Below are positions 1 to 64,000 of a DNA stretch of 64,000 nucleotides, piece after piece. A program made the position numbers and the translations under genes. The stretch comes from Hirudinaria manillensis. Lineage: Eukaryota > Annelida > Clitellata > Hirudinida > Hirudinidae. The notes below the pieces were generated by a model. That model saw only the letters and a program-made list of their open reading frames with translations. It searched no databases and was not told the origin of the DNA. Location of the stretch: assembly GCA_034509925.1 (NCBI GenBank), contig CM067527.1, positions 6,752,501 to 6,816,500 of the forward strand. Direction: 5' to 3'. Each line of letters opens with the position of its first letter. The first letter of the stretch is position 1.

Positions 1-1080
1 ATCACTGAAATTATCGGCATTTATTATTAAACAAGTATAAATTTCAACACAAACTCGGTCGGATGTGTTCTTTGAACTAACATTTTCTGGCAAGATCGAT
101 TACTATATATTTATTTTCTTTTATTTTAATTTATTTTTTAAATTCTAAATTAGTTAAAGTTATTAAATTGGGGATATTTTATATCCAAACGTAAGCAATG
201 CCGAATTTTCGATTAAGAGTGATTTTCTAGTTAAACAATTATTACTTAAAATTCGTTAATTTCTATTTAAAATTTGACATCGGCGTTTTCAAAGCTCCAA
301 ATGAAAGCCTCTTATTTGCCCATCAAACATTTTCTTAGCCCCTTGGGAATTCGACCAATTTAATTTTATTCCTATTTCTCCAAAAATGAAAACAATTTGC
401 TCGGATGGCATCTCCAGACCAAGGACATTTTTTTTTGACATCGGCCCCCGGCCACCACACCCATCGGATCAAAAATAAAAATATTTAAATAAAAAATAAA
501 TATAAATATATCGTTGTTCCAACTTTTCAAACAACAATTAATGATAATGAAGATAATCGATAATGGATTAATCGATAATTTATCTTTTGCCGAAATAAGT
601 TTAACTAAGTCTTAACATGGCGAATACGAAGTGAAGTTTTCAAGCTCTTGGCTTTTCATCGGAAGCCAATGAGCCATCGCCAGGTTTCAAAATCAGCTTC
701 ACAAGTTCTGCTCTGGAAATTCGAAATTAGTTTTTTTTTTAAGAAGAACAAATAAATAGTTTTTGAAAACAGGGAAGATTTCGGTAAACATTTTTTGAAT
801 GACTTTTACGGAAGCAAAGAAAGGGCTGACCGCATCGAGGCAGTTTTTTCGATCACTGGTGCCTTGAGGGGACCATTGGGGCTGCTAAAGGGCTCCGGGT
901 TTCGTTCCTTTCAGCACCTGTTTGTTTTGCCTCCACATGCCATGTCTATCGAAACAGCACTGCAATTATCATTATCATTTTGATTGCTATTACTATTAAT
1001 AACATGGTGTTGTAATTGTTGGCATATCATTCATAATAAATAATGATTGAAGTCAATAGGATTGTAAGGTGTATTATTAC

Positions 1081-1081
<1 letters not shown>

Positions 1082-1136
<55 letters not shown>

Positions 1137-1155
1137 GTTATTATTATTATTATTT
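1082..1155. repeat. (TTA)n microsatellite
   Basis: About 74 bases of TTA/ATT triplets with one G interruption near the end. Confidence 0.95.
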
Positions 1156-2934
1156 AAATGATTTTTATTTAATTTAATTGTAAATAATAATATTATCTAA
1201 GAAAATGATGTCGGTGACGATAAGGACAACATGATCTTACCATATCTACAGCTTATTAAATAAACTATCACCGTTTATGATTAACGAATGACTGTATTTA
1301 TCGAAAGATGTCTCTTTAGAAACACCATTGAGGAATGAATAATTGCTTTAAATAGCTAATCGGATTCTGGGTAACATTTCATGAGGATGTTGGGAGGGGG
1401 TTAGGGTTCTAAGACCCTAGGTTATGGTCTTAGAGGAGGACGCTTTAAGATGAAATTTTCTTCGCTTTATCATCCATAACATTGTTTTCTAATGTATATT
1501 TGTAGTTACTATTTAACCTAAATAATATGTCTACTGGCAGAAAGTATACTAATTATTATGATGGGGTTTTTTTTTTAATTATTAAGAAAATATTTTTAGT
1601 TAAATTTTAAGCTGCTCAATAATGAAATCTCCTGACAGTTTGAATGAGAATTACATTAAATATCTGACACAATGATAAATATTCATTAAGTCGTCGTCAT
1701 CATCATCATAATCATGACACCAACATGAATATTTAAGTTAGGGCGGACAATGGACCAATCAGAGGTCCACAGGTCACTGAGACAAAGGGTACCATGGAGA
1801 GGATTGGCTGCGTTCACAGTTCGCGTGATGTCCAAGCAAAGTGGAAATAATGAGGTCATCATCCAAATAAGCAGTACACAATGAGACTTTACAAGCAGCA
1901 GTGAATAAATAATTTTAAAAAAAAACAACAAACTTTAAAGCCCTTAAAATGTCGTTTCCAAAGACACGTGTCCTGAGTTGATGAAATTCTAAAGAGGAGA
2001 CCAGATGTTCAGTGGCAATCGCGAGTGCACATGAAAATCGACTAAGAGCCGAAACAGCTGAACCCGCAAAAAAGATTTTAACTTTTGTTAATGGTGGTGA
2101 TGTGCTGATATCTGGCGTTATTGTTTCTTAAAGTGCATTTAACGCCATTAAATGTTATTAAATTTTATATTCTAATTTATTATTTGTTAATTTAAATGTT
2201 TATATTTTAATTTATTATAATGTAATTGTATTAATGCTAATGTAATCTCAAGACACGACCGGTACAACATGCACTGAAGCATCTCCTACACTTCTCGGGC
2301 ACAACGAAATAAAAACGAAAGCGGATCCAAAATTCCATTCAAAATCAATTCGCTGGTGTCAGGCGAGTAACTCTTAAAATAAAAACTTTGAACACGTGCA
2401 CGAGGTGTTTGCGTTCAAGAGAAGTTGCGGTCAAATTGCATTCCTCTCCAGGCTTTAAGTTCGTCCTTCCCGAGGATGACGTCATCATGACTTGATGACA
2501 TGATGACGACGACCATGACAGTGATGCGATTGGTTGCTTTAGTTCTAAATGAAAGTCCTTATGTGTTTTAAATAAACATTTGCTATCAATCATCGGATAG
2601 CTTTAGTGAACTCAAACTTTAGTAAACCATACGAAAGCTTCAGGTCATCTCTTTATGTTCAAACTTCGTACTGCTGGTGATCCAAGCAGTACCAAGCCTC
2701 AGAGAATATTCATTTGCATTGTATTTTCACAGCCGACTCATTAGTTTACACTTTGTTTTTGTTTATACACAATTATTATTCATGAATCACTATTACACTC
2801 ACATTGTTAAACGATATCAAAATTAACAGTTTATTAGTTACATTAAATTAAAAATAATTGTGAAATAGGTGACGCCCCACTGAATACATGTAATGGATCG
2901 TGGATGATCGAACAACTACGTTTATGCTTCACAA

Positions 2935-4860
2935 TAACAACAACAACAACAACACAAACACAAACTGTTGTTCATGCAATCACAATTCATCAAGACGATC
3001 ACAACAATCACCAATCCATCATCACCATCATCATCATCGTCGTCGTCTTCATCATGGTCATCGCCGTTGGAAATTTCCAAAAGCTGTTTACGTGTTGAGC
3101 GGAAATGCGCATCGACCTAATTAAATTTGCATATTAATTGTATGCAAATGAGATCGCAGGAGGTGGTCGGTCACGATTGTCGAATCAAGACCATCAACAT
3201 CATGCCTTTGCATGAAGTATCGGCATGGTGGCTAATTGAAATTATCATCATCATCGTCGTCGTCGTTATCATAATCATCATCATCATCGATGTCGTCGTC
3301 ATCCAGGTTGTCTTCCAGAGACCTCGGCACGCAAACTTGTCTCAAAACAATATCGAAGGATAATTGTGATAGACTCAGATTTTACTTTTAACTTAAAGAA
3401 TTTTCTTGTGAAAAATCACGATGTTTAAATTTTAAATCGAAGAAGCTTTATTCCCGGTTATTACAACTGGAATTACAATTTTACTTTTCGAAATGTCCAA
3501 CATTTGTTTACAAGAAATGTTCAAATCAGATGTTTCTTCCGTTCGTTTGGCATTTTCCAAGAAATTCAAAGTCACAGTGGAACTGGAAAATTGCATTGTT
3601 AGTCGTACGCAAGGGAAGGGTTCCACCATTTCATCTGGAGGTTACAGATTAACTACAGACACCTCAATCATATCAACTTGTTGACTTACAATTATTGTGG
3701 ACTACCTGCTATTACGATCCAAATTTTTTTAAGTAATAAATTTGGCGGGTCAGCATTGCCCATTAACTGTAACGAATCTACTTAAAAACGTACACATCTG
3801 TAGTCCGAAGATTTCCAATCCAGACGACCTGTAGACGACCATTCTTATCCATTCCTTAATCCAAATCTACAATCTTGTCTCGATAAGATGTATCCAAGGG
3901 ACTTACAGCCGACAGATGGCAGCTGCAAATCTGACCCTGTAACACATGTTAGGGTTTCTCAGTGGCAAGAAATGAAGTAAAAAAAAAGAAGAAATGAGAT
4001 GACCCCGTTCGTCGTAAGTACTTCGTCAACGGTCAGTTTGGCCTCTCGTGTCAAAGATAAGATTAGGGATGTCGCTAATATTAAATTTATTCATGATGCA
4101 TCTCTGTTACAAGTTTAGTATTAGATGCAAAAAGTAATTCACAATAATTATTATGATAACTTTTGAGATAATAAATGTGATTTTCGATAAATTTTTATAT
4201 TCTTTTTTCGATTTTTTTTTAATGAAAACTAAAGTCGAAAATCACCGGAAATGGCGAACAAATGGAATTATAAAATAAGACGACCTATTTTTATTAATTA
4301 TTTTTGTTAATATTCGGTAATATTTATATTTTCCAGGCAAATATTTTTTTTCTAGGAGGTGACAGCCACACGAGAATGTTTGACCGCAGTAAAACCACCA
4401 TTAACAATTTAACTGCGACAACTAGTACCAAGACCGCTCGGGTTCCAAAATGTTTCCACGGTAAGAGCTGCCCAGACGGTCCCAGGCGACAATCTCCACC
4501 TGTTTGGAGCCATAAACAGTCCCCGGTGATCAAGAGATAAACAGTCGAGGATCAAGTGTCATTATCCTGCTGATAGATGGATCGTCATCTTCATCACCGC
4601 GAGCAACATTGTCTTTTTCATCAGCATCACGAATGTGATCATCACCATCATCGTCGTCGTAGTCATCATCGTCTTCATCGACATTGTACAAATTCTAATC
4701 CTTTTACTTATCTCCGATTCCTAGAAGCATCGACGTCACACTGGTAGCATCGTCGACATCAATATCATCATTATCATCGTCGTCGTCGTCACCACCATCA
4801 TCATCAGCATCGCAATCACAACCATCATCATCAGCACCGCAATCACAACCATCACCAAAG
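2935..4860. repeat. cluster of triplet-rich tracts (CAA, CAT, ATC, GTC)
   Basis: Discontinuous tracts: CAA at about 2937-2957, CAT/CGT at about 3017-3055, ATC/GTC at 3243-3303, and a long imperfect ATC/GTC/CAT stretch at about 4615-4860 ending just before the first TARP exon. Sequence between the tracts is unique. Confidence 0.85.
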
Positions 4861-4891
4861 ACATTCCTCCGCTGCCTTAACCCTCTGTGAC

Positions 4892-5363
4892 ATGGCGAGA
4901 TTCTGGAGTGCAGGTCATATCCTAACCATAGGAACGAACATGGCCGCCTGTTCTTCGTTTTGCTGTCTCTTCCTGTCGATAGTCACTGACAGCTGGCTCT
5001 GCACCAAGGAAAGGGCCATGATTTCCAACGGGTCCTTCGTCTACGTTACTATTTATAGCGGCCTATGGAGACGATGCACGCTGGATCGTGAGTCATGCTT
5101 TTATTTTTGTTTTGTTTCGTTTCGTTTCCTTGTTATTGTTTTTGTGTTTACCATATCGGGCGATTGAGGAGATAGGTGGGTAGGGATAACTGATAGAAAG
5201 TGTTGGGGAATCGAATGTTCATGTCATCATATTTACGATTGATAATGGTGGTGTTGATGGCGATGATGCGACAATGATGTCGTTGTTGATAACGGTATAT
5301 TGTTGACGACGAGATTGTAATGCTGATGCTGAAGCCTTGATGATGATGATGATGATGATGATA

Positions 5364-5395
<32 letters not shown>

Positions 5396-7249
5396 ATCGA
5401 GAGTTATTTCGCATCGAGCAGAGAGGATCAACCTGTAATCGGTTTCTGTGCAACGTGAACGCTCATCCAGAACTTCTGTTGAATAAGTTATTTATCTATC
5501 CATCCGTCCATTTGTCAGTCCATCTCTCAGTCCGTCTGTCAGTCCGTCTGTCCATCCATCGTTCTGTGAAAACCTGGGATTTTGTACATCGGTGTTTTTA
5601 AATTATTGACAATAAATTTAAAAATTTTTTCCTTTCTCTGCGCAGAAATTTTGAACACCAGAAAGCAATCGTAAATTATTAATGTCTTTTTTTTATTATT
5701 AAATGAAACGTTTGAAAGGCCCTAATAAATTTCGCAGCTTTAAGTTTAAAAAATAAATTATAAATGTAATAATTTGTTTTTATTATTATTATTATTATTA
5801 AGCAGCATTTGAATATTTATGATTTTCTAATGGGTATTTTTAATATCTTTTTCATTTTGAAAGGCAAACTTAAACACTGTCAAAAACTATATACCATCAT
5901 TGTCAACATCATCATCATCATCATCATGACCGTCATCACAAGCTAAATCTTAGTAATCCTGAAAAATCAACTTTGATATCAATCGAGATATCAATCTAGG
6001 GTTATCAACTTTGTCATGACGTGGCACACGATTTTGCAGTCATGAATAAGTGACATGGGACATGGTCATCAGATGTCGATGACATCCAATGAAGCGTGAA
6101 CGTCGTAATGGCCGAGTCGCTTGGATGAGCACACGCGAGATTCCAATCAGCACGTCCTAACTCGTAGAACTGTATCCATATCACATTGAGATGCGATAAC
6201 ATTTTTAGGTTAATTATATTATATTATATTATATTATATTATATTATATTATATTATATTATATTATATTATATTATATTATATTATATTATATTATATT
6301 ATATTATATTATATTATATTATATTATATTATATTATATTATATTATATTATATTATATTATATTATATTATATTATATTATATTATATTATATTATATT
6401 ATATTATATTATATTATATTATATTATATTATATTATATTATATTATATTATATTATATTTTTACCTTATCCAATCCTTTTACTTAGATTAACTGCTTGG
6501 ATAGTACTAACTGGTACAATCAATATTAATAATAATTGATGATGTTCAATTTATTAACATTTACTAATTATTTATGCCAACCAAAACATAACAAAATATA
6601 AATTGCAGTCTTTATAAATAGACTAGCACCTTCGAAATTGCACCCGTCTATTAAGATTGACAAACACATGATGTTACAAATCTCTTTCTCAAACATAATT
6701 ATATGTAACTATAATTGCTTTGTTTTACTATTCGCGGACAGCCAGAAGTCTCTTGCCCACGACACTCAACTGCTCCTACATCGGGTACTTCACACACGTC
6801 GAAAGAGATGGCATTGGTCCAACAGATTCCATCCTGTGTGAGTTCACAGTCAGCAATTCGTGAACAACTCAAAGCACCTGGCAGTCGTTATCGGCCTCAG
6901 TATAGTTTTCATGGCTCTACCGTCACTCTCGCATCGTCATATGTAACCCCTAACCCTAACCCTCGCCATCACCTACGTTATCATGTTGCCAAAAGCACCC
7001 TTTCAGTCTAGCAATGCATTCAAACCAGGAGCATTGAGCGTTTTTTTGTAGTTGACCATGTAATTAACTTGCCGCTACTGCAGTTACTGCAGCCCGTTTG
7101 TAGTCGCTGCCATTTGTGGTTATTAAGGATATGAAATATGGCTACAACAACCAAACATTTCGTTGCGTTTCTCCATCCCCAAGGTCTCGTTGATATCGTT
7201 AGGATTAAAAGAAACCCATTAATGCTAATCCGTTATAAATCCGCACAAG

Positions 7250-7314
<65 letters not shown>

Positions 7315-10300
7315 AAATAACCGTCACTAATCAGTATTTAATACACTACCATTGACTGACGACGGAATCATCAAAATTATTATATTATTAATACCATTAT
7401 TATTGTTCTTATTTTTCAATTAATATTTACATTAAGAAACTACGCGAAAAAAATCTCAGGAGCAATCCATGTTACGATTTGAAGAATAAATCAATTAATT
7501 ATGTTAATGCAGTGTCTTTGAGGAAGGCAACGGGCTTCCCCATGGTGGGACTGGTGCTGATGTTGGTGGCCCAAACGGTCTGCTTCGTCAGCCATTGCAG
7601 TCTCTACAGGCAGTGCTTAACCATCACCTTTGGTGTCATGTTTGTTTCCGGTGGTGAGTCAATATATGTTGAATAATTAATCAGTTTTCTAATAAATGGT
7701 AAGCATGAGTTATTTATTAAAATTAACAATTGTAACTTATATTAAATGTAAATGTTAAATTGTTTTAAAATTCGTTGATATTCATAATCAACAAACAGAA
7801 GACATAGAAACTTTATCAGTGCTGTCACCTACAAGATCCTAAGCGATAACTTGTACATTTGCATATTCATGAACTACAAGATGACCAATCACGGGTCGAA
7901 TAAAGCACCTTCTTGTTAGCACGGTCGTAACTCTTCATTAACCTTGAGGGGATTGCAGACGTTCTGAGGTTGAATAGAAGAAGAAAATAAACGAGTAACT
8001 CGAATGATGGATGGTTGAAAGGATGGATAAATTATGCTCAATTGCTTTTACACTGATGGATGATTCGCTGGTTAATGTGTCATACGCCTCCCTTTCCCGG
8101 AGTATTCGAAAGGAATGGCTCGAAAGCCATGGTAGATGTTTGAACATCTAATTCAAGATTACAATTTGAAAATAACTGTATTACTATAAAATAAAAAGCT
8201 TTAGATAGATTAGTAACCATTATCACAACTAATCTTATGGTTATTTTTGTTAAGGAGTTATTTTATCTGAATTATTTCCAAATTTTTAATTTTATCGCGA
8301 ATACCTCCACATTGTCGAGAAGCAATTTAATCTGGTTTTTAGCTTTCATAGAAAGCTAACAACTGAAAATTACATTTTCGACTACGTGGCATCTCCTTAA
8401 TAAAAGACTTTAATTCCGTACTAACTAATCAAGAGATCAGAAGCAATACCTGCTCCAGGTTGTTGAAATGCATAGGCAACATTTTCGTATGTCTAAGAAA
8501 TCGATCATTATTGAGAAACTAGCTAGTAGTGGATTTTAGTCAAATTTTTGCATTTTGTGTTGAAAGTCTGTGTTTTTTATAATATTTTGGAGGTTAAGTT
8601 GTACGAAATTAAACAAATTTATTAAAAAAAAAAACTAAATTATATCTTGCTATCGAAGTTATCCATGTAAAATGTGCGCAACATGTAATTTCCGCTATTA
8701 TACGCAATGTTTAAGCACTGTGGGATGTTCAAGATGCTAAAGACAGTTCTAAATGACGTTTGAAACCTAAAATTTAGTGTATAGCCTTAAAAATGTAAAA
8801 GGAACAAATTTCTGGAACGGGAATAAACAATTTCGAATTTTTTTTTTTAATTTGCGCCCTAATGCGTACTGAAGGAACGTACATAAACTTCAGAGGTGCA
8901 CTGCTTTACCATTTAATTTTTGTTTTAAGTTTATGAGTTTATTCTTTTTCAAGAGCTAAAAATAAATCCCCAGAATTAAATTCACAATTATGAAAGATAA
9001 GAAAACGTACTTGAAATACAAGGCAGAACTGCTTGAAATAAAAGAGAAATAAATAGGAAATAAACTGAATGGGCAAACATTTAATATTTTGTCGATTATT
9101 AATTTTATATTAATAGCAATCTCATCGTTTAAATATTTTAAATATCGTATGAAATAATGACAAGACTGTTCGCAAATTATTAACGCTACGTCCTTCTTTA
9201 TATCAGTTAATCGAAAAATTAATAAAAAAACTATTAATAAATTTAATAAAAAAAATCGAATTTAGGTTAAATCAAATAATAATAAATTATTGTAATTTAA
9301 TAATTAATTAATTAAATAAATTATTTTTTAAATAAAAAGGTAAATAAATAATTTAAATTATTATTTAACTGATTAATTAATTTTTATTAATTTCGACTTT
9401 TTTATTGCAACTTAAAAATATTCACAATCTTTTGATTGGAAATTCGTCGATGTCCAGTGAAGACTATTTTGAGAACCATTTAATGCCAATTTCCGATTTA
9501 ACTCAGCCTTACGCATCAAAGTAAGATTATCCTAGTACTATCCTAGTACTGTCGCATCGTGTTAATTATCTTGACGTCCTAGTTAAGAATGTCGAGCGAT
9601 TCGAATATCATGCCACCTGCACAAAATGTTGAACAACCGTTCGTGAAAAGGCCATTCAAATGTCCCTACTGTCGAAAATCTTACGAAAATGCTCGTTCTT
9701 TTCGCCTTCATGTGGGTTATAAACACAGGGCTCAGTTCAAGGATTCATTCACTTGCGGGGCTTGCAATAAAAGTTTCAATTTTATGAAACAACTAAAGAG
9801 TCATCTCGCTAAATATCCAGATTGTCAGAATTCTATCAAGCTAAAAACTTGTACTCCTCATGCCCAGCTCGAGGTTAGCGGCGTTAAGGACAAAAATGTT
9901 TCCGATTCAAAAAGTCAAGAACCCCCTTCAAGTAAGAAAGCGATCGCTAAAGAAAAAAAGAGGTCTGCCGGAATCGAAGAAAATGTGCCAGAAGGCGTGC
10001 AGCTTTTGAATTGTCCTCACTGTCATAGAGTGTTCTCACAAAGCCGAGCTCTGGGCGTTCACATGCAAACTCACGTTCAACTCGTCAAGCGCTTCGAATG
10101 CGACGTGTGTGGAAAGAAATACGTTAATAAAGATGGGGTGAAACAGCACAAGAAGAGACACCCGATATGCCAAAACGGAGCGCATTCACCAATAACAATA
10201 GATAGAGGCGAAAATGAGGGGACTGATTCCATGGAAGCCATGACATCAACAACGGATCAAACCGTAGAAGATAACAACCAAAGCGACCGTCCTACTTTAC

Positions 10301-13300
10301 TTCCGGTAAAACCTAGACCATCTACTGAATTTATCCTTCAAGAATCGCCCGTAAAAACTGACACTCTCTCTTCGACTTCCTCGCAATCATCGGCATCTTC
10401 ATTCCAATCTATGACTAACATTAGTTGTCAAGGAATGGCTACAAAATCGAGTGACAGCAACCCTTCTTTTGAATTGATGTCGAACGAATCTCCTCCACAG
10501 CTAATGGAAGAGGCAGGAGCCTCGCATTCTAAGAATGATGAATCCTTCAGGTGCTTGAAGTGTCAAATGGTAATTGAGGGAAAAAGCAATTTCAAATGCC
10601 ACATGAAAACTCATAACTTACGGGCCTGCCAAAGTTGCGATAAATTGTTCGAAAGTCAAGTGGAATTGAGACAACATAGATATAAGAGTATGGATTGTCA
10701 AAAGGCATCAAATGTACTAAATCCATCCTCCCGTAAAAGCCTTGAGCAGTCCAAAATCTCCGAATCGACTGGATTCAGTGTAATTCAGAATACATCACCA
10801 CAAAGATCGGATGCCTGTGGTGGGTCGACGAAAATTTGTGCTAATACCTCTTCAAAAAGCAGGTCTGCTGAAAGCATCCAATCTCCCGCAGAGAATAAAA
10901 ACATTTGCAGATTCTCCGATGATCCGAAGGGGTCCAGTAATAATACGCATCTCGATCGTCACTTGAACATTCATACTATAGTTCCCAGGAAGTTTTCATG
11001 CAATCTTTGCGACAAGAAATATTGTCGCAAGAGAGATTTGAATTACCACATGACAATAAAACATAGGGATGCAAATTTCAATGACAAGGAAATTGGCAAC
11101 ACGCATTCATCTTTACTACAGGTACCATCTGACGTCGAAATGGCTGATTTAACAGAAACACCAAGCAACTCTACGGCAGATCCTAATGTTCTATGTACAG
11201 GAGAAAACATTCAAAGCGAACAAGTTTCTCCATCAGCGACAGCAGAGACTTCAATCAGACAACACAACTGTCACATAGTCGACCAGAATCAATCTTTAAC
11301 ACATTCTGCTCCTCTGGCATTAAGTGCATCCAATGAATCCAAAAATAGTGGTGGTTTAGACTCAATTGCTACTATTCAACCTAATCAGATTTCTGAATGC
11401 CAGGAAATGCCACAGCTCTCTAAAATAGATAATACTCTCCACCCAGACAATCAGGCACAGACTTTACCAAACCCAGGGCTTTACAATTCTTTTAACGAAA
11501 TTTCTAAAGTACAAAATGCTGCTAGCTCGAACTTCCAAGCGCCATATTCCAACCAAATTAATATGACATCAGCTGTGCCGCCCGCGAAGACACAGGACAA
11601 TTTCATGTTCAATAATTTTCCAATGAACAATATGTTTCCCATGCCTTATATAGGGATGTACAATCATTTCAATGCAGTTCTGGCGCAGGCAAATCCGATT
11701 ATAAATCATGGAATCCAGGGCACACCGTGGGGCTTTTTTCCTTACCCAATCAACCCCTGGCTTTTGCCCAATTGGGGCTACCAGCAAAATGCTGGAATAT
11801 TGATTTCATCTTTGAACACCAATCCGATTTCGATTGAACAATCATTAAATGAATCCGGGAACAATGTCAATAAGGACTTAGAAAATGCAGCATAGAAAAT
11901 TCTATGAAACAATAAACTCTTTAAAAAAAAAGTTACTTTAAAAATTGAATTAAAACTCCATCGTACGCCTTTGATGGATCAGATGAAGGAGAGATTTAGC
12001 TGGAACGATGGTGGATCATTTTGTTACATTATATCAATAAAATTAAATTTTTTTTATTCATGTTATGTGAAGCATATAAGTAGCTGCTGAGATTATTAAT
12101 GATATTTAACGTAAAATATTTCTATTTAATATGTTTCTAAAATAATAAGACAAGTCAATAAATTGTGCATAATACACAAGGATCTCTTTTTAATAAAAGT
12201 AAAAAGAAGCAAAGAAAAATGATTTTTATGGCTATATTCTGCCTTATTTATAAAAGCGTTCATAAACATTCGGAGGGTGTGTCAAGAAACTGAACTGCAA
12301 TTTCTTTTAAAACGTGATGCTGAAAATAAGTCCAAATGCTTTTTAATTTATAGAATCTTAAAGTTGTTATTTAAGTACATGGCTTTAAACTTATTGCAGA
12401 TTACTCATAAAACATGGACTAATGAAGGCAAGAACAATAATTTATGTTATGACATTTAGTACACGACTAAGCCTTGCTGGGCATTAAAAGTAATATCCAC
12501 AACAATGGGAACATTTGAAACCAAAGCCAAATTTCGTGACTTGTACGGATCAGTCGTAGATCAGGTATTGTGCGGAGGATGACGATGACGATGAATTCTG
12601 TCTTTTATTGCTTTTCTTTCATTCCACTCCGGACATCCCATTAGTGCCCTTCTGCAAGGACAATCAATTTGAATTATGGTCTCTTGGAATTCATGTTGAA
12701 AAGAGTTTTTTTCACAGAAAACAAAATTCAAAAAACAGAGAAAATACATTTTCCATAATAAACTTTCCTTCTACAAGATGTTTCGGAGCGCTATTTTTGG
12801 ACATTAGATAAATCCCACTTTCACTTCATTCGCCACTTCCATGGCTTTACTGACTGGAAGAAGAGACGGTCTGGTGGATGAGTTGATAGAACTTCTTGAG
12901 CTCCAGAAGATGTTAACTCGTGCGCTATATGAATCGAACGATCCATCATAGTCAGAAGCGACAATTCTTTCCATCTGTAACACTCGGAAGCGACAGCCCG
13001 TCAGGAGAAACAAGATGTTCCTCATTTCGCTTCGTGTTGCCTGGAAAAAGATTGGAGATTTATGCTTACGAAAGGGTGTGCTGAAAATCAATGGTGGTTG
13101 AGTGGATGAATGGACGATGGATGGATTTAGGAATGGACCAAATGGTTATTATTATTATGTAAATCATTTTTGCACATATTCGCTCAAGATAAATATGTCA
13201 AAACAATTCATTACAATTTAATCACCTCGCAAAAATATCGTAAACTTTACACGATATTGATATGAGCTACATACACACTACCTTTTTTGCTTGTTTTGCC

Positions 13301-15852
13301 ATCATCATCATTAGCATCAGTCGGTGCTAAAAATTACCGTTGATAATCTCTTAATTTAAGCGGTGGACGGCATTCACTGAACACACTAGAATGCATTCCG
13401 ATTTAAAATAATAAATCAAACAAATTTCAATTTGATCTGTTTCTATCCAAAGGACTTCTTACTCTGGTGGGAATCATAATCTACATCGGGGCCATAACCG
13501 AAGAAGCAGGCAACAAGATGAAATCAAAGGATGAATTTCCATTCCTCTATTTCTACGGACCGTCGCTTGTAATGGCCATTTTCTCCTTCATTGCCTCCCA
13601 AATGACCGGCGTCATCGCCGTCAATCTCTTCCTGTCGAGGAAGCGCCAGATGATCAGAAGCGCCAACAAGTCGAGCGCAAACTCCCAGCAGTCGACGACT
13701 GCCGCTGTGGCGTCGGCGACAGTCGCTGCTTCACTGGCGACGGTCGGCGACTCTAAGAAGGTCGTTCTGGAGGCGTTCGAGGGAGAACCGAGACGAGACT
13801 TCGAGAACGAGACGTTCGTGATGGATTCGAAGAACTGCATTGATGACGGAGACGATGAAGTCTGCCCGTCCAAGAAACAACAACAGTATCAACTCTTCCA
13901 ACAACAACTTCAGCAACAGAATCAGTATTACAATTCACATCATCATCAACAACAGCAGTATCATCTCAAACGGCCGACGCTGACGACCAGCAACTCGGTG
14001 GACTACTACTATCACCACCACCATCCACCACAACAACAACAACAACATTCCAGGAAGGACTTCATCCGACAAGAGAGCTTCGACGTGACTTCTGCTGTTC
14101 AAATCCCGTCTCATACCGGACCCGACAGACTCAGGCGATTGGTTAGGAACTATTCCGAGGAAACTTACAGCTGGCGCATCCACGGATCCGGAAACATCAC
14201 TCCGGATAGATCCCTGGAGAACATCTCCCTCTCAGTTCATCGACTCCATCAGAACCGCGGATACCCCAAGTCCTCCAGCCACGGTCGTCTGGCACAGATC
14301 CTGGCCAGACAACCTTCCAATGCTTCAAGATCTCCTGACAGTGGAATGATGGCCAATTACGGCAGCTCCACTATTTTGCACAGGTTAACTTGTAAAATCA
14401 AGTCTGAGAAAAAGGATAAACTAATATTATTTATAATGCTATATCGATTGTTCTTGATCCAATTATTCATTATTTTTGGTTATATGCATTAATAAAACAA
14501 CTTTATTCATAACGGCAGTAGTAATATGTTTTATATGACATAATAGTGTTTTCTAATTATAATATTTTTACCAGATCCATTAAGACACTTTGTGCGTTAT
14601 TGATATTGTTGTGCCATTAGTAATAGTATTTCTTTGGTTGCTGTTGTTGCTATTATTGTTGACGTTGCAACATCTATCAACGGTACAAAATCTACAAATG
14701 ACATATTGTGTTTAACCACATATTTGCTTAAAACACCCTCGTAATGGGTTCACTAAATCCACTTAAATGGTTTTAATTGCATGAGGGATAACAGACCACT
14801 TGTAAATTTGTGTAGGAGGTTCGTTAGACTCGATCTGGGTGCTTTGAGGCAATCTGAAATCGAGGGATGAAAAATCTTTTAGGGATAGGGCAGGATGATG
14901 TGGTCTCTGGCCTTGTATTTTATAATATTATTCTTGATTGGCACATGTCACAATGATCTGATTCTGTTTGGACATTATTACCACGATGAATGGTATATTG
15001 ATTAATAATAACTTATTATTATTATTATTGTTATTACTAATTCACAATTCATATTCCTGGACGTGCATGTGAAACTATACAGTATACATTAAAATGAAAA
15101 CAAAGGCTTCCCCTTATTTCTTCGGCTAACCATATTAAACGTAATTTGATTAGTGAAGTTGTTTGAATAAAGGTTCATTTTTTTCTAAATTACTTTTTCT
15201 TCTTATTATGAAGTTCAATGCTGAAGTTTGAAATGATAATTTCTTTCGCTGAACTTTCTATTGGCTCGTCAGTGATGTGCAATCAGTGATGAGCAGGGGT
15301 CCGGATATTGAAGTGTTTCTGTATCAGAAGTTCCTGGAATCGTTGTTGTCCTATTCCTCAATTTATTTAACTTTATTCTCTGATGATTATTTTTTTTAAT
15401 TTCAAATATTTTAAAATCATTCTGCTGAACTCCTGAAATAATTTAATGTTGGTTTAAATTTATAGTTTACGTACTGACAAGATGTCGATTTATTTGTTTA
15501 AATTCTGTTTTAAATTAAGCGAATCGAAACATTTTATCTTTAAAAATATTCCTTTAACAGGCTTCATCAGACCAATCAGTTGTCAAGATCAAGATTGAGA
15601 ATAAATAACTCGACCGTTGATTGGCCTTCCTCGACCTTAGCTTCGACCAATCAACGAAGGGTGATAGGATCTTCCCATGCCCTTGGCGCAGAAGCGAGAA
15701 GAGAAAGGGGAGGAGTCAGGAGACCGGAAATGTCTCGACAGTGGTCCGAAATGACCCCCGAAGAGGGAAAGGTTTTCAGCCAATCGAGGGACAGGTTGAG
15801 ACTATCCCAAGAGGAGCTTAATCTTTCCCAGCGACGAATTACGCCCGTCTGA
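4892..15852 (+). CDS. CACNG: TARP / voltage-gated calcium channel gamma-subunit-like protein (stargazin family)
   Basis: Model: join(4892..5087, 6742..6837, 7513..7653, 13453..14383, 15561..15852), 551 aa, all junctions in phase with GT-AG sites. Four membrane spans lie near residues 8-34, 105-123, 131-158 and 180-202. The first extracellular loop has the claudin/PMP22 signature G-L-W followed by C (residues 57-62) and a second Cys at 76 inside an N-C-S sequon. The long cytoplasmic tail (about 205-551) is Ser/Gln/His-rich. The last six residues, RRITPV, match the PDZ ligand of stargazin-type TARPs (RRTTPV in vertebrates). Known role of the family: AMPA-receptor or Ca-channel auxiliary subunit at the plasma membrane, tethered to PSD-95-type scaffolds. 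Intron 3 (5.8 kb) contains an intronless zinc-finger gene. The exon 2 end is the least certain boundary. Confidence 0.8.
5335..5395. repeat. (GAT)n microsatellite
   Basis: About 60 bases of GAT triplets with one AAT interruption, in TARP intron 1. It creates spurious His-rich and Ile-rich open frames on the minus strand. Confidence 0.95.
6213..6461. repeat. (TATAT)n pentanucleotide satellite, about 250 bp
   Basis: About 50 nearly perfect copies of a 5-base TTATA unit in TARP intron 1. Because 5 does not divide by 3, it gives a long open frame with a 5-residue protein period, which is an artefact. Confidence 0.97.
6944..6963. repeat. short interstitial telomere-type (CCCTAA)n run
   Basis: Three adjacent C-rich-strand telomeric hexamers (one with an extra C) lie about 105 bp downstream of TARP exon 2. 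The same hexamer recurs at 45790-45825 and 60164-60177 on the other strand. Confidence 0.75.
7251..7312. repeat. (TTA)n microsatellite
   Basis: About 60 bases of perfect TTA/ATT triplets in TARP intron 2. Confidence 0.95.
7654..9588. other. TARP intron 3, part before the nested gene
   Basis: No coding signal seen; AT content rises strongly from about 9050. A stretch at about 9404-9440 resembles the region upstream of the second zinc-finger gene (about 20714-20750) and may be a shared promoter element. Confidence 0.5.
9589..11895 (+). CDS. intronless C2H2/C2HC zinc-finger protein 1, nested in TARP intron 3
   Basis: 768 aa from an ATG at 9589; AATAAA follows the stop at about 11911. Zinc fingers by residue: 25-46 (C2H2), 56-79 (C2HC, H-x6-C), 142-162 (C2H2), 171-191 (C2H2, extra C), 322-342 (C2H2), 347-370 (C2HC), 440-462 (degenerate, first Cys pair broken) and 471-492 (C2H2). 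They come as pairs about 8-13 residues apart, the second of each pair often carrying a G/D-K-K-Y turn. Linkers are Ser-rich. The C-terminal 150 residues are rich in Asn, Pro, Phe and Trp and share an L/M-Y-N motif and a Q-N-A-G-I/M-L motif with the gene at 20880. Probably a nuclear DNA-binding protein; I cannot assign an orthologue. Same strand as the host gene. Confidence 0.9.
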   Translation: MSSDSNIMPPAQNVEQPFVKRPFKCPYCRKSYENARSFRLHVGYKHRAQFKDSFTCGACNKSFNFMKQLKSHLAKYPDCQNSIKLKTCTPHAQLEVSGVKDKNVSDSKSQEPPSSKKAIAKEKKRSAGIEENVPEGVQLLNCPHCHRVFSQSRALGVHMQTHVQLVKRFECDVCGKKYVNKDGVKQHKKRHPICQNGAHSPITIDRGENEGTDSMEAMTSTTDQTVEDNNQSDRPTLLPVKPRPSTEFILQESPVKTDTLSSTSSQSSASSFQSMTNISCQGMATKSSDSNPSFELMSNESPPQLMEEAGASHSKNDESFRCLKCQMVIEGKSNFKCHMKTHNLRACQSCDKLFESQVELRQHRYKSMDCQKASNVLNPSSRKSLEQSKISESTGFSVIQNTSPQRSDACGGSTKICANTSSKSRSAESIQSPAENKNICRFSDDPKGSSNNTHLDRHLNIHTIVPRKFSCNLCDKKYCRKRDLNYHMTIKHRDANFNDKEIGNTHSSLLQVPSDVEMADLTETPSNSTADPNVLCTGENIQSEQVSPSATAETSIRQHNCHIVDQNQSLTHSAPLALSASNESKNSGGLDSIATIQPNQISECQEMPQLSKIDNTLHPDNQAQTLPNPGLYNSFNEISKVQNAASSNFQAPYSNQINMTSAVPPAKTQDNFMFNNFPMNNMFPMPYIGMYNHFNAVLAQANPIINHGIQGTPWGFFPYPINPWLLPNWGYQQNAGILISSLNTNPISIEQSLNESGNNVNKDLENAA
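11896..13452. other. TARP intron 3, part after the nested gene
   Basis: Mostly AT-rich filler. One patch at about 12800-13050 is GC-richer than its surroundings and open in several frames on both strands. On the minus strand it follows a good acceptor (T-rich tract then CAG near 13040). On plus it offers a 36-codon frame from an ATG at 12840. I cannot tell whether either is an exon. Confidence 0.4.
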
Positions 15853-16903
15853 CATTCAGGAAACGCTTTTGAGTTTATTTGACATAATTTCGAACTAAAC
15901 AAGAAAGTTATAAATATTTTTTTACTTTTTGTTTCTTAAAGGTTGAATTAAGTCATATTTTAAGTTTATTTTCTATATTTATTGGAGAAATTTTGCGTTG
16001 TTAGGTGTTTCAAAGTTTGCCAAACAAAATTGTTGCGCGAATTCGCCAAATTTTTCGCAAATGAAAAGCAGCCTTAAATATTATTAATTATAGTTAATTA
16101 ATATCAACATGAAATTTATTAAGAAACAATTTCATTACCATTTATATCTCGTGTAGCGATTATTACTTTTTATTACTAAATAATTATTTAAATAGTTAAT
16201 TTATGAATATTTTTGTACATCTCCGTGTTGTCTCACGACTGCAGACACAATTCAGCTGAAGACAGATGCTATTTTTAATTACTTCTGGGCCGTTTTTTAA
16301 GCCTAGGGGCACTTCATGGATTGCCTTGGCGATTCCCATAATGGATGTTATGAATAATTAATTGATGTTATAAATAGCTAGGCTACATTTACCGACCGAC
16401 CGACAGGGTCTTTGAAATTACGGACACAAACGTGTTAAGTTGCACTATACTTTCTCTTGTCGATTATGTTCGCGATTAATTTGTTTTCAGAATATTTAAT
16501 TTAATTTTTAGACTAACATTTCAGGTTTAATTTGATTTACAGATAAATATTTACAAATAACTTTAAATTAAATAGTTTAAAACTGAACATTGTTTTCATT
16601 CTACATTTAAACATCTCTCGTTCTTCTCTCTCTCTTTGTTTTTTAAATTTTTCTGAAATGTTTTACAAACACGAGCCTGACATTGTATTGAACAATTGTT
16701 GATAACGTTGACCAAATGAGTGTGATTTTAGTTAAGTCGTGATTGTGATAATCATTTTATACTCTGAATACATTGTCTAATTGGTTTGACTCCAACAGCT
16801 TCTGTTTTCGAATAATAGTATGTATGTAGAGAGCATTATTTTAAATCTTTTTAAATTAACATCTCTAATCGCCATATGTTTTCCAAAGAATTTTTAAAAA
16901 ATA

Positions 16904-16934
<31 letters not shown>

Positions 16935-17226
16935 ATGAAGCAATTAAAAATTCTGAACTAAATTTCCGTACGGAATTTTCTCAGCAAATTAGTTCCGGCA
17001 TTGATTTAGTAGGTTCACTTTTAGCCGTTGCCATGGATGCGAAGCCAGGTGCTCGCTTGACGACGTGAGCGGAATAAACAATTCGGCGGTCCGCAAAATT
17101 ACCTCTTCTAATCTCGAAAGAGTCAATTGCCATTAAATAACGCTTAAAAATTAATCTGAAATTAAATTTCTTTAAAAGAATTTCATAAAATTGTTCGATT
17201 AATTGCAAATAAATAAATAAATCGAA
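15853..17226. other. intergenic, TARP to CFAP157-like gene
   Basis: No gene recognised. Contains a TCTC-rich stretch near 16620 and an (AAAT)n microsatellite at about 16903-16936. The minus-strand open frame at 16981-17262 overlaps the first exon of the next gene and looks like a shadow. Confidence 0.5.
16903..16936. repeat. (AAAT)n microsatellite
   Basis: Eight or nine AAAT units upstream of the CFAP157-like gene. Confidence 0.95.
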
Positions 17227-19111
17227 ATGCCGAGGAGACGGAAAGCAGAGAAACAGAAGCAAAGTCGTCTTCCTTATTTCGTCGAAACAATCAACGAAAA
17301 AACCAAAGAGACTTTCATTGTTGACATCCAGAATTTGACCAGCAAATTGGAACAGTAACCATTCATTTGTGACTCAATTACTCATTTCAAATAATTAAAA
17401 TGAAACGATATTATTAAAAAAATTACTTATATAACTTTGATTGATTACGTTTTAGTCATTAATAAAAGGTGTAATTTATGGGTTAATTTTTATCGTAAAA
17501 GATAATTAGTGCTAATCAAATTATTTTACATTTTTTGAGGAATAACTTTAACGTATTGTAATTTAATGGGTGATAATGGAACATAAAACATTGAAATAGG
17601 TTTCAAAGAGGCTTCTCTGGCATTTATTTATGTTTCCTCTTTAAATTTACTAATATTAATAATACTAATATTAAATTTAATAATAGTAACAGTAACAGAA
17701 TCTTTAGATTAAATAATTCAAATTAATTAACATACAGTTAATATTCATGCAATCATTTAATTAATTAATTAATTAATACTAAATTTATTAACTTCCAGAT
17801 ATGAAGAGAAGCACAAGAACCTGTCGGAGAGATGTGAATATTTGGAGGAGAGGATGAAGGCCGTTCGAGGGAATGAAAGGACACGCTTGGATACCTGCAA
17901 CAGAGAATTGGCCGATAAGAGTGAACCGATTAATTATTCAGAACTCATGAATAAATAATTATAATTTAAAAAACCTTGAATAATTAAAAAAAAAAAATTG
18001 ATTATTGGAGTTAAATAAATTTTACTTATTTTGCAATTAAAAGCCATTTAATCTGATAAATTAAAAAATATTTTACTTAAAATTCACGTTCGAACCAATC
18101 AGCTGCTGAACTAGCGAAGCTGAAAGATGAACTGAATGAACTTAAAGAAAGCAAGATGGCGGAAGCGCAAAATGCCGAGAAGAGAAATCTGGAGTTGAAG
18201 AGAAAAATTCAGGAAATGAGGGATAATCTGACCGCTGAAAACAAACAGCTTGGTAATTGTAATCAATTATAATAAATATTATAATATAATTATAATCATA
18301 AATATGATATTATCTATCAATTTGTGAATAATCGAAAGTAATTTATTTAATTATTATTTATCTACCAGGCCTTCCATTTGTAGATATAACGTTATATTAT
18401 TTTTTTCTGTTATTATTAATTACATTATAAATGTTAAAAATAAATAAATAAGTCATTTATAAATAAATAAACATAAATAGATGCATACATGATTTTATAT
18501 CGAAACAATTTCATTGCAAATAAAGTTATTGTGTCGACAAAGAAACTGCTATTAGCAACGCAACCATTGAAGAACGTCAATCAATTAAAACAAGCGAACG
18601 TTTTCCAGCTTCTCAGTTGAAATCCCTGGAAGACTTCAAAGTCCACAAAAACGAATTCGTGTCAAAAGTAGAGAAACTGAAGAAGCAGATCGAAGAGAAG
18701 AACATGGTTCATGAACAGAACGTCGCCATAATGAAGGAATTGTCCGTCGAATTGGCTCTAAGGTTGACCAAATGACAAACGTTTGTATGGTCATCAATTT
18801 TGTAATCGTGTGGTGAATGGTTGTGTGTGGTTATGGGTAGTTATGGGTGGCCAGTGATGGGTATGCGGTTGTTGGGAGGCTGATTTTTGGCTCAGTGCTC
18901 TTAGGTGAGGATATTTTGGGTTGCTTCGTATTTCAGGAATCGGTCGGTGTTTTTAGGTTGAGTGTTTTTTGTATTATGAAGTATAAAGAACTAAATGCGC
19001 TGAGTTGAACGAATTTCCGAATTTTACGAATGTTACGAATTAAAAATTGTTTTGCTTATATGTTAGATCCGCTCATTTTCGGACTACTTTATAAATCATA
19101 ACTATAATTTA

Positions 19112-19148
<37 letters not shown>

Positions 19149-22100
19149 GTTAATTTATATAGCGCCGTGTGCGTAGCGTCAGAGGCGCTTTGTGTGAATC
19201 TTCTGTTTCCGACTAATTTGGAAGGTGTTTCCTGAAGAGGTGGGTCTTCAGGTGTCGTTTGAAGAGATGGAGTATTCCATCCAATTGTTGAGCTTGAACA
19301 AGATTAGCTGTTATTTAGAATTTTAGTTATATGAGGAGTCAAATAATATCTTATTTCTCAAGCAAATCATTAGTTATTATTGTCACCTTTGATTAACTTC
19401 CATCGTGTGCCAAGAAATATCCTCGAATGCATGAAGAATCATTAGAAGCTCATTTTGAAAGACATCAGGGAAGAATCAAATTTCTCCAAATTATTTCTTA
19501 CTTTAAGGCAAATAAAATGCATTCAATATTATTGTTGAATATGATATTTGAATGTTAAAAACAGTATTAAAAAAATGGTATATAATAGTTTCGAAGAGAA
19601 TTGATTTTTAAAAAATAGTTAAAATTTTCGTAATTATTGCCTCTTTCAATGCCACGCAGAACAAGAGAGGAAGCCATCGAGAAACTATCAAAGGTGGCGT
19701 CCGACCTCAGGGAAGAATCTGCCAAAGAGATGCCGGAGCTGCTGAGAAGGGCTCTGCTGGAAAACGCAGCCGTCGGTGGTTTCAATGGCTTCGTATCCAA
19801 CAAGTCACAGGAAATTGAGCAGGAAAACGAGGAACTCCGACGATCGGTGAATGAGAATGGAAGAATGATTTGCAGGATGGAGAAGAAGGAGAAGGAGTTA
19901 TTCCAGGAATACATTTCCACTAAAAAGGTTTTATGATCATAATAATAATAACAATAATGCTGATTTAATAATTTATTAGTTTGTCTATTGAATTGTTGTT
20001 AGAATTACATTACTCGCAGTCTGTTAAAGTGTGAACTTAAAATTAAAATTTTTTTATATTATTTTTAAACAATTTCAAAATAATTTTAGTTTCGTTTTAA
20101 ATAAAAATATTCACAACTTGCATAGCATGGTGCGACTTTATGCACTATTTTACGTCGCGCGTAATCTTTGTAACCCGGTAGTAATAATGTTTTACCGGGT
20201 ATATTAATGACTACATTAACTGATCAGACTATTAACTAGTTGTACTATGAATTCATTAGCTGATCAAGCTTCTGCAGGAAAAGTTGGCTCAGCATCCATC
20301 CATGAATCCATGCATTTCACCAACTGAACGGGTCGAGGTAAACCTTTTTCCACAACTTCGCGAAGAAAACGAAAACTTGAAAAAAGAAATCCAAAGCATT
20401 AGGTAGAATTTAATAAGAATTATCGATATATAATTCAACGAAAAGTTAATTAATAAAAAGTCTTAATGCTTTCATGTTCAATCTTTTAAAAGATTTTGAA
20501 TATAAATCGATAAAGCCGTCGCGTATCTCCGTAAAAGCACTAATTTAAACAGTACCGTTAAAAAGAAAAATCAGTAAAATAAAAATTTTAATAATTAAAA
20601 TAAAAATAATTTATTATTTAATGAGTAATTATTAAAAATTAGTTAATGAATTATTAATTAATTAGTCGTCAATAAATTAATTTAAAAATAATGATAATAA
20701 AAAATTAATTTTTTATTGAAATTAATATTCACGATCTTTTGTTGGGAGCGACTAGGAAAGTCTAGAGCCACCATTCGTCATGAGTCTTTATTGTACTAAA
20801 CATTCTTCACGTTATACATCCCCAAAGCACACAAAACGTTTAAGTAAACTCCGAAATAGTTGTAATCAAAACCGTTGAAATGTCCACAGAGGAATCAGCA
20901 TCTTCGTCAGGCGAAATAGTTCAGTTCACAAGTAAAGCTTTCAGATGTCCCTGGTGCCAATTGATTTTTGAATCTGCTATTTTACTTCGTGATCATCTGT
21001 CTAAGCATAACAGAAAGGATAAGGTTTTCGATAAGCCCTTTGCTTGTAAGGCCTGCGGTAGGAAGTATTCATTGAAGTTTAATTTAGATAAGCATGTGAA
21101 AGAAAACTCGAAATGCCAAAAGATTTATAAATACTCCTCAGTATCGGAGGAGTCTCAGGTTCCAGCAAATGTTAAGCCACTAACAGCTACAAAGGCATGC
21201 AGTGAAATCGTCCAGGAACCCATCTTTCCAATTGCTTCGGATCCGTCTTCAGTTCGATATTCTTCGTCTAGCGATGATCAACAAACTCAGACGCTTTCGG
21301 GCCAAATCAGTTCTTCCATAGGAAACGTATTGCCATCTCCAACTTCATCATCGGAATCCCTAATCGTAAGACGAGAAGACCTCACTGAAAAACAATCCTT
21401 AGAAGGTAGACAAATTTCTGTCTCTGGCGAGGCATCCGATAACAGCGACTCTCTTGGGAATCATGAAAACCTGAACAATGATTGTCAAAAAATGATTTTT
21501 TCTAAGACTGTTTCTCCTCTTCATAGAAGAAGTTCGTCAAATTTCGATCCTGATGAATACCTCACAAATTCGACAACTCCGGACGGAAAAATTCATCAAA
21601 TCTTCAAATGTCCGGAATGTCCAAAATTATTCGGTAAGAGCCAACATCTGAAGTTGCACATGCGTGCCCACACCTCCAAAAGTAAACTGATTTGTGGTGT
21701 TTGCAATCAAAAGTATTCCAGCAAGAAATCTCTAAAAGTCCACACGAAAAGGATGCATTCAAAACCAATACTCCAAGGTCGAGCAAGTGGCTTGTCCTCT
21801 TCAGCCGGGTCAAATCAAGAGGTTATGGAGATTGATGGCGTAGATAGAAATGCATCTGATTTTGTAGTTCCTCTTACGACGACATTCAAATGTTCGCAGT
21901 GTTCAAAAGAGTTTTTAAGCAAAGCGTTGCTTGATCAACACGAAAATAATCACGTGTCCGATAAACCTTTCGCCTGCGAAATATGTGGCAAGAAATACGT
22001 CAATGCGGACAGTCTTAACATCCACGTGGCGATGAATCTAAATTGTCAGCCTAACGAACAAACCTCTTCGACTCCAGTAGTTCAAGAAAGCATGGAGACT

Positions 22101-24474
22101 TCAACGACTGTGCCACAAGAGACAGTTGAATCTCTGACCTTTACCTGCCCCCATTGTCAAAGAATGTTTCGATCGAACAGTGGCTTCAAACAGCACATGC
22201 ATGTTCACGAATCTATTAAACCATTCTCTTGCAATATTTGTGGCTCTAAATATGTCAATAGGAGTAGCTTGATTCGCCATAAGAATTTGAAGTGCCGAAC
22301 TAAAGGCAAGCTCCGAAAAGAAGTGCCTGAATCAATTGACAAGAACGCTAAAAATAATTTTATAGAATCTCCACAAGAGGAATCAAATTCATCATCAGGC
22401 AATTTCGAAGCAAGTGAAAGTCAAGGTGAAGATATTTCTACATCTCAGACATCAGACGTTGACAAAAGTACCCAAGCTTTATCAGCAGAACTGAATGAGA
22501 GAAGCTCGACGCCCGAGGAAGCCAATATCAACAATCCCCAGATCTTCATATTGCCAAACGAATCAATCGATAAATCACTGCAAGAAAACAAAGATACAGC
22601 CGGTGAGAGCCAACATAGAAATACTTCTGATCCAAATTGTTCGTCATCTCAGACATTGCCAGTTGTTGAAGTAAACAGCGAAGTCCATCAAATGTCTTCA
22701 ATCCCACCAATATTTGTATCACTACCACCTACACAAGCTGAACATCCGCTGATACTCGGCCATAGTCAATCCTTCCCAATGCCATGTTTTTATAATCCTT
22801 TCATCTTCACCGCATTGGCTCAAAACTCAGGAAATACCTTCTCGGCTCAACCAGTAATCACCAATCACATCAATCAGGCCTCTGCATTCACTCCAGATAA
22901 CTTCATAGCAAATTCATTCAACCAAACCCCACTCCCGGGATTATACAATCCTTGCAATTTAGGTTCCATGGAACAGTCTGCAGCAATCAATTTCCCCAAC
23001 TATCCTTTTCTAAACATGCCTATGTTTCCACAACATTGGGGATTGTACCAGAATGCTGGAATGTTAAATCAAACTTTAACTCAGCCACAACAAATTTTTA
23101 TGAATTCCACTTTTCAACGCAACTCTGCAGATCAGAAGTGATCTGATTTTTATTTTTAGCCACGGCACTTAAGACATATTTATGGATTTTATTTCAATTG
23201 TAATAAAATATAAAAGTAAATAAGGTTTTTAAATTTATTGCCAAATTCTTGATTCACAAATCATTCTGAGTTACATAACATAACATTTTAATTTTACATT
23301 AAAAAAATACTTTAAACATATTAAACTTTAAATATATTTGCCACCAATTAAAAAAATTTGTAATATTTATTCACAAACATCTATAAACATCATCACGATC
23401 ATCTTAGATCAACAAATCAATCAGCACGGGGAAAGCTTGTGAAAAACATCAAACATAACATTTTTTAATCGCCTGAATCTTTGTTCGTGGAATTCAATAT
23501 TGCGGTCAGCCTGAAAGGGAGGAAGCAGCTTCATGTAGCGCTTTCATGGACGACAGCTTAGCGCAGGAGCTGCGCAGGTGTTGACGTCCCTTGACGCTGG
23601 CGCTCGACTTGTGTGACATAAATCATAACGATCCTCACGTGCTACTTACTTCCAATGAATGTAAATAGATTAACATGGCCGTGGTTAAAAGTGAATAACA
23701 ATGCATTGACCAGGACGAAATGCACCTTAAGAGACTACCGAAGAAATGAATTGATCATTTAAATGATTAGTTATTTTTAAATTAAATCACACAGAACGAT
23801 CGATGTAAGTTTGTCAATGTCATAACAAAGTGCATAATATCAATGCTTAATGATGAGATCATCATCAACTATGACATTCGTTACAGAAATATAAGCTGGC
23901 ATGTTTCCTGTGCATGTTTTCAACCTTCAGCGGATCTCATTTTAAATTCGGCAGACGAGAATGTCTCGATCTCGAAGGAAGTGCACTTCAAGTTCAACGA
24001 GACGTTGAAGGAGCGAAAGAACGGTTAGTGCAGATGGATGACAGAACTGATGAATTGGAGAACATCGTCTCCATGGCGACGGATTTGGTAAAGAAGTCCA
24101 TTTTTGGAGTAAGATTCAGATTTTTGCAATGAAATTTTAATATTCCTTCGAATATTTATTATGACTAATTATAATTACTCAGCTACTAACTAATATTAAT
24201 ATTAATTCACTGTTAATTTGTATCTTATTAGTTCGAAAACAGTTGTATCTATTAATTATTTTTTATTCAATCTGAGAAAAATTATTTAACCGCGAATTTC
24301 AATAAAATTATTTAGCGCTTAGCTTTGCTGATGATGTAACGTATATCTTTTAGATTACTTTTAATTTTATTGTATATCCGCCAGAGTCCACTAGCCGAGA
24401 GAGCACCAGACGACCTGTACAGGAGCGTTGTTTTTAAAGTGTATGACATTTTAAAAGAAGGAAGGAAGAATTAA
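17227..24474 (+). CDS. CFAP157: CFAP157-like ciliary coiled-coil protein
   Basis: Model: join(17227..17354, 17799..17920, 18103..18252, 18609..18762, 19660..19927, 20278..20402, 23931..24108, 24385..24474), 404 aa, every junction in phase. The N-terminus is strongly basic (MPRRRKAEKQK). Almost the whole chain is heptad-like, charged coiled coil. The order (basic start, coiled coil, a T-A-E-N-K-Q-L-G segment, then a segment with E-M-P-E-L-L-R-R, then Q-E-N-E-E-L) follows my recollection of CFAP157 and the DUF4515 group. The family acts at basal bodies and axonemes, for example in sperm flagella. It is shorter than vertebrate CFAP157. Intron 6 (3.5 kb) holds an intronless zinc-finger gene. Another ciliary DUF4515 protein (BBOF1 or CCDC166) is possible. 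Confidence 0.6.
19110..19148. repeat. (AAT)n microsatellite
   Basis: About 11 AAT units directly in front of a GC-richer dispersed-repeat-like segment. Confidence 0.9.
19149..19290. repeat. candidate dispersed repeat with a tata-tagcgcc core
   Basis: In CFAP157-like intron 4, a GC-richer block starts with TATATAGCGCC, contains a second AGGCGCTTTG near 19183 and a GAGGTGGGTCTTCAG stretch near 19237. This arrangement resembles non-coding dispersed repeats I recall from marine invertebrate genomes. No open frame. Only one copy in this window, so the repeat status is inferred. Confidence 0.4.
20880..23141 (+). CDS. intronless C2H2/C2HC zinc-finger protein 2, nested in CFAP157-like intron 6
   Basis: 753 aa from the ATG at 20880; AATAAA at about 23202. 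Eight intact fingers in four pairs: 23-43 (C2H2) with 56-79 (C2HC, H-x6-C); 244-264 with 272-293 (both C2H2); 338-358 (C2H2) with 366-389 (C2HC); 423-443 (C2H2) with 451-472 (C2HC, H-x4-C). The second finger of each pair has a G-x-K-Y turn and in three pairs is entered through a K-P-F-A/S-C linker. The C-terminus is Asn/Pro/Phe-rich with Y-N-P, F-P-N-Y-P-F and Q-N-A-G-M-L motifs. Length, finger layout and tail show it is a paralogue of the gene at 9589. Likely nuclear and DNA-binding; orthologue unknown. Confidence 0.9.
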   Translation: MSTEESASSSGEIVQFTSKAFRCPWCQLIFESAILLRDHLSKHNRKDKVFDKPFACKACGRKYSLKFNLDKHVKENSKCQKIYKYSSVSEESQVPANVKPLTATKACSEIVQEPIFPIASDPSSVRYSSSSDDQQTQTLSGQISSSIGNVLPSPTSSSESLIVRREDLTEKQSLEGRQISVSGEASDNSDSLGNHENLNNDCQKMIFSKTVSPLHRRSSSNFDPDEYLTNSTTPDGKIHQIFKCPECPKLFGKSQHLKLHMRAHTSKSKLICGVCNQKYSSKKSLKVHTKRMHSKPILQGRASGLSSSAGSNQEVMEIDGVDRNASDFVVPLTTTFKCSQCSKEFLSKALLDQHENNHVSDKPFACEICGKKYVNADSLNIHVAMNLNCQPNEQTSSTPVVQESMETSTTVPQETVESLTFTCPHCQRMFRSNSGFKQHMHVHESIKPFSCNICGSKYVNRSSLIRHKNLKCRTKGKLRKEVPESIDKNAKNNFIESPQEESNSSSGNFEASESQGEDISTSQTSDVDKSTQALSAELNERSSTPEEANINNPQIFILPNESIDKSLQENKDTAGESQHRNTSDPNCSSSQTLPVVEVNSEVHQMSSIPPIFVSLPPTQAEHPLILGHSQSFPMPCFYNPFIFTALAQNSGNTFSAQPVITNHINQASAFTPDNFIANSFNQTPLPGLYNPCNLGSMEQSAAINFPNYPFLNMPMFPQHWGLYQNAGMLNQTLTQPQQIFMNSTFQRNSADQK
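23142..23930. other. CFAP157-like intron 6, part after the nested gene
   Basis: Mostly AT-rich. A GC-rich, CpG-containing patch at about 23490-23630 stands out: it is open for about 30 codons on each strand (plus frame ending TGA near 23581, minus frame ending near 23500). It may be a terminal exon of an unseen transcript or a regulatory patch. No family recognised. Confidence 0.4.
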
Positions 24475-25084
24475 GAAATAATTTTCCATTTAAGTTAACG
24501 TAAAACTATTTTTATTATTAAGGTTATTTTTTTTAAGAATAATTTTCTTCATTTGTCACCATTGAATAACATATAATCACGTTTTCAACGATGCGACAAT
24601 GCCATGGCATGATGGAGTCGAGTCAAAAATGTCTCGGTTTAGAATTTCATTGGATCAAAAAATCCTTGAATTTCATATTAATATAATTAAAATTAAGTCA
24701 CGCCCTTAAGTATTTCGAATATCGTTTATTTCATGGCAAGAAAGGTGGAAATGTTGGCACAAGCAGTTGAGCTGTTAAAAACAGATTTTAAATATATTTC
24801 TGATAAAGTTCTATGATAAATTACGAAATATCATATAATCCATTATAATTCAATAATCAACCTCAACGGATAAAAGTATAATATAAGATGAAATATAAAA
24901 TTAATATTTGAAGTTACTGTCCTACAATGCGGACATATTCTAGTCAAAGTAATGACTAAAAAAAAAACAATAATAATTAATATTAATATTAAATATGACA
25001 GTTATTAATGTATTAATATTACTATTATTGTTGTATGTAGACAACAAAAACATTTTAAAATATTGATTTGTTTCAAATTCGAAA
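24475..25084. other. convergent 3' intergenic region
   Basis: 610 bp between the stop of the CFAP157-like gene (+) and the stop of the BOK-like gene (-). Very AT-rich; no gene seen. It should hold the 3' UTRs and poly(A) sites of both. Confidence 0.6.
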
Positions 25085-27602
25085 TTAATCTGAGCTAAAA
25101 AATCTAATGGGCAGCATGATGGTGATCCAAAGTCCCATTAAAAATCCAAAAACTTTCAAGACCTGCTGATAGGTCTTGTTGATTGGCTGGTAGTCTGGCA
25201 CAATGGCTACCTGGTTGGAATTATTTGATCTTCACATTAATAATAACTATAATTTAAATATTAATTAATATGGTTAAAATAATAACGATGACTCTTTTGT
25301 TCCAAATAAATTTCAAATTTAATACTTACTGCTTAGATTAACATAATAACCAATGTGCTTAATAATAATAATAACAATAATATAGTTATTTACTGTGATC
25401 AACACCGTCATCATCGTCGTCATAGCTTACCCATCCCCCTTGTTTGCACACCCACTGGGCCACGTGTCTGTCGATGATTTGAGAGAAGACCTGTACGATG
25501 ACGTTGATAAGGTCACCTTTTCCGTTGTCCACGACTTCTAGGGCAACTGCACCTGAAACTGCCAGCATGGCCACTACCCTGTACCAAGTCACGAAACTGT
25601 TCTCGAACATCGTATCGCCTGTTGATAGTTGGCAGGTTGCACTTGGTAGGTTAGTTTTTGATTATAAAAATACAAATAAAATAACTGTAGTATTCAATTT
25701 TTAGAAGTTAGATTACCGTTAAGTTGTGAATAACACTATTATTTATGAACTATTTAATAAACTATTGCACATTTTTTCGTCAATTATTTCGAAATATGAT
25801 ATTTTCTATACCAAATATGTATTAAAATCGCTTTGATATTCTTTGCTCACCATCATTCCCCCCACTCACATTGGATATCCCATCATCATCACCACCTTGG
25901 CAACCGACCTATACAAGTCATAGCTCTAGTGATAGCAGCCTGGGACCTTAGGGGCATTTTCAGCTGAGCGGCCAAATTGTCATAAAGGAAAGGATAGGCG
26001 TTTTCCAACTTCTGGCCGAGTTCAAGGAATTCTGAACTGGTTTCTGGCAGTCTGTTTCTCCACTTTTCGAATCTTATGAGACCAACTTTGTCGGGGGAGG
26101 ATTGGATGAATACCTCTTGTGTTTGGTCCTTTAAAAAGAACACGTAAATAGAAATATGTAATATGGTTAGATGTAATTTTGCAAAATTCTAAATTTTATT
26201 GCAAAACCGATTATGGATGCAAATGGGTATTGGCAATTAGTTTTTTAAATAAATGTTATTTGATAATTAATAAATCCAATTAATATTAAATAAAAATTAA
26301 ATAATTATGGTAATTAGCATCCATTGAAAATGTGGTTTATCTTGGATTACCTTTCGTAAATTCTTGACAAACTATTTAAAGACTGGATCTCAATTTGGGT
26401 TAACCAAGAAGTGTTACAAATCATTGCTAAAGTGTTTTTCTAAGGCCACCAAGCTTCCTGTTGCTATCCAATTACAGTGCCGTGTAATTTATGCTTCTCT
26501 TTGAAGCGTGTTATATTTGATTGTTATATTATAATTTTGAATAATTTTGATAGAAGGCTAGAAGGATAGAAGGCATTGGAAGATTGCTTTTCCTCAAGGC
26601 TTTTCCTTGGCTTTTATTTTATTTCCTTCCTCTGCCTAAATACATTCTCAGTAACCAATCGCAACATTCTCCTAATTGAAAACAACAACAACAACAACAA
26701 CAACAAGAGGCTCAAAATAGGAGTCTGTTTCTTTATCATTTGCTTAATATTTGCGTACCATGCTGGCGCCGAGACCACATTACAAAGCTCCAGTAATTTG
26801 CATAATATCTCTTTCCAAGAGTTAGTTCAAACTCAAATAAACATGCAAATATTTACGTTATCATTGGGTACTATTATTGTTGTTATTGTCATAATAATAA
26901 TTATTATTTTCTTATTAATTCCAGGAGACTAAATAAAATTTATTGATATTATTTATTTTAAAATTTAATTTTATAATTTCGACCTCAAAACATCAACAAC
27001 AACAAACCGATTGCGAGAAGAAACGGCTGAGTGATCCCATGAAGTGAAAATTGTTTCCTTTGTCGTTGTTTGGAGAATCTGTCGTGTTGTTGTGGCTGTT
27101 GTCGTTGGAACCGACCGATGTTTGCGAATTTTGTTCTTTGCCAAATGTTTGCAAATATCTGCGATAAAATAAATAATATATATTGACTACGTTGTAACAA
27201 ATAATATTTATTAATAATTTCTCAAGCATTTAAAACTATTTTTTTTATCCCTTCGAATTTGTGGAATAATTTCTAATTAATACTTTAAATATTAATAAAA
27301 AAAAATTGAATAATCCGTTCCTAATATAATAATCTTTCGATACAACATTTCCAACGAATCGAAAATTAAAAAAAGAAAAACCTTTCTTGTTGCAAGTGGA
27401 GCATATTGGACAATCTGTTGTAGATGTAATCCTCGCAAAGTATCTTGGATTGTTCTACGACCTCGTTACGAGCCTTGGCCGAAACCTCAGTCGAACCCAG
27501 AGAAGCAAAACTTTTGGCGGCGAAGTGCTTCATCTTGCTGGACTGTCCTTTCAGAAAGTTCAGTTTGTTCTCGATGAAGATTTTTCTGCGCTCGGCTGCC
27601 AT
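25085..27602 (-). CDS. BOK: BOK-like Bcl-2 family protein
   Basis: Model: complement(join(25085..25210, 25431..25618, 25909..26128, 27008..27158, 27382..27602)), 301 aa, phases consistent. Exon 1 carries a BH4-like region (E-V-V-E-Q-S-K ... Y-I-Y-N-R-L) matching the BOK N-terminus. Exon 2 is Asn/Ser-rich. The BH3 region is at about 157-171 (F-L-E-L-G-Q-K-L-E), with Gln where canonical BH3 has Asp. BH1 is at about 207-226 (V-T-W-Y-R-V-V, compare T-W-G-K in BOK). BH2 ends exon 4 (W-V-C-K-Q-G-G-W, 253-260). A C-terminal membrane anchor spans about 278-295. BOK proteins are pro-apoptotic effectors of mitochondrial and ER membranes. At 301 aa it is longer than vertebrate BOK (about 212) mainly through exons 1 and 2. 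Exon 2, with donor GTTTGT, is the least certain part. Confidence 0.8.
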
Positions 27603-29339
27603 GGATACCTTGGATCTTTGAGGGAGTAGATTGAATGAAGAAACAGTAGTATTAAATTAAGTTGGACGATAGGGTTAGACTTGAGATTCGTTTACAAATT
27701 TGCTGTTATTTATTGACTCTTTATTTTCTTTATTTGTCCGTTTTCCTTGAAAAGCTGTAATAGTGAAATTAAACTCTTAATTCTAAACTATTTTTTTTGG
27801 TTTGAGATTTTTTTTTTAATTTATTTGAAATTTTATAAAAAGAAAATGGAAAAAAAAGAGCAATGACATTGAAACAAACTCGCGGATTATTAAAATTGTC
27901 AAAAATTTTATTTGCAATTTTTTTTCTTTTAGAAAATATAATTCGACAAGATCGACTCTGATCAATCTTTCCAACATAAAATGAAGTCTCTTCCTATTAA
28001 TTAATTACAGATTAAAATACTCGTTAAATCTTTCAAGGTTAAAAATATTACAACAGGAATCCTCATTCTTCAAGCGTCTGGATTTGAGTTTATGTTTTTC
28101 TGGAGAAAAGCATGAGAACCAGGAAATGAAGATATTGATGATAAGAGAGGGACATGCGGAGATAGATAGAAACAGAGGGGTGAATGGAGGAATGAACGAA
28201 TGAAAGAATGAATGAACGTGGAGAGCATTGAAAGAAAGTCAGTGATGAGTATTCAGTATTTGTGCTTCCTTTGAAATTATATTTCGTTGAATGAATATCT
28301 GAAAAATTCCCATTTTTTGGCAGCTTTGAAGCGCGGATTTTGATGAGCAGAAAAACATATTTATTTATTCATATATTTATTTATTTATTTCAATAAATAA
28401 TTGGACTATTTGTTTAAAATTTATTTTTATAAAGATTTATGAGTCGCTGGGCGATCGCATTAATGTCACGCATGGGCCATTGATTGAAACTCAGTTAATA
28501 TTTGAACGACAGCAGCATTTGTTGTCTTAAGTTCGTCCAAATAAATTAATTTAATTTATAACAAATATAATAATATTCTTCAAATTAAATTAAATTTAAA
28601 TTTGAATTTAAACAAAAATTTTGTAAATAATAATTAATAAACTTTTAAAATTAATTTTATTTTTAAATGAATAAAGACTTGAGCTTCAAATTCAATTCCA
28701 AGTTTATATTGATGGAAAATATAAATTATTATAAACAAAAATATTTAAAGTATTCTTAACACGAATACTAATAAAAAATAGTTTATATATTTATATAAAT
28801 TAAAATATAATTTTTTATTTTTTTCTAATAATATGACGTTAAATTAAATTAAATTGATTAAATTTTCAAATAATCACTATTATTTTCAATGAATTATTGG
28901 ATAGAAATGTGTACACAAGTTGTTCGACTGATGATCAAGAAGTTGTTTTCATCGAATGAATACATGGACTTGTTTACCAAACAAATAATACATTGGAGAT
29001 TCGTTGTTTATCTGAATGCAAAATACAAATTAAAAAAAGATAGCGCAACCAGGCCAAAGGTCCTAAGATTAATTTTCGGTAATACATTTTCTTAATTGTT
29101 GGTAAATGTGAAATAAATTGCAGAAAATGTCAAATTGACTTGGTGACCACATCAATGGGATTTACGAGATGTGAAGTTACATTTAAATCAATACATTTGT
29201 CCCTGTATTGGTGTATTATATTAAATTGGATTAATATTTTTATAAATTTATAAAGTCAAACAAATATCACCAGCCATGATTAACTTTTTGCGTTAAAAAA
29301 AAATGATTTCAATTTTTGACTGCCATCGATCATCGGTGT
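27603..29339. other. intergenic, BOK-like gene to secreted-family cluster
   Basis: Very AT-rich. Some GAATGAAC-type simple sequence near 28190-28215 and ATTT tracts near 28360-28390. The 68-codon frame at 28889-29095 has no recognisable features and no flanking gene signals. Probably contains the divergent promoters of the BOK-like gene and of the first cluster gene. Confidence 0.5.
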
Positions 29340-29347
29340 TATAAATA
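29340..29347 (+). promoter_or_regulatory. TATA box of cluster gene 1
   Basis: TATAAATA 40 nt upstream of the ATG at 29380. Boxes at nearly the same distance precede the other cluster genes. Confidence 0.75.
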
Positions 29348-29379
29348 CATTTCAGTTCACTTGCAAGACATCGAGAATT

Positions 29380-32300
29380 ATGATTTTGTTGAAATCATTT
29401 TTCTTCTTTGCCGCACTTGCATGGGCAGAATCTGGTTTGCGTTCAAAATCTATTTTTGGACGTAACGTTTACGTAATTAATAAAAACAAAATGACATCGA
29501 AACATATAATTTCAATAAAAAAAGTTTAATTTTTCTTTATTAATTCAGACACCGTGTGAAACTCTTATCAAAAATGTTTATGATATTTCTAAGAACTAAT
29601 TTTATGATTTAACTTTATTGTTTAACAGCTTCCCCTTCAGAACCGTACCTGATTTATGCAGTGGAACATGCAACGAAAACTGATTTCTATGAGGCCGACT
29701 ATCGCTTGATTGAAACTCGAAAGATCCTCACGATTTTAAACGAAGGAAAAGCCTTGAACAACTTGGTCGTCCGTCAAAATGGCAGGAACAAGTTCTTGTA
29801 TTGGAGTTTCAGCAGATCTGGCAAATTGGAACGTTACGATGTTTCAAACAAAATGGTAGAAGAAATGAAAATAGGTAAGTATCCAACTCCCTTTGCCAAA
29901 ACATATTTTTGATTTATTTTCAAATTATGGTCCTTTAAACGTAATTCTTTATTGTATTTGAGCTATTTTTTTTTTCAAAATGCTCAGATGGTTATAGCTC
30001 CTTTGTTGGACTCGGAGTTAACGACGAAATATATTTATATTATCCAAGCACAAAGAAAATAATAGTTTATGACTTTAATACTGAGAAGAGAATATCAATT
30101 CTCGATGGTCTGAAAAATTTCAAAACTGACTTTCATTGCGTCGATGTAGATCCACGAGATAAAGAGTAAGCTGTGCAGACGATATTTTCACAAAATTAAA
30201 GACAAGACCCAAAGTAACTGTTTAAGGAATTAAATTAGATAAGCAAATATTACTAACATTTAACGAAGAAAGAAATTGTAATTTCGTAAAGACTTTCTGC
30301 GTCTTTATTGTTTATAGACAGTTATTTTTTGCCGAGTGTTCTGACAAGCGATTCACCGGACGTATTTTTGACATCCACGATGAAAGAGTTGTTCCTCTCT
30401 ACAAGCAGCCTCTGACAAAGTGTTTCGATACGTGGAAGATTACACCAAATGGTTTCTAATCGTTTGTTTATTAAATTTTTATTTTCATGTTAGAAAACTG
30501 CCGAATGATAAAATAATGTCTGTTTATATCTCTTTAAACCAACTCATCGTATTTGTCAGAATTTGAACGAGTTAAAAATTGAATTTACCCTTCAGAATTT
30601 CCTTTCCAAAGTAAAATGCATTTACTTTTAGGAAAGCAAGTATACGCCGTTGACGACGCGACAATATATCTGAGTCCAAAAGATGGCGCACCTTTTACAG
30701 AATGCTACCAGGCTGATAAGAAAATACTAGGATTTGCAGTTGGAAATAACGAATTGTTTTTTACAACGCAGGACGGGTAAGCAATTTAGAACTTTTATAT
30801 TAACTCAAAGGTTCAAAATAAAATAAAAATAATTGTTTGTTGATGATGTTTAGGTACGAATTTCTTTATTTTCCTTCGCATTGTAGTAATTTCACCAAGA
30901 AAATTTAGTTTTTATATACCATTGCTCTGATGCAATAGTTTAGATTCACATACTGCATGTGACATGCAATGAGTAACAGTTTAAAATAATGTATAGAAAG
31001 AGTACTTGAAAAGAAAAGTTTGAGAAACGATAATTATGAGATTAGTTGAAGCATGTCATATTTAATGTTTGATGAAAAGCTAGTAAACAGTTGACAAATA
31101 ACAACAACTTAGGAACACAACTTCCAAACTATCAAAAGTGATTACAATGAAGCACAAGGATATTATCCAAGCTGGAGAAATCTATGTCCCCGGAATGGTC
31201 TATAAAATGGCTTTATATCAATGTAAGTCATCAATGGAAATCATTATTATTATTGTTACTCACAATTAAAACATATGCCCCCAAGCAAATTAATACAATT
31301 ACAGACAGCGAACCTGATGAATATTTGATATATGCAATTAAAAATGCGAACAAATCCTTATCGTTCTACAAAACTGATTTCAATCTGAAAAACACCAAAA
31401 GACTTCTAACAACACATTTGGCCAAAACGCCGGTGCCCCATTGGTTCATCAATCACTACGATGACGAGGATGTTTTATACTGGAGTTACAAAGGCTCAGA
31501 CTTGGTCTTCAGTCTTAATATTTTCCATTTCATGTATAAAATACTAATCTTACCGGAAGGTATGTCATCTTTTATTAATAACTAGTGGCAGTTCGATTTT
31601 TTTTCTAAGTATCATAGTTATTGCAGTCAAAAGAGGAATATTTCTTGGTCCAAGTACTGAGGGAAAGTTACGCTTTTATTTCCCTGAAGACAAAAAAATT
31701 CGCGTTTATGATTTTAAAACTGCGACCCTTGAGAAGGAATTGGATGGTTTGGTAAATTCCGGTACCGACCTTCAATTATTTGCCAGAGATCCTCTTCGCA
31801 AGCAGTTGGTAACATGGATATTTTAATGTTTCTCCAATGCGAAAATATTTCAAGCTTAAGAACTGCCAGTAATGATTGCTGCAATGTTTTATTATGAAAA
31901 TGCATTCATTCAAAGTTTTAAACTTTAAACGCAGACAAATTTTTTTTGCCGAGTGTTCTGCAACCAAGAAAACTGGAAAGGTTTTTGACATTAGGAGAAA
32001 CAAGGTATTAAAAACATACAGCCAACCTTTGTCAGATTGCTTCGACAAATGGGGAATCACACCAAATGGTATTGCAATTCTTTAGAGATAGAAATGATTA
32101 TTATATTATCATGAAGTATTACTTTATAGATTTAAAAATCTATCGAAATAATTTTGCTAAAATTTGATTGTGAGTATTTAGCCGATCTTTTGAGTGAGTT
32201 AAACTAACATGATATGAAATCATATGAGTTAAGAAATGCCATTGGATGTCCCTAATCAAGGGTGCTCTCTGGAGAAAATAAGACGACACTTAAGTACTGT

Positions 32301-33142
32301 TGCTATTACTATCCTACGCTACCTATTCGGCCAATCTATCTTGCTAAATTGTTCAACTTTATGCATTTATGATAATTAAGAAAATAAATATCGTTTAGTC
32401 AAGTGGTAATCAAATCTGTAAAATTATGTTGTTGCTTTAAATTGTCAGCCAAGAGAGCCTACGCAGCAAAGGGAAATGTACTTTACATGTCACCAAAGGA
32501 AGGTGAAGCATTTAGTCCGAAGTACTATTTACAAAGCGAAGTTGATGCTTTTGCAGTTGGAAACAATGAGATATTTTTCACAACCGAGGAATATGGGTGA
32601 AATATATTATATTGTAATGTAATATAATGTCATATTAAATAACTAGATCAGTTAATTGTGAAATAAATAGAATATTAGTTTGGGATTACATAAAATTGTA
32701 TAAAATTAACCAAAATATTGGCAATAATAATAATAACGACATTCAATATACAGAAAAATATTCAAAATGTCAAAGAGTGCAACAGGTGTTCAAACAACTC
32801 AATACTACATCGGTAAAGAGGTAACTGCTCTCATCCTGTACCAAAGTAAGTGGATGTATTTGGAACTTTTTCATGTTTTTTAAACGATTATGGTATTCTC
32901 AATATCTATGCTAGTGTATCCTAACATGCTGTTTAAACGTTAATAACAATTCAAAGTGTTTAATGCAATTAACTAATTTGAACTAATTAAATAATTAATT
33001 AATAACAAATTATTTATTGAGATGTGGTAAGAATTTTGACTAGTGAAGCATGTGTCCCTTTAAAAATATTGAAGACTATCATTCACTAGTAATACATCTG
33101 CCAGGGTTAATCAGAAATTATATTCTTTTTGCAGCTGAATAA
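29380..33142 (+). CDS. secreted-family cluster gene 1, two modules (unknown family)
   Basis: Model: join(29380..29434, 29629..29874, 29988..30165, 30318..30451, 30632..30776, 31113..31222, 31305..31559, 31627..31804, 31935..32068, 32449..32596, 32754..32845, 33135..33142), 560 aa. Exon 1 is a signal peptide (MILLKSFFFFAALAWAES). Two modules of about 270 residues follow. Each has a Y-L-I-Y-A strand and a Y-W-S motif (exon 2), Y-x-Y-x-P and V-Y-D-F (exon 3), F-F-A-E-C-S and C-F-D-T/K-W with I-T-P-N-G (exon 4), then Y-A-x-K/D and G-N-N-E-I/L-F-F-T-T (exon 5). Alternating aromatic strands suggest a YWTD-like beta-propeller; this is inference. I do not recognise the family. No second signal exon lies between the modules, and the phase-1 junction 31222/31305 joins them. 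The last exon (8 nt) is uncertain. Confidence 0.7.
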
Positions 33143-34127
33143 TAAATTAATAATCCAACATAAAATTAATAAACTCTCTATATATTTGTTAATTTAAATC
33201 TTGTTTTCTTATCAGATAATGAATTTTATCCTGTATGTTGATTAGAAATGGAAGACAATATGCATCCAAACTGCAAGGACCATCAAGCATTTGTTTGTTT
33301 TTAAATTTATTTTAAATAATGTTGGATTGATTCTCTCTCTTGTTGTTTCTGTTGCATAATTTTGCGAGCAAGAAATAAAGTTACAACAACTACTTATAAA
33401 AAATATTCTGTTTTCCATTGCATGCAGGTCAGTGTAGTCCATTAACGAGATTAAGGAAAGTTCTATTTTAAGGTCCTGTGATATTTCCTGTGTCGTGCAA
33501 AGTTCTGCTTCATTTTGGATTAATAGATATAATTATAAAATAAAAAATAATAATGATTTAAATAATGATAATGATTTATTGATTTTATATAATTTTAAGT
33601 ATCTTCTCGTTCGTGGTAGGAGTGTGGCTGGTCTCAAACTCAAACTGTTGAATTGTTTTGGAAAACTAAGGGTAACAAATAATAAAACGAATTAAAACGA
33701 CAAATTGGAATACAAAATAATAACAAATAGTTGAGCAAATTTATAGCTTCCTGATATGAGTATTCGTCAATCCGCTTTTCTAAATATTTGCTGATGAATG
33801 GAAACGGATCGAGTTATTAAACAAATTTTAACAGAACTTTGATGTTTGTCTAAATTGTTTGCTGAGATAATTTTAACAAATTGTCGCTAGTGATACTTTT
33901 GCTGATCATATTTTATCTCATTATAAAGAAATAAATAAGTTAGTTAAAAAACTGTATCAAGTCTCATCATAAACATATTTTGACCCAAATGTAACATGAA
34001 CCTTAAGGAATCATTAAAGAAATTTCATAAATTCTGAACAAATTCGTGTCCATTATAATTAACTTGGTTTGTTTACTTTAAAATAAAAATCAATTTCAAA
34101 CTCTGATCGCTTCGAATTCATCACATT
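33143..34127. other. intergenic between cluster genes 1 and 2
   Basis: AT-rich. AATAAA motifs right after the stop (about 33140-33180) can serve as poly(A) signals for gene 1. Nothing else recognised. Confidence 0.5.
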
Positions 34128-34135
34128 TATAAAAG
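34128..34135 (+). promoter_or_regulatory. TATA box of cluster gene 2
   Basis: TATAAAAG 44 nt upstream of the ATG at 34172. Confidence 0.7.
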
Positions 34136-34171
34136 CCCGCCAACATGTCACAAGCAAATCAATGAGGGAGT

Positions 34172-37100
34172 ATGGTTTGGCTTAAAATTTTCAACTTGGT
34201 TCTTGTTGCAATTTGTGCAGGATCAGGTGGGGTTTGGTTCGAAATTTACATAAAAATTAAACAATTAAAGCATTCATTTAATGTTAATATTTCATGATTT
34301 ACGGTTATAAATAGCCCTGTCACAAAATGCCTATAAATACGATTAAACATAAATTGTTTAATTTGATTTTTTAATATAAATGTTTTCTAGGTGCTTCACC
34401 GCGATTATTTTATGCTGTAGAAAATGGAAACACAATTGACATCTACAAAGCTGATCTCAATTTAAACAAACACCACAAACTTTTCATGATTCACAATGAC
34501 GGAAAAAAATTGGACAGCTTTTTCATCATTAAAAATAATACGGAAGAGGTATTGTACTACAGTCTCCAACATTCCACTGTTGTCGGATTCTTTAGAATTG
34601 GAAGTGGCATGATGGTGGAGAAGAATTTCGGAGATGGTAATTTGTTCAATATACGTTTTCAATTATTTTAAATGACTGATTAAAGTTTAAGAAAATTAAA
34701 CATTTAAATTGTGACAATAAAAATATTATGTAAAATTTGAAGTTTGTAACATAATCACATATGAACATTAAAGTAATTTAAACATGAACAAGGTCTACCC
34801 CTAAGAAAAGACTTCACATTCAAAAGAGGCCGGAAACAAATGTTATTTTAATGATTTATTTATTTATTTTATTTTTTATTTATTTATTTATTTCTCAACA
34901 AATTGAAGGGTCATCCAATGACCACTAACACAAATTTGAATAAGTACAGCAAATTGAGCGTAAATAAAGTGCAGAAGCAAGCTTAAATTGATAGGTATTT
35001 GTTGAAGTCAGTAGTCGAGATGCAGGATTTAAATCGGGATAAAGTTGAGGAGTTTATTATATCAAGGGGTAAGGAGTTCCAGGGCTTGATGATCCGGTTG
35101 GTGAAAAAGTTCTGCCTGTGACTGGTGAGACACTTCTCTTGGCGTAGACGAAGGGGATGACCACGGGTTCTGGAAGTTAGAAATGTAGGGAACTCTGGAA
35201 TCTTGCATATAGTATGGCCGTGGATTATTTTGTAGCATAGGCATAAGTCACAGATGAGGCGACGATGTTCGAGTGTTTTGAGTCCGAGTTGTTTTAGTCT
35301 GTTGGGGTAGGGCAGAGCTCTGAGACCAGGAATCATTCTTGTGAAATATTTTTGCACCTTTTCTATTTTAGTTTTAAGCTGTTTGGTGTGTGGGTTCCAT
35401 ATTGGGGAGCAGTATTCGAGAATCGGCCGGACGAAGGAGCAGTATGCTTTGGTTAAAATGTTTTTGTTCCTGGTGCGAAAGCATTTGGAAATCAAATGTA
35501 ACCTCACAAATGCTTTGTGGACAATATTGCTGATGTGTGCCTTGTAAGTAAGTTTGTCGTCGATGAGGACTCCGAGATCCCGGGTAGTTTCTAATAGAGG
35601 TACTGTTTGTGATGCAATTGTATAATGTCTAGGTGGAGTCCTGGTACGAGCTGACCTGACAGAGATTTGGATGCATTTCTCCAGAGCAAGCTGTAGTTGC
35701 CACCTGTTGCTCCATGACACCAACTTATTAATAGCAGACTGCAGGGAGGAACTTTGAGTGAGTGGTGATGCTGAGTACAGTTTGATATCGTCAGCAAATA
35801 GTTTTGATTTGACGTAGTTATCGTTAAGCGTATCGGTAACATCGTTAATGTATTGTTGTAACCCGGGGTCTGATGAATTAATTAACGTAAGGATATCTTT
35901 ATTGGATTTAACTAATGGCAAATACGGCTGGACGATTTGGTCGATTGCTTGTCCCGACGGAACTGCCTAATGACTCGAATCGCTAGATTCGACTTCGAAC
36001 TAAAAGATTCTGAATATTAACTAAGCTTAATTAATTAATTAATTAATTAATTAATTAATGTCAGGGATCCAACATTGCCCCCTCCTTAAATCTGTTCGTC
36101 CCGAACAGGCTGTTCTGTCTCGCCGTGGTATTTTGCTAATCGATTGCTGTGGACCACCTTCATTCTAGTCCTTGCTGATTTCTGTATGCGGTATACCACG
36201 TCGTTTATTTTCTTTATGATTCGGTATGGTCCTTCCCAATCTTTTTGTAACTTTGGCGACTTCCCTTTTTTTCGTTGGGGGTTGTATAGCCAGACTAGTT
36301 CATTTTCTTTAAAGCTTATATCATTGGCTTGCCTATCATATCTCGCTTTGGCTTGATCGCTATTAACACTAATATTTTTCCGGGCAACCTGGTGTGTATC
36401 GGCCAATGTATTTCTTAGGCTTGAAACGTAGTCACATGCCGACTTAGGTTCCTCTGCTCTTCCGAACATCATATCGGCAGGAAGACGAATCTCCCTCCCG
36501 AATGTCATTTTCGATGGACTGATTCCTGTCGTTTTATGCACGGCTGTCCGGTAGGCCATAAGGAAAAGTGGCAGGTATCTGTCCCAGTCATCTTGCTGTT
36601 CACTTACCATTTTTGACAAATACTGTTCCATGGTCCTGTTAAATCTCTCGACCATACCGTCCGATTGCGGATGCAATGCAGTGGTTCTTGTTTTATGTAT
36701 TCCAAGGTTTTCGCATAGCTCTTGAAATATTTTCGACTCGAAATTCCTTCCTTGGTCCGAATGTAACTCTAATGGCACCCCGAATCGACTAATCCAATTA
36801 TTTACGAGAGCATCAGCTACATTTTCCGCCTCCTGATTTGGCAGTGCAAACGCTTCGGTCCATTTGGTGAAGTAATCGCTGATCACTAATATGTACCGAT
36901 TTCCCTTCTTTGATGCAGGGAATGGTCCGGCAATATCCAAAGCTATTCTTTCAAAAGGTACTCCCACATTATAGGGTTGCATTAGTCCTTTAGTCTTCTT
37001 TTGAGGACCTCTACTGGTTGCGCAATTATTGCACTTTCTACACCACTCCTCAACGTCTTGTTTGTAGTGCAACCAGTAAAACCTCTCCCTCACCTTCCTG

Positions 37101-40100
37101 ATGGTTTTATTCACTCCTAGGTGTCCACCTGAGGTTCCGTTATGGAATTCTTGTAACACCTCAGAGACGCAAGATCTCGGAAGTACTATTTGAAGGTGAT
37201 AGTCGGTGCCATCCTCTGTTTCCCACTTCCTATGTAGGAGTCCATTACTAATTCTCAAGGAATCCCACTGTGCCCAATAGGACTTAGTAACTTCTCCGTG
37301 CTCCGCTATCTGTTGCCAATCTGGTTTCACCCCGGCCTCCATCCACTGTAGTATGGGTGCAAGTGCTTCGTCTCTTAATTGTAGATCTCGTAACCCGCTT
37401 TCTGTCCAGGGCTCGGGAGCCGTGATACGAATTTGTCGACATTCTTCGGTCTCCTGTTTTTTCTCTGCGTTGTTGCAGTGTCTGCAGTTAAGTTGACAAG
37501 GACGTCGTGATAGCGCATCAGCGTTGTTGTGTATTTGACCTCTCCTGTGTTCAATATTGAACTGAAAACCCTGTAGTCTTTCAATCCACCTCGCCATTTG
37601 ACCTTCTGGGTTTTTAAAGTTCAACAGCCACCTCAGAGAGGCGTGATCCGTTCTTAGCAAAAACGGCTGGCCCAGAAGATATTTCTGGAAGTGTTTCATG
37701 GATTCTACTGCTGCTAATAATTCTCTCCTGGTTACGCAATAGTTTCTTTCCGCTTTGGACAGTGAACGGCTATAAAATGCCAGAACTTTTTCCTCGTTTC
37801 CAACCTGCTGGGAAAGAACTGCCCCGATTCCACAGTTACTGGCATCTGTATCGAGGATAAAAGGTAATCCGGGAATAGGATATGCCAGGATCGGTGCCGT
37901 TGTCATAGCTTCTTTCAGTTTATCAAATGCTTTCTCACAGCTGTCGTTCCAGATAAATGGCTTGCCTTTTACAGTAAGCTCATGAAGGTTTTTTGCGATG
38001 TTTGAAAAGTTGGCAATAAATCGTCTGTAATAGGTACAAAGTCCTAAGAAGCTTTGAAGTTCTTGGATATTTTTGGGTACAGGCCAATTTTTTACTACCT
38101 CGACTTTATCTGGATCTGTACTAACACCTTCAGAAGACACGATATGGCCAAGGTATTTGACTTCTTTTTTAAAGAGTGAGCATTTCTTTGGACTCAGTTT
38201 CATGCCTGCCTCTCTAATCCTACTAAACACTTCTCGGAGGTTGTCTAAATGTTCTCCAAATGTTTTTCCGACAACAATTATGTCATCCAAATATACCAGG
38301 CATACATTCCAGTTGAGTCCCCTTAGTATGTGTTCCATTAATCTTTCAAACGTCGCGGGGGCATTGCATAGCCCGAACGGCATGACAGTGAATTGCCATA
38401 ATCCTTCACCTGTCGAGAAGGCCGTTTTTTCTCTATCGTCAGGATGTAACTCCACTTGCCAGTAACCACTTTTGAGATCTAACGTGGAAAAAATTTTGAT
38501 CCCGAGAGAGTGTCTAAAGTATCATCGATTCTAGGTAAGGGGTAGCTGTCCTTAAGTGTCATTTCGTTCAGCTTTCTATAGTCGACACAAAAACGAAGTG
38601 ATCCATCTTTCTTCTTAACGAGTACCACTGGTGAGCTCCAGGGGCTATTTGACGGTTCAATAACCCCCTGGTCTTGCATTTCTTTTATCATTTCCTTGGC
38701 GTTTGCTCTTGTAGCTAAAGGAAGTGGACGGGGGTTTTGTCGAATGGGTTTAGCACCGGCCGTATTTATTTGATGTTGCACGAGGTTAGTTCTACCCAAA
38801 GGGCTGTCTTGTTCAGCCATTATATCCTGAAATTCGCTAAGCAGCTTTTCCGCTTGTTGATAATCTTCTTTTTGTAGGATTTTGTTTAAGTCTTTCAGGA
38901 GATTGTCCATCAATGGTTTAGGCATGGTATCCCTTTTGATATGCTTATTTCCACTTCCATCTAATGTTAATATGCGTTCTAGGTTCCTGCAAAGTGCGAC
39001 AGGTGTTCCTGCTTTGATCTGTTGTTCCTGGTCAGATAGATTCATTACTCTCAGTGGAACTCTGCCGGTGTTTAGCCTGACTAGTGCTCGTCCTATTAGT
39101 AGTCCTTGGCCAATGCCCGATTGATCTTCGACTGCTCCTATACCAAATTTTGTGTGGTCGCCCTCTAGCCCGCCCCAAATTAAACTTTCCGACTGTGCTG
39201 GGATGGTCTCGTCCTGCAATACTTTTACAAATGTGTCTTTAATTTCTGTACCCCCGTAATTTAAAGGAATCTCCATCGTTCCTTGTTGAAGGGTACCGCC
39301 CTTCATGTCAATGGAAATTCCATAGCGTCGCATGAAATCCAATCCCAGTATACATTCATCTGTTATATTGGCTATCATAAATTCCTGTTCGAATGACTTG
39401 CCTCCTAAATCCACTGTAATAGTTGTGGTTCCTTGAACTGGCACTAATTCTCCGGTGGCTGTTTTTAGCTTGTAGTTGTTGGTCGTTACTTTACTGTTTC
39501 CTGCCAACTTTGGTTGGACAATAGATGTAGATGCCCCTGTGTCTATTACAAGATTATATTCCTTCCCTCCAATTTTTCCTTTAACCTCTAGTGATGATCC
39601 TTTTCCCAATGCCGTAACGTGAAAGACGAGTGGGGCATTTCGAGTTTGCTGAAACGATCTTTGCCCCTTAAAATCAGAAGCTTCAGGTTTTTCTGATTTA
39701 TAGGGCTCTCTCCAGTACTGCTGTTTTTTGGAGAAGGTCGTTCTACATTCTCGGGCTAAATGGCCTGGCTTGTTACACCTGAAGCACCTTGGTCTTCTAT
39801 CTATTTCCTGGAATCTTAAGTTTCTTGGGACTTGCTGAAGTCATTGATTTGTCGGGCTATTTTTTTAATCATCTCTCTGTCTTTGTCATTATCTTTATCT
39901 TTCTCCTTGCCTCTGTTTTCCTGAGCTTCAATTTTCTTTACATTCAAGCTTTTTTGGATTGAGGCTCTTGCCGCTTCTATGGAGATTGCAAACGCCAATG
40001 CTTCATGGCTGGCCTTTATTCCATGAATTTTTAGTGCCATTTTGGTTTCCGCATCCCTTATCCCATCAACGAAGGCGTCAGTTACAATGTTTTCAATGAA

Positions 40101-43100
40101 ATCTGTTGACTGTCCTGGATGGGCTAAGTATGCGAGCCTTCTGACATCAGCCTCTAATTCTTGGAGTGATTCGCCCTGTTTTTGCGTACGGTTTTTTAAT
40201 TCGTTTTTATGTACTTCCAGCATGTGGCCATTCCCAAATCTTCTTTCCATTGCTTCTGCTATTTCGGAATAGGCTTTACAATGTAACATTGTTTGTAAAA
40301 GCTCGGCTGCTCTCCCTCGCAGTACCATAATCAGCTCTGTTGCCTTTTCTTCCTCAGTCCATCTGTTACTTACGGCGGCAGTTTCAAACTGATGTCTAAA
40401 CACGGCCCATGGCCCTTGTCCATCGAACAGTGGTGGTTTTACCGTTTTCTCTCTTACGCACGTTTCTAATTTCGGTTCGTTGTACTTTTTAAATTTCTCT
40501 CTTTCTTTTCTCTGTTCTTCTTTTAGTGCATCTATTTCTGCTCTGACCTGTTTTCTTAAGTCGGCCATCTCCTGTTCCGTGTGTGATATGAGGTTGGCTA
40601 CGTCAGTTTTTACCTCTTCCCGTAGGACATCCATGGCTACCTGGAAGTTGGCTATATCGGATTTCACATCTGACCGCAAAGCATCAATGCTGCAAATCAT
40701 ATCTGACCGTAAAACATGATTGTCTGACCGCAAAGCATCATTGTCGGATTTCATATCTGACCGCAAAGCATCCAGGGCATTATTGTTGGCTTCTATAGCA
40801 GTCTGAAGGGCTTCCCATTGTTTTTCTTTTTGAACCCCAAATTCATACTCCGACGGATCGTGATTATTTTCCAAAAGCCATTCCTCGAGCCGTCCTTGTA
40901 GTTCGGCTTTTAGGCCAGTTGCGTCCAGGCCTCGATTCTTTAGTTCTCGTCTCAAATCGGGAACGCGCAAATCGTCCAGTATTTTAGGTCCCATTTCTGT
41001 CGTCAAAAACTCGCTGTCTTTACCTTTAGTGAATCGATATCTCTTTACGACGTTAAATCCCACTCCTGACACCAATGTTGTAACCCGGGGTCTGATGAAT
41101 TAATTAACGTAAGGATATCTTTATTGGATTTAACTAATGGCAAATACGGCTGGACGATTTGGTCGATTGCTTGTCCCGACGGAACTGCCTAATGACTCGA
41201 ATCGCTAGATTCGACTTCGAACTAAAAGATTCTGAATATTAACTAAACTTTAATTAATTAATTATTTAATTAATTAATTAATGTCAGGGATCCAACAGTA
41301 TATAAGGAAAAGTGTAGGTCCAAGCACACTCCCCTGAGGCACGCCACTAATCACGTCCATTTCATTGGAAAGGTGGCCATTAATTTTTACTGCCTGGGTT
41401 CGGTTGGATAAGAAAGCTTCAAGCCATAAAAGTAGATTGCCTGAGATGCCATAGGCCTGAAGTTTAGATAGTAGCTTTAGGTGAGACACCGAGTCGAAGG
41501 CTTTTCTAAAGTCAAAGTATATTATGTCTGTTCCCTGGTTCATTGATGCCGACCAATCATATGTACATTCAATCAGGTTGGAGCACGTATTTTTCTAAAG
41601 TCAAAGTATATTATGTCTGTTCCCTGGTTCATTGATGCCGACCAATCATATGTACATTCAATCAGGTTGGAGCACGTAGATCTGGAATTTAAAAAGCCAT
41701 GCTGTTCAGGTGATATGAGGTTGTTAGCTTGAAGGTAGTTTAAGATGTCTTTGTTGATCATCCGTTCCATTGCTCGACAGCAGGAGGATGTGAGCGATAT
41801 TGGTCGGTAGTTACCAGGATCAGAAGTGGCCCCTTTTTTGTGTACGGGGGTTACATGGGCAGATCTCCAATCAAGGGGTAATTCGTGCATATTGAAGGAG
41901 AAGTTGAAGATATGGGAGAGTGGCAAACAGAGACCAGCAGCGCAGTTTCTGAGGAGAGTGTTAGTGATTCCATCCGGACCAGATGAGAGGGACGGTTTGA
42001 GCTTGCGGAGTGTCTGGTATGTGCGATCAGGAGTGAACATTAATTGATCAATTTTTTTGCTGGTGCGTGGAGACATAGCATGGCATATATATCATTTATA
42101 ATTCTTTATTACCATATTTTCTTTATATATTACCATATTTTATTTTAATGATTTATAATTCTTTATTACTATATTTTCACCATTTTTCACCATCACCATA
42201 TTTGAATATATTTGAATATAACGTTTTGATGCTTGAATATTTTTGTTTCAATATCGTGAATGTCATTTGAATTTCAATAATGAAATTGTTTTAAGCTTTA
42301 AATTGTGATTATTTATATTTAGACATTCAAGAGGTTATTATGACTTATCCTGATTTAATTTCTACTAAAAATATTAATTTTGTAAATATTTATTTACCAG
42401 CTTCTTGGAAAGGAATATATCTCGGACCCAGTAGCGATGGAAAATTATATTTTTATTTCCCAGACGATAAAAAGATTCGCCTTTATGACCTTCGCGATGG
42501 AAAGACTAGTGCTGAAAAACGAAAAATGGTAAAAGAAATGGATGGCGTGGTAGATCATAGCAAAACAATGCATTGCTTTGCCAGAGACCCCCGAAACGAG
42601 TTGGTAATTTCTGTCATAACATATGTATCATTATCATTAAAGTTACTGATTATTTTCTGGCTAATTTAATTTAAAGTAAGAATACGCTCGACTTCATACT
42701 TCTTCAATTTTCTTAACTTGCGACTACAGGCAAATTTTTTTTGTGGAGTGTTCTAAGTCGAGCCAGTCTGGAAAATTTTTTGACATGAAGGAGGGGAAGA
42801 TATTGGAGGAATATACTCAATCTGTTCCCATCTGCTTTGACAAATGCGAAATAACACCAGATGGTCAGAATTTTGGCAGCCGAAAGCTCAGTTTTTAGAT
42901 ATTAAATAAAAATGTAGATAACTTTAAAATTGCTAATAATAAAGTAACATAAATTTTTTTAAAACACGCATATTATTTTTATTTAGAGATTTGATTCAAG
43001 CCCTATGATTGGGATTTGAGATGAAATTTTATTGAATAATGCCATTGTTATTGAATTTTAACTTTGAATCATCAGGACAAAATACATTCGGTGTCAAGGG

Positions 43101-43456
43101 TAATGGATCTTATTTCAATGCAAAGAAAACCGCTGGATTTCTGATTTATTATAACTTCGGGAAAGATGACGTTACTAACGTTGCAATAGGAAACAATGAG
43201 ATATTCTACACCACGAACGAGAATGGGTAGACAATTCCAATTAGATATTTATTGCTAAAATATAATTTAATTTAAAAACAACTGACTTGACGGCAACACT
43301 TTTATAAGTAACAAGAAGATATGTTCAATGTATCAATATCATATTAACCTTAATGTCTACAGAAAAATATTCAAAGTGGAAAATATTGAACAAGGAAAAG
43401 TTAATAAAAAGTCGTACAACATTCAAGGAAAAGTAATAGATCTCTTCGTGTTCTGA
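34172..43456 (+). CDS. secreted-family cluster gene 2, one module, split by nested transposons
   Basis: Model: join(34172..34226, 34391..34636, 42401..42599, 42730..42863, 43076..43226, 43363..43456), 292 aa. Exon 1 is a signal peptide (MVWLKIFNLVLVAICAGS). Exons 1, 2 and 4 have the same lengths as in gene 1 (55, 246, 134 nt). Exon 3 is 21 nt longer. Motifs: F-Y-A-V-E (exon 2), Y-F-Y-F-P-D-D-K-K-I-R-L-Y-D (exon 3), V-E-C-S and C-F-D-K (exon 4, where the usual T-W is lost), and G-N-N-E-I-F-Y-T-T (exon 5). Exon 6 ends in an in-frame TGA, so the protein stops after one module. Intron 2 is 7.8 kb because a LINE, itself carrying a Gypsy element, sits in it. The reading frame is otherwise intact. 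Whether the intron still splices is unknown. Confidence 0.7.
34843..34859. repeat. left copy of candidate 17-bp LINE target-site duplication
   Basis: TTATTTTAATGATTTAT here is identical to 42140-42156 on the other side of the LINE. The sequence is AT-rich and the right copy lies in a local duplication, so chance similarity is not excluded. Confidence 0.5.
34860..35853 (-). mobile_element. LINE (CR1/Jockey-like), 3' half: C-terminal reverse transcriptase, 3' UTR and tail
   Basis: The minus-strand frame 34983-35853 encodes the C-terminal half of a non-LTR reverse transcriptase: the F-A-D-D catalytic box, a T-R-D-L-G-V-L-I-D motif and the W-N-S-L-P tail. The 3' end is a (TAAA)n-type tract (about 34860-34895 in plus coordinates) in place of a poly(A) tail. 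The coding frame is broken at 35853 by the Gypsy insertion; its N-terminal half resumes at 41302. No endonuclease domain is present because the copy is truncated at its 5' end. Confidence 0.85.
35854..36074 (-). repeat. Gypsy 3' LTR
   Basis: On minus it starts TGTTGGATCCCTGACATT and ends TACAACA, with an AATAAA poly(A) signal in the distal part. Includes an (AATT)n tract that differs slightly from the other LTR. Confidence 0.95.
36075..36090 (-). other. polypurine tract of the Gypsy element
   Basis: On minus, AAGGAGGGGGCAA lies immediately before the 3' LTR, the usual site of plus-strand DNA priming. Confidence 0.7.
36086..38487 (-). pseudogene. Gypsy pol, downstream frame: RT C-terminus, RNase H, integrase
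   Basis: Open frame of about 790 codons. Reverse transcriptase Y-L-D-D box near residue 55 counted from 38455. RNase H starts near 200 (L-D-T-D-A-S). The integrase HHCC zinc region is near 455-495 (H-L-G-V-N ... C-R-K-C-N-N-C). The DDE core follows with L-D-I-A-G-P, H-S-D-Q-G-R and M-V-E-R-F-N. It ends just before the polypurine tract, with no env. The frame is separated from the upstream pol frame by a one-base length change in an A6 run (38488-38493), inside the RT palm, so this copy should not make a full polyprotein unless the change is a sequencing error. Confidence 0.9.
38479..39840 (-). pseudogene. Gypsy pol, upstream frame: CCHC knuckle, protease, RT N-terminus
   Basis: Open from 39840. 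A zinc knuckle C-x2-C-x4-H-x4-C (C-F-R-C ... G-H-L-A-R-E-C) lies at about 39742-39790. An aspartic protease D-T-G-A-S-T-S motif lies near 39520-39545. The start of reverse transcriptase (V-K-K-K-D-G-S-L-R-F-C-V-D-Y-R-K-L-N) comes next, and the frame stops at 38479 after the homopolymer break. It overlaps the gag stop by 25 nt in the -1 frame, so gag-pol would need -1 frameshifting; I found no canonical slippery heptamer in the overlap. Confidence 0.88.
39816..40994 (-). CDS. Gypsy gag with N-terminal SAP domain
   Basis: 392 aa from the ATG at 40994 (M-G-P-K-I-L-D-D). A SAP-type DNA-binding motif follows at once (L-R-V-P-D-L-R-R-E-L ... L-K-A-E-L-Q-G-R-L). Then comes a Lys/Glu-rich coiled coil with tandem A-L-R-S-D repeats, and a retroviral-type gag core (W-A-V-F-R-H-Q-F-E, then E-S-L-Q-E-L). 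The zinc knuckle is not in this frame but in the pol frame. The frame is open upstream into the primer site but without an ATG. Confidence 0.85.
   Translation of the reverse strand: MGPKILDDLRVPDLRRELKNRGLDATGLKAELQGRLEEWLLENNHDPSEYEFGVQKEKQWEALQTAIEANNNALDALRSDMKSDNDALRSDNHVLRSDMICSIDALRSDVKSDIANFQVAMDVLREEVKTDVANLISHTEQEMADLRKQVRAEIDALKEEQRKEREKFKKYNEPKLETCVREKTVKPPLFDGQGPWAVFRHQFETAAVSNRWTEEEKATELIMVLRGRAAELLQTMLHCKAYSEIAEAMERRFGNGHMLEVHKNELKNRTQKQGESLQELEADVRRLAYLAHPGQSTDFIENIVTDAFVDGIRDAETKMALKIHGIKASHEALAFAISIEAARASIQKSLNVKKIEAQENRGKEKDKDNDKDREMIKKIARQINDFSKSQET
41057..41074 (-). other. primer binding site, tRNA-Leu type
   Basis: On minus, TGGTGTCAGGAGTGGGAT begins one nucleotide after the 5' LTR. 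It matches the complement of a tRNA-Leu 3' end (...TCCTGACACCA), by recollection of tRNA-Leu acceptor sequences. Confidence 0.8.
41076..41297 (-). repeat. Gypsy 5' LTR
   Basis: 222 bp, TG...CA ends on minus, near-identical to 35854-36074. Confidence 0.95.
41302..42139 (-). mobile_element. LINE (CR1/Jockey-like), 5' part: N-terminal reverse transcriptase
   Basis: Minus frames up to 42076 encode S-S-G-P-D-G-I, N-Y-R-P-I-S-L-T-S, F-D-F-R-K-A-F-D-S-V and V-P-Q-G-S-V-L-G-P, continuous in order with the half at 34983-35853. A tandem duplication at 41502-41678 breaks the frame. No endonuclease region, so the copy is 5'-truncated. The exact 5' end is between 42076 and 42139. Confidence 0.85.
41502..41678. 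repeat. 88-bp direct tandem duplication inside the LINE
   Basis: 41502-41589 and 41591-41678 read as the same 88 bases, separated by one extra T. The 89-bp period shifts the reverse transcriptase frame. Confidence 0.9.
42140..42156. repeat. right copy of candidate 17-bp LINE target-site duplication
   Basis: Identical to 34843-34859. Confidence 0.5.
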
Positions 43457-45525
43457 TGTTGGTAATTAAATTTAATGATGTTTCAACGTTTTATTTGTTT
43501 CTAATAGTTCTTTCAATTTCTGAACTTAAGTAAAGGATCGTAATCATTAATTAATAATAATATTAATAATAATTAATTAATGATAAAGATAATAATAAAT
43601 TATTATTTGATAAATCATAAAGTTAAGCTTATGATGCCGATTTATATTTGAAATAAATTAAATTATCGCTTCATTCAGACACTAGATGAGCTCCAAGTCA
43701 AACTGAAATCGAAGAATAAAGACATTCGAAATTAATTTTCCTTATTTACATTTAATTTAGTTTAATAATTATTTGTTATTTTTAATTTAAATATTTAAAA
43801 TGATGTTTAAATAAATCGTTTATGAAATGATCAATTTTCCTTATCAATACATGAACCGCCTTTTCATTGCAAAATCAGCTTCCGAAACCCATCTTTGACA
43901 TGAACACTATTACACGAACAAATATTAAACATTTTTAACCTAAAAGATTTTAAAATTACTTAAGATGAAAACATTATTACATGTCATTTCTTTGCACCGC
44001 AAATGTTTGCTACAAATAAATATGTAGATACTTTTACAATATTGCTATATCAAGTTTAAATAAAAGATAGATTATTGGATATTTGTTTCAGATATAAATA
44101 TATTTGTATTAAAAGTTAAACAATGAGAATGATGTAAAATTAATTTAAAAGTGAAAAGCTAAGAATTAAATAGGTTCGGTATAAAGCAGATAAAAAGTGC
44201 TAATCAATAATGACATTGTTATTCTTAATGGTGTCAGTATTCTTAATATCATCATCATGGAATAATGTATGAAATAATAATTTTATGTAATGAGCAAGGT
44301 CCATTAGATGACTTCTTCGAACTGAGAATAAAGTCTTATATAAAGATTTTGAAGTCTTGAATTTAAAATTATCTGGAACTGTCAAAATAAAATATCGATG
44401 GACACATATACATAGCAACTGAAGTTCTTCTTGCGTTTTGAAAGAACGGCTGGCAGTTTTTGAAAGAGAATTCATTTGGGAAGTTACGTCAGTTCCGTGA
44501 ACAGTTGGCTCTCTGGTCTTTGCTGAAAATGATACCGAAGGGGATTCTGACAGAATCACTTTTGATGAAATTGAAGTGGAGCTTTCACGATGCGAGGAAC
44601 AAGAAGAGGAGGATAATATTAACAAATTTGAGTCCTAATTGATAGAGGGAAGTCAGGCAATTGTCGAGCAAACCAAGAAGGTATCCCCAATTTTATTTTC
44701 TATTTTATAGATGTAGAATGCGGGAACCTCAAAAACCATCGACATGAGATGTACGTATCGAATATTACGATATGTGCATCCAGGTGTCGGTGAGGTTATA
44801 GGTATCGTTTGGCTTGGTCTCAGCTTGTCGCTTCCCCAAGACGGAGGATGTTCAGAAGTGCAGGTTCCAGATGTGATGGTGACTTAGGTGGCAGACCTCG
44901 TAGTTGACATTTCCGAAGTTGCCAAAAACGTTCCTAGGAGAAGGCATTTAAATTAACTGAATAGCTGCTCAATAAACGTGATCTTTCATTTATTAGTTTT
45001 AGGGATGTCGGTCAGATTTTAATTGCGACTTTTGTTGAGCAGCAATCGACATAACTTTAAACAAGGTGGAAAGATTTTGTTTATTTCTTTCCAGCGATCA
45101 AATACAAAACTTTTTATATTTTTGTTTATTTGCTCTAGTGAATGTTATTAAATATGAATAAGCAATGCATAATACACAATTTTAATAAAGCAGAAATGAC
45201 TCTAGTGTCAATGTACTTAATATGGTCAAATTTATATTCCACGTACATGAATATTTGGCAAATTTGTCATCAGTTTTCTAGAAATCTAAACACAAATCCG
45301 CTTTTATTATAAAATTATTGGCTTCATTCAATATTCTACCTGATTTCGTATCTGTTTGCCTTAAGAATTGCTTGTTCGGAAATGTTTTGTGAAGTTTGTT
45401 AATAACCTCATTACTTATATTAAGAACACAATGTCAATCGATGGTGTTTTCATAAAAAACAAAAAAAAAACAACATAAATAATACTTCCACTTAGAAAAA
45501 GAATTCAGAATCCTCGCAAACCTCT
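43457..45525. other. intergenic between cluster gene 2 and the relic
   Basis: AT-rich with two coding-like scraps. At 43682-43738 a CAG acceptor is followed by a 19-codon Lys-rich frame ending in TAA. At about 44500-44637 a plus frame of about 45 codons ends in an acidic tail (S-R-C-E-E-Q-E-E-E-D) with a stop at 44637. Neither resembles the family or a known protein. A GC-richer block at 44740-44950 is also unexplained. Confidence 0.35.
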
Positions 45526-45533
45526 TATAAATA
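45526..45533 (+). promoter_or_regulatory. TATA box of the dead relic
   Basis: TATAAATA 38 nt upstream of where the start codon of the relic's signal exon would be (45564). Confidence 0.65.
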
Positions 45534-45789
45534 CCCCGTAAATGATCGAGTTATCACTAAAAAACTATTTACTTAAAATTATTTCTCGTTCTGTTCGCTG
45601 TCGCTGTTAAGGTTTCAGGATGGGTTTAACTTGGATATTGGTCTTGATATTATCTAATAAAATTAAAATGTATTCATTGTTTTGTTTGAACTTAATGTTT
45701 ACTAGCATTAAATTTATTATTTATGACCAATTGATAACCTGTTATAAACAGTGATTATCTTTAAGCTGCCTTTAAGCTGTCTTTAAGCA

Positions 45790-45825
45790 TTAGGGTTAGG
45801 GTTAGTGTTAGGGTTAAGGTTAGTG
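45790..45825. repeat. interstitial telomere-type (TTAGGG)n run at a deletion junction
   Basis: About six hexamers, TTAGGG with variants TTAGTG and TTAAGG. It lies between relic intron-1-like and intron-5-like sequence. Confidence 0.85.
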
Positions 45826-46110
45826 ATAGTGTCTGGGTAAAGCTTTCATTACAAAATAATTCACAGAATCATTTAAATGTGCAATCATTGTCAAAGTGAT
45901 ATCAAATGTTTTGGAGTTAAGTTAATTATTTGAGCACCATAAAAACATATTTTATAAAGCCTAAAATATAATTTGGGCGAGTGTAATACTCATTTCCTAA
46001 ATATTATGGAAAGTTCTGCAGGAGAATTTATCACGTAACCAAAATGAAACGACAGTTTTTTAATAGAACACAATGTTGAAGGCATAAGAACATCCTTAAT
46101 TAAAATCCTT

Positions 46111-46481
46111 TTGTGCATATACGTATATTTATTTTATAATTGTTTTGCTCAGACGTTTGAAGGTGGAGTTGTTTTACAGCTTTACAATTGATCTCAACAA
46201 TAGGGTTTCCCGTGGATTTGATGCATTCACTATCTGAAAATATTTTGTGGACCAAGTTTGATGAAAAACTTTCAGATCAAATTGTGGAGAAAAAGTTTTA
46301 ACTTTTTCATCAGTTATTTTTAAGCAAACATCATGGCAGCCTTTTTTTTTTATAAAGGCAAACTTTAGCAAACATAAAGCCATCTACAATGATCGATTAT
46401 ATTTTTGTGCTAGATTTGTTTAAAAGAATCAGTTTATTTAATATGCAAATAAATTGATTAAATTCGAAAATTCGCTTACTT
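46111..46481. other. spacer upstream of cluster gene 3 with a minus-strand family-like frame
   Basis: The minus frame 46174-46383 reads ...L-K-I-T-D-E-K-V... and K-V-F-H-Q-T-W..., loosely recalling family exon 4 (F-D-I-H-D-E-R-V ... K-C-F-D-T-W). The match is weak and no splice sites were confirmed. Confidence 0.3.
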
Positions 46482-46489
46482 AATAAATA
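46482..46489 (+). promoter_or_regulatory. TATA-like box of cluster gene 3
   Basis: AATAAATA 40 nt upstream of the ATG at 46522, a weaker variant of the box in the other copies. Confidence 0.5.
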
Positions 46490-46521
46490 GGTCATAATTT
46501 GACTGCTTTTGCAAAGAAAAC

Positions 46522-49500
46522 ATGATTTGGTCAAAACTCTGTGTCTTCTTGCTTGCCGCCGCTTTTGTGAAGTCAGGTAAGCAATTAGATGTTACAATTT
46601 ATTACATTCATTATATTTCTCAGGCTGTAAAGGTGAGAAGTTGCATGCAAATTAGCGGGTCGGGTCGGCATTTTAAAGGGAGAAATTCTCCGAATCTTCT
46701 TTGTTCATTAAAGAACTATTCTGCCAAAACCGAATCTTGATATTCATACTCTGTTTTGGTGGAAATCGAAAAAACCCATAAATGCTCAATTTCTCGATTA
46801 GCAAAAATATTTGCTGCATAGACGTCCAAAAGTGGCCACATGGGCGGGTTGCTGAATTCGTTTAAATTTCCAATTGTTCTGCTTTAATTCAATGAACTTT
46901 ATCAAAGTTCGAAAGAGTTTTGCTTTTCAAACTCTGTTTAGCTAAACTTAACGAAGAACAAAAAATGAAAAATTTTTGCTAAAACAAAATAGAATGTTTA
47001 AACATGTGTCAGTAGAAGTTAAATTGAATTTTGAATTTAATTTATGAAATAATAAAATTAAAATGATTTCATTGTTTAACTTAATGTTTACTAGCATACA
47101 TTTATTGTTTATGACCAATTGATAAGCTGTTATAAACAGTGATTCCCTTTAAGCTGTGATCTTAATTTGAGTTTATTACATGATCATGGATTATATATTT
47201 TTTTTCCTAAATCAGAAAGGGATCGGTACTTAATATTCTCGTCAACCGAGACCGGTGTCTTCACAACATTGTACAAAACGCAATTCAATTTCCGCAATCC
47301 CGAGAGGCTCTTAACGATCCCTAATTTCTCTAAACCGTTGGACAACCTGTTCATCAATCGTAGTGACAATGGAGATTTTTTATTTTGGAGTCATAAAGAA
47401 TCAGATGTTATCGGATCTTACGACATAACTAACAACAAATCGAATTTTATTTCTATCTCAGATGGTTAGATTTGTAAATATTTTATTTTTGTAAACGTTC
47501 AGGGAGAATGGTAAAATCGCGGTCAAGTAAGGCTAATTACAAGTACTGTGTATTTTAATATTTTTTGTTAACTCCAATATACTAAACATTGATTGTGATA
47601 AATTTCAATATTTTTGAAAGAACACTAAATGAGATAGTATGTCAAATCTTCAATAGAGAATAGTGCATGATTTACCATCATTACCCGACATGTCACCACA
47701 TTTAAAAAATTTTGATCTCTTTCCCACACACTGTTGGCATTTTTTTTTTCAAACATATACATTTTTTCTGCCAAAGTTTAATTTGATTGAAAGCATTTTT
47801 AATATACTTAAATTGCTGCCTCACGTTTTTTATTAAAACTTTTGGAAATCTCTTTAACAATCAATCCTTGCCAATCTATGCGGCGTCGTTGCACGAGTAT
47901 AATCCACCAAACCTTTTCAAAGAATAGACCTATATAAGCGACAACATTAACTGATCTTTGGTAGAAATAGATTTTCAATTTATGGCCTCCAATTTAGCAA
48001 GGTTTACAAATTCGTTTCAATCTACTAAACGAAACTTTAAGCTCCTTTAATATATTTTATTATTTTATTTTTATAATCAAATACTTATAAAGAAATATCT
48101 TGCCATCCAGTTGGCATTTCTTGACATCTTAAAACATTTAAATGATAAAAGTTTGTTACAGTGCCCCCTACTGCCCAAAACAAACAAAGCGGGATTAATA
48201 ATTAATTCCTTAATCAGTAGGTACAATAAATATAATGTACCTATGCCCTATTAAACATGATTCCCAATAGATTTAGGCCGCAATTAGAACTTCACTAAAT
48301 TTATAAAATAAGAACGAAAACGTTTAAAAGGGTAAATTAACATTACTCTTGTATTTATTGAACACTTATTAGTAAAATTCAAGTAGAACATGGTGAGCAT
48401 GACATAAAAACAAACTATTGAGTTTATAGTTTGCTTAATTTAAATATCAAACATGCTCTACCCGATGCCATCCGCTGACGTAGAAAAATCCTTTTTCTAC
48501 CTAACTTATATTTTGGAAATTGATGGTTGAATGACGTAAACAAACCATTTGCAGCTAGAGAAGGAGTGTTTCTTGGTCCTGGTAAATACGATCAAATGTA
48601 CTTTTATCTCCCAAAAAATAAAATTGTCAGAGTTTATAAATTCCATGATCGAAAGTACTTGTGGGACTGGCTTGGCCTGAATAATATAGACACTGATATG
48701 AAGTGCATGACCAGAGATCCATGCCAAAATGAGTTTGATATAGCTAATATTCTTTTGAAATGTTTTACTTATTAATATAATTATTAATTAATTGTAGATT
48801 AGTGCTTTTTGCCGCTTGTTCTGATAACCAATATGTTTCGTATAAGATTGATATTTTGAAGCACACAATTTTGGAAAGGAAACCTATGTCCCAATGCTTC
48901 GATACTTGGAGAATTATGCCGAATGGTTTGGATATATTCAGATTAAACGCATTTATTTCAATAACATTAATGCATACAAAACTCTTTGACTTACTTTAGC
49001 CACAATAATTTATTGTAATTATTGTTTAATTTTGTGATCATTGTCATTTTTTGTATCAAAAAATATGTTTAAATTTACCAGTTTTATAAAATATAAAAAT
49101 ATAAACGTTCTAAGATATACTTCAATAATTTCCTTTTCGTCAAGTCATCACAACTTTATTTCTCAAAATATATTATTCATCTGTCGTCTGTTTTTTTTTT
49201 AATGCAGAACGTAATTCAATATTTTTGGCATGAAATGAAGAAATATTTTTCAAGTTTTGAGTGCATTTTATACTTTCAGTTGAAGTGGTATTTGCTGTAA
49301 AAGATTCTAAAATTTATGAATCAAAGTCTGGCGAGTTTAAGTTAAGGCATGATGCTAACAAAACTATTGTCGGTTTTGCTCTCGGAAATAACGAAATATT
49401 CTACACTACTCATGAGTCTGGGTAAAGCTTTCATTACAAAATATTTCGCAGAATCATTAAAATATGCAATCATTGTCAAAGTGATATCAAATATTTTGGA

Positions 49501-49844
49501 GTTAAGTTAATTATTAATCATATAAATATATTACGTAAAGCCTAAAATATAATTTTGGCGAATTTAATACTCATTCCGTAAATAATTTGGATTGTTTTGC
49601 AGGAAAATTTATCACTTAACCAAAATAAAGGAACAGTTGGAAATAATAGAACACAATGTTAGAGGCACAATAACATCCTTAGTTGTTTTTCAAAGTGAGT
49701 TATTTTCACACATTTATTATTTATAATACTATTAGATATCTTTGATCAAAAGGGATTCAAAAAGGACTTGCAATTCATCATATAAACCTTTTATAATAAC
49801 GAAGAAATTGGCAGTTGCATTTATTGTCAGTCCATATTTTATGA
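46522..49844 (+). CDS. secreted-family cluster gene 3, one intact module
   Basis: Model: join(46522..46576, 47216..47464, 48555..48732, 48798..48925, 49280..49421, 49603..49694, 49831..49844), 285 aa. Exon 1 (55 nt) is a signal peptide (MIWSKLCVFLLAAAFVKS). Exon 2 has Y-L-I-F-S and L-F-W-S. Exon 3 has Y-F-Y-L-P and V-Y-K-F, and a conserved Cys in M-K-C. Exon 4 has F-A-A-C-S and C-F-D-T-W. Exon 5 has G-N-N-E-I-F-Y-T-T. The final 14-nt exon (I-H-I-L-stop) is chosen because its acceptor and phase fit and AATAAA follows. Remains of what looks like its second module lie at 52272-52668 behind a Helitron-like insertion, so this gene may once have had two modules. Confidence 0.65.
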
Positions 49845-50697
49845 ATAAATATATTATTTTTAAATTTATAAATTAAAAAAATAAAAATTTATTTGCCATT
49901 TTTACTAAATAGATGAAGTTAGTAAAACATCGAGGTGTTAAATGGAACAGCCAGAAGTATCCCTGTATCTGTAATCCAAATTCAACATTGAATGAACATT
50001 GTCTGTTTTGATCATAATTTGAATTCAAACATATTTTTCTGCCAATGACTATGAAATAAATAAATTCTCGCAAATGAATTTAATTTCTAATTTGAACAGT
50101 AATTGTTTAAATACATGAACAAAATACATTAAGGACAAAATGAGCAGGAAAACGAACAGAAATACAATTGGTGATCATTGAGATATTTTTTAAGATACTT
50201 TAAGATATTGTTAAACAACTGCCAAAGAAATATGTGTGTCCATCAGTGGCATGGAGAGGTTTTTAAAATTTTGGATGAGGCTGAAACTTCCACTGTCGTG
50301 GTATTAACATATTGGTAATATTTTGTCCGGCCGGATGTCCCGGTCGATTCATTTCCTTTCTGGACTTTTTTCCACCTTCGTTTATAGGAGGCATTCCTTG
50401 GCCTTCTTAAGTCGAGTGTTGATAGCTGGAATTCGGGGACACAGAAAGCCTTTAAAAGGCTTCTACTTGAACCTATAGACTTCTGTTGCATGAGGCTCTA
50501 TTTGGCCTTCTTAGGATGTCTTCGTCCATCTCAGTTGACGGCCATCAGCGGTCATGATGGCTTTTTATTTTAAAGAAAACATACAAACTTTGAGGAACTT
50601 TTTAATAACAAAGCTTTTACTCAGTGTTTCTAAATATGTTTCAACATCAAATGTAGTATCAGGTTATTTTGTCTAAGACACGTATATTTATTTTATA
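49845..50697. other. spacer before the Helitron-like relic
   Basis: AT-rich to about 50230, then a GC-richer block at about 50240-50560 holding two copies of TGGCCTTCTTA (about 50399 and 50502) and an 82-codon minus-strand frame of no known family. The block may be part of a dispersed repeat. Confidence 0.4.
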
Positions 50698-52271
50698 CTA
50701 GCGGTATCTAACCACCCATTGCCGTGGCTCAATCTGATTAAATTGAAAAGACAGAAATTTAGTACACATCTTCTAATGTTTATTTTTATAATTTCATAAT
50801 TTTTGCGGGTAAACGATATTTTTAATTATTTTGATCATGCATAAATATAGACAATGCCGGATCTAGAACCCGACTCTAGTAACATATTATTGTCCATGCG
50901 AGAAGCAATCCGTGCCTAGATCTAAACCACACAATTCCAAAGATTGTCCATGAGATTTATTTATTGTGATTGCAAATGCCAATGGAATTGGGAATTGTAA
51001 TCTCTTAAATTGAAATCATTGACACATCCGTTGGAATCATAGAAATGCGAAAAATGAAGGTGTCTTCATCTTTCATAGGTCCTGTCAAGATCGTTTCTTC
51101 TAGGACTTATTGCTCATTAATGTTTTTACTGCAAGCCGTGTGCCATTACAAAGCTTTGGTTGATTGATATTTCGCAACGTGATAATCAGCCAACATTCCG
51201 CTGCAGTAAGTGTGGTGGAAGCCCTGGCAATCGATTGAATTTAAAAATTCTGTTGGATATTTAAGAGCTTCATCTGCTCCCGTGACGGTATCGATGGACG
51301 CGACTGTCTCACTTTGAATATTGGATTTAATAATGTTATTCAGTTCTTAGACGTCTTTGTTTTTGGCCGCAAGAATAGCTAGTTCTCTCGGCCAATCATG
51401 ATTCTTATAAATGGTTTGAATTTTTCAACCAATTCTTCTTTTGACGTCACTAAATTGCAGAAATTATGAGGCAACGAAATTCGTCCTGAAATCAGATCAA
51501 CCAATTTCGCATTTGTATTACTGCTAACTTACCTCCATTTGTCGACCTTCTTCTGTATAAATAATATCCATCATATCCTTTAACTGTGGTGGAAACCAAT
51601 TATGATGTTCTTTTTCCTCCTTTGTCTATCATCATTGTTTTCAATCTTGGTATTTATGTTAATGGCTGAACCCTGAACTTTTCCTACATCAGTTGTGAGA
51701 GTTTAAACTTTGTTTGGAAACAAACTGCTCCAAATGTTTTGTTTATTCTCAAGTTTCTTCCAGCTTTTGGACGGAGAGTTTGTTTAATTTCTTCAAGTTT
51801 TGTTGCAGAACATTTATTTGTTTTCCTTAGTCTCTGATGGTTTCGCACGGGGTATCAGTTGTTTTGAAAATAGTTTTCAACTCTTCAATATATTTAGTAA
51901 GTCTTTTCAACTGGTCTTTCGTGTGCTTTGAATTCCATTCAATAAATTTCTTCAATTCAAAGGTTTTACTGATACAGTTTCTAGAAGAAACAAACCAAGG
52001 ATAAATTTAACATAAAAATGTCATAAAATTATTTAATTTTATTATTTTAATAAAAATTTAAATGTTCGTCTGTTCCACATCCAATGGATGGCAAGAATTT
52101 CGAATATAACGCATTTGCACCTGATATTGTCGTGTCATTTATTTGAAACCTATGTAAAAAACACTCCTCTAATCGAGTAATACGTTGTGTCAAAATTTCA
52201 AATCAATTGGTTAAGAAGTTTCAGAGAACATTCATTTGATATAAACATACATCGCATTTTTATTTATATAG
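50698..52271 (-). mobile_element. Helitron-like element relic with Pif1-type helicase remnants
   Basis: On minus, broken frames read in order T-G-A-D-E-A-L-K-Y-P-T-E-F-L-N-S, then P-K-L-C-N-G-T-R-L-A-V-K, then [13 protein letters not shown], then [10 protein letters not shown] and C-F-S-H-G-Q. This is the C-terminal helicase pattern of Helitron Rep-Hel proteins (C-N-G-T-R-L and S-Q-G-Q-S boxes). Many stops and shifts mean it is dead. The minus-strand 3' end is CTAG followed by T (50698), as in Helitron CTRR ends, preceded by a short possible hairpin. The other edge, TTTTTATTTATATAG, abuts a truncated family exon at 52272. Confidence 0.75.
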
Positions 52272-52668
52272 AAGATTTACGGTGAAGGACTACAAAGGCT
52301 TTTCTTTGTTTTATAAACTTGGTTTTGACCTTAAAAAACTTGAATTTCTTGCGAGAACTCCTAATTTTAGTGCACCATTTGACAAACTGTACTTGAGTTC
52401 AAATGTACTGTATTGGAGTTATAAGAAATCAGATGCAGTTGGTCGTCTAGATATATCCAGCAAAAAAGAGCAATTCATTTCCATTCCTGAAGGTTAATAT
52501 TTCGAATTTCAAACACGGTTGAACATATTGTTGGGTTATAACAATATTTATGGGAATTCATGACTGTCGCAGCCAGAATGGGTACATTTGTTGGGCTTGG
52601 ACATGACAATAACTTACACTTTTATTCTCCCGAATCAAAAACATTCGCTGTTTATGCGAATGACTTTA
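52272..52668 (+). pseudogene. decayed second module of cluster gene 3 (exons 2-3)
   Basis: 52272-52492 is the family exon 2 without its start: it lacks the Y-L-I-Y-A part but keeps V-L-Y-W-S-Y-K-K-S-D and the E-G end with a GT donor. The 5' cut coincides with the Helitron-like edge, and the frame no longer fits a phase-1 junction. 52573-52674 is the first half of exon 3 (G-T-F-V-G-L-G ... L-H-F-Y-S-P-E-S-K) ending in a stop where a LINE scrap begins. Exons 4-6 are not found. Confidence 0.8.
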
Positions 52669-52760
52669 CGAACTAATCGTATGGAGGAGGGATAGGGAGT
52701 TCCAGAGTTTCAATGCCAAAGACAATAAAAACAATCAAAAAATTCATAACTATAGCTTGT
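52669..52760 (-). mobile_element. LINE 3' scrap
   Basis: Minus frame with A-L-K-L-W-N-S-L-S-L and an I-S-S end, the C-terminal pattern of a CR1/Jockey-type reverse transcriptase (W-N-S-L-P). It cuts the family exon 3 remnant. Confidence 0.6.
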
Positions 52761-52891
52761 TGACTAGTTTTAATGTTATCTGATAGATATTATGTATTTG
52801 TAATGCATCGGTTAGTATGACACGTCAATATCGTAAAGGGATTCGTAACGTTCAAATAAGCTTTTTGACTCTACTTGTTAATATAGCATAT

Positions 52892-53187
52892 TGTTGGATC
52901 CCTGGATCCAGATAATTGAAGAATAATTAAAATTATATTGCTGATTAATTAATTTAGTAATTAATTAAATTTATTGGCGATATAATATGATAATTAATTA
53001 ATGGGTACTATTCAGAGTCCTTGGTTATGAATCTCGACAGAGTTATCTCGAAAAGCAGAGCGAGAGTAAGAGAAACAGCAGATTCCAAGACTTAGACAAT
53101 TAGGCATTGTACATCTTCCAAGCCATCTCAACACTTTCAAATAAACCTGACCTTCCATAATTAGTTTGAGGACTCCGGGTTATTACA
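52892..53187 (+). mobile_element. solo LTR of a related Gypsy element
   Basis: Starts TGTTGGATCCCTGGATCC and ends CTCCGGGTTATTACA, with ends closely similar to the full element's LTR (TGTTGGATCCCTGACATT ... CCCCGGGTTACAACA). It is flanked by ATAT on both sides (52888-52891 and 53188-53191), a 4-bp target duplication. It is 296 bp, longer than the 221-bp LTRs, so it is a different subfamily. Confidence 0.85.
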
Positions 53188-53639
53188 ATATCATCTATCT
53201 TCTATCATTTCGTAAAATTTATTATAAGGATTTGATACCTCACATTAACTTTATCTATCTGAGAGCTAGATTTATTGATACTCCAAAGACTACATACGGT
53301 AGTTTGTTGTCCCAATAATGCGAACAAGAAAATCAGTTGCCACTGTTTCGCTAATTTGTCTGCCTCAGCTAAAAAATAAGTCTTATTGACGAATTGAAGA
53401 GTTTCTTAACAGGATTGAAAAAATGCAAAGCTCTTCATTATACCAAACTAATGCTGATTCAAAACAGAAAACATTACAATCAACATTCAGCAAGTAAATG
53501 CCTTACTATACTGAGTGATAATATAAATGCTTGAAAATCACAAGTTAACCCTAATAGAATGCTTGAATACACAAAGAAGCAATTTTTAGAAAAATAACTT
53601 TGCATGACTTTGTTAAAACAGATATAACTTATCCAAAAT

Positions 53640-53972
53640 TCAAATCCTAGAAAGAGTGAAAAAGAATACTTTTAGGTTGAGATGCATGTACCAATACGTC
53701 AAAGTGCCGTTTCATTAATAGAACTGCAAAGTTAAGGAACACTTTTCCCGATGAGCTGGTGTCGTCAAACACCTTTTATCGGTTTAGAAACTCTAATTTA
53801 AAAAATTGATCTGAACAGGTTCCTAGCAGGTTCAAAGCAAACAAAATTGAAAAGTTTTTATGGAACCATCTCACTCGCCCTGCCAGAATGTTATTTTTTC
53901 TTCTAAATATTGTTGGTCATATTAGTGGCCCTTTTAGTGTCCTTTGACTGGCTGGTAGAATAAATAAATTAA
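53640..53972 (+). mobile_element. LINE 3' end fragment
   Basis: The frame 53708-53809 reads R-F-I-N-R-T-A-K-L-R-N-T-F-P-D-E-L and F-Y-R-F-R-N, the end of a non-LTR reverse transcriptase, followed by a UTR ending in an AAATAAATAAATT tail. Confidence 0.6.
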
Positions 53973-53975
53973 TAA

Positions 53976-55188
53976 GTTCTCATTTCTCCGAAAACATTCA
54001 ATTCAATTGATTCAATCGCTTATAAACACTTATTCTTTTAATAAATTATTAAAATAATTCTCTCTCTCTCTCTCCTCTTTTTTCATCAACTCCCTCCACC
54101 TCATTCAAAATGCCATGCTAGTCCTGCTCAATATTAACCTCAAAAGTTCCGTCTGAATCCAAAACATTGGTTTCTCATTCCTGATATAGTCACTTTCAAG
54201 AAATCAATCATTACCAATCATACGTCTATTATGCCCCATTATGCCCCAACTACAAAGAGTTGCATGGCCCCGCAAAAGTCCAGTCTCACAGGCGGGAGTT
54301 TGAATGGGCCTGGCCGGCATTCAGCACTGCAAAGCGGGCTTCGGTATATAGGATTTCTTTCAATTATTCTTTTAAAATATTTTCAATAAAAAACACAAAA
54401 GTTAAGAGTATGGATAAAACTCTATGGAAAATCATCTTGATGTTGTTCAGAGCATTTCAAAGATAAAGGGTGGGTTTTATTGTGGTCGTGTAAGAAATCA
54501 ATAAATATAAGTTATCTTTTAACAACAAAGTTTAAGATTTTCATAAAATCTGATTTTGTACTTCAGACTGCACAAACTAAAATCACAATATCTCACCTCA
54601 TAAACATTTTATCTCCGAGTATCACAATGTCTAAGATTAGCTTCAAGTCAGTTGATGGAGCAGAAGATTTGATTGAAGTCCTGTGATAATGTTCTTGAAA
54701 GCGGAAAATAATAGAGCCCTGAACGATAATAAATAAGCAAAATTTTTAATAATAAACATTCTAATAAAAATTAATAAATAAATAATGCAAAATAGAAATT
54801 AAATTAACATACATATTACATTTACATATATTTCAATTTAGATAAAATTTGGTAAAAGCATGGCTCATATACAAGCATAATTGGAAACATTATTTACTGA
54901 CTTTAAACTATATTCGTAGACAAACAGAAAATTTATAAGGATTAAATAGCCATTTGATTGCAACCAGTGCAAAACAAACAGAATTGAAAAGTCTTGTTTG
55001 TCAATTGCGTCAATTAACAAAGTCATTTTAAATTTTTATTTACATTTAGAAATTTTAAAGGATTTTAAAGAAGAAAATAAATAATGGATTGTCACGAAAT
55101 AGAATTTTTCCCCGAAAAGGTTGAATTTGTCTCGATGTGATTATTGACTTTAGGTCAAAACGCAGAAATAACTATTGATATGTTCTGT
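53976..55188. other. intergenic before cluster gene 4
   Basis: Contains a CTCTCTC tract at about 54060-54075 and a GC-richer block at 54255-54350. The plus frame 54480-54686 (68 codons) ends in S-V-D-G-A-E-D-L-I-E-V-L and is unrecognised. Otherwise AT-rich with nothing identified. Confidence 0.4.
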
Positions 55189-55196
55189 TATAAATA
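55189..55196 (+). promoter_or_regulatory. TATA box of cluster gene 4
   Basis: TATAAATA 41 nt upstream of the ATG at 55230. Confidence 0.75.
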
Positions 55197-55229
55197 CCTC
55201 CCATCGTGGTAGGTATTCACTGAAGGAAG

Positions 55230-58200
55230 ATGATTTGGATGAAATTGTTTTTCTTGCTGTTTGCTATCGCAAATGGCGAACCAGATTGTTCGGTTAATGT
55301 TAATGTTTCAGATTCTCCGCAGCAATCTTACTTGGTTTATGCAGTGGAAAATGGAAATCACGTTGCATTTTACGAAACGGACTTTGCTTTGAACTCTCCT
55401 CGACAATTAATGTCGACCGACAAGAACGGAGGCGTCTTGAGCAATCTGTTCATTGGTACGAATGAAAACGAAAGAATTGTGTACTGGAAATATAACCACT
55501 CCAACGACATTTATCGTTACGACATTTCCAGCAAAACAAACAAAGTGAAAGAACTTGATCCAGGTCACCATCTTGTCCGAATTTTTCCGAAGTTTTGATG
55601 CGAATTCCTATCGTGAGTTTGAATGAAGGATCTTGTATTACAGACAAAGAAAGCCAATTCCTGGGTCTTGGCAAGGAAAACCAGGTGTACCTTTATTTAC
55701 CGGGATCAAAGGTTATTAAAGTTTATGATTACGAAAGTGGAAAAATATTATTGGAATTGGATGGTCTCAAAGACGCAAAAACAGACATGCACTGCGTTGA
55801 TGTGGATCCTCGAGGGAGAGGGTTGGTATTTAATATTAGATATTAATAATTTATTGGCTATAAATTAACAATATTTTCATTAATTAGTTGTTAGCTACAA
55901 ATTAATAATAGCATTTAAATGAGAAAGAAAACGCTTTCCAGCAAAGTTTATTATTTTTAATTAATTTGTCTTCTTTTAAATATATTTTGAATAAATTTAT
56001 TTTTCCTACAAATTCAAAAAAATTAAAACATCCTTTCACAGGCATTTGTTCTTTGCCGAATGTTCCGAAACTGTCTTCAATGGAAAGATCTTCGACGTCA
56101 ACGAAAAGGAAGTCCTTCAGTCATACGAACAAAGTCTGCCCAAATGCTTTGAAACATGGAGAATCACACCCGATGGTAATTTTTATCATCGTATTCATAT
56201 GATCCATTTGCTACTGCAAATCCTATAAAGTAGAAATTAATGCTTTTAAACTACATTTTACCAGCTAAAAAAGTATATGCTGTTCATAAGAACGAAGTCT
56301 ACATATCCTATGAAGAAGGAGAACCGTTCATCAAATATCATGAGTCCGATAGCAATATTTTAGGATTTTCTGCTGGAAATAACGACTTATTCTACGGAAC
56401 TGAGAACGGGTCGAAATTTACATTTCCATATTTGCTTTTGAAATCTGATTTTAAGATTTGTAGTTAATCTTGTTATTATCGTAATTTATTCATGCCGTTA
56501 TATTCGACTTGTTATTTCATAACAGAAAACTGGTAAAATTAGAGGGTCCTCCGAACAACAATAGATTTCTCAAAAAAGAAATCAATGTTCAAGGAAAAGC
56601 CACTAAATTGGCCTTGCATCAATGTAAGCAATTTTATTCTTATCTAAACATTAATCAGGGATGTTACTTATTCTCTCGGATAAGCAGTATTATATGATTG
56701 TTTGCAATGTTTAACAATGAACGCCATAAAAAACATAATTCTATGCACTGACATCATGTATAATAATGTAATGCAGCAAGAGTTTTGTATTGACTATGGC
56801 TGCACTAGCTTGAAGTTTTCTACACTAAATCCATTGTCCACAGTAAATGCTCTTTAATTGTACTATTAACCCTGTCCAGTAAATGTATTGAATATTTCAA
56901 TTTAAAATTTGCCTTTGCTGATAAAATTTATTCCAAAATAGATTGGCAACCAGAAAAATATTTGATCTTCGCGACGGAAGACGAAAAGGGGTTCCCGACA
57001 TTTTATAAATCAGATTTCAATTTGGAGAACAAGGAAAAACTTGGAGTAGTTGCCAAGCTTGCAGGACAAGTTGACAGATTGTACATAGGCGATAATTTGA
57101 ACGGACAAGTTCTATATTGGAGTTACAAAGGAAGTCTTAATGTGGGACGTCTTGAATTTTACAGAAAAAATACGACAATCTTATCCTTAGGTGAATATGC
57201 CATTTCACGTATTAATTGTGAAGCTGCAAACATATAGATCGATTATATTTATGTATTATAAAGAATACCAATTTGCATTTATATCTATTACTTATTATAT
57301 ATGCGACATCAAACTCAACGTATAATATTATTCTATCATTTAACAAAAAATACATCTAAATCATACATCAATTTCAGCCAATGGAATATTTGTTGGACCT
57401 GGAACCTACGAAGATTTATACTTTTATAATCCCACTTCAAAATCTATTGATATCCATAACATAGGAACTATGAAAAAGGTGAAAACAATAAAAGTTACGG
57501 ATGAATCAAATGTTGATTTTAAATTCATGAGCAGGAATCCATGCAATAAAGAGTTGGCATCTTTGACTGCCTCGTTTTTTACGTTTATTTTCCGATCTTT
57601 CATAAATGTACATTTGTTGGCAGCTTGGCATACTTTGAAAATTGTTCTCCCAACGTTACGGGGCTAGTTTATGATCTTAAGAAGGAGAAGATATTACGAA
57701 ATTACTCCATTAATAGTACATTGTGCATGGATTCATGGACTCTGATGCCAAATGGTTTTCAGAAAATTTTAAATTTATTTATTGCGTAATTTCCTCGCAA
57801 TATTTTTTTTAATCTGTGACATTTTCTTTTTTCCAGCCGATCGGGTTTACGCCGTGAAGGATAAATCAATTTATAGAACAAATGGCTTATTATTTGAAGA
57901 ATTTTATAAACACGACAACAAAATCGATCACATTGCTGCTGGAATCGACGAAACATTCTTTACGACTGGCGAGACAAGGTTGAAATAATTTTTGATATTT
58001 CGTTTTTAAATTTCGAATATATGTGATACTAGAATAAAATATGATAAACTATTTAAAATATCTCGAAACTTTTGCCAAGCCTTTTGAATTATAAAATAAT
58101 TTACATAAATATTATGAGGCTACATGTTATATTATGAAACACCGAAGGAAAATATTCAAGTTGACAAAGAAAAATGACGAGGTCGAAGTTAAAAAGACGG

Positions 58201-58471
58201 AATATGCTGTTGATGGAAAAGTTATTGCTTTGCTTGTGCATCAACGTATGTTCTATTTATTCTGCTACAATCAATTTATTTAACTCGTATTCTGCATTTT
58301 CTGTTAAATTTATGTAATACTTTTGAATTATATTTGCATTGATGTCGTGATTTAAAATCATGGAAATTATTTATAATATTTGATTTATTAATTATATTAT
58401 TTAATTAATTTATCTCACCAATTTGTTTTCAAACAGATGTTTTCAGTGCAACGTGTTCAGACCAATTCTAA
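55230..58471 (+). CDS. secreted-family cluster gene 4, two modules
   Basis: Model: join(55230..55563, 55644..55821, 56042..56175, 56265..56409, 56526..56623, 56942..57190, 57378..57552, 57624..57754, 57837..57978, 58148..58245, 58437..58471), 572 aa, all phases fit. The signal peptide (MIWMKLFFLLFAIANG) and exon 2 are fused into one exon: intron 1, present in the other copies, is absent. Module 1 (to about residue 296) has I-V-Y-W-K-Y, V-Y-L-Y-L-P, M-H-C-V-D-V-D-P, F-A-E-C-S-E, C-F-E-T-W and G-N-N-D-L-F-Y. Module 2 is more diverged: V-L-Y-W-S-Y-K-G-S and L-Y-F-Y-N-P are kept, exon 4 has Y-F-E-N-C-S and M-D-S-W, and exon 5 reads G-I-D-E-T-F-F-T-T. Exon 7 ends S-A-T-C-S-D-Q-F. Donor gtcgaa after exon 5 of module 1 is weak. 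Confidence 0.75.
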
Positions 58472-60029
58472 AGGATTATGCATTCTTATCCTCGACATAC
58501 AACGACTTCATAAAAACTGTACTAAGAAATTAATTGATTTGGAATAAATTCAGTTTTCTCAGTTGTCATCAGTTGGTTTTTCGTTAAACTTAAGATAAAT
58601 GCCATTATAATTTCTTGTGTTGGAAACCCAGCTTGAACTGCCAGAAGTCATCTCTAATGTGGCCCTTACAAATGGAATAGCGTTAGAAGATTGTAATAAA
58701 AACTCACCAATTGATAATAGTTAAAACTATTATTCGTTATTTATTTTTAATAACGATTAATCCTGTTCAGTCTCCTCTTTAAATGTGGTATGGGATTCTT
58801 CCCCAATCAACAAAAAATTTTTATCAGCTTTTCGGGATTTTTGCCAGCATCTATATTATATTCTATCAGGCAGGAGCACAAACTCCACAATTAACTCCAA
58901 ATTATTTCCACAGTTTCTAACCGTATTTTTAATATAAATATGAACTGTAGCTGAGTTTTTGATGAATCTCATCTAGCTACGGCAGGTGCAGAGATTTCAG
59001 TGACTAGTCATTTTCTTACTCAATTCTGCAGTCTTATTCAAGTTACCACAGGTAATACAAGTATTCTGATCCTCATCAACGAAATGGAATTTCGTTTCGA
59101 AAAACATTTTGCAAGATGTCTCGAATTTCACTGATAAAGCTTTAAAAATTTATTTAATCTCACGTGTTTTATTGTGATCGATTGTTCAATATGACTGTTC
59201 AAAAAACAGATTCTATGCTTATAGAAGTTTTAATCTATTAATTAAATCGTCCCACTATTTATTTAAATCCATTTAAAATCTGATTCAAAACAATTTGAAC
59301 GACTGCAATCAAAAACTCCGATGCCCCGACGAATTGCAAACAAAGGCTTAAAAGTTATGAAAAAATTGAAGCTTAAAAAAGTTCAAACCGAATAGAAAAT
59401 TATGTGGTAAATTTTTGTTTATTAAACTTGTTTTACAAAAATATATAATACTATTAATGTTTTTTGCTAAATTTAATACCTTCTTCATAGAAATATTTAT
59501 TTTATTCTGCGGTCCTTTATAACCAATACTGCATGTTCTTCTCAATTTTCCATTGAGTTATCAATGACAACAACTGAGTAAGTTTAGCGATAATAACTAT
59601 CAAACATCCAGCAAATATTCTGGTGATATTTTTGAATTAATTATGCCAGCATCGGAGTAATTATACATTGAAAATGAAAAGCAAGTAACAAAACTGATTT
59701 CTATCGGGCTGACGCCACACATATTATTGATTTACGTGCTGCCCATATGTGACATTTATTGATTAGAATAGCTAGTAAAATGTGTGGGTTAATAATACCT
59801 CACGCAATGCAAATATCAATAATAAATTTTGTTTATATAATCAAAATAGTTTTATAGATGTTTGTTGATTCGGACATTTTGTGCAACTATTAAGCAAGCA
59901 AAGTAACGAACCATTATTAAATATTGAATCATTAATTTATTTTTTTTTATTATACAAAAGAAATTTGTTTAAGTTGAACATTAAATAGAAATCCACATTT
60001 GATATTTGAATTTGCAAAGATATCCTTAT
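58472..60029. other. intergenic between cluster genes 4 and 5
   Basis: AT-rich, no gene recognised. The minus frame at 59348-59545 is Lys/Asn-rich and looks like chance. Confidence 0.5.
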
Positions 60030-60036
60030 TATAAAT
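60030..60036 (+). promoter_or_regulatory. TATA box of cluster gene 5
   Basis: TATAAAT 40 nt upstream of the ATG at 60070. Confidence 0.7.
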
Positions 60037-60069
60037 GCTTGTTTTTTGACAGGATATGGCAGGTGAAAC

Positions 60070-63000
60070 ATGATTTGGTTCAATTTGATTAAAACGTTTA
60101 TGTTGTTGGGCGCAACAACAGCTACATTATCAGGTATGATTAAAGTTTCATCATAACAATAAGTAGGGTTAGGGTTACGTTATGATGTTAACTGATTCAT
60201 ATAACGTTGATACAGAATCTGAGATGCATCTAAACTTTTTCTTATATCAGGCTCTCAACAAGAGTGTTACATTGTGTATGCATCAGAAAATAAATCTTCT
60301 ATTGACTTCTATGAAGCGGACTTTCAACTGGACAAAACTCAAAAATTCTTAACAATTAGTACAAAAAACAAAGGTGTCCTAGATAATCTTTTCACCAGCG
60401 CAGATGAAAATAAAAAACTTTTATACTGGAAACACAAAGGATCAGACTCCGTTAATAAGTATGATTTCTCAAGTAAATCGCAAGAAGAACAGAAACTCGG
60501 CCAAGGTTTTTACCTTGCGTTTGATTAACTAATTAATTAATTAATTTTGAATCTATAACATTGAACTTCTCAATGAATCTGCACTTCGTTTCAAATTATG
60601 AAGTTAAACGATGCCTAGTAACAATTGTATAATTACATAAAAGAAATGATAATCATGCAGATACTGACAGCATATTTCTTGGACTTGGCGAACAAGACCA
60701 AATATATCTTTATTCTCCTGGAACGAAAATTCTTAAAGGTTATGACTTTAAAACCGGAAAGGAAATATTCAGTCTCGATGGACTCCAAAGTGAACAAACC
60801 GACATGAAATGTGTCGATGTTGACCCTCGAGATAGAAAGTTCGTATTTTGAATATGTTATCTTCTTATTAATTCTCGTTTCAAAATACAAACTTTTTCAT
60901 TTATTAGTACTTTTTGTCATTATTCCACAGTTGGAGATAAACCCGACTCCATATTCACACATGTTGTATTTCTGACCTTGAAATATTTCAACGTAGTAGT
61001 GATAATAGTAAAGTATCAGAAACTGAGCTCAGCATAAATTAGCTTTTAATTACTTATTTAGCCTATCTTGAGATTGCTTTTGAGAAACAAAAAGGCAGGT
61101 AATAGTATTAAAAAGGAGTAGTAGATCTAATACAGTGCGTGTCATAAGGTTGGGACAGGGGCTAAAGTTTTACATTTTGTCTAGTTTTCTGAAAATCCGT
61201 AGCGTGTAATTGCCCAAAGTTTCAATTATTTCATGCCTCTATTCTCACTTAATAAAATTTCAATATGTTTGTGAAGCATAATTTGCATATGAATGACACT
61301 ACTTGGAAAAATCCCTTTAATGTTGTTTAGAGGCGTTTCAAAGATTAAGGATGGTGTCTCTTCCTGTGCAGGAAATAGCATTTTATTACATGGACCACTA
61401 CTAGTGGATATTATAATAAGGTTACATATATAAAGGGTAATGTTAAATAATTATTTGATTTAATAAAAAAATGCTAGTTAAGCTTATTATAATTGGATTC
61501 TTGCTGAAATGGAGAAAGGACAAATTAAGGTATTAAATGAGCTAAATAAAGTCATTTTCTGAAATTTCAAAAGTGTTTAAATGTTCCAGAAATGTTCTCA
61601 GATGATTTTTAAAGGATCCAGATAGTTATAGAACCACCTAAGTATAAGGAAGACCTCGAACACTGGATCATCGTCAGAAGAGAATTCTTGTTCGTGAAGC
61701 TTGCAAGGGAGAATTTTCTTCAACGGGGCTTAAAAAAAAGTTGAAATTGAATTTAACCAAGTCTCCAATATGTAGATACCTTCGGAGAAGCCGATTTTTA
61801 AAGTATAGAAAGCGCCAGTAGAAGACATTCTTGACAAAACATCATAAAAGGATTTGATTGAATTGGCTCGAAGAGATTATGAGTTTGAATGTGATTTGGA
61901 GCATTGCAATTTTTCAGATGAGAAACATTTTAAGTTTGACAGTCCATATGGGTCCACATGTTATTGGCATAATGTCAGAAGTCCCTAAAATCACTCTTGA
62001 AAAGAAATTTTGGAGGTGATTGTTGGGCCGCCATTTCTTCTCTTGGTTCATCAGATGTGGTGGTCTTAAAGGGGAAACAAAATTGCTCAGAATGTGTTTA
62101 AATTATAAAAAAAATACCTCCTATGGCTATACATTAGATTTAAAATGGATAAGGTTATCTTTTAACAAAATAATGGCTCCATCCACATCACAATACCAAA
62201 AAAGGTTATTTTCCAGAAGAAGAATCTATGTCTTAAAGTGGTCTGATTCGACTTCCGGCCCAAATTCCTACTGAAAATGTGTTGGGATTGCTCAATAATC
62301 AAGTATATTCTAATGTTAGGCAAAAACCTAGCACTTTGAATTGCAAAAAATGTCTGAGCGAGGAGATGATAAAGTTGGACAATAAGAGGCTGAAACTCTT
62401 GTTGAAATCAATGAAAGATCGAGTTCAGGAAGTATTTAAAAAAAAAGAATGACAAAACACATTGTCAGCTTTATTTATTTTAGATTTTAAACGTTTGTTT
62501 TAACCGGAAAAATAAAGATTTTTGCTTTCATATTAGGTTCACCGACTTTCACTTTTTATCATATTTCCAGTTTTTTGCTTAAATTAGAAAATATCGTTGC
62601 CCAAAATCACTGAAATTAATATCTCCCAGTAGCTAATGAACATCTACGTTTCATATAAATAAATGGTTTATATATGACTTTTATAAACAAAATTATGGCT
62701 AAAAAACGTGGGTGTCCCAACCTTATGACACGCACTGTATTTAGCACCCCTATCCTTAAGCTCGTCTTGACTGTGTGCCGAACACGGGAGCGGTTTCTTC
62801 CTTGAATTAATTGCCTAGTTCAGAATGGTCATCTGATATCCGGGTATTAATAAACAAATTCGTCGGAGAACTCTTGACATTCATTTCTGATTCATACTTA
62901 TTCTTAGCATTTTAAAGATTTACCGAAATAATTTGAATACGTAACATTAAACTAATTGAAATGGTTACTCAAAGCAGCATTTATGAAATGCATTTTCTCC

Positions 63001-63931
63001 AATGCAGGCAATTGTTCTTTGCCGAGTGTTCTGGAACCGCTTACACAGGAAAGGTTTTTGATGTCAGCCAGAAAAAAGTCCTTCAAGCTTATAACCAGGT
63101 TCTACCCAAGTGTTTCGAAACTTGGAGGATTACCCCAGATGGTAATTGACATTATTTTATTTTAATATTAAAGTAATTAAAACTCGATCATCACCATACG
63201 AATGCCAAATGGGTTGAATCAGTACATCATCGATGACATGTATTGTTAAAGCTAAAGAATACATCATCACTGAGAAACCAAATAAAATACCCCAAAAGAC
63301 AAATATTTTGAATTAATTTGTACATTTAGAACTTCATTCTTCATCTATGAAATTTGGTTTATTTTATATTAAATCTTATAAAACAAGAGCTTTGTATTTT
63401 CATCAGCTAAACGTGCTTATGCTGTTAAAGGGAAAACAGTTTACGTGTCCATCGAAGAAGGCGAAGAATTTGTAAAATACCACGAGGCTGAAAATAAAAT
63501 TCTTGGATTTGCTGCTGGGAATAAGGAGTTATTTTATACAACTAAAAAGGGGTTAAAGATGCTTTTTCTTAGCAAATTATTGCTATTCTTGCTCGAACAG
63601 TACAAGATAATGCACTAGTCAACCTATGATTTTAAAATTGGTCAGGGTTGGGGAGATATGGCCGCTAACAGATTTTGTTTGCGTGGCTGGTGATAACTAT
63701 TTTTTTTTAATGCTTTTTCCGCAACAAAAATGGCAGCCTCTCTCATTCTTCGTGGCTACGCCCAGTGATAGAATATAATACACGAACAAAGAAGGACATC
63801 GTATAATACAATGGTTTAAAATTTAAAATATAGAAAACTGGTGAAATTGGAAGGGCCTATGAACAACAATAGATTTCTTCAAAAGCAAATCGAAATTCCA
63901 CCTACTGTGAACAAAATAGCCTTGCATCAAT
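60070..63931 (+). CDS. secreted-family cluster gene 5, first module, continues beyond the window
   Basis: Partial model: join(60070..60133, 60251..60505, 60661..60838, 63008..63141, 63407..63551, 63834..63931, then out of window). Signal peptide MIWFNLIKTFMLLGATTA (exon 1 is 64 nt, three codons longer than usual). Exon 2 has Y-I-V-Y-A-S-E-N and L-L-Y-W-K-H-K-G-S-D. Exon 3 has I-Y-L-Y-S-P and M-K-C-V-D-V-D-P. Exon 4 has F-F-A-E-C-S and C-F-E-T-W-R-I-T-P-D-G. Exon 5 has Y-A-V-K and G-N-K-E-L-F-Y-T-T. Exons 3, 4, 5 and 6 are 178, 134, 145 and 98 nt, the same as in module 1 of gene 4. Intron 3 is 2.2 kb because a Tc1/mariner element sits in it. The last exon ends in phase 1 like the inter-module junctions, so a second module may follow. 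Confidence 0.75.
60164..60177. repeat. short TTAGGG run in intron 1 of cluster gene 5
   Basis: Two adjacent TTAGGG-phase hexamers (TAGGGTTAGGGTTA). Confidence 0.6.
61133..62737 (+). mobile_element. Tc1/mariner element (Tc3-like), 1.6 kb, inactive, in intron 3 of gene 5
   Basis: Perfect 25-bp terminal inverted repeats: 61133-61157 starts CAGTGCGTGTCATAAGGT and 62713-62737 is its reverse complement. TA dinucleotides flank both ends (61131-61132 and 62738-62739), the expected target duplication. Broken plus frames between about 61480 and 62452 encode a transposase: first catalytic Asp in F-S-D-E-K (about 61911-61925), a Q-x-N box near 62166 where the second Asp appears to be Asn, and the third residue Glu in T-E-N-V-L-G near 62273. 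Several stops and shifts. Lengths and motif spacing fit the Tc1 group. Confidence 0.9.
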
Positions 63932-64000
63932 GTAAGAAATTTCATCATATTATGTTAGAATATATGTCAAAGAATGTTATATATTAAATGAAATTATTAT

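Follow-up and report, generated by a model that had tools for sequence, protein, structure and literature searches.

The window analysed here, a stretch of 64,000 bases (C2:6752501-6816500) within a leech genome that was searched over 148,429,096 bases in 23 contigs, carries on its forward strand eight modules (W1-W8) of a predicted secreted protein family, each module encoding approximately 270 residues. W1, W2, W4, W6, W7, and W8 possess five exons (e1-e5), W3 is split by transposable elements, and W5 is a fragment. Gene G2 (55230..58471), formed by W6 (type A1) and W7 (type B), has a complete frame of 572 amino acids in 11 exons, running from an ATG at 55230 to a TAA at 58471. The W6 exons lie at 55230-55563, 55644-55821, 56042-56175, 56265-56409, and 56526-56623, the first being shared by the signal sequence and e1, and those of W7, whose junctions were spliced by hand, at 56942-57190, 57378-57552, 57624-57754, 57837-57978, 58148-58245, and 58437-58471. 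All 10 introns are bounded by GT-AG and their phases read 1, 2, 1, 2, 1 and again 1, 2, 1, 2, 1; the intron between the modules (56624..56941) is phase 1 on both sides and contains no TATAAAW word. A TATA box (55189..55195) is located 41 bases upstream of the start codon. Assuming cleavage after residue 15, a position chosen by eye, mature G2 would have 557 amino acids, a mass of 63.8 kDa, 8 Cys, and 7 N-glycosylation sequons.

The same arrangement is found in two other forward-strand genes of the window. Gene G1 (29380..32844), comprising W1 (A1) and W2 (B), has its signal exon at 29380-29434, W1 e1 at 29629-29874, the end of W1 e5 at 31222, the start of W2 e1 at 31305, and the end of W2 e5, the last exon reached by the models, at about 32844; its TATA box, TATAAAT (29340..29346), is placed 40 bases upstream of the start codon. 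The first module of gene G3 is W8 (A1; 60070..63931), with a signal exon at 60070-60133 and a TATA box (60030..60036) also 40 bases upstream of the start codon, and its second module, X9 (B), begins at C2:6816709, beyond the window end. For W8 e1/e2, two splice runs picked different donors and the phase-scored model was preferred. The W8 e2/e3 intron harbors an inverted repeat of 25 bases, with arms at 61133 and 62713, that encloses 1.6 kb (61133-62737) and likely represents a decayed Tc1/mariner-type element, the frame of the gene staying open. Module W4 (B; 46522..49693, forward strand), whose own signal exon lies at 46522, is apparently a single-module gene, and W5 (52276..52658, forward strand) consists of e1 and half of e2.

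Copy W3 (34172..43450, forward strand) is broken, with a signal exon at 34172 and e1 at 34399-34605 separated by transposable elements from e2-e5 at 42409-43450. Since its e1 is A1-like and the remainder B-like, as judged by eye, W3 is possibly a hybrid. Its interior (34983-42091, reverse strand) encodes Gypsy-like gag and pol frames (36086-41099), with reverse-transcriptase pieces belonging to a different element on either side and on the same strand (34983-35966 and 41274-42091), a layout that resembles the insertion of one element into another. Elsewhere in the window, two forward-strand open frames, 770 and 765 codons long (9583-11895 and 20844-23141), show C2H2 zinc-finger-like motifs and similar ends by eye, and they look like tandem paralogues. 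A further forward-strand open frame (13407-14492) resembles the end of a calcium-channel gamma subunit, and a long TATTATA-like simple repeat (6168-6539) can be read as repeated IILYY in several open frames, these being chance frames of the repeat.

Exon profiles of e1-e4 were applied to the window itself, to 100 kb on its right, and, on its left, to two 9-kb pieces, the approximately 140 kb between those pieces and the window lying outside the count. Within the interval C2:6.597-6.900 Mb, approximately 300 kb of one chromosome, they located 24 modules: C01-C04 to the left of the window, the eight modules inside it, and, to its right, X9-X16 on the forward strand and Y17-Y20 on the reverse strand. 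Eighteen modules are on the forward strand and six (C03, C04, and Y17-Y20) on the reverse strand; X10 is a fragment according to the exon profiles. A search of the whole genome with W8 as the query returned at least 80 matches, weak ones (E up to 1) included, and all of them fall at C2:6.597-6.900 Mb. The family stands above chance because the exon-profile E-values are low (down to 2.8e-33), the four exons keep one constant order, and the splice phases remained unchanged when the script was given no preference. The original prediction, made from the window, had described five copies and two decayed ones over 35 kb with shared motifs such as Y-W-S, V-Y-D, and F-F-A-E-C-S. The motifs, the strand, the signal peptides, and the exon order are all present in the window, and translated searches with one gene model recovered the motifs repeatedly in the stretch named. 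The tandem same-strand copies are also real; however, the window holds eight modules rather than seven, and the array extends well beyond it. The word F-F-A-E-C by itself is not diagnostic of the family, with 36 occurrences in the genome when searched as a DNA pattern, the majority outside the cluster.

An unrooted tree of e1-e4, in which several deep nodes are weak (support 0.09-0.85), grouped the modules into type A1 (W1, W6, W8, X13, X15, Y18, and Y20), type A2 (X11, X14, X16, Y17, and Y19), type B (W2-W5, W7, X9, X12, C01, and C02), and the C03/C04 group. Modules X11 and X14 (C2:6828973 and C2:6836968), located 8 kb apart, share 99% identical residues with a dS of 0.01, which points to a very recent duplication.

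Sixteen copies were spliced by script, once with the expected phases favoured in the scoring and once without such weighting, and the phases were identical. Of the 16 models, 14 have a phase-1 e1/e2 junction, the exceptions being the broken copies Y17 and Y18; e2/e3 is phase 2 in all 13 solved cases (W7, X14, and Y18 were left unsolved by the script), e3/e4 is phase 1 in all 13 (W7 and Y18 unsolved by the script, X13 without e4), and e4/e5 is phase 2 in 4/4. The strict exon grammar previously proposed is thus upheld at all solved junctions (phases 1, 2, 1, 2) except e1/e2 of the two broken copies. Exon e5 was found in W1-W4, W6-W8, X9, X11, X12, X14-X16, Y17, Y19, and Y20, with some weak E-values, and a phase-1 acceptor could be read by eye in most e1 exons, those of X11, X14, Y18, W5, and X15 being ambiguous.

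Among the libraries tried, the family appears to match no named family, as single-sequence searches of the modules gave no Pfam family at the cut-off and no PDB chain. This agrees with the earlier description of the family as unrecognised, and a confident match to a well-described family, the outcome named at the time as speaking against it, was not found in Pfam or PDB. Ten modules yielded 10 Pfam matches, all sub-cut-off, four of them to propeller models; the reversed-letter controls of these modules yielded three weak matches, one to a propeller model. Eleven members of A1 matched 14 families weakly (best E 0.0058). Neither PF00058 nor PF03022 (MRJP) was matched in the modules by the Pfam searches, including the best 25 matches listed for the A1 members, and the 21 PF00058 matches of the genome include none in the cluster. 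Three stronger-looking results were discarded. The profile match to the designed propeller Tako8 (E 1.6e-7) counted one stretch six times, its repeats being identical and each individual match having an E of 15 or worse; that to RACK1 (E 0.0011) had a best stretch of 0.3; and the NAT match (PF04768; E 0.00053, 20.2 bits versus a cut-off of 27) concerned a single member in an alternative W8 splice and was taken as chance.

A profile of YWTD blades from the same genome, selected by their motif (21 motif hits, 16 unique, two dropped by eye, 14 used), matched the W8 model at residues 75-95, 145-161, 210-218, and 234-245, and weakly at 113-132, implying blade starts near residues 65, 142, 187, and 227 and, weakly, 96. 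Its best score was 18.98, compared with at most 15.7 for column shuffles and 12.17 for the reversed profile, and the best four matches summed to 54.7, compared with at most 42.8 for shuffles; both measures exceeded 100/100 column shuffles. Five of the six expected units were matched in one register with roughly even spacing, the single match probabilities being low (6.15%, 1.09%, and lower) and the match implying residue 96 (6.65) scoring lower than two one-column matches. Taken singly, units U2, U3, and U4 beat 40/40 shuffles, and U1, U5, and U6 did not. A propensity count assigned 88 strand and 19 helix residues out of 280. Two Cys are conserved, one in 17/17 modules and the other in 94% of the 17, and they probably form a disulphide. 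The first blade may be split between both module ends, a blade shared between the two ends being a usual closure of propellers.

The module fold is most likely a YWTD-like six-bladed beta-propeller, and the original suggestion of a YWTD-like propeller gains from the in-register profile comparison, with 0/100 shuffles as good. A non-propeller all-beta fold, or membership in another propeller lineage (NHL, SMP-30, MRJP, or WD40), is less likely and keeps an appreciable minority chance. The internal repeat is weak (2 of 15 unit pairs beat 20/20 shuffles) and the sub-cut-off matches are scattered among several propeller types, as would be expected under such a reading; however, the YWTD profile falls in a single, roughly evenly spaced register, and no MRJP match was detected in the genome by a search without a working control.

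The family proteins are predicted to be secreted with an N-terminal signal peptide, in line with the earlier claim, on the basis of nine hydrophobic start exons of 15-21 residues recognised by eye and hydropathy. These precede 7/7 A1 modules as well as W3 and W4. A TATAAAW word lies 40-54 bases upstream of the ATG in seven of the nine, being absent for W4 and X13, on a same-strand background of 0.86 per kb. A rule by which a signal exon and TATA word occur only before A1 modules was rejected, because both W3 and W4 are preceded by a signal exon, and W3 also by a TATA word. The claim that every copy opens with a signal exon was correct for W1, W3, W4, W6, and W8, but no such exon was found for W2, W7, or W5.

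From splicing models, we infer that the usual gene comprises two modules, the second joined in frame, which departs from the initial description of genes with one module and one signal exon apiece. For all seven A1 modules, the next module on the same strand is of type A2 or B, and in the five spliced pairs, with inter-module introns of 82, 318, 277, 370, and 188 bases, the end of A1 e5 in phase 1 meets the start of the next e1 in phase 1. Open frames of 538-556 amino acids span both modules in four pairs besides G2: G1, X15-X16, and Y20-Y19 are open across both modules as far as e5, as is G3 except at X9 e1/e2, where there is no GT donor and a GC donor fits. Alternatively, each module could be its own gene, the second modules having unrecognised signal exons and the phase match being a by-product of duplication. 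W4, and perhaps W3, does have its own signal exon, W7 and X9 have apparent last exons of their own, and poly(A)-like hexamers occur in 6/7 inter-module intervals. In addition, the narrow start-pattern scan that found no signal exon in the seven inter-module intervals also missed those of W1, W6, and W8, which visual inspection did reveal. However, the W1-W2 intron, with a gtaagt donor, has just 82 bases and offers no space for a promoter and a signal exon; the 5/5 solved inter-module junctions join phase 1 to phase 1; and no signal exon was recognised for any of the seven second modules, nor does any of them have a TATA word within 60 bases, the TATAAAW words of 3/7 intervals all lying farther than 60 bases from the second e1. 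The separate-gene arrangement is therefore considered improbable. These hexamers (A[AT]TAAA in 6/7 intervals), tried as a test of one gene versus two, gave no separation.

The ratio dN/dS, calculated by NG86 on exon cores of 16 pairs (dS being above 1 and rough in nine of them), ranged from 0.20 to 0.80, below 1 in 16/16 pairs and at most 0.50 in 13. The higher values belong to Y18/Y20 (0.62; Y18 has a stop), C01/C02 (0.64), and X11/X14 (0.80, with the dS of 0.01). The description of the family as fast-evolving holds in that the copies are strongly divergent, but the ratios, the check proposed for it, do not exceed 1. That the family is tandem, duplicating, and decaying is borne out by an array in which intact and broken copies are both present. 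Six copies are damaged or partial, namely W3 (retroelements between e1 and e2), W5, X10, X13 (15 residues of e4), Y17, and Y18, and no valid e2/e3 junction was obtained for X14; nevertheless, with the G2 frame complete, other pairs open, dN/dS below 1, and TATA words conserved, a mostly decayed array whose family no longer works is highly improbable.

Three protein searches retrieved four short relatives in a second genome, P0001-P0003 (e1) and P0004 (e3), probably on one contig of 1,140,142 bases (ENA). The best identity of P0001 to the present genome is 56%, and it therefore derives from another genome. In an e1-only tree, P0003 fell in a clade with W5, C01, and C02 (support 0.98), and P0001 and P0002 stood beside W7/X9 at a node with a support of just 0.10; the latter two are 88% identical to each other and nearest by identity to X9 (0.59). 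P0004 is nearest to A2, sharing 34 of 43 residues with Y17 and Y19, 33 with X16, and 27 with W8. At least type A2 and one B subtype thus seem to predate the divergence of the two genomes, and P0001/P0002 seem to have arisen from a more recent duplication. No relative was detected in viral contigs or plasmids, nor, with P0001 alone as the query, in prokaryote genome contigs.

Taken as a whole, these genes are probably a leech family of secreted proteins of approximately 550-570 residues, with a signal peptide and usually two YWTD-like-propeller modules, that grew by duplication. The array probably grew through duplication of both two-module genes and single modules, the module being a symmetric phase 1-1 block whose end-to-end joining would keep the frame. 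The residues that stay conserved across the family (Y-W, F-x-x-C, C-F-x-x-W, and T/S-P-D/N) look structural and no catalytic set was seen, and a ligand-binding scaffold is therefore expected. Such a scaffold would be secreted to bind outside molecules, varying between copies on a constant core; secretion, duplication, and constrained divergence would fit a binding protein. Our guess is a secreted binding scaffold, perhaps salivary; the effector, saliva-like, or reproductive roles first suggested are candidates. An action in saliva on host molecules is a tentative assignment, held with the same low confidence as a site other than those considered here, and reproductive or cocoon secretion and mucus or defence are each somewhat less likely. 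It is likewise doubtful, and offered as speculation, that the array constitutes an arsenal of secreted double beta-propellers which bind host haemostatic or signalling molecules in saliva and arose from phase 1-1 block duplication. By size alone, a family member could even correspond to an older leech activity of which just the mass is established, for instance Calin (about 65 kDa, compared with 63.8 kDa for mature G2).

Leech secretions are mined for drugs, and the array offers apparently intact secreted genes with no family match in the libraries tried, which, if expressed in glands, would be a new class of leech secreted binder. It also illustrates protein growth by a repeated symmetric-phase exon block, with intact, possibly hybrid, and decayed copies adjoining one another. 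Topic searches of open-access main texts found no description of the family, and six family peptides searched in open-access papers returned a single unrelated paper. The word "propeller" was absent from the portions of the PMC7191736, PMC10671345, and PMC10087013 main texts covered.

Among known systems, the LDL-receptor class B (YWTD) propellers (PF00058) resemble the modules in their blade pattern: unit 2 carries L-Y-W on its second strand, units 4 and 6 carry F-F-A-E and F-Y-T-T at the corresponding place, and the spacing is 31-46 residues. In contrast, the leech modules are not scored by PF00058, no EGF or LDL-A partner appeared in the Pfam results, and the complete leech protein is made up of a signal peptide followed by two modules. 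MRJP/Yellow-related salivary propellers occur in sand flies and, if both inferences hold, would likewise be secreted propellers of a blood feeder; the leech modules differ in having no PF03022 match, and no relation is claimed. The present genome contains 13 destabilase matches and a single match to the Hirudin family (33.9 bits, above the cut-off, at model positions 17-42 of 64), which mark it as that of a leech, hirudins not being known outside leeches. An arthropod source was rejected, a search without a working control giving no Chitin_bind_4 match. The portions of the leech literature covered report many salivary proteins of unknown kind and clustered salivary genes (PMC7191736). The salivary and antithrombotic clusters described there (PMC7191736, PMC10671345) consist of small Cys-rich inhibitors and enzymes, unlike the array, and share with it the local duplication of secreted genes.
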